From a virus: a DNA stretch of 22,410 nucleotides. A model generated the notes under the pieces. That model worked only from the letters and a program-made list of their open reading frames with translations, did not search any database and had not been told where the DNA came from. The stretch covers positions 1 through 22,410 of the IMG/VR virus record IMGVR_UViG_3300028920_000286; one strand, written 5' to 3'. Shown piece after piece: positions 1 through 22,410 of the stretch. Position 1 is the stretch's first letter. Each line of letters opens with the position of its first letter. The position numbers and the translations under genes were made by a program.

Positions 1-311
1 AAGACAACCACGTACAGGTCATCGTTGATGTTGCTGTCCGCGTTGATCGACACATCGAGAGTCCCGGCTTCGAGCACGCTCCATACCTTCATCAAAATGT
101 CGCCGTAGCAGCTTCCCGCGCTGCGCAGTTGAGATGAACCAACCTCCACAACGCCTTCATCGCTTCCCTCCATCTCGGCAATAAGCGTCGGGTTTCCGCC
201 CGTGTAGAACGACGCAGTAGCGAAGATCAGATCATCGGCTTGAACCGTCACATGAACGATCTTTCTGCTCTGCCCGCCCGTTGCGGAATCGACTTTCGTT
301 AGCGTAATCAC
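1..311 (-). CDS. Partial beta-rich tail-associated protein, probable fibre/adhesin, cut by window edge
   Basis: I do not recognise the family. The reading frame is open from a GTG at 311-309 to the window edge, about 103 codons, so the C-terminus is missing. The GTG overlaps the TGA of the preceding gene (GTGA), and a GAGGT SD lies six bases upstream. The visible product begins MITLTKVDSATGGQSRKIVH and consists of alternating hydrophobic and polar stretches with many Gly, Ser and Asp, which fits a beta-sandwich. It is the third consecutive protein of this kind after the gpI-like gene, where contractile-tailed phages usually encode fibres and receptor-binding proteins. The tail-appendage role is inferred from position and composition only. 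Confidence 0.6.
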   Translation of the reverse strand, partial: MITLTKVDSATGGQSRKIVHVTVQADDLIFATASFYTGGNPTLIAEMEGSDEGVVEVGSSQLRSAGSCYGDILMKVWSVLEAGTLDVSINADSNINDDLYVVV

Positions 312-886
312 GCGGCTACCTCACGAGTGACCTCGTAGACCCACTCGAAGCCCTTGGCTTCTTTGACATCCTCCGGCATGTCGATCGTCATTACACTGCT
401 GTCCGTCAACGTTTCTGGAGCCGAAGTCAGGTCAATCTCTCCGTGCGTCTGTCCCGCAACGATCGTAGCCGTCCCAATCGAGACGCCCCCGAGCTTGAAC
501 GCGATGCCGATGTTCGCCGTCGGCGCTCCACCGTTGGCATAGACGTGGATCTTCCGGAGCTTGACCGCAGTTCCGTCCATCGAAACGCCGTTGAAGTGCT
601 CCGTCTTCCAGCCCGTCCCAGTCGGGAACGCCTGCGCATTCGGCAATCCGGTTCCAAACGACCCCGCCGAGAGCTGCCCTATGTGATGGTCGTGGTTGTG
701 CGGCGTCGGAGCGAAACTTCCGCCTGACAGTTGCAGCCACTCCTTGCCGCTCCCAAGGTCGAACACGATGTATTCCACGCCCGCATCCGTGTCAACATAC
801 CGTTGCTCCATCGGGTAGTCAGCGGGATCAAGCGTTCCTACTGGCGTCCCTGCCCCCGGAATCGTACTCTCGTATCGGTCCCTCAT
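308..886 (-). CDS. Probable tail fibre / appendage protein (192 aa)
   Basis: Complete ORF of 192 aa. It starts at ATG 886 with a strong SD (GGGAGGATCAC before ATG) and its TGA overlaps the start of the next gene. Residues 1-60 contain a short beta-rich stretch with YVDTDAGVEYIVFD, as seen in small phage fibre proteins. A histidine-rich motif HNHDHH at 63-68 lies in a Gly/Ser-rich collar region, the kind of motif that can bind metal along a fibre axis. Residues 100-190 look like a beta-sandwich. No enzymatic motif was seen. The gene sits directly downstream of the 219-aa protein with a ten-base gap, so it is probably co-translated with it. The fibre assignment is inferred from location after gpI and from composition; no named family is claimed. 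Confidence 0.65.
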   Translation of the reverse strand: MRDRYESTIPGAGTPVGTLDPADYPMEQRYVDTDAGVEYIVFDLGSGKEWLQLSGGSFAPTPHNHDHHIGQLSAGSFGTGLPNAQAFPTGTGWKTEHFNGVSMDGTAVKLRKIHVYANGGAPTANIGIAFKLGGVSIGTATIVAGQTHGEIDLTSAPETLTDSSVMTIDMPEDVKEAKGFEWVYEVTREVAA

Positions 887-896
887 GTGATCCTCC

Positions 897-1556
897 CTAG
901 CTCTCCGGCTCCGGGTCCACGATGATCTGATGGACGTACACCGGCTCGGTCAGCGTGTGGCTCGCCTGAGTCGCATCGACAATCAGGAAGATGTCAAGCA
1001 TCTCCCCCTGAGTAAGGCTTCCGAGGTTGATCCACGTTTCGTTCTGCCCGAGGTTGTTCTGGCTGTCAGCGGCGACTACCGCCTGCGAAGCAGTTGCTCC
1101 ATTTCGGGACTCGCCCGCACCCGTCGTCTGGTACTCGATCTTCAAGTACGCATCCTTACTCGCGACCGTGTTCGGGCTACTCCACACGACTTTTACCACG
1201 GTATCTTCCGTGGTCGGCATCGCGACTCGCGTTGCGATGTGCAGGTGGCGCTTGACGCCCGCTGCAAACACAGCCACCGGCAGCTTGAGGGTTCCAACCT
1301 CTGCGATGTGCGCAGCATCGTCGCCCGGAAGCTCGAACTGCCCAGGGCTGAACTCCCGACTCACCCCAAACCGCTGGACGTACAACGCCAGCTCCTCGAT
1401 GTCCTTGTACGTCGAGTAGAACCACCAATCGAACCACGAAGACGGCGGACGCTGACGGACAAGCCAATCCTTGCTCTCATCGGCAGGCTCGGTTCCTTCA
1501 GCCACCCAGTACGTCCGCTGGCTCAGAATCTTCAACGCTGCATTCGGGTTTGGCAT
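897..1556 (-). CDS. Probable tail fibre / baseplate-attached protein (219 aa)
   Basis: Complete ORF of 219 aa, started at ATG 1556 behind AGGAGAG. The N-terminal 60 residues (YWVAEGTEPADESKDWLVRQ, then a Trp-rich SSWFDWWFYSTYKDIEELALY) resemble the attachment segment of many phage tail fibres, where a short motif rich in Trp, Pro and Asn precedes a small helix. Residues 85-210 are beta-rich, with motifs such as ETWINLGSLTQGEMLDIFLIVD, and end in an acidic tail. It is the first gene after a 121-nt non-coding gap and opens the left-end appendage group. I infer an adaptor or fibre role, with the N-terminus attaching to the baseplate and the C-terminal domain exposed. The exact family is not recognised. 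Confidence 0.6.
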   Translation of the reverse strand: MPNPNAALKILSQRTYWVAEGTEPADESKDWLVRQRPPSSWFDWWFYSTYKDIEELALYVQRFGVSREFSPGQFELPGDDAAHIAEVGTLKLPVAVFAAGVKRHLHIATRVAMPTTEDTVVKVVWSSPNTVASKDAYLKIEYQTTGAGESRNGATASQAVVAADSQNNLGQNETWINLGSLTQGEMLDIFLIVDATQASHTLTEPVYVHQIIVDPEPES

Positions 1557-1567
1557 TTCGCTCTCCT

Positions 1568-1596
1568 ATTCTAGTTGTATTGTGTTGCCCTGTCAA
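1568..1596 (-). promoter_or_regulatory. Sigma70-like promoter sequence before the fibre genes
   Basis: On the minus strand TTGACA (1596-1591) and TAGAAT (1573-1568) are separated by exactly 17 bases, a near-consensus vegetative promoter. The expected transcription start would fall around 1561, inside or just after the SD of the gene starting at 1556. The message would then be almost leaderless for that gene but normal for the genes further downstream. This oddity lowers confidence. The spacer is itself part of an 18-nt sequence repeated elsewhere in the window. Confidence 0.4.
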
Positions 1597-1636
1597 CAGG
1601 AAAACAAGAAATGAATGCAGTTTCCGCCTGTTTCAT
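1571..1636 (-). other. Possible 21-codon leader ORF in the 1557-1677 gap
   Basis: An ATG at 1636 opens 21 codons (MKQAETAFISCFPVDRATQY plus one Asn) ending at a TAG that overlaps the promoter-like TAGAAT. A purine-rich stretch, GGGGGAAGAGAGGAA, precedes it, though the spacing of the best SD core is not ideal. It is the only short ORF I see in this gap. It could be a leader peptide or chance. Confidence 0.15.
1574..1591 (-). repeat. 18-nt repeat AGGGCAACACAATACAAC, copy 1
   Basis: Read on the minus strand, this is an exact 18-base copy of plus-strand positions 18033-18050, so the two copies lie in opposite orientation 16 kb apart. A shorter related copy (CAGGGCAACGCAA on the minus strand) lies at 10506-10518 between the tube and chaperone genes. 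Here it forms the spacer of the promoter-like element. Confidence 0.7.
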
Positions 1637-1663
1637 TTCCTCTCTTCCCCCGCTTTCGCTCTG

Positions 1664-1677
1664 TCCACACGTGTGGA
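1664..1677. promoter_or_regulatory. Module-boundary palindrome, copy 1 (gpI / fibre junction)
   Basis: This is the perfect 14-base palindrome TCCACACGTGTGGA. It abuts the TAA stop of the gpI-like gene (1678-1680) and opens the 121-nt gap before the fibre genes. The same 14-mer occurs at three other module junctions. It has no U-tract in the direction of transcription, so it is not a typical intrinsic terminator. A binding site for a dimeric regulator or an RNA processing hairpin is inferred. Confidence 0.7.
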
Positions 1678-2406
1678 TTAGATAATGATCCCCGACAGCT
1701 TCCCTGCGTCGAACCCGTCATCGTCGTCGAGATTCGGGACTGTCGGCCAGTCTGAGAACATGAACCCGCCCTCGGCGCTCACCGTGAACCCAACGCCCGC
1801 CGCTACGATCTCATCAAGGATCGCAGCTACCTCCACTCCGATGTTCGAGTCCGGCGAGTACAAGAACCGCCCGTAGTCGAACCCATAGTCCGAGTCGAGA
1901 TCCGGCACAGTCTCGGCTTCCGCGAACATGAAAATGTCCTCAGTCGTATCCTCGTCGAGGTACTGCTCGGGGATCGCAACCTCCATAAACGAGTCAATGA
2001 TGTCGATCCCCAGCGATGGGCTTGAGTTCAAGTACACTGAGATCTCTTCCGGAGGGATCTCCAGCACCCTCCCGAGAATGCCTTTGATGTCGTTCACGTG
2101 TCCCGTGCTCGTGTCGATCCAAACTTCGGTGTTCAATCTGTAACGCAGATCGTCGTCGGATTCCCCCTCCGTTCGGTACACCCCGTACCTCGCGGCCAAC
2201 ACATCGAGCTTGTGTCCCGTGGCCGAACTCAGCCCCCAGTCTCCTTTGATCTCAGCGAGCGCCTCACCGAGTTCGTGAATTGACTGGCTTAGGCAAGCCA
2301 ACAGCTTGTGCAGGTTCTTCCCCGCGTCGTCACGCCCGTAGTAATGCACGAGACGCCGGAACAATCTGCGCTTGATCTCAGCGAGAGAAGTCAGGTCTAC
2401 ACTCAT
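1678..2406 (-). CDS. Tail protein I-like baseplate wedge / fibre-attachment protein
   Basis: Complete ORF of 242 aa whose ATG overlaps the TGA of gpJ (ATGA). Residues 60-100 carry the pattern GHKLDVLAARYGVYRTEGES followed by DDDLRYRL, characteristic of phage tail proteins of the gpI/DUF2612-like group that join baseplate wedges to fibres. The order gp25-like, gpJ, gpI-like is the classic wedge gene order. Residues 158-181 and 214-237 form an internal repeat of the type (I/G)FMF...TVP(D/N)LD.D.GFD.G(R/K), acidic and rich in Asp and Phe, which may be a duplicated fibre-docking element. A perfect palindrome follows the stop immediately. Position and N-terminal motif support the family; the role of the repeats is unknown. 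Confidence 0.75.
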   Translation of the reverse strand: MSVDLTSLAEIKRRLFRRLVHYYGRDDAGKNLHKLLACLSQSIHELGEALAEIKGDWGLSSATGHKLDVLAARYGVYRTEGESDDDLRYRLNTEVWIDTSTGHVNDIKGILGRVLEIPPEEISVYLNSSPSLGIDIIDSFMEVAIPEQYLDEDTTEDIFMFAEAETVPDLDSDYGFDYGRFLYSPDSNIGVEVAAILDEIVAAGVGFTVSAEGGFMFSDWPTVPNLDDDDGFDAGKLSGIII

Positions 2407-4088
2407 GCGGCCTCCACCGTAATCAGGCTTGGATCGGTTACGGCCATCTCCGAAACGGCGATCGTGAGATTGCTCGTGCCTTCGGGATCAGCCGAGAAGC
2501 CCAGCGTGATCGAAGCGTCAAGAACACCAGCGACCCCCATGATCGCACTGACAATCTTCGAGGCGATCACATCGTCTGCCGGAGCAATCCCCGTTACGAG
2601 AGCACCGCCAGCATCCTCTCCACCGATGTACTGGACAATCGCATCTTTCACCTGATCGTCGCCGTCCACCGGAAAGTCCGTGTCTTTCGTGACAGTCGCA
2701 ATCACGTAGACCGGCTTCTCCGTCGGACGATTGAAGCGCATCGTGTGTTCCTGGCCGTAGTCATCCTCGACCAAAACCTCGACAGTTCCCTCAGTCCGAA
2801 TCCCCGCAGCAACCACGTTCATCAGGCACTCGGCGATGTCCTGCGTCTCTCCGCCGTAGACCGTCAACTCAACCGACCTCCGGCGCAGCCCTTCCACTTC
2901 CTCATCCTCTCGGTTGTGCCGATACCCCACTGAGCGCACTCCCGAAACTGCCCACACGTTCGCAACGATCTTCCGGGGGATCGCCGAAGCGCCCCGGCCC
3001 TTCGAGATCAGGAAGCGGTTGACAAGATCTGCATCAGACTCCTCGTTGCAGCCACTCGTAAACGCTCCCACCGTCTCCGACGTGATCCGCAACAACGCAT
3101 CATGTCCGGCAACCGCAGAGCCGTTGAGGTAGAACGCTCCCCCGGAATACGGATCGGTGCTGTTCGTCTCCCACTGGATCACCCCGCCGCTCGTCGCGTG
3201 GTTGACCAACGCCACGCGCAGAACGCTTCCACCCTCATGTGCGTCCAGCGCCAAGCCTTCCCACGTCACCCACTGCGAAGCTCCTGCCGCAAGCGTCACT
3301 TCCTTCGAGTGAGATCTGCACAGCCGCGCTGCCGTCCCGTGGTCGAAGACCTCCAAATGCAGGTTGTACGTGAGTTGCCCTGCGGTCCCGTTCTTGAGCT
3401 TGAGCGAGATCTTGCTGACCTTGTGCGGATGCTCAATGTCTGCAAGCCTCACGGTCTGGAAGTCCGTCACCCCATCGTCCTTCGCAACCGACTGTACCGC
3501 GTTTCCCACGTTTGCCAGCGAGAGCGTTGCCGCATGATCCCGATTCGTCACACCCGAGATCCCAGACACGGAATCGTCAAGCGTGTCGATGATCCCCGCA
3601 CGGCAGTTGAAGCTCGGGCCGTAGTCCATCGCCTCAACCAGCACATCGACCGACCCGCCGGCCAGAATCGTTCTCTCTTCCGTTGTCCGGTAGACCTTCT
3701 CTGTCGAACTTGCCGATACCTCAGTCGCTACCGGGATCGTTGCTCCGTTCGTTCCTGAGAACGTGACAACGTTCGTCGCTCTCTGTGCCGGATCGCGGAC
3801 GAGCCGCTGAAACTCAACCAGATCTTCGAGGCTTCGCCCGAACGCCCCGCCGACCTTGTTGGCGTTGTACACGGCTTCTGTCTCTTGATGCAGCAGATTC
3901 AGCTCGCCGAGCGCTGCCTCGGAGAAGATCGTGATCGGCGACCCTCCTTCAAGATCCAACTCGCTCCCAGGCATCGGATTGCCGTCTTCGTCAGACCATG
4001 TAGCCGCTCGAAGTCGCGCTCGCAGAGCTTCCCACAGCTCTTGGAACGTCGGACGCCGATACCCTGTGTTCAGCAACCCCCAACTCAT
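2403..4088 (-). CDS. Baseplate wedge protein J with inserted beta-rich domain
   Basis: Complete ORF of 561 aa, longer than many gpJ-like proteins. Residues 1-180 match the gpJ N-terminal half: a helical start with SELDLEGGSPITIFSEAALGE, then VVTFSGTNGATIPVATEVS, and the segment ending GISGVTNRDHA. The matching second half resumes near residue 346 with SGCNEESDADLVNRFL and continues through KIVANVWAVSGVRSV to the C-terminal domain. Between them, roughly residues 186-338, lies an extra beta-sandwich-like domain with no place in the basic family. Start and stop overlap the neighbouring genes by ATGA. The protein forms wedges with the gp25-like and gpI-like neighbours around the hub. The inserted domain may be exposed and bind sugars or another baseplate protein; that is inference. 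Confidence 0.85.
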   Translation of the reverse strand: MSWGLLNTGYRRPTFQELWEALRARLRAATWSDEDGNPMPGSELDLEGGSPITIFSEAALGELNLLHQETEAVYNANKVGGAFGRSLEDLVEFQRLVRDPAQRATNVVTFSGTNGATIPVATEVSASSTEKVYRTTEERTILAGGSVDVLVEAMDYGPSFNCRAGIIDTLDDSVSGISGVTNRDHAATLSLANVGNAVQSVAKDDGVTDFQTVRLADIEHPHKVSKISLKLKNGTAGQLTYNLHLEVFDHGTAARLCRSHSKEVTLAAGASQWVTWEGLALDAHEGGSVLRVALVNHATSGGVIQWETNSTDPYSGGAFYLNGSAVAGHDALLRITSETVGAFTSGCNEESDADLVNRFLISKGRGASAIPRKIVANVWAVSGVRSVGYRHNREDEEVEGLRRRSVELTVYGGETQDIAECLMNVVAAGIRTEGTVEVLVEDDYGQEHTMRFNRPTEKPVYVIATVTKDTDFPVDGDDQVKDAIVQYIGGEDAGGALVTGIAPADDVIASKIVSAIMGVAGVLDASITLGFSADPEGTSNLTIAVSEMAVTDPSLITVEAA

Positions 4089-4462
4089 GTGTTCACCGTC
4101 CTCGTCCCATCCAACATCTCGCCGCTCACAAGCACGGCCTTGAAATCGACCGTGATCGTCCTCTGCTTCCGGTCGAAATCAGCCAGCTCTAACCACGTCA
4201 CTGTCCTCACTCGCTTGTCCGCGTAGATCTCTTCGAGGATGTCACGCAGAATCAGCTCTTGCGGCGTCCCTTTCTCCCAGTAACGGAAGTACGGCACTCC
4301 GTCAGACAGCTTGCAGAACCGTTCGCCTTCCCACATCCGGAGACGCAGCCGAATCGCCTGCTCGACTTCTGCAAGCCCCGAGATCATCTTGACCCGCCCT
4401 GTTGAACGAACGATCTTGATGTCATCGGTCGCCGTGTCAATGTCAAAGCTCAGTCTCTCCAT
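4085..4462 (-). CDS. gp25-like baseplate wedge protein (gpW family)
   Basis: Complete ORF of 125 aa starting at ATG 4462, overlapping the TGA of the upstream gene. It has the compact size of the T4 gp25/P2 W family, which is lysozyme-like in fold but not enzymatic and connects sheath to wedge. Supporting motifs are GLAEVEQAIRLRLRMWEGER near residues 29-48, which fits the family's conserved helix preceding a Gly-Glu turn, and LILRDILEEIYADKRV near 70-85. The gene directly precedes gpJ, as is usual. The upstream neighbour is an unusual acidic protein rather than a typical spike, though the spike itself is only one gene further. Confidence 0.8.
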   Translation of the reverse strand: MERLSFDIDTATDDIKIVRSTGRVKMISGLAEVEQAIRLRLRMWEGERFCKLSDGVPYFRYWEKGTPQELILRDILEEIYADKRVRTVTWLELADFDRKQRTITVDFKAVLVSGEMLDGTRTVNT

Positions 4463-5214
4463 CAGAACCCCCGGTCGCTTTCAACCTGCTCAGATCCCGC
4501 GATCGAACTCTCGTTGGCAAACGCCCCGGCGATCAGTTCTGCCCCGGCCACTTCCAGCAAGCCCGCAATCGGAGCCAGTTGTCCACCTGTCGCAATAACC
4601 GCGAGATCGACCACGCCGCTCCAGATCGCACTCAATGTCTGCTCCAGATCTCCCTCGCAGATCCCCGCGAGGAAATCGAGCGTCGATTGGATCAAAGGCA
4701 GGTCGAGTCCTTCACGCAGAGCGATCTCGGCAACCGAATCGAGGATCACTTCGTTGGCGCTTTCCTTGATCTTCTGCACTCCGGCGTCGATCGCCGCTCC
4801 CAGAGCATCCGCTCCGATCTCGTCCAGCGTGATCTCGCCGTCTTCGGCCCAACCCTTGAGCGTCTCCCATCCCTCTTTCAGGAAGCTCGTAAAGCCCGCG
4901 ATGTTTTCTTCCCCGATCACGCCTTTCAGAACATCGAGATCCTCTTCCGAGAGATCGGACATGAACGCATCAGCCCACTGGATCATTCCAGTGACGAGCT
5001 GCTGCGTCAGCTCCTCCTCCAGTCCCGCGAAATACTCCGCTGTGAGTTGAGCCACAAGCTCTCCAGCAGGATCTCCCGCCGCATCAATCAGTCCTGCGAC
5101 GGCCTGTTCCTCGGGAGAGTAGTCTGCTCGGATTGCTTCGCTCGCCGACTGCGGACCCACCGTAGGCTGCTCTGTCGGTTCATCGTCAGCTCCATCACCC
5201 TCTGACGAGTCCAC
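4462..5214 (-). CDS. Acidic alpha-helical protein between spike and wedge (250 aa)
   Basis: Complete ORF of 250 aa from a GTG at 5214 that lies inside the boundary palindrome; no good SD precedes it, so the start is uncertain. Residues 1-30 are acidic and low complexity (SSEGDGADDEPTEQP). The rest is predicted alpha-helical, rich in Ala, Glu, Leu and Ile, with hydrophobic helices near 185-235 (SGVVDLAVIATGGQLAPIAG). No family is recognised. It is in the same frame as the spike gene, separated by a single TAA and 14 sense codons that also encode an acidic Gly/Asp/Glu linker. The two may therefore once have been, or may still sometimes be, one polypeptide. A baseplate or delivered-cargo role is possible but not shown. 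Confidence 0.6.
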   Translation of the reverse strand: MDSSEGDGADDEPTEQPTVGPQSASEAIRADYSPEEQAVAGLIDAAGDPAGELVAQLTAEYFAGLEEELTQQLVTGMIQWADAFMSDLSEEDLDVLKGVIGEENIAGFTSFLKEGWETLKGWAEDGEITLDEIGADALGAAIDAGVQKIKESANEVILDSVAEIALREGLDLPLIQSTLDFLAGICEGDLEQTLSAIWSGVVDLAVIATGGQLAPIAGLLEVAGAELIAGAFANESSIAGSEQVESDRGF

Positions 5215-5224
5215 ACGTGTGGAC
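5209..5224. promoter_or_regulatory. Module-boundary palindrome, copy 2 (spike / wedge junction)
   Basis: Perfect 16-base palindrome GTCCACACGTGTGGAC, containing the 14-mer shared by all four copies. It lies 32 bases after the spike stop and overlaps the GTG start of the acidic protein, so any protein bound there, or a hairpin in the message, could affect initiation of that gene. Confidence 0.7.
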
Positions 5225-5256
5225 CCCGTTTCATCTCGCGGCTCGTCATCGCCTGT

Positions 5257-6213
5257 TTAAAGGTCGCTTGTCGCCCCCTGTTCAAGAGAGCCTGCGGGTT
5301 GATCTTGCTCCCACGCCCCAGTCAAGAGATCGGCGATCGTGTCGCCCAAGCCATCCAACTCCAGACCCAGCGCGTCGGCCACCGATCCGATCGGGTCGTT
5401 CAAGAAGTTCGCGGCAAATACAACGTTCACACACAGGTACTCGATGTATCCCTTGATAAGCTCCCACAGCCTCGCCCAGTCGATGTCGATAACAGTCGGG
5501 CGTCCCGGTGGCACGAAATCGTTGATCGGATTCAGCCGCGCATACACGAGCTTCGACGTGTGCATCGCAACCCTGTTCGGGCTTGGCCCACTTGTCGGCG
5601 ACCCGCACGCCGGACAGATGTGCGTATGACTCTCGTAGTCTTCCGCCAGCGGTTGCAGTGCCACACGGTACTGAGCGTCAACCCCGAGCCTGATCCCCCG
5701 GCGATTCGGAGACTGAATCATCCATGTTCCGGCCAGCGCTCCCGAGCGATAGCAGACAAGCCGCGCTGCCGTCTCCGTGTGCTCCACAAGCCAATCGTCT
5801 GCATGTCTCTCCGGCAGGTAGAAATCGTCATCAGCTCGGATCGACCCAAGCACAATTACGTCCGTCAGGTTATGCGACCGCTTGTATACAGGATGATCCT
5901 GGCGGCGGTGCTTCTTCACTTGATCGAGTGCCTTATCGTGGACGACACAGACAACGAGATCGCCACGCTTCCCGATCTTGTACGGCCTGCGCATGATGTA
6001 CGGCCCCGCTCGGTCGATGTTCACCGGCACGTCGTACACTTTCTTCAAGCGCATCGGCTTGCCTTGCATCTCCTCGCGGAGTTTCATCAAAGGCCGGACC
6101 TTCGCTCGGCCTCTCTTTTGGTCGAGTTCAAAGATCTGCGCGAGGATCACACACCACGTTCCTTCGAGCTTCTGGTTGATCCTCTCGTCGATCAGGTCAG
6201 GGATACGTTTCAC
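5257..6213 (-). CDS. Baseplate spike protein with OB-fold N-terminus (gp138/Mu gp45-like)
   Basis: Complete ORF of 318 aa from GTG 6213, which overlaps the hub stop (GTGA) and has AGGAG eight bases upstream. Residues 20-125 look like the OB-fold domain of central spike proteins: basic beta strands (GRAKVRPLMKL), then GDLVVCVVHDKALD and DVIVLGSIRADDDFYLP. Residues 160-190 form short beta strands (GTWMIQSPNRRGIRLGVDAQ). A SHTH motif at 195-198, the HxH type that binds iron at spike tips, is followed by CPAC at 200-203. The C-terminal 70 residues are helical. Contractile tails use this protein to pierce the cell envelope. The TAA stop is followed in frame by the acidic protein. Confidence 0.75.
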   Translation of the reverse strand: MKRIPDLIDERINQKLEGTWCVILAQIFELDQKRGRAKVRPLMKLREEMQGKPMRLKKVYDVPVNIDRAGPYIMRRPYKIGKRGDLVVCVVHDKALDQVKKHRRQDHPVYKRSHNLTDVIVLGSIRADDDFYLPERHADDWLVEHTETAARLVCYRSGALAGTWMIQSPNRRGIRLGVDAQYRVALQPLAEDYESHTHICPACGSPTSGPSPNRVAMHTSKLVYARLNPINDFVPPGRPTVIDIDWARLWELIKGYIEYLCVNVVFAANFLNDPIGSVADALGLELDGLGDTIADLLTGAWEQDQPAGSLEQGATSDL

Positions 6214-7121
6214 TCTTCCAACTCCTGTAGCGTGAGCTTCGTCACGAAATCCTTGGTCGGCGTTCCTACGTGACTGCCTTCGACGATCTTGAGCGTCTTC
6301 ACGTCTCCACTTGTCGTAATCGCGTCTTGGAGATCCACGAGCTTGTCTGCACCCAGTCGGGGATCAAGCAGCACTTGGCACGAGTATTGCCTAAGCGGAG
6401 CATCGCTCTCGGGATCGTTCGGCTCCTCGATCGCCAACGGCTCAACGTGTCCAATCAGACCGTGCTCTGCGGAGATGAGAACCCCCGAGTGGACTGTCCC
6501 TACACCCTCTCGATGAAAGTGAATCAGCCCGCTCTCGACGTGGACCTCGTACGTCGCGTTCTTGATCTCCAGCAGGTCAGCAACGCACTTCTCCAACGCC
6601 GACTTGATCGTTTCGTTCGCCGCCGTGATGAATCCTGTCTCATACTCAAAGTTGTCGCGGCCCGGGATCTCGATCGTGCCTTGCCCAAAGCCGCTCGCCT
6701 TGCACAGGTCTTTCACGACCTTCCGGACCTTCGTCCCAGGCTCCCAGTCCTTGTTGACTCGCTTCGTCAGCCATTGGTCGTGACTGTCTCCGATCTCGAT
6801 CTTCACTGCCTTGTCCACGCCGTCCCACGTGACCTCGACCTTTTCGATCTCTCCGGAGATCAGCCCTTGCAGATTCGGCCCCTGCCAAATCGTCCCCTCG
6901 TATCCGGCCTCAACGATGATCGGATCGCCGCGCTTGAGTTCCGAGATCGTCGCCATCGTCAGGTTCGAGATCACCACTTCACCTAAGTTCGACGCGCTGT
7001 TGGTCCCAAACGGAATCGAGAACTCGATCCAGAATCCGCCCGTGCCTTTGTAGGTGTACGACTTCCCTATAGCCGGGAAGCTCACGCGCATGATCCTCCG
7101 GAACAGCACTTCTTTGCTCAC
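6210..7121 (-). CDS. Baseplate hub protein (gpD / T4 gp27-like)
   Basis: I chose GTG 7121 (MSKEVLFRRIMRVSF, 303 aa) because GACGAGG lies five bases upstream and the start overlaps the plug stop (GTGA). An alternative GTG at 7142 gives 310 aa but has no SD. The sequence follows the hub pattern: an N-terminal beta domain with FSIPFGTNSASNLGEVVISN and LKRGDPIIVEAGYEG, then WLTKRVNKDWEPGTKVRKVVKDLCKASG, a motif typical of the second tube-like domain. Hub proteins of this group form a trimer linking tail tube to spike. It sits between the plug and the spike, the standard order in small contractile phages. No lysozyme domain is visible. Confidence 0.8.
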   Translation of the reverse strand: MSKEVLFRRIMRVSFPAIGKSYTYKGTGGFWIEFSIPFGTNSASNLGEVVISNLTMATISELKRGDPIIVEAGYEGTIWQGPNLQGLISGEIEKVEVTWDGVDKAVKIEIGDSHDQWLTKRVNKDWEPGTKVRKVVKDLCKASGFGQGTIEIPGRDNFEYETGFITAANETIKSALEKCVADLLEIKNATYEVHVESGLIHFHREGVGTVHSGVLISAEHGLIGHVEPLAIEEPNDPESDAPLRQYSCQVLLDPRLGADKLVDLQDAITTSGDVKTLKIVEGSHVGTPTKDFVTKLTLQELEE

Positions 7122-7441
7122 TCGAACCTCGTCATCAGCCACGGGTACACGGATACCAGCAAGGTATCCCTCGTCACGTCGTTCTGGTCATCATCGAAAT
7201 TGGCATCGAACGGGATCACCCCGAGCCACCGCAAGTCGCGATGTGGAACTCCAAACAGCGCGTCTCGCCCATAGGCCAGCACTCGGCCATGGACGATTGC
7301 GTTCCCGCTCTCGTCGTCAACGTCCAGCGTGTAGCGCTCCATCTGTGGGTTGTATCGCAGGCGAAACTTGACTCGCTTCCCTGCGTGCCAAATCACTGCG
7401 ATCGCCGGTAGTTTCGTCTTGTCAAACCAAAGAGCTTCCAT
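7118..7441 (-). CDS. Baseplate plug protein (Pam3 gp18-like)
   Basis: Complete ORF of 107 aa; the ATG at 7441 is preceded by AGGTGA and the previous gene's stop. The product is a small beta-rich protein: FRLRYNPQMERYTLDVDDES, then GNAIVHGRVLAYGRDALFGV and a C-terminal LLVSVYPWLM. This layout, small size and location between the Dit-like and hub genes match the baseplate plug family described in the cyanophage Pam3 and similar short contractile phages, where the protein fills the space between hub and tube. The assignment comes from pattern and order, not from an alignment. It overlaps the alternative hub start by 25 bases. Confidence 0.65.
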   Translation of the reverse strand: MEALWFDKTKLPAIAVIWHAGKRVKFRLRYNPQMERYTLDVDDESGNAIVHGRVLAYGRDALFGVPHRDLRWLGVIPFDANFDDDQNDVTRDTLLVSVYPWLMTRFE

Positions 7442-7448
7442 CAATCAC

Positions 7449-8306
7449 CTACTCGGTTTCCTCCGCTCCACCGGACTCTGTTCCTTCCGTTTCATCCGAC
7501 GAGAACATATCCATCACCAAGTCGAGTGCTGTTTGCAGGAGCGAGGCATCCGTACTCTCCCCGCCGTTGCCGTTCTGCGGATCTCCCGAGCCGTTGTCCG
7601 AGCTGCCCTCGGAGCCTTCTCCGGTTACCGGATCTTCCCCTGGCTCGTATTCCGACTCCCCCGCCGTCGCCCAGTTGACTTGCTGGAGGGTGCAGGAGAA
7701 CGAGAACGCATTCGCCTCTCCCTGTTTATGAACCGGAGACAGATGCTTGATGACCATGTTCTTTCGCAGAGCCATGTTCGAGAGGAACGGCACGGCAAGC
7801 CCGTGCTCGAAGATGATCCGCAGAGCGTGGTAGTACACGTGATGCAAGAACTTGTCGCTCACCCACTGGCCTCTGACCTTCACCTTGTAGGGCTTGACGT
7901 GGACGTGATCCGAGAGCGGCTCGCCGTCTTCCAGCACCTTCTCTGTGATATCCGCTTGATGCTCCGGATTCTGTTCCTCAACGATGTTCACCGGCACAAC
8001 GCCAAGCAGACACATCTCGGGCAACCAGAGTTTCTTTGTCGTCCCCGTATCACCGCCCAGGGCGTGCGCCATATCGGTGATCGTATCGACAACAGGCTCG
8101 AACACATCCCTGACGCCTTGATCGACGTTCGCCTTGCGATCCCGAATCTTCTGTACGAATTGCTGCCATCCGCTTTGTGAAGAAGTCTCCTCGCTCCCCT
8201 CCAAGCTCGCAGGGACATCGACCAAATCGCTCCCGACGGTCGCTGCTTCCGCAGCCCCGTACGGGCTATCTTCGTAAGCTGCCAGCGCTTGTGCTTCTTC
8301 GCTCAT
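7449..8306 (-). CDS. Dit-like baseplate / tail tip protein with low-complexity C-terminus
   Basis: Complete ORF of 285 aa; its ATG overlaps the tape measure stop. The core (residues 93-215) has the pattern ITEKVLEDGEPLSDHVHVKP followed by YKVKVRG, typical of Dit-like proteins that ring the tail tube end in small contractile phages, and ends in FSFSCTLQQV. Residues 1-45 are acidic and probably disordered. Residues 216-285 are a strongly acidic, Gly/Ser/Asn/Glu-rich tail with one amphipathic helix (SLLQTALDLVMDMF). The position between tape measure and plug fits. The acidic termini recall the nearby 250-aa protein and may mediate contacts within the baseplate. Family placement is by motif recognition. 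Confidence 0.65.
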   Translation of the reverse strand: MSEEAQALAAYEDSPYGAAEAATVGSDLVDVPASLEGSEETSSQSGWQQFVQKIRDRKANVDQGVRDVFEPVVDTITDMAHALGGDTGTTKKLWLPEMCLLGVVPVNIVEEQNPEHQADITEKVLEDGEPLSDHVHVKPYKVKVRGQWVSDKFLHHVYYHALRIIFEHGLAVPFLSNMALRKNMVIKHLSPVHKQGEANAFSFSCTLQQVNWATAGESEYEPGEDPVTGEGSEGSSDNGSGDPQNGNGGESTDASLLQTALDLVMDMFSSDETEGTESGGAEETE

Positions 8307-10030
8307 CTCGGTTGTCTCTCCAGCGATCCTCTAAACTGCCGCGCTACCAGCGCGTTCACCTTTGCTTCCAGTTCGGCTAAGATGCTCTGCGCCACCGCAT
8401 CAGGATCTCCCGCGCCGTCAACCTGAATTGCTCCCGGCTCGATCCTCAGTTCGATGTTTTGCCCACCGACAAGCGACTCCGGCTCCGGGAATGGCCCCCA
8501 GTCAGGCTCCAGCAACTCAAATCTCGGCTCGCTCGTTGCGTACTGCCGGAGATCACTGGGCAACTCCGACGGCTCCGGAACGTTCCCAGGCCCATAGATG
8601 TCCTCCAGATCAAACAACGGATTGCCGAGCACGTCGTACCCGATCGGGGTCGGCGCTCCGGAGTACGCCCGATACTCCAGCGGTGCGATGTCCAAGCCCA
8701 GCCATCCAAAGGCGGTGTTGAGCGCACCGATGATCTTGTTGACCCCCGAGTACACCCAGTTGACAAGCGTCACCGTGAAGAACTCCTGGAAGTGCAGCCC
8801 AATCGTCTGGAACCAGACGGGCAACGACTCGGTAAACAGCCGCAACGGTTGCACCAAGTATCGGTCGATCCCGCCGCCGAGAGCCTTGAACAGGTTCCAC
8901 CATCCGATCGCGCCTTCTTTCAGAACCGAGTCTCCTCCCTTGAGCGCTACCCAGATGTCTTCCAGCACAAGCACGATCCCTGCCAGAACGAGCAGCCACT
9001 TCCCGAACGCGAGAGCACTGCCCGCCCCTGTCGCGATCCCGAGCTTCTTCAAGATTGCCGCGCCAACCTTGATCGTTCCCAGCGTCCCCGCGATTGCTGA
9101 GAAGATGCCGACAAATCGCCCGATCTGAGCGCCCGCAGGCGTCATTCGCTCCACGGCGATCCGCAGGTAGTAGTTGATGTCGCCCCACAGCCCCCGGAAC
9201 GGTTCTCCGGCGACTTCCATGAAATCGCCCATCGCCCGACCGAGACTCGTGACGCGGTTCTGGGTCACGTCGAACATGAACTCCGCGCCTTCCAGCGTGG
9301 TCGTCGTGCTCGCTCCCAGGGCATCAACCAGAATCCGCAGGTTGTCAATCGGGCCGTTCTCTCGCGACATTTCGCTCGCAATCTCGAACGCTCGTTCCCC
9401 CGCAAGCAGCGGCATCTTGAGGCGTCGGCTCGCCTTGATGAGCATGTCATAGCTTCCGCCCATCGCTGTAGCAACTGCGATCCATGCCATCTCAGCAGAC
9501 ATTGCATCGCCACCCATGCGGATGATCGCGTTGTTCACGAGATCCACAATGTCCATCACAACATCGGCCTGCCCAGGGGCCATCGCGAAGATCGGAAGCG
9601 CCCACTGAGCCAAATCGCCGACCGTGACCATGTGATGCAGTCGGGTCACTTCGCCCTCGAACAGATCCACGACTTCGGGCAACTGATCGCCAACGACCGC
9701 TCGCAGGTTCGCCAGGTTGTATTCGAGTTGCATCGCGGCATCGAGCGAGTTCTTCGTGAAAGCAAGCCCCGCGACTCCCACAGCCGCGAGGCCCACTGCC
9801 GCATCGTCAAGCGTATCCACGAACGAACTCACCTGGTCGTCTGCCGACTCAAAGCTCTCCCCGATCGCTTCGCCTGCCTCGTCGCCTGTGTCAGCCATGA
9901 CATCAAAGGCATCGCTTCCCTCGTACGTCGTGCCGATAAGCTCATCGACTTGCTCATTCGCGATCTCCAGATTCTCGTCAAACGAGTTGATCTGTACGCT
10001 GATTACTGCTTCGCGAATCGCATCGCCCAC
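8303..10030 (-). CDS. Tail tape measure protein (575 aa)
   Basis: Starts at GTG 10030 with AAGGAG six bases upstream; no ATG is available in this frame nearby. At 575 aa it is short for a myovirus; by the usual 0.15 nm per residue this suggests a tail near 85 nm, an inference. The protein is largely helical with hydrophobic stretches near 75-93, 306-327 and 337-357 (KWLLVLAGIVLVLEDIWVAL), as tape measures often have for membrane insertion during DNA injection. The C-terminal 120 residues are Pro/Glu-rich and then beta-like (ELRIEPGAIQV). Its position between the chaperone pair and the Dit-like protein is diagnostic. No muramidase or peptidase motif was seen. Confidence 0.85.
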   Translation of the reverse strand: MGDAIREAVISVQINSFDENLEIANEQVDELIGTTYEGSDAFDVMADTGDEAGEAIGESFESADDQVSSFVDTLDDAAVGLAAVGVAGLAFTKNSLDAAMQLEYNLANLRAVVGDQLPEVVDLFEGEVTRLHHMVTVGDLAQWALPIFAMAPGQADVVMDIVDLVNNAIIRMGGDAMSAEMAWIAVATAMGGSYDMLIKASRRLKMPLLAGERAFEIASEMSRENGPIDNLRILVDALGASTTTTLEGAEFMFDVTQNRVTSLGRAMGDFMEVAGEPFRGLWGDINYYLRIAVERMTPAGAQIGRFVGIFSAIAGTLGTIKVGAAILKKLGIATGAGSALAFGKWLLVLAGIVLVLEDIWVALKGGDSVLKEGAIGWWNLFKALGGGIDRYLVQPLRLFTESLPVWFQTIGLHFQEFFTVTLVNWVYSGVNKIIGALNTAFGWLGLDIAPLEYRAYSGAPTPIGYDVLGNPLFDLEDIYGPGNVPEPSELPSDLRQYATSEPRFELLEPDWGPFPEPESLVGGQNIELRIEPGAIQVDGAGDPDAVAQSILAELEAKVNALVARQFRGSLERQPR

Positions 10031-10033
10031 GGG

Positions 10034-10192
10034 CTACTCCTTCTTGAACAACCGGCTGAACAAGCCAACCGATCGCTTCATCTGATCGCTCTCGTATTCA
10101 GAAACCTCTTTCATCACTCGGAGAAGTCGCTTGCACGGCCAGCTTTCGATCGTGTCCAACGGATCGCTGCCGTGAATCCAGCAGCGGATCAT
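10034..10192 (-). CDS. Second ORF of the tail assembly chaperone pair (52 aa, or frameshift extension)
   Basis: This short gene begins at ATG 10192, four bases after the TAA of the chaperone, and encodes MIRCWIHGSDPLDTIESWPC and 32 further residues rich in Lys and Glu. Its frame is +1 (equivalently -2) relative to the upstream gene and is open back to 10273, giving a 77-nt overlap with it. No good SD precedes the ATG. Tail chaperones in most tailed phages are made as a short form and a frameshifted long form, and the product of this frame would be the extension, about 148 aa in all if the shift occurs near codon 80. Independent coupled initiation is the alternative. Confidence 0.6.
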   Translation of the reverse strand: MIRCWIHGSDPLDTIESWPCKRLLRVMKEVSEYESDQMKRSVGLFSRLFKKE

Positions 10193-10196
10193 CGCT

Positions 10197-10481
10197 TTAC
10201 GAAGATCCGCCGCCCTCTTCTCGTGCTTCTTTCGTTTGAGCGGGGCGAGGCCGACGAAAGGACGTGAACTCCCTCACCAACTGGACGACTTCACTCTCGT
10301 GATCGAAATCGCCGACTGCGAGCTTGGGAGCCACGCAGTCTCGGAGGATCGCTTTCGCGTACGTCCGAGCCGAGAACCCGTTGGGCGTCTGGGCTTCTTC
10401 TTGCTGTTCGAGCACCCACTCCACGCCCGGGTCCGTCATCACCAGATCATGCCGCCCGATCTTTACCTTGTGCTGTTTCAT
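10197..10481 (-). CDS. Tail assembly chaperone, short form (94 aa)
   Basis: Complete ORF of 94 aa at ATG 10481, with AAGGAGG eight bases upstream. Small soluble proteins between the tail tube gene and the tape measure gene are nearly always tail assembly chaperones, which coat the tape measure until the tube polymerises. The protein is mixed alpha/beta (LVMTDPGVEWVLEQQEEA, then ARTYAKAILRDCVAP) and ends in a charged, Arg/Gly-rich tail that overlaps the +1 open frame. The codon pairs TCC-TTT-C and CGC-CCC-G near codons 74-80 are plausible slip sites. The role is inferred from order; the sequence family is not named. Confidence 0.7.
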   Translation of the reverse strand: MKQHKVKIGRHDLVMTDPGVEWVLEQQEEAQTPNGFSARTYAKAILRDCVAPKLAVGDFDHESEVVQLVREFTSFRRPRPAQTKEAREEGGGSS

Positions 10482-10505
10482 CCCTCATGCCTCCTTCGCA
10501 TTCTG

Positions 10506-10518
10506 TTGCGTTGCCCTG
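10506..10518 (-). repeat. Related short element CAGGGCAACGCAA in tube-chaperone gap
   Basis: The 37-nt gap between the tube stop and the chaperone start begins, on the minus strand, with CAGGGCAACGCAA directly after TAG. It matches 12 of 13 bases of the element at 1580-1592 before the fibre genes, and both are followed by an AGAAT sequence and an SD. Confidence 0.5.
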
Positions 10519-10932
10519 CTAGTTGAAGATCAAGCGATTCGTCTCGATCTCCACTTCCATGTTCTCCGCGTCCTTGTCCCCTCGCGAGAACGGCGCGGCC
10601 TTCTTCACCCAGGCTTGCTCTGCGGTGAATCCGTCGTCGCCGTCTTCGTTGTTGTCAATACAGACAACCGGGAACGTATCCCGCGACTTCTCCAACTCAC
10701 GGAACTTCTTTGCCCACGGAGACGTTTGGAGAATCACGATCTTGATCGAACCCGACTGGTTGTTGTTCGTGGTCCGCGCCGAGGCTCCCGTAGCCCCGAC
10801 CTTGATCGCATACTGATCCTCGTACCGCTCCGCACGGATAAAGTTCCCGTCGCCCCATCCGGTCACATAGTCGCCATTGACCATCGTGACAACTTTCGCT
10901 GGATCGTACAGTCGGACATCATTCTCGGGCAT
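10519..10932 (-). CDS. Tail tube protein (DUF3277-like)
   Basis: Complete ORF of 137 aa from ATG 10932 behind GAGGGGGTGA. The sequence follows the DUF3277 tube family: RLYDPAKVVTMVNGDYVTGW at the start, DGNFIRAERYEDQYAIKVGA, then SIKIVILQTSPWAKKFRELE and a C-terminal AWVKKAAPFSRGDKDAENME. The gene lies just after the sheath, in the usual order. The product polymerises into the inner tube through which DNA passes. The length is normal for the family and no key segment appears missing. Only 14 bases separate it from the sheath stop, so the two are probably translated from one message. Confidence 0.85.
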   Translation of the reverse strand: MPENDVRLYDPAKVVTMVNGDYVTGWGDGNFIRAERYEDQYAIKVGATGASARTTNNNQSGSIKIVILQTSPWAKKFRELEKSRDTFPVVCIDNNEDGDDGFTAEQAWVKKAAPFSRGDKDAENMEVEIETNRLIFN

Positions 10933-10946
10933 TACTGCTCACCCCC

Positions 10947-12032
10947 TCAGTCGTACTCTCCGGTGATCGGCTGGATGTACTCTTCCGTCAGGATTCCGTT
11001 CACCGTGACTTGGTTGATCGCTCCTGCGGCGGTCGCCCACCAAGGCAGATCGCTCAGGATTCGGTTCTTCACGTCGAGGGGATCGCAGTCTTCCCGGCGC
11101 GGCGGCTTGACTTGGTACAAGCCGTTGCCATCGAGATCCTGTGCGACAATGTAGTACGGTCGCCCCACGCAGATCTCCAACGCCTGCCGGACAAGACCCG
11201 CAAGGAACAGGATTCCCGTGTCGTCATACGGGATCTTGTCGTGCTGACTCAGCGCGTCCCAGATCTTCTCCTTCATGGTAGCACCCATGAAGTCGATCGC
11301 CCGAACGAGATCGGCCCAGAAACCGCTCGTCGCCATTCCGCCCGTCGTCGTCAGATGCCCCACAGGGTTCTCCCAATAGGTCATCACGTTTCCGGCTTCC
11401 AGGGTGCTCCGCTCCGTGGTCGTAAGCTCCGGATCTGCAATCGAGTCGAGCATCAAATGTCGCCAGTTGACGCTCCCCGGATACCGTGCGCCAATTCGTC
11501 CGGCCAGGGCCGCATCGAAATGCTCATCAAGGTCGCTGTGGTAACACGCCACGACTCGGTTCGCAGCATAGCTCGCCGCCGCTGTGACGATATTTGCAAC
11601 CGTTTCATCCGTCTTCCGGTGAGCCAGGAACATCCGCTCCTGGGCGGCAACCCAATCGGCCAGCTCGTCGCGATCTCCGGCAACCTGTTCTCGCTCGGCT
11701 TGAACGAGGAAGTACCAGCCCGTGTTTCCTGCAGCCAGCAAAGCGTTGAGCGCAGCCGACAGTTCCTCGGGCGTCGGCTCCTCGCCGTCTCGCGTCACAT
11801 CGAGCACGGCCACATCGCGAGGCCGAGGCGTCTGTGAAAACAGAGCTTGAGCCGCGTCGTAAGCCGCTGTCGTGTTGTCGAAGTCAGCACTCACTTCCGT
11901 CAGATCGTTGTAGAGCAACCATTGATCTTTCTTCTCTCCGTCCGCTGTGGACGTGAGAATGAGCGCCCGCCCAAACTCCCTGCGCTTCACCGGAGCAAGC
12001 GTATTGCTGATGTTTACGATAACATCACTCAT
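10947..12032 (-). CDS. Contractile tail sheath protein (DUF3383-like)
   Basis: Complete ORF of 361 aa at ATG 12032 with GGGAGGAG upstream. The N-terminus is VIVNISNTLAPVKRREFGRA, followed by YDAAQALFSQTPRPRDVAVL and WYFLVQAEREQVAGDRDELA, the pattern of DUF3383 sheath proteins found in short contractile tails. The C-terminal half contains MATSGFWADLVRAIDFMGAT, the segment where sheath subunits make inter-strand contacts in related structures. Its presence together with a DUF3277-like tube shows a myovirus-type tail rather than a siphovirus. The gene begins 15 bases after a boundary palindrome, the first gene of the tail module. Confidence 0.85.
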   Translation of the reverse strand: MSDVIVNISNTLAPVKRREFGRALILTSTADGEKKDQWLLYNDLTEVSADFDNTTAAYDAAQALFSQTPRPRDVAVLDVTRDGEEPTPEELSAALNALLAAGNTGWYFLVQAEREQVAGDRDELADWVAAQERMFLAHRKTDETVANIVTAAASYAANRVVACYHSDLDEHFDAALAGRIGARYPGSVNWRHLMLDSIADPELTTTERSTLEAGNVMTYWENPVGHLTTTGGMATSGFWADLVRAIDFMGATMKEKIWDALSQHDKIPYDDTGILFLAGLVRQALEICVGRPYYIVAQDLDGNGLYQVKPPRREDCDPLDVKNRILSDLPWWATAAGAINQVTVNGILTEEYIQPITGEYD

Positions 12033-12046
12033 GTTCGCTCCTCCCT

Positions 12047-12062
12047 ATCCACACGTGTGGAT
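12047..12062. promoter_or_regulatory. Module-boundary palindrome, copy 3 (head-neck / tail junction)
   Basis: Perfect 16-base palindrome ATCCACACGTGTGGAT, carrying the shared 14-mer. It abuts the TGA of the tail terminator gene (12063-12065) and lies just upstream of the sheath SD, so it falls exactly between head-completion and tail genes. The arrangement repeats that of copy 1: stop codon, palindrome, next module. Confidence 0.7.
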
Positions 12063-12710
12063 TCACTCGGGGTCAATGAAATCGTCGGAGACAACGCTGC
12101 GAGCGGGCTGCTCGGTGTATTCGTCCTCTCCGTTCTGTCTCACGTGGCCGGTCGTTACAACCTTCTCCACGCTCTCAATCTGCTCGGCGATCGTCTCGCC
12201 GTATTTCAGTTCCAAGTCAAACTGCCTGTGAGCAAGAGCATCGTTCTCCGTGTGGAACCTCGGATCGAACACCCGCACCGTTCCCGCATCAAGCACTTGC
12301 GCATCCACCTGAATCAGTCTCAGGTGGCTTTTCCCCCGCAACCATCCCCTGACTGCCGCCGCGATTGACTCGATCGAATCGTCCGCGTCGTAACTCGCGT
12401 CCGGATCGGCCCAGATATGGCAGCTCAGATCCAACCTTGGCTCATGTCTGTGAAGTCGAAGAACGTCCGTTGAATAAGGCGGATCAGCGCCCTGTGCTGC
12501 GGCTACGTTTTCGTAGTCCATCGGGCGCAGCCGACCCGTTTGCTTCGGATCGTCTCGCCCTGACGAGATCACTGTGTACGTTGCGAAAGGCGGTGTCCGT
12601 CTCAGTCCTTGCCGACGTTTGTCCTCCGCGAAGAAATCCGTCAGGCACGTGTCGGCCATCAGCCCCTCGCGGATCGCATTGATGACAACCAGCTCTCTCG
12701 ACGCGCTCAT
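12063..12710 (-). CDS. Probable tail terminator / neck protein (215 aa)
   Basis: Complete ORF of 215 aa whose ATG overlaps the preceding stop (ATGA). The N-terminus is helical (RELVVINAIREGLMADTCLT). The middle has LDLSCHIWADPDASYDADDS and IESIAAAVRGWLRG, and the end has HRQFDLELKYGE, a beta strand typical of the last strand in tail terminator/neck subunits. The position immediately upstream of the sheath is where the terminator is normally encoded; LIC_12616-type neck proteins show a comparable layout. The C-terminal 35 residues are acidic and variable. The role is inferred from order and this final-strand pattern; a named match could not be verified. Confidence 0.6.
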   Translation of the reverse strand: MSASRELVVINAIREGLMADTCLTDFFAEDKRRQGLRRTPPFATYTVISSGRDDPKQTGRLRPMDYENVAAAQGADPPYSTDVLRLHRHEPRLDLSCHIWADPDASYDADDSIESIAAAVRGWLRGKSHLRLIQVDAQVLDAGTVRVFDPRFHTENDALAHRQFDLELKYGETIAEQIESVEKVVTTGHVRQNGEDEYTEQPARSVVSDDFIDPE

Positions 12711-13102
12711 CTCGCGTTCCTCGCCATGTACAGATGCACGATTCCCATCCGGAGGTTGTGCTCCCGCTTCTCTACGGTGAACGAATCAGTCTCGCCCGTA
12801 ACGGGGTTCACTGATTCGACTTTCGCCCCGATCTTCACGTCGTTTGCGGTCCATCCGTGAGCTTCGAGTTCGCTTGCCAGGATACGCAGGTGGAAAAGCT
12901 CCATGTCGAACGCCCCGGCCCCGATCGTTCCCCGATCGAGTGCGCGGTTGTGGACTGGAAGGATCTTGCCCTTAAGCGTGATGCTCCCACCCTCGACGCT
13001 CTCCCTCTTGTATCGACCCGCAAACTCCTCATCCTCCATGTCGAACGTCGTCAGCGTTACGTCCTGCTCGCCTCGACGGATCAACGTGCGCAGATGGCTC
13101 AC
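12707..13102 (-). CDS. Head-tail joining region protein, family not recognised (131 aa)
   Basis: Complete ORF of 131 aa from GTG 13102, overlapping the upstream stop by GTGA and the downstream start by ATGA. The sequence is mixed beta with motifs EFAGRYKRESVEGGSITLKG and MELFHLRILASELEAHGWTA, and a C-terminal FTVEKREHNLRMGIVHLYMA. In contractile phages the genes between major capsid and sheath encode adaptor, stopper and tail-completion proteins, and this is the third of four here. A stopper-like role fits the beta-rich content but is only inferred. Nothing suggests an enzyme. Confidence 0.5.
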   Translation of the reverse strand: MSHLRTLIRRGEQDVTLTTFDMEDEEFAGRYKRESVEGGSITLKGKILPVHNRALDRGTIGAGAFDMELFHLRILASELEAHGWTANDVKIGAKVESVNPVTGETDSFTVEKREHNLRMGIVHLYMARNAR

Positions 13103-13542
13103 TTCTTCCGCCCCTCGACTTTGTGCGTGACCGAGCCTCTTGTCTCGCCCGTATCAATCCACGTCTTGTCGGTCCCCTTCTTCTTCACCGTGGACGCAGC
13201 CAGCGGCGGAGGGATCTGCTCGTTCATCTTGTTGACGATTCGCTCGTGCATCATCATCCCGAGACTCTCGTACACGTCCCGGGCTGTTGCTTTCCCCGTG
13301 AGCACGTCGCCGTACCCCTGGGCAGCATGAGTCGCGAACAGTTCTTTATGCTCGGCCATCGCTGCACGAAACACAGAGCGTTCCGGACAGTTCCCAAGGC
13401 CAAACTCGTTCGCGGTCGCTCTCGCAGCAATGTCTCGTCCGGCAGATGAGAACACACCCGCTCGAACTTGCAGGCGATTGAACGCAGCAAGCTCCTTCTG
13501 AATCTCAGGGATTCGATTCCGATCATGGACAGTCACAGACAT
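13099..13542 (-). CDS. Neck / tail completion protein (HK97 gp10-like)
   Basis: I chose ATG 13542 (147 aa), which overlaps the adaptor stop (TGATG) and has GGGAG upstream; a longer frame upstream would overlap the adaptor. The middle holds NEFGLGNCPERSVFRAAMAE, the common pattern of a conserved Glu-Phe-Gly and a Pro-Glu-Arg-Ser motif in HK97 gp10-like tail completion proteins. A C-terminal IPPPLAASTVKKKG and WIDTGETRGSVTHKV fit the family's ending, where a Thr-Gly turn precedes the final strand. These proteins sit at the top of the tail and help attach it to the head. The motif match gives better support than for the neighbouring genes. Confidence 0.7.
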   Translation of the reverse strand: MSVTVHDRNRIPEIQKELAAFNRLQVRAGVFSSAGRDIAARATANEFGLGNCPERSVFRAAMAEHKELFATHAAQGYGDVLTGKATARDVYESLGMMMHERIVNKMNEQIPPPLAASTVKKKGTDKTWIDTGETRGSVTHKVEGRKK

Positions 13543-13895
13543 CAAACGTCTCCCGAGGTATAAGCCGACTTCCCACCAAGCGCCCGGGACCAAGCACGGT
13601 CAAACTCTCTTCGGAACTGCCCCTCCGAACCCTGATACTGCCCGGAGAGGCCGTCTCCCGATTCAGTCTGTAGCCGCCGCTCAGTCACCGCAGCAAGCTC
13701 GCACGCTCGCCACTTGACAAGAGCCGCACGCCGACGGTCGGAGATCGTGAACGAGTCATCCCGAAGCGTTTGCTCCCGGAGCTTGTCGGCCACGTCTTCC
13801 ACTGCATCCGCGATCCGCTCGGTCAAGAACGCATCCGTGACCAACTCGAACTCGCCCGCAGTTCTGACCTCTGCAACCGTCGGCTCAATGCTCAT
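13542..13895 (-). CDS. Head-tail adaptor-like protein (117 aa)
   Basis: Complete ORF of 117 aa from ATG 13895 with TAGGAG upstream, eight bases after the capsid stop. It is mostly helical, with LTERIADAVEDVADKLREQT and RRAALVKWRACELAAVTERR, as expected of gp6/gp15-like adaptors that bind the portal and form the first neck ring. Being the first gene after the major capsid protein also fits. The fold cannot be proven from sequence alone. An alternative is a small head-completion protein of another type. Confidence 0.55.
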   Translation of the reverse strand: MSIEPTVAEVRTAGEFELVTDAFLTERIADAVEDVADKLREQTLRDDSFTISDRRRAALVKWRACELAAVTERRLQTESGDGLSGQYQGSEGQFRREFDRAWSRALGGKSAYTSGDV

Positions 13896-13903
13896 ACCAA
13901 CTC

Positions 13904-15010
13904 CTACGACTCAGTGTTGACGATCAGCACGCCAACCTTGTCCATCCCGTCCATCAACGGGAAGGACTTTGCGCTGACTTTCGTCCACAGCGTCTTGACA
14001 TCCTGCCCCTCGATCCACGCTTCCGCGTAGAGTCCCGGCGCAGGTTGGCCCTGGAGCTGTTCGGAGTTCATCAGCGCCTCGACCGTCGGAGCAGAGATCG
14101 TGCTTCCAACTCGGACACTCGCATCCGGCAGCAACACGATCCGATACTCGGGAAGCAACCGCTCCTCGGTGATCGCGCCGGTTTCCGCATCCTTCGAGCG
14201 CACCTTCACGTCGTACTCAACGAACGTCGGAAGCTGATACCGACTGAGCAGATTGTTCAGTTCGGTGACGGCCATGAGGCGAGCACCGTAGTCGCTTCCC
14301 CACAGGTATGTCTCTCCCACTTCCGTGTTGGCGAGCATGTAGTCCATGACCGTGCTCGAACAGATCGCCCGTGTCAGTCGGACGCCGTAGGTCCGCTGAT
14401 ACCAGCGGCAGTACGTCCGCAGATCGGACAGCCAATCGCAAGCTCCGACGCCTGTCACGTTGTCCCACGTGATCTGGCCGTAGTCGGAGTCCGTCCCCAC
14501 CGTCACGATGTTCGCAGCGGTCGCTTGGAAATCGACCGACTGAATGATCCCGTCCTCGGAGTACGTGAACGACCCCTTGGCAAGAGCTTGCCACCGGAAC
14601 CACTCAACACGGGCGAGCACGGCGTCCGTGAGCGTTGCCACGTCGTCGTACATCTCCTCGATGAGCTGCTTCCACAGATCGGACTGGTACTGCGACTGCT
14701 TGAGCCGCAGGTACGTCTTCGGGTCGATCGGCAGCTTTCGCCGCACACCCGGGATCGTCCCCTCGGCCACTTTCAGCGTTCCCCACCGCTCGCCAACGCC
14801 GGTTTCCGCTCCCTCGGCGTGAATGTTCGCCATGACCGGGATACCGGCTTTCTTCTTGACGATCTCCCAGTCAGGCCCGTTGACCGTTTCCAGTGGAAGG
14901 ATCGACGGCCCAATGTACTGAGACGTTTGGTGGATGTCGTTGGTCACGTCACGGACGAACTTCGTCAGATTCGCAATCCTCAGTTCTCTTCGCTCAAGAA
15001 TCTCCTGCAT
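13904..15010 (-). CDS. Major capsid protein (lambda E-like)
   Basis: Complete ORF of 368 aa at ATG 15010 behind GAGGGGGTGA. The length and pattern match the lambda gpE-type HK97-fold capsid family: an N-terminal arm with LTKFVRDVTNDIHQTSQYIG, a basic IPGVRRKLPIDPKTYLRLKQ segment, a central LSDLRTYCRWYQRTYGVRLT and a C-terminal PEYRIVLLPDASVRVGSTIS, ending in ...GVLIVNTES. The upstream neighbours are a decoration-like protein and a scaffold, and the downstream one is an adaptor, the same order as in lambda-type heads. I saw no N-terminal extension typical of a fused scaffold. No protease is apparent among the neighbours. Confidence 0.9.
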   Translation of the reverse strand: MQEILERRELRIANLTKFVRDVTNDIHQTSQYIGPSILPLETVNGPDWEIVKKKAGIPVMANIHAEGAETGVGERWGTLKVAEGTIPGVRRKLPIDPKTYLRLKQSQYQSDLWKQLIEEMYDDVATLTDAVLARVEWFRWQALAKGSFTYSEDGIIQSVDFQATAANIVTVGTDSDYGQITWDNVTGVGACDWLSDLRTYCRWYQRTYGVRLTRAICSSTVMDYMLANTEVGETYLWGSDYGARLMAVTELNNLLSRYQLPTFVEYDVKVRSKDAETGAITEERLLPEYRIVLLPDASVRVGSTISAPTVEALMNSEQLQGQPAPGLYAEAWIEGQDVKTLWTKVSAKSFPLMDGMDKVGVLIVNTES

Positions 15011-15032
15011 GTTGTTTTCACCCCCTCACTGG

Positions 15033-16778
15033 CTATACGAACGTAAAGCCCGTGAGCTGGGCCTTGATCGTCGCGTCCACAGTCGTCTCCAGCAGCGCCT
15101 CACGGACACGACCCTCATCCAACACACCCACAGGAGCGTCTCCCGCAGTCAATTCCACGGCTTCCGCCGTGATGTAGGCTGCATCGACGTTCAGATCGGT
15201 CCCGTCAGCGAGTGCAGCCTCGGCAACGGCTTCCATCGTTCCGGACCCATCCGAGTCCGTCCCGTTGGCTACCGACACCGGCACACCGTCCTGACCGCCC
15301 GTGAGAGCTGTCTCTGCGACAGCCGCACACGTGCCAGAACCATCTCCCGCAGCGCCAACCTCTGCGTAGAACAGAGCCTTTGCTTCCGGGTCTGCGTTGA
15401 TTGCAGCAACGACTTCGGTTCCGATCGACGTGATCGTTCCGGAGCCTTCCGCAGATCCCCCAGTCAGCGCGGCCTCTGCCACAGCTTCGGCGGCTTCCGC
15501 ACCCGTGCCGTCATACGTCGCCGTCACGAGCGCCTTGCATTCCACGTCGGCGTTGATCGCCGCTGCCACTTCCGCGACGGTCGATACGATCGTGCCGGTC
15601 CCCGCATCAGACCCGTTCGCGAGACTTGCTTCGGACTGCGCATCCACGACTTCGAGGCCCGTGCCGTCGTACGAAGCGGTGACAAGTGCTTTCGCTTCGT
15701 AGTCCGCATTGATCGCATCCGCGACATCCTTCGCCGTGGACGTGATTGCACCCGCTTCGCCCGTCGCCAGATTCACGGTGATCTTGCCGTCGTCGAAGTC
15801 GATCGACAGCGGCTTGTCATTCCCGCTGGGGTCGAGCATCTCGATGGACAGATCGTTCCCGCCAGCGCCCGCCACGTTCGCCGCAACGACAAGCTCCTTG
15901 TTCGTGACGCCAGAGTAGAACGTCTTGCTCGCAGGAGCAGCCGCGTCCGTGCTGTCCGTTTCCAGGACAACGGAGATCACGCCGTCGTCATAGCTGACAG
16001 CGAGCGACTGATCCGGGCCTTGGTTGAGAAGCTCAATCGACAGATCGTTTCCGCCGACTCCGGCTTCATCCGCCGTGATGACGAGTTCCTTGTTCTCCAC
16101 GCCATCCCAGAGCGTCTTGCTCGCAGCCACAGCCGCGCTCGTCGCGTCGGTCGCAAGCGTCACTTGCAGCCGGTAGCCATCCACGACATCGACGGCCAGC
16201 GACTCGCTCGGTCCCGCGTTGATGAGCTGGACAGTGGCCTTGTTCCCAAGGTAGCCAGCTTCGCGCCGAGTGACCTTGATCTGCGCGTCACCCGAACCCA
16301 GATTGCCGGACGCCTTGACAGACGCAACGGCAATCGCCGCGATGACCTCCGAGGCAAGCGCCGTCGGATCGGTTCCGTCGTTCTTGAGATGAACGGTGAT
16401 CTTGCCCAGATGGGCGTCGTACTCGACCTGTGTTTCGGAGAGCGAGTCCTGATCGTTGACGATCTCAAGCAGGATGCTGTTTCCAGCGGTTCCCGCTACA
16501 CGAGCCGTCCAGACGAGCAGATTGTCACTCGCTGCTTCCCCCGTGCTCTTGGTCGCAGCAATCGCCGCTACGACCTCCTCGTACAGATCGTCAGCCGACC
16601 GCTTCCCTACCACGGTCCCGGACTTGACGATCTTGTTTCCATTTCCATCAGCGCTGAAAGACGCTGCCCTCAACGTCACACCATGCAGCTTGCGCCGAAA
16701 CTGGCTCGAAGCGAGCCAAGGCAGGCTGGTGTTGTCGTAGAGCGTAGTCTCTGCGCCGACGAACGTTCCGCCGCTCAT
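15033..16778 (-). CDS. Large repeat-containing head decoration protein (581 aa)
   Basis: Complete ORF of 581 aa with AGGAGG before ATG 16778. Residues 1-60 (TLYDNTSLPWLASSQFRRK, then HGVTLRAASF) and residues 530-581 (AYITAEAVELTAGDAPVGVL, ending TGFTFV) look like the two halves of a small capsid decoration protein. Between them sit at least four repeats of about 60-70 residues with motif AG.GGNDLSIE....DDG.I.V.L, near 88, 166, 231 and 295, then three shorter repeats of type (A)LVTA.YDGTG...V....AL..G with AAINAD near 358-495. Such repeats are known from phage virion proteins. The position directly upstream of the capsid gene is that of lambda D. The expansion is unusual; a surface-exposed head fibre is an alternative reading. 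Confidence 0.65.
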   Translation of the reverse strand: MSGGTFVGAETTLYDNTSLPWLASSQFRRKLHGVTLRAASFSADGNGNKIVKSGTVVGKRSADDLYEEVVAAIAATKSTGEAASDNLLVWTARVAGTAGNSILLEIVNDQDSLSETQVEYDAHLGKITVHLKNDGTDPTALASEVIAAIAVASVKASGNLGSGDAQIKVTRREAGYLGNKATVQLINAGPSESLAVDVVDGYRLQVTLATDATSAAVAASKTLWDGVENKELVITADEAGVGGNDLSIELLNQGPDQSLAVSYDDGVISVVLETDSTDAAAPASKTFYSGVTNKELVVAANVAGAGGNDLSIEMLDPSGNDKPLSIDFDDGKITVNLATGEAGAITSTAKDVADAINADYEAKALVTASYDGTGLEVVDAQSEASLANGSDAGTGTIVSTVAEVAAAINADVECKALVTATYDGTGAEAAEAVAEAALTGGSAEGSGTITSIGTEVVAAINADPEAKALFYAEVGAAGDGSGTCAAVAETALTGGQDGVPVSVANGTDSDGSGTMEAVAEAALADGTDLNVDAAYITAEAVELTAGDAPVGVLDEGRVREALLETTVDATIKAQLTGFTFV

Positions 16779-16802
16779 GTATTCCTCCTCTACGCGAGGG
16801 AC

Positions 16803-17480
16803 TTACTGTTGCGCCCAGGGATCAATCGCACCTTGCTTCGCAGATTCGCGAGTTTCTCGCCGCCTCTGCGCCATCCCCGCACCGAAGTCCGTCGGGCCTT
16901 CCCCTTCTGGGTTCCCTGGCGGATTCCCTGGCTGCGGAGGCGTAATCCCAACCCCAGGCTGTCCCTCTGTCTCATTCCCTTCGCCTTCCCCGTTCCCAGC
17001 AGCTTCGACGCTGAGTACGCCTTGGGCTTTCAGGTTTCCCAGGAAGACCAGCTTTTCTGGATCGGTCAGCCCCTTCGGACAGATCGACTCAAACTTTGCC
17101 TTTCCTTCGTCCCCGAGAGACTCGACCTCGACGGTGAGCATCTCGGTGAACCGGCCTTGCAGTTCGGTGGTTGACGCCTTTACTGTCTCCAGCTCTGCCT
17201 TCAGTTCGGCGTTCTGTGTTTTCAACGATTCAAGCAGCTCGTCTTTCGTCTTGCCCGCAGAGTCGATCTCGCTTTTCAGCCTGTCGATCTCGCGGTCCCG
17301 TTCGCCCAGCTTCTCCTGATTCTTCTCGACGTGAGCTTGCAGAGCTTTCTGGATCTCACGGTCAATTCGCGATTGAAGCTGCGCCTCGGTGAACTGCAAC
17401 ACTTTCCCCGCCTCTCCGCCGCTGCCAGTGCTTCCGCCCTGGCTTCCGTCTTGCGAACCGTGGTTCGTGTCATCCGGCAT
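16803..17480 (-). CDS. Capsid scaffold protein (225 aa)
   Basis: I chose ATG 17480, which has GGAGG upstream; an in-frame extension upstream would overlap the preceding gene. The 225-aa product begins with a disordered Gly/Ser/Asp segment, then a long coiled coil at about residues 31-115 (FTEAQLQSRIDREIQKALQA, ELLESLKTQNAELKAELETV), the pattern of DUF4355-like scaffolds. A compact part at 118-160 includes ICPKGLTDPEKLVFLGNL. The C-terminus is Gly/Pro/Glu-rich and ends in a basic RRRETRESAK cluster, typical of a capsid-binding tail. The gene is placed just before the decoration and capsid genes. No protease domain is fused to it, so scaffold removal may not need processing, or the protease lies elsewhere. 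Confidence 0.75.
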   Translation of the reverse strand: MPDDTNHGSQDGSQGGSTGSGGEAGKVLQFTEAQLQSRIDREIQKALQAHVEKNQEKLGERDREIDRLKSEIDSAGKTKDELLESLKTQNAELKAELETVKASTTELQGRFTEMLTVEVESLGDEGKAKFESICPKGLTDPEKLVFLGNLKAQGVLSVEAAGNGEGEGNETEGQPGVGITPPQPGNPPGNPEGEGPTDFGAGMAQRRRETRESAKQGAIDPWAQQ

Positions 17481-17499
17481 GTGCCTACCTCCTGCGTTC

Positions 17500-17895
17500 T
17501 TAGATGTCGTTCTGCATAAAGCCGAGAGCACGCAATCTCTTGACGATCTCCGTCCTCACGCTGACGCGATTCGATTGGCGGTACAGCTCTTTGAGGGTTG
17601 TAATGTCGTTGATCGCTCGAACGACATTGATCGCGTCCCGCGCCGGTACGATGTCCGAGATCTCGCGCCCGTCCTCGACTTCGCGAACGAGTCTCTTGAT
17701 GCCTTCTTCCTCGTCCATCGAGATCGTCCCGCTTTCAAGGAACGCCTCCAGACGAGAGTTGCCTTGCGCGACCCGTTCCAGCAGGTCGCCGTCAACGGTG
17801 TTCAGCCCAGGCTCCAAACGCACGCCTTCACCTGTGATCGGGTTATGAAACGTGCGGGCGTAGTCTGCGCTGTTCCTCACACTGACATTCGCCAT
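17500..17895 (-). CDS. Unknown protein preceding the scaffold (131 aa)
   Basis: Complete ORF of 131 aa from ATG 17895, with AAGGAG just upstream. The frame stays open upstream to 18183, but that stretch has no SD and codes an unlikely hydrophobic, Cys-rich sequence, so I reject the longer version. The protein has a short beta-like start (MANVSVRNSADYARTF, then GEGVRLEPGLNTVDGDLLER) and a helical second half with VVRAINDITTLKELYRQSNR and KRLRALG. The first part resembles small Mu-type head-region proteins, but I cannot name the family. It is the first gene of the capsid block, downstream of a boundary palindrome, and probably works with the scaffold or portal. Confidence 0.55.
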   Translation of the reverse strand: MANVSVRNSADYARTFHNPITGEGVRLEPGLNTVDGDLLERVAQGNSRLEAFLESGTISMDEEEGIKRLVREVEDGREISDIVPARDAINVVRAINDITTLKELYRQSNRVSVRTEIVKRLRALGFMQNDI

Positions 17896-17934
17896 CGCCA
17901 CTCCTTCTCCTTGCCTGTGTTCGTTCCGCCCACA

Positions 17935-17950
17935 GTCCACACGTGTGGAC
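17935..17950. promoter_or_regulatory. Module-boundary palindrome, copy 4 (before capsid block)
   Basis: Perfect 16-base palindrome GTCCACACGTGTGGAC, identical to copy 2. It lies 40 bases upstream of the start of the 131-aa gene and about 400 bases after the HNH gene. No good -35/-10 pair is obvious near it. Together with the other copies it marks the beginning of the capsid block. Confidence 0.7.
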
Positions 17951-17955
17951 GGCAA

Positions 17956-17975
17956 GGGGCCGCTTGTGCAGCCCC
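17956..17975. other. GC-rich stem-loop next to palindrome copy 4
   Basis: GGGGCCG at 17956-17962 pairs with CAGCCCC at 17969-17975, seven pairs including one wobble on the RNA, with a six-base loop. No U-run follows in the transcribed direction, so a regular terminator is unlikely. It lies five bases from palindrome copy 4, and the two may form one regulatory structure. Confidence 0.4.
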
Positions 17976-18032
17976 CGCCGAGTCCTCCAACGAACACGAA
18001 AGGAGGCACACCGTAGGCAACACTCACAGAGT

Positions 18033-18050
18033 AGGGCAACACAATACAAC
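18033..18050 (+). repeat. 18-nt repeat AGGGCAACACAATACAAC, copy 2
   Basis: Exact 18-base match, in opposite orientation, to minus-strand positions 1591-1574 before the fibre genes. A related word (AGGCAACACTCAC) stands about 20 bases to the left. Here no promoter-like hexamers flank it at the right spacing. Confidence 0.65.
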
Positions 18051-18282
18051 AATCAAGCACGATCGCGACAAGGCCCAACGTCGCTGCCTCACTCGCTTTT
18101 CTCATCAAGACAAGGAGAAAAGGCCCAGAGCAACAGGGTTTTCGGAGATCCATAGGCAAGCAGCGTGATCCTTGATTATCCATGGAGGAACGTAGGCAAA
18201 TGGCGATATACTTCTACCAGAGGCGCTTTTGTCGTCCTCTCCCGGCTCTGTTCCTTCCCTTTCGCCCGAAACAGTTGAACGC

Positions 18283-18326
18283 AGAAAAGAGAGCGAGGGG
18301 CAATCCACGTGCGTGGACTACCCCTC
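18283..18326 (-). terminator. Probable intrinsic terminator after the HNH gene
   Basis: On the minus strand a 15-pair stem with two wobbles and a very small loop spans 18326-18295 (outer arms GAGGGG and CCCCTC), followed by GCTCTCTTTTCT, a moderate U-rich run. It lies 25 bases after the HNH stop and would end the portal-to-HNH transcript. The tip of the hairpin, TCCACGTGCGTGGA, is a degenerate version of the boundary palindrome. Confidence 0.65.
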
Positions 18327-18332
18327 TGGCTC

Positions 18333-18349
18333 AAGGAGGTAAAGAAATG
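18333..18349 (+). other. Plus-strand SD and ATG antisense to the HNH end
   Basis: AAGGAGGT is followed after six bases by ATG at 18347, a near-ideal translation start on the plus strand. It would read 53 codons antisense to the HNH gene, ending at about 18508. The encoded sequence (MRYTYTRFFSLNTWLRF...) looks like a shadow of the HNH gene. The signal itself is strong; function is doubtful. Confidence 0.25.
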
Positions 18350-18351
18350 CG

Positions 18352-18840
18352 CTACACGTACACGCGCTTCTTCTCTCTCAACACCTGGCTGAGATTCAGC
18401 CAGCACTCGATGATCTCCCCGCGCCGGTCGGCTACCACAACGCGGCTTCCGTCTTCCGCGAGTGGGTCATACAGCAGGATCTCAAGCTGCGGGATCGTCC
18501 CGACTTGAGGTTGCACAAGATCGTGGCAGGTAGCGCACAGGCAAATCATGTTCCACGGAACCAATGTGCATTTTCGCTCGCCCATCCCCTGCGCGTAGAT
18601 CTCGTGGACCTGCGGAAACGGCGCTCCACAGATCGCACACGCCATCCCACCGGCGCTCGCAACGTGCTTCTTCCGCCATCGTTCTGACCGAGCGAACCAT
18701 TCCCAGATGTACCCAGGAAAGTACGACGCCGGATCTTCAACCAGTTCGCTCAGGCACAGCATCCCCGTTGGCTGAACAACCACGTGCTCAATCTTGCGCT
18801 CGTCGCAAAGCGTCGTCGTCCGGAAGCCCTCACTCCGCAT
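18352..18840 (-). CDS. HNH endonuclease
   Basis: Complete ORF of 162 aa with ATG 18840, overlapping the previous gene by 11 bases. Residues 68-106 hold the HNH core: CAIC (68-71), His79 in VHEI, Asn97 and CATCH (102-106), so two Cys pairs hold a zinc and the His/Asn positions form the ββα-metal site. The usual double His at the first position is reduced to His-Glu. The N-terminal 60 residues are not typical and include LSELVEDPASYFPGYIWEWF, perhaps a substrate-binding part. HNH enzymes near head genes of tailed phages can assist terminase during packaging; others are homing nucleases. A free-standing gene at the end of a small-gene block leaves both open. Confidence 0.8.
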   Translation of the reverse strand: MRSEGFRTTTLCDERKIEHVVVQPTGMLCLSELVEDPASYFPGYIWEWFARSERWRKKHVASAGGMACAICGAPFPQVHEIYAQGMGERKCTLVPWNMICLCATCHDLVQPQVGTIPQLEILLYDPLAEDGSRVVVADRRGEIIECWLNLSQVLREKKRVYV

Positions 18841-19051
18841 GGGCCGTGACCTCTTCCTTCACGACATCGCTGAACAGCGTAGACACCTCTCGTCCGCAGA
18901 ACGGGCAGTACGACAGTCGTCGCTCGATAAGCCGTTTCTTCTCGTACTCAGGAAACACCCCGAAAGCCTCGCGCCCCCGGAGCTTGATTCCGCCTTCTTG
19001 CTGTGTCGCAAGGAACGTATCGCAGCACGGATCGAACCTGTACTTGCTCAT
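18830..19051 (-). CDS. Small zinc-ribbon-like protein (73 aa)
   Basis: Start ATG 19051 has AGGAGGAG upstream and overlaps the previous stop (TGATG); a GTG three bases earlier is less well placed. The product has two Cys pairs, Cys9-Cys10 and Cys49-Cys52 (YCPFCGREV), separated by a charged helix (REAFGVFPEYEKKRLIERRL). CPFCG is a common zinc-ribbon knuckle; the first pair is a Cys-Cys dyad rather than CxxC, so metal binding by all four residues is uncertain. It sits next to the HNH gene and overlaps it, suggesting joint expression. I do not recognise a family. Confidence 0.6.
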   Translation of the reverse strand: MSKYRFDPCCDTFLATQQEGGIKLRGREAFGVFPEYEKKRLIERRLSYCPFCGREVSTLFSDVVKEEVTAHAE

Positions 19052-19269
19052 CACTCCTCCTCGTCGTTCGGGAACTCCAGCGTCTTCGCAACGCCCAGCC
19101 CAAACGCCGCGCCTGCCTTCTGCGACAGCTCCCCTGGTTGACTCATCAGGGTGTACAGCTCCGCCATCCGCTTCTGATCCGCCTCGTCATCGAACCGCAG
19201 AACCATCTCGTGAATGTGCGTGTCGATCCCGTACTTCCTATCTGGCCTGCACTTGACCTCTACTTTCAC
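19051..19269 (-). CDS. Small unknown protein (72 aa)
   Basis: Complete ORF of 72 aa from GTG 19269, overlapping the upstream stop (GTGA) with GAGGGGG upstream. It has a beta-like start (MKVEVKCRPDRKYGIDTHIH), a helical centre (ADQKRMAELYTLMSQ) and an acidic end (FPNDEEE). No motif recalls a known family. It lies in the group of short genes between the head morphogenesis and HNH genes, all joined by overlaps, so it is probably translated with them. Confidence 0.5.
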   Translation of the reverse strand: MKVEVKCRPDRKYGIDTHIHEMVLRFDDEADQKRMAELYTLMSQPGELSQKAGAAFGLGVAKTLEFPNDEEE

Positions 19270-19457
19270 TTGCGCCCCCTCTTCTTCGCGTTCCGTGCTT
19301 TCGTGATCTCGCCTTGCTTGCGAGCCAGTGTCTTCGCCGTCTTCCGCGCTTGGTTGTTCCCCGGCGTGTAGTAATACTTCTTGCCGGACTTGCCCCAGAC
19401 GTAGTACCCGAGGCGCTTGCCGTTCCTCGACACTGTGCCTCGTTCAATTCCGGCCAT
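19266..19457 (-). CDS. Small basic protein (63 aa)
   Basis: Complete ORF of 63 aa from ATG 19457 with AAGGAG upstream. It is very basic, rich in Lys, Arg and Gly, with an aromatic motif LGYYVWGKSGKKYYYTPGNN and a helical C-terminus (ARKTAKTLARKQGEITKARN) ending KKRGRK. Such composition suits nucleic-acid binding or packaging of DNA in the head. The Gly-Tyr-rich half resembles short beta-hairpin modules seen in many small phage proteins. The function is not known. Confidence 0.5.
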   Translation of the reverse strand: MAGIERGTVSRNGKRLGYYVWGKSGKKYYYTPGNNQARKTAKTLARKQGEITKARNAKKRGRK

Positions 19458-19469
19458 CGTCGCTCCTTA

Positions 19470-19577
19470 CTAATCCGCTTGCGTAGACTGCGCCTTCGGT
19501 CCCGGGGGGCATTTCCCATGTCCGCGCCCCGTTCTCGGCCCTGCGCCATTTGGCCCTGTCCCATCTCCTCTGGGCAT
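19470..19577 (-). CDS. DUF5320-like micro-protein (35 aa)
   Basis: Begins at the second of two tandem ATGs (19577), about five bases from AAGGGGG; the first ATG is too close to the SD. The stop of the head morphogenesis gene overlaps it. The sequence MPRGDGTGPNGAGPRTGRGH followed by GKCPPG matches the distinctive GDGTGP.G.GP.TGRG.G.C signature of the DUF5320 family, found as a tiny protein in bacteria, archaea and some phages and of unknown function. It keeps only the core; the family's longer helical tails are absent. This gene is below common gene-calling limits and easy to miss. Recognition is by motif alone. Confidence 0.7.
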   Translation of the reverse strand: MPRGDGTGPNGAGPRTGRGHGKCPPGPKAQSTQAD

Positions 19578-20686
19578 CATTTCCCCCTTAGCTGATCGAG
19601 CGTCAGCACTTGCCCGTTCTTCGACAGGTCTGCAAGATCGACACTTCCAGACTTCCAGAGGTCGTACCGGCCCGCGCCCAGAATGTCTCTCTGCACCGTC
19701 CCCGATTGCTTCGCGAACCAAGCGTCGTACCGATCAGGCTTGGGAATGTCTCCATCGAGCAGCTTTTGGCTCGCTTTGCTGAACTTGCTGTCATCAATCG
19801 GCAACGACTTGAACGCTTTGACGATCGGCGCGTACGTGCATCGGCAGTGTGGATGAATCGGAAGCGCGGGCTTGCGCTCGAATACGTCGCCCTCTTCCCC
19901 CTCGGGTATCCCGTCCATCCAGTACACGGTCCCGTCCAGAGCACCGCAGATCGGACACGTCTTGTGATCCAACGTAGCTGTGAACACAACGCCCTGGAGC
20001 AATTTGCGGTTCTGCTGGTACACGCTCGTCTGAGCTTTGTCGATCGTTGCCTGGTAGTGACCATGCACGATCGTTTCGAGATCCTTGCGTACGGCCTTGT
20101 CGAATAGCTCTCGCGCTGCCCCGAGATTGCTCTGGAGCTTCTCAGCCGCAGCCCATCCCGCTCCGCGTGCCTGAGCCATGGTTTTCCCCGAATACAGCGC
20201 TTCTTGGAACCCCTCTGCGAATGCTTTCTGTGCCAGCTTGTCGATCTGACCGCCAAGCCGGTCGAACATATTGGCGATCGCTTGCTCGTAGCTGACACCA
20301 GCTACCGGCATCTTGAGAATGTCGTCGATTCGCTTGAGCGCGAGCGCCTGGTAGTTCGTGGCCTTGGCAACCACCATCGGAACCGCTCCCCGGAACACAG
20401 TCATCGCCAACTCTTCTTCCGCCGTGAACGCCTCTGCAAGGCGGTCCTTGAGAGTTGCCGTCATGTCCTCTCGGGCGAGCGTCAGGTCAATCCGGATCTC
20501 TTCGACAAGCGACTCAACGCCTTTCTTCGTCAGTGGCTCATTGCTCGCAGCCACGAGCTTGTCAAGAGCTTCCTTTCGCACCTGCCCAAGCTGCTGGACT
20601 AGTTCTTCCATGACTCCGTTCTCAACCTGAATCATCATCGCACGGTGGCGAACGATCCGGCCCATCAGCTTCTCGTTCGCGCTCAT
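19577..20686 (-). CDS. Phage head morphogenesis protein (Mu F / SPP1 gp7-like)
   Basis: Complete ORF of 369 aa from ATG 20686, overlapping the previous stop (ATGA). The central domain carries the minor head protein signature: FTATLDHKTCPICGALDGTV (residues 235-254) and LPIHPHCRCTYAPI (275-288), with two Cys/His-bearing motifs typical of this family. The N-terminal 200 residues are helical. The C-terminus has YDAWFAKQSGTVQRDILGAG and RYDLWKSG, commonly found after the Mu F core. The protein joins the capsid during assembly, often with the portal, and may travel with the DNA. It lies two genes after the portal, the expected order. Confidence 0.88.
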   Translation of the reverse strand: MSANEKLMGRIVRHRAMMIQVENGVMEELVQQLGQVRKEALDKLVAASNEPLTKKGVESLVEEIRIDLTLAREDMTATLKDRLAEAFTAEEELAMTVFRGAVPMVVAKATNYQALALKRIDDILKMPVAGVSYEQAIANMFDRLGGQIDKLAQKAFAEGFQEALYSGKTMAQARGAGWAAAEKLQSNLGAARELFDKAVRKDLETIVHGHYQATIDKAQTSVYQQNRKLLQGVVFTATLDHKTCPICGALDGTVYWMDGIPEGEEGDVFERKPALPIHPHCRCTYAPIVKAFKSLPIDDSKFSKASQKLLDGDIPKPDRYDAWFAKQSGTVQRDILGAGRYDLWKSGSVDLADLSKNGQVLTLDQLRGK

Positions 20687-21078
20687 CGGTTCAAGCGGAT
20701 CTGCTCAAGCTGTCTCGCAGCCAACACTTGCGAGCAATCAACCGTCACAAGCCCCTTGTCCTTTCGCACCGACACGTGTGATTTGGCAACGGCCCCGACC
20801 TCTGAGAGCGCTTGTGCGGGAGAGATCACAATCCCTTTCCCTCTCCCGTCGGGGTGAACGACTGCGAACTCTCCGGACTCGTCTTCGTGGAATTGCAGGC
20901 CAAGCATCTTCTTGCTTGCGTCTTTGTACACGGTGGCGCTTCGCGTTTTGCCCAAGTCCCACGCTGCCACAGTCTGCGATCCAATGTAGACAGCCTTCGG
21001 GCTGTTCTTCCCCGTGATCCGGGCAACACCGATCGGAAGCCCCCGGACCTTATGATTCGTCACTTTCTCCCAACTCAT
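20683..21078 (-). CDS. Unknown protein between portal and head morphogenesis gene (131 aa)
   Basis: Complete ORF of 131 aa at ATG 21078, with GAGGAG upstream and a 29-base overlap with the portal gene. It is basic, with a beta-rich first half (VARITGKNSPKAVYIGSQTV, then RSATVYKDASKKMLGLQFHE) and a conserved-looking FAVVHPDGRGKGIVISPAQA. The helical C-terminus ends in basic residues. The segment around residues 30-60 is distantly like the strand-loop pattern of small phage DNA-binding or minor head proteins, but I cannot name a family. Overlap with the portal suggests stoichiometric co-expression and a head role. Confidence 0.5.
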   Translation of the reverse strand: MSWEKVTNHKVRGLPIGVARITGKNSPKAVYIGSQTVAAWDLGKTRSATVYKDASKKMLGLQFHEDESGEFAVVHPDGRGKGIVISPAQALSEVGAVAKSHVSVRKDKGLVTVDCSQVLAARQLEQIRLNR

Positions 21079-22405
21079 CAGGCTCCTCGCTCACTTGGTT
21101 TGCAGGGCTTTCCGCTCGCGTCTCCAGTCGGTTCTTCCAGCTCGCGCTCATCTCTTGCTCTTGCTGCTCACGCGCTGCTTTTGCCTCTGCGAGGATCTCC
21201 CGCACGTCCCACTCGCTCGGGAGGACACCTGCGTGTTGGCAAATCTGGAGCAACCGATCATCAGTCATCAATCCAGCGTCTTTCAGCGAGAAGGCGAGCT
21301 TGGCGTTCTCTCGCTTGTCCTCCGGTTCTTCGAGGCCAAGATCCGGGTACACCGGAACGAACACTTGTTGCTTCATGTACTCCTGCGGACTGAGCTTCCC
21401 ATCCAGCACGGCGAGCATTCCGAACAGCTCTCCGAACTTCTCCGTCAGCAGGTCCACTCGCTTCTCCACGTACTGAATCCCGTCACGGGTCAGCACAAGC
21501 AAGGCTTTTCCAGACGGCGTATTCCCAGCAGCTCGGATCTCTTCGTCGCTGAGTTGGCTGACTCGCCCCGCTTGGAACAGCTTGCGAAGATGTCGCGCCA
21601 GCTCCTCTTCGAGCGTGGCCGCTTCCGTGTGCAGAGGGACGGCGTTCATCATGTCGTCCTTCTCGCACGAGAAATACCGCCCAGGAGCAAACTCGAACTC
21701 GCTCACACTGCCGTACAGCATCGGCATCGTTGCCAGTCGGTTCGTAATCCGGATGTCCGTGAGCACTGCGTTCACGAGCAGTTGCGGCTCCATCAACTCG
21801 TCGATGATCGACATCGCAAGCGGGAACTCATCCAGCTTCTTGCAGGGAATGTGAATAACAGGCAGGAACGGAAGCCCGTGCATTTCTACTCGGGCCACTT
21901 CGTTATCGACCTTGAGCATGTACTTCTCTCGGTCGATCCGGTACTCCATCTTCACTCGCTGCCGCTCGCCGTTCTCGTCGATGTAATGATCCGTCCACTT
22001 GAACACCCACGCATAGATCTGGCTCACGTCTTGGGAGTCGTAGAGCACGTCTACGTCTTGCGTGTTCATTCGCGAGACGCGGAGTTGGCCGTTCTCACGG
22101 CTTGGGATCAGAAACAGGTTGCCGGTCTTCTCGGTGTACCTGTTCCACTCTTCCTGAAAGCTCCAGAACGTCCCCATTCCATTGGACGAGAACAACCGTT
22201 GCCCGAGCAGTGGCATCAGCCAATCGCTGACGAGCTTCTTGCGGTTGCCTGCCACGTCGATCTGAAAGCGTGTCGGGACCGCTTCGGCTCGCTTGTCCAC
22301 GATCGGTCGAACTTCGTTATGGAACACAAAGAACCGCTTCTGCTGCTTCGTGTTCCCCGGCAGGAAGCGGGCCTTGTGCTCGTCCCACATGTTCGTGAGG
22401 CCCAT
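21050..22405 (-). CDS. Portal protein, possibly N-terminally incomplete
   Basis: ORF of 451 aa visible from ATG 22405 near the window edge; the frame is open upstream, so a longer N-terminus is possible. The pattern fits SPP1 gp6/HK97-type portals: a helical clip start (WDEHKARFLPGNTKQQKRFF), a hydrophobic TGNLFLIPSRENG, a beta segment ending LPVIHIPCKKLDEF, a long central helix region, SGKALLVL (298-305), and a C-terminal FVPVYPDLGLEEPEDKRENA followed by KLAFSLKDAGLMT. The last 40 residues are acidic and disordered. Portals form the dodecameric channel for DNA packaging at one capsid vertex. A terminase gene is expected just outside the window to the right. Confidence 0.85.
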   Translation of the reverse strand: MGLTNMWDEHKARFLPGNTKQQKRFFVFHNEVRPIVDKRAEAVPTRFQIDVAGNRKKLVSDWLMPLLGQRLFSSNGMGTFWSFQEEWNRYTEKTGNLFLIPSRENGQLRVSRMNTQDVDVLYDSQDVSQIYAWVFKWTDHYIDENGERQRVKMEYRIDREKYMLKVDNEVARVEMHGLPFLPVIHIPCKKLDEFPLAMSIIDELMEPQLLVNAVLTDIRITNRLATMPMLYGSVSEFEFAPGRYFSCEKDDMMNAVPLHTEAATLEEELARHLRKLFQAGRVSQLSDEEIRAAGNTPSGKALLVLTRDGIQYVEKRVDLLTEKFGELFGMLAVLDGKLSPQEYMKQQVFVPVYPDLGLEEPEDKRENAKLAFSLKDAGLMTDDRLLQICQHAGVLPSEWDVREILAEAKAAREQQEQEMSASWKNRLETRAESPANQVSEEPDELGESDES

Positions 22406-22410
22406 CTCTC

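Follow-up and report, generated by a model that had tools for sequence, protein, structure and literature searches.

The L5-type stoperators and the conserved inverted repeats of phiC31 are sites dispersed in many copies over phage genomes, often at gene junctions and with a sequence that is specific to the phage group. Transcription is blocked by the L5 protein gp71 at the stoperators, which are asymmetric and mostly intergenic, and the phiC31 repressor acts at its inverted repeats. Two-fold palindromes are the binding sites in the ParB/parS and Noc/NBS systems and in the KorB/OB system of RK2, where KorB silences over kilobases (PMC11790492). Residue R173 of ParB contacts guanine 1 of parS, and Noc differs at this residue by having a Q (PMC7383237). 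Here, we compare these systems with a set of palindromes in a viral sequence of 22,410 nt, hereafter the window, in which every gene is located on the minus strand.

The 14-bp palindrome TCCACACGTGTGGA is present in the window in four exact copies, at positions 1664-1677, 5210-5223, 12048-12061 and 17936-17949, where none is expected. Our recount confirmed the four exact copies that a sequence-only reading had reported; copies 2, 3 and 4 extend to 16-bp palindromes with the outer pairs G-C, A-T and G-C, respectively. The claim of that reading that the repeat is beyond chance was also borne out, as no exact copy was obtained in shuffled window sequence and no 12-bp palindrome was present more than twice in 300 dinucleotide shuffles. 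The four copies are the only palindromes of at least 12 bp in the window, and they do not share flanking sequence. The true repeat unit is broader than the exact 14-mer and corresponds to TCCAC-N4-GTGGA. The sequence-only reading had overlooked one further dyad, TCCACgtgcGTGGA at positions 18304-18317, which brings the number to five and differs in its centre, and a test of the spacing between half-sites in the window recovered five sites at N4 and one chance match over 15 other spacings.

All five dyads in the window are intergenic. Site 1 (TCCACACGTGTGGA, 1664-1677) follows 0 nt after the stop codon of the gpI-like gene at 1678-2406, and a sigma70-like promoter on the minus strand (TTGACA-17-TAGAAT, 1596-1568) lies between this site and the fibre gene at 897-1556. 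Site 2 (GTCCACACGTGTGGAC, 5209-5224) is located 33 nt after the stop of the gene at 5257-6213. The first GTG that could start the ORF at 4462-5214 overlaps this site, and the start of the ORF is therefore uncertain. Site 3 (ATCCACACGTGTGGAT, 12047-12062) is found 1 nt after the stop of the gene at 12063-12710 and just upstream of AGGGAGGAG, and the tail sheath gene at 10947-12032 has its ATG 15 nt downstream of the site. Site 4 (GTCCACACGTGTGGAC, 17935-17950) lies in the gap separating the HNH gene from the gene downstream of it, 54 nt ahead of the latter, and a dyad is present at the same junction in the relative J249 (L127, 8935-8950). Site 5, TCCAC-GTGC-GTGGA with a non-palindromic centre, follows the HNH stop and is enclosed by a terminator-like hairpin (18326-18295). 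We propose that the sites in the window are intergenic because a 14-bp site fits most easily at the junctions of tightly packed genes.

The claim that the palindrome occurs only at module junctions thus holds for the window but not for related phages. The dyad recurs in fragments from relatives of the window phage, with certain copies inside genes, and these fragments contain five more dyads with other centres, again at N4, that were not picked up by the 14-mer search. In MAG G047, which holds a contig of such a relative and to which the host is assigned by binning, 5 dyads were identified in 23 kb of phage contigs versus 3 in the other ~2.7 Mb, which is about the chance level. The positions of the sites drift over larger distances, and of the window sites that can be compared with J249 or G005, site 4 alone has been kept.

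Dyads of the same build were also identified in the Stenotrophomonas DLP5-like siphophages, which are unrelated to the window phage and have changed half-sites (TGCAA, TCCAA, TGCAC and TCCAC). TGCAA-N4-TTGCA is present 31 times in DLP5, 47 in G068, 31 in G069, 25 in G083 and 22 in G072, with 0.06-0.32 expected, and this dyad is identical in phages of Stenotrophomonas, Rhizobium, Rhodobacter and Vibrio. Other genomes in the group have TCCAA (G075, G060 and G061), TGCAC (G062) or TCCAC (G001) as the half-site. One site is found per 2-5 kb along the whole genome, both inside and between genes; in DLP5, 23 of the 31 sites are intragenic and 8 are intergenic, with non-coding DNA amounting to 5%. 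The spacing is more even than chance in five DLP5-like genomes, with coefficients of variation of 0.47-0.58 versus 0.93-0.97 for random placement (P <= 0.005). Furthermore, all 30 sites that could be aligned between DLP5 and DLP3 are conserved at 83% identity, whereas 8 are expected from a chance of 0.264 each, and two further genome pairs have conserved 10 of 11 sites versus 1.2 expected. The site positions in the DLP5-like phages are hence under selection, even inside genes. DLP3 is able to establish lysogeny, and DLP5 was recovered in the form of a phagemid (PMC7326821); a description of the dyads was not found in the open-licence literature searched, including that on DLP3 and RcZahn.

The build is thus a fixed 5-N4-5 arrangement of exact arms around a free 4-bp centre, which gives perfect or near-perfect dyads, and the half-site sequence differs between phages that share it. 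Because the N4 spacing is fixed, the centre is free and the half-site specificity diverges between phages with the same build, the dyads are best understood as binding sites of a dimeric protein. The sequence-only reading had suggested an operator for a dimeric late regulator; the dimer site is retained, but not the operator at junctions, since the sites in complete relatives are mostly intragenic and evenly spaced. Likewise, the copies inside genes in the relatives, which that reading had named as evidence against itself, remove the restriction to junctions and leave a function for the sites standing.

The best candidate for the binder is the phage-encoded gp66 family of DLP5, an assignment that we regard as likely on the basis of comparative sequence data and predicted models. 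All 12 near-complete DLP5-like genomes that we examined encode a member, as do G003 and G004, both relatives of the window phage; of the ~45 DLP5 families tested, a single other one, a replication-initiation protein, also has homologs in such relatives. Of 13 genomes, six have a dyad no more than 100 bp upstream of the start of the gp66-family gene, where 0.31 would be expected (P = 2e-7). Neither a gp66-like gene nor a repressor gene is contained in the window, which is a 22-kb fragment. In several genomes that carry gp66, such as G078, clear dyads are few or none.

There is no Pfam model for the gp66 family, HTH_ParB is absent from its Pfam results, and no match to ParB_N, the CTPase clamp domain, was obtained for the members from DLP5, G003, G004 and G075. 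Nor did hhalign match gp66 to three MAG ParB proteins, and Foldseek by itself gave no significant PDB match. The likeness to ParB and Noc was seen solely in a second look with VIA-align. The ten best matches to the predicted model of the G004 protein, encoded on the minus strand at L060 9262-10119, are all ParB/Noc (Z 9.4-7.5, the next being 5.5), and the top match to the DLP5 model is Spo0J-parS (Z 9.7), with the KorB-operator structure also matched (Z 7.0), although these folds are predicted and helical, and Z values below 13 can reflect a common helical arrangement. The predicted DNA-binding domain would then have the helix-turn-helix fold of ParB, Noc and KorB, with complexes of ParB/Noc and DNA as its best PDB matches. 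The putative recognition helix has an Arg where position 2 of the half-site is a G, in dozens of loci, and a Ser in all three genomes with a C at this position (G075, G003 and G004), which represent two lineages only.

Taken together, we think it rather probable, from the sequence patterns and the models, that the palindromes are TCCAC-N4-GTGGA recognition sites of a dimeric phage protein with a ParB/Noc fold, the gp66 family. That they form a dispersed array of sites we hold with high confidence, and a role of the array in organising or silencing the phage genome is suggested more tentatively. Dimers of the gp66 family would bind the dyads, with the residues in the helix region of ParB R173/S174 reading position 2 of the half-site. 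The array may then allow the protein to cover the phage genome and so to organise and silence it, on the model of KorB with its dispersed RK2 operators or Noc with the chromosomal NBS, and the dyad at the promoter of gp66 itself could serve as an autoregulatory site.

As in the KorB/OB system, the phage palindromes are dispersed on an extrachromosomal replicon, with promoter-near sites and a candidate protein with a ParB-type helix-turn-helix. Unlike KorB, the gp66 family is devoid of the ParB_N CTP clamp domain and its putative sites occur in greater number, at even intervals and mostly within genes; a KorA partner was not identified for gp66. The resemblance to Noc/NBS and ParB/parS lies in the predicted fold (Z 9.7-7.5), the two-fold palindromes and an apparent shift of specificity at the start of the recognition helix. 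Unlike these systems, gp66 has no CTPase domain, the 4-bp centre is free, and the sites are spread evenly over the entire genome rather than clustered near the origin as for parS. No ParA is found among the annotated products of DLP5. The dyads are many, dispersed and group-specific like the L5 stoperators and phiC31 repeats, but they differ from the L5 stoperators in being symmetric and, in the complete genomes though not in the window, mostly intragenic, and in having a candidate protein with the ParB/Noc fold.

The dyads could instead be operators or stoperators for an immunity repressor other than gp66, which blocks transcription in the lysogen. The sites are dispersed and phage-specific, the diverging half-sites are reminiscent of heteroimmunity, intergenic sites are in excess in DLP5 and make up all those in the window, dyads adjoin the gp66 promoter, and lysogens of DLP3 and a phagemid state of DLP5 are known (PMC7326821). 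However, the DLP5 sites are mostly intragenic, evenly spaced and conserved in position, and the conservation of annotated repressor-like genes does not extend to every carrier; we consider this alternative unlikely. The two explanations differ chiefly in the protein and in the stress on silencing. Less probable still is a parS centromere array for partition or packaging, bound by gp114 of DLP5, a ParB_N-domain protein encoded beside the large terminase. Such palindromes are bound by ParB-family proteins, and a ParB_N-domain protein is encoded near TerL in DLP5, TM16, RcZahn, G083, G068, G076 and G062, but a homolog of gp114 was not found in G075, which has 13 sites, in SIO-2 or in the window-phage relatives, and gp114 is highly similar among genomes whose half-sites differ. 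As universal binders, gp114 (ParB_N) and the MerR-like gp59 were both rejected, each being absent from some carriers.

A site for a host factor, such as a LexA box, a pair of DnaA boxes or the target of another host regulator, is very improbable. The core of the DnaA box resembles TCCACA, and LexA boxes can take a 5-N4-5 form. Yet, the TGCAA dyad is common to phages of four host genera while near relatives differ in half-sites, and there is no chromosomal enrichment in MAG G047, as binned; the DnaA-box pair was dropped because relatives have TGCAA and TCCAA half-sites. The mRNA-processing hairpin put forward in the sequence-only reading, or any small RNA element for stability or termination, is the least credible alternative, for although the palindrome is foldable, site 5 lies within a terminator-like hairpin and A/T runs flank some bacterial copies of the 16-mer, sites 1-4 were found to have no terminator-like T-run, and the fixed N4 with a variable centre, exact arms, even spacing and selection on sites inside genes argue against it. 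A linker for module exchange, also suggested there, was rejected, since the copies share no flanks, half-sites differ between relatives and intragenic sites are held in place.

If the proposed recognition by gp66 is correct, two unrelated phage groups, with some isolates having plasmid-like lysogens, share strongly selected genome-wide arrays that are read by a ParB/Noc-type protein without a Pfam model. It could be that these represent a widespread genome-organising system of phages, although here we are more hesitant, in which a clampless ParB/Noc-fold protein reads evenly spaced 5-N4-5 palindromes in phage genes, changes in the helix shift the specificity as in the switch from ParB to Noc, and the self-DNA marked in this way is available as a whole for coating, silencing or condensation. 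An array of this type would point to an undescribed mode of phage DNA organisation or silencing, offer a natural series for the evolution of ParB-type DNA specificity and a way to study how plasmid prophages are kept silent or organised, and provide a sequence mark that ties phage fragments to each other and to their regulator.

Searches of IMG/VR with the sheath and portal recovered G004 only, and neither the W-type gp66 alignment nor the G075 protein led to additional relatives when used as a query. The IMG/VR scan with the 14-mer yielded 48 stretches, many of which were single copies in unrelated contigs, some of them intragenic, and these likely reflect chance or other functions. With the 16-mer, 44 mostly unrelated loci were identified in 84,980 genomes; some of the multi-copy bacterial sets resemble terminators or other elements, and some copies have A and T runs on their flanks.

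The window is an entire IMG/VR record, a 22.4-kb piece of a Mu-like myophage whose genes all lie on the - strand, among them portal-like (21050-22405), MuF-like (19577-20686), HNH (18352-18840), capsid (13904-15010), sheath (10947-12032) and gpI-like (1678-2406) genes, together with baseplate and fibre genes. As the sequence-only reading had noted, the 14-mer TCCACACGTGTGGA occurs four times, at 1664-1677, 5209-5224, 12047-12062 and 17935-17950, where no copy is expected by chance, and the palindrome reaches 16 bp in the last three. All copies are intergenic, and the window has no other palindrome that reaches 12 bp; no 12-bp palindrome was seen more than twice in 300 dinucleotide shuffles. 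Between the first copy and the fibre gene lies a sigma70-like promoter (TTGACA-17-TAGAAT, 1568-1596, - strand, 11/12), the only such match within 1-20000, which suggests that the fibre module is transcribed separately. The gene upstream of the capsid gene (15033-16778) encodes a 581 aa product with internal repeats, including a 130-nt repeat at 15830 and 16022 (72% alike); its version in the related contig J249 is shorter (347 aa).

When the 14-mer pattern was relaxed to define the motif, the arms TCCAC/GTGGA were constant in the window and its relatives, while the four central bases varied. A fifth window site, TCCACgtgcGTGGA, was recovered at 18304-18317, and the centres acga, acaa, tcgt, gcgt and atgt were found in the relatives J249, G003, G004 and G005. 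The window contains five arm pairs at spacing 4 and a single one across the remaining spacings in the range 0-15. Since records retrieved with the 14-mer carry N4 by construction, the evidence on spacing is limited to variant-centre sites, and these have N4 in every case. A dimeric DNA-binding protein requires constant half-site spacing, whereas a hairpin would accept an altered loop length. The proposed site for a dimeric protein is thus upheld, and the mRNA hairpin is rejected, the spacing being constant although the centre varies. The fifth site itself lies in the upper stem of a terminator-like hairpin (14 pairs, 18295-18326) 3' of the HNH gene.

Relatives of the window phage include G005 (tail module), G004 (portal, MuF) and J249, a 17.7-kb contig of a MAG labelled Bipolaricaulota, with a sheath 67% identical to that of the window. 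The J249 dyad between HNH and the next gene occupies the same junction as the window site at 17935-17950, and a dyad lies 5' of the tape-measure gene in both J249 and G005; the remaining positions do not correspond. The MAG contains five dyads in 23 kb (J249 and a second contig, J274) versus three in the other ~2.7 Mb, which is about chance, and the dyad is therefore not a host-chromosome motif in this MAG, a host assignment that depends on binning. In G004, close to its terminase genes, the coding sequences of a DNA cytosine methyltransferase-like and a ParB-nuclease-like protein adjoin each other (L060 7468-8019 and 6528-7478); the pair was identified by reading the sequence, and the latter protein had no Pfam match.

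The 14-mer scan also identified G001, a 30.9-kb record with five copies, which is a siphophage unrelated to the window phage as judged by its portal, tape measure and DNA polymerase families. Its major capsid relatives, Stenotrophomonas DLP5 and DLP3, Rhodobacter RcZahn, Rhizobium RHph_TM16 and Vibrio SIO-2, were scanned for any repeated dyad. DLP5-like genomes share the 5-N4-5 build, with half-sites that differ from those of the window: TGCAA-N4-TTGCA occurs 31 times in DLP5 (0.13 expected), 16 in TM16, 9 in RcZahn and 47 in G068, and the half-site is TCCAA in G075, G060 and G061, TGCAC in G062 and TGAAC in G064. Phages infecting four host genera share this one TGCAA dyad, which speaks for a binder that the phage itself encodes. 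Several dyads are adjoined by a conserved GGCTAATTAGTTCTAG-like element that may be a promoter or have a regulatory function, in siphophage G001 (L053/L054) and in G006 (L056).

The 31 DLP5 sites are ~3 kb apart, 23 intragenic and 8 intergenic in a genome that is 95% coding, and spacing is evener than random in DLP5, G068, G069, G072 and G083 (CV 0.47-0.58 vs 0.93-0.97; P <= 0.005). Between DLP5 and DLP3 (83% identical), 30/30 alignable sites are kept and only the centre differs, versus a control chance of 0.264 per site; two further genome pairs (75% and 78% identity) keep 10/11 sites versus 1.2 expected. These comparisons indicate that the DLP5-like dyads are a genome-wide array under selection. 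The claimed restriction to module junctions fails on these intragenic sites and on the open-frame copies in relatives of the window phage (both in G004, one in G003 and two variant-centre sites in J249), and a linker for module exchange is likewise discarded.

Profiles of ~45 DLP5 gene families that have orthologues in relatives were compared with the relatives of the window phage, and matches came from just two families: gp66 (47761-48564), the candidate binder of the dyads, and a replication-initiation protein. Orthologues of gp66 are present in 12/12 near-complete DLP5-like genomes examined, and G003 and G004 match it by iterated profile (E 6e-29 and 2e-33). The gene usually has its own sigma70-like promoter in front, and a dyad lies at most 100 bp upstream of its start in 6/13 genomes (P=2e-7). 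AlphaFold models of two family members (pLDDT 83.8 and 68.6, the latter with a better helical core) have ParB-family DNA-binding domains as best structural matches: Spo0J-parS for DLP5 gp66 (Z 9.7), and ParB or Noc for all ten best matches of the G004 protein (Z 9.4-7.5; next 5.5). No ParB_N domain and no sequence-level ParB match were found in the family.

The recognition helix of DLP5 gp66 begins with E98-R99, and position 99 is Arg in genomes with G at half-site position 2. Arg-Ser stands at that place in G075 (TCCAA) and in G003 and G004 (TCCAC), the Ser form representing only two independent lineages. In this part of the helix, R173 of Caulobacter ParB contacts parS guanine 1, and Noc has Gln at the R173 place, paired with adenine 1 (PMC7383237); the one-by-one equivalence of gp66 helix and ParB residues is our own inference.

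Most likely, a gp66-family dimer would bind each dyad, the evenly spaced array would allow the protein to coat the phage genome, organise it or silence it, and the protein would feed back on its own gene. The closest working parallel is KorB of RK2, which silences across kilobases from dispersed operators (PMC11790492). DLP3 is a lysogen-forming phage, and DLP5 was obtained as a phagemid (PMC7326821). The main role may be silencing, segregation or condensation.

A separate phage group (L006, L021, L031, L043) has one 20-22 bp palindrome GGGGTCCACACGTGTGGACCCC each, with similar flanks. Two to three copies of AAAGTCCACACGTGTGGACTTT occur in bacterial MAGs (Deltaproteobacteria ZodW_Metabat.284, L129-L131; Lentisphaerae bin-3387, L132-L133), and these resemble bidirectional terminators or some other repeat.
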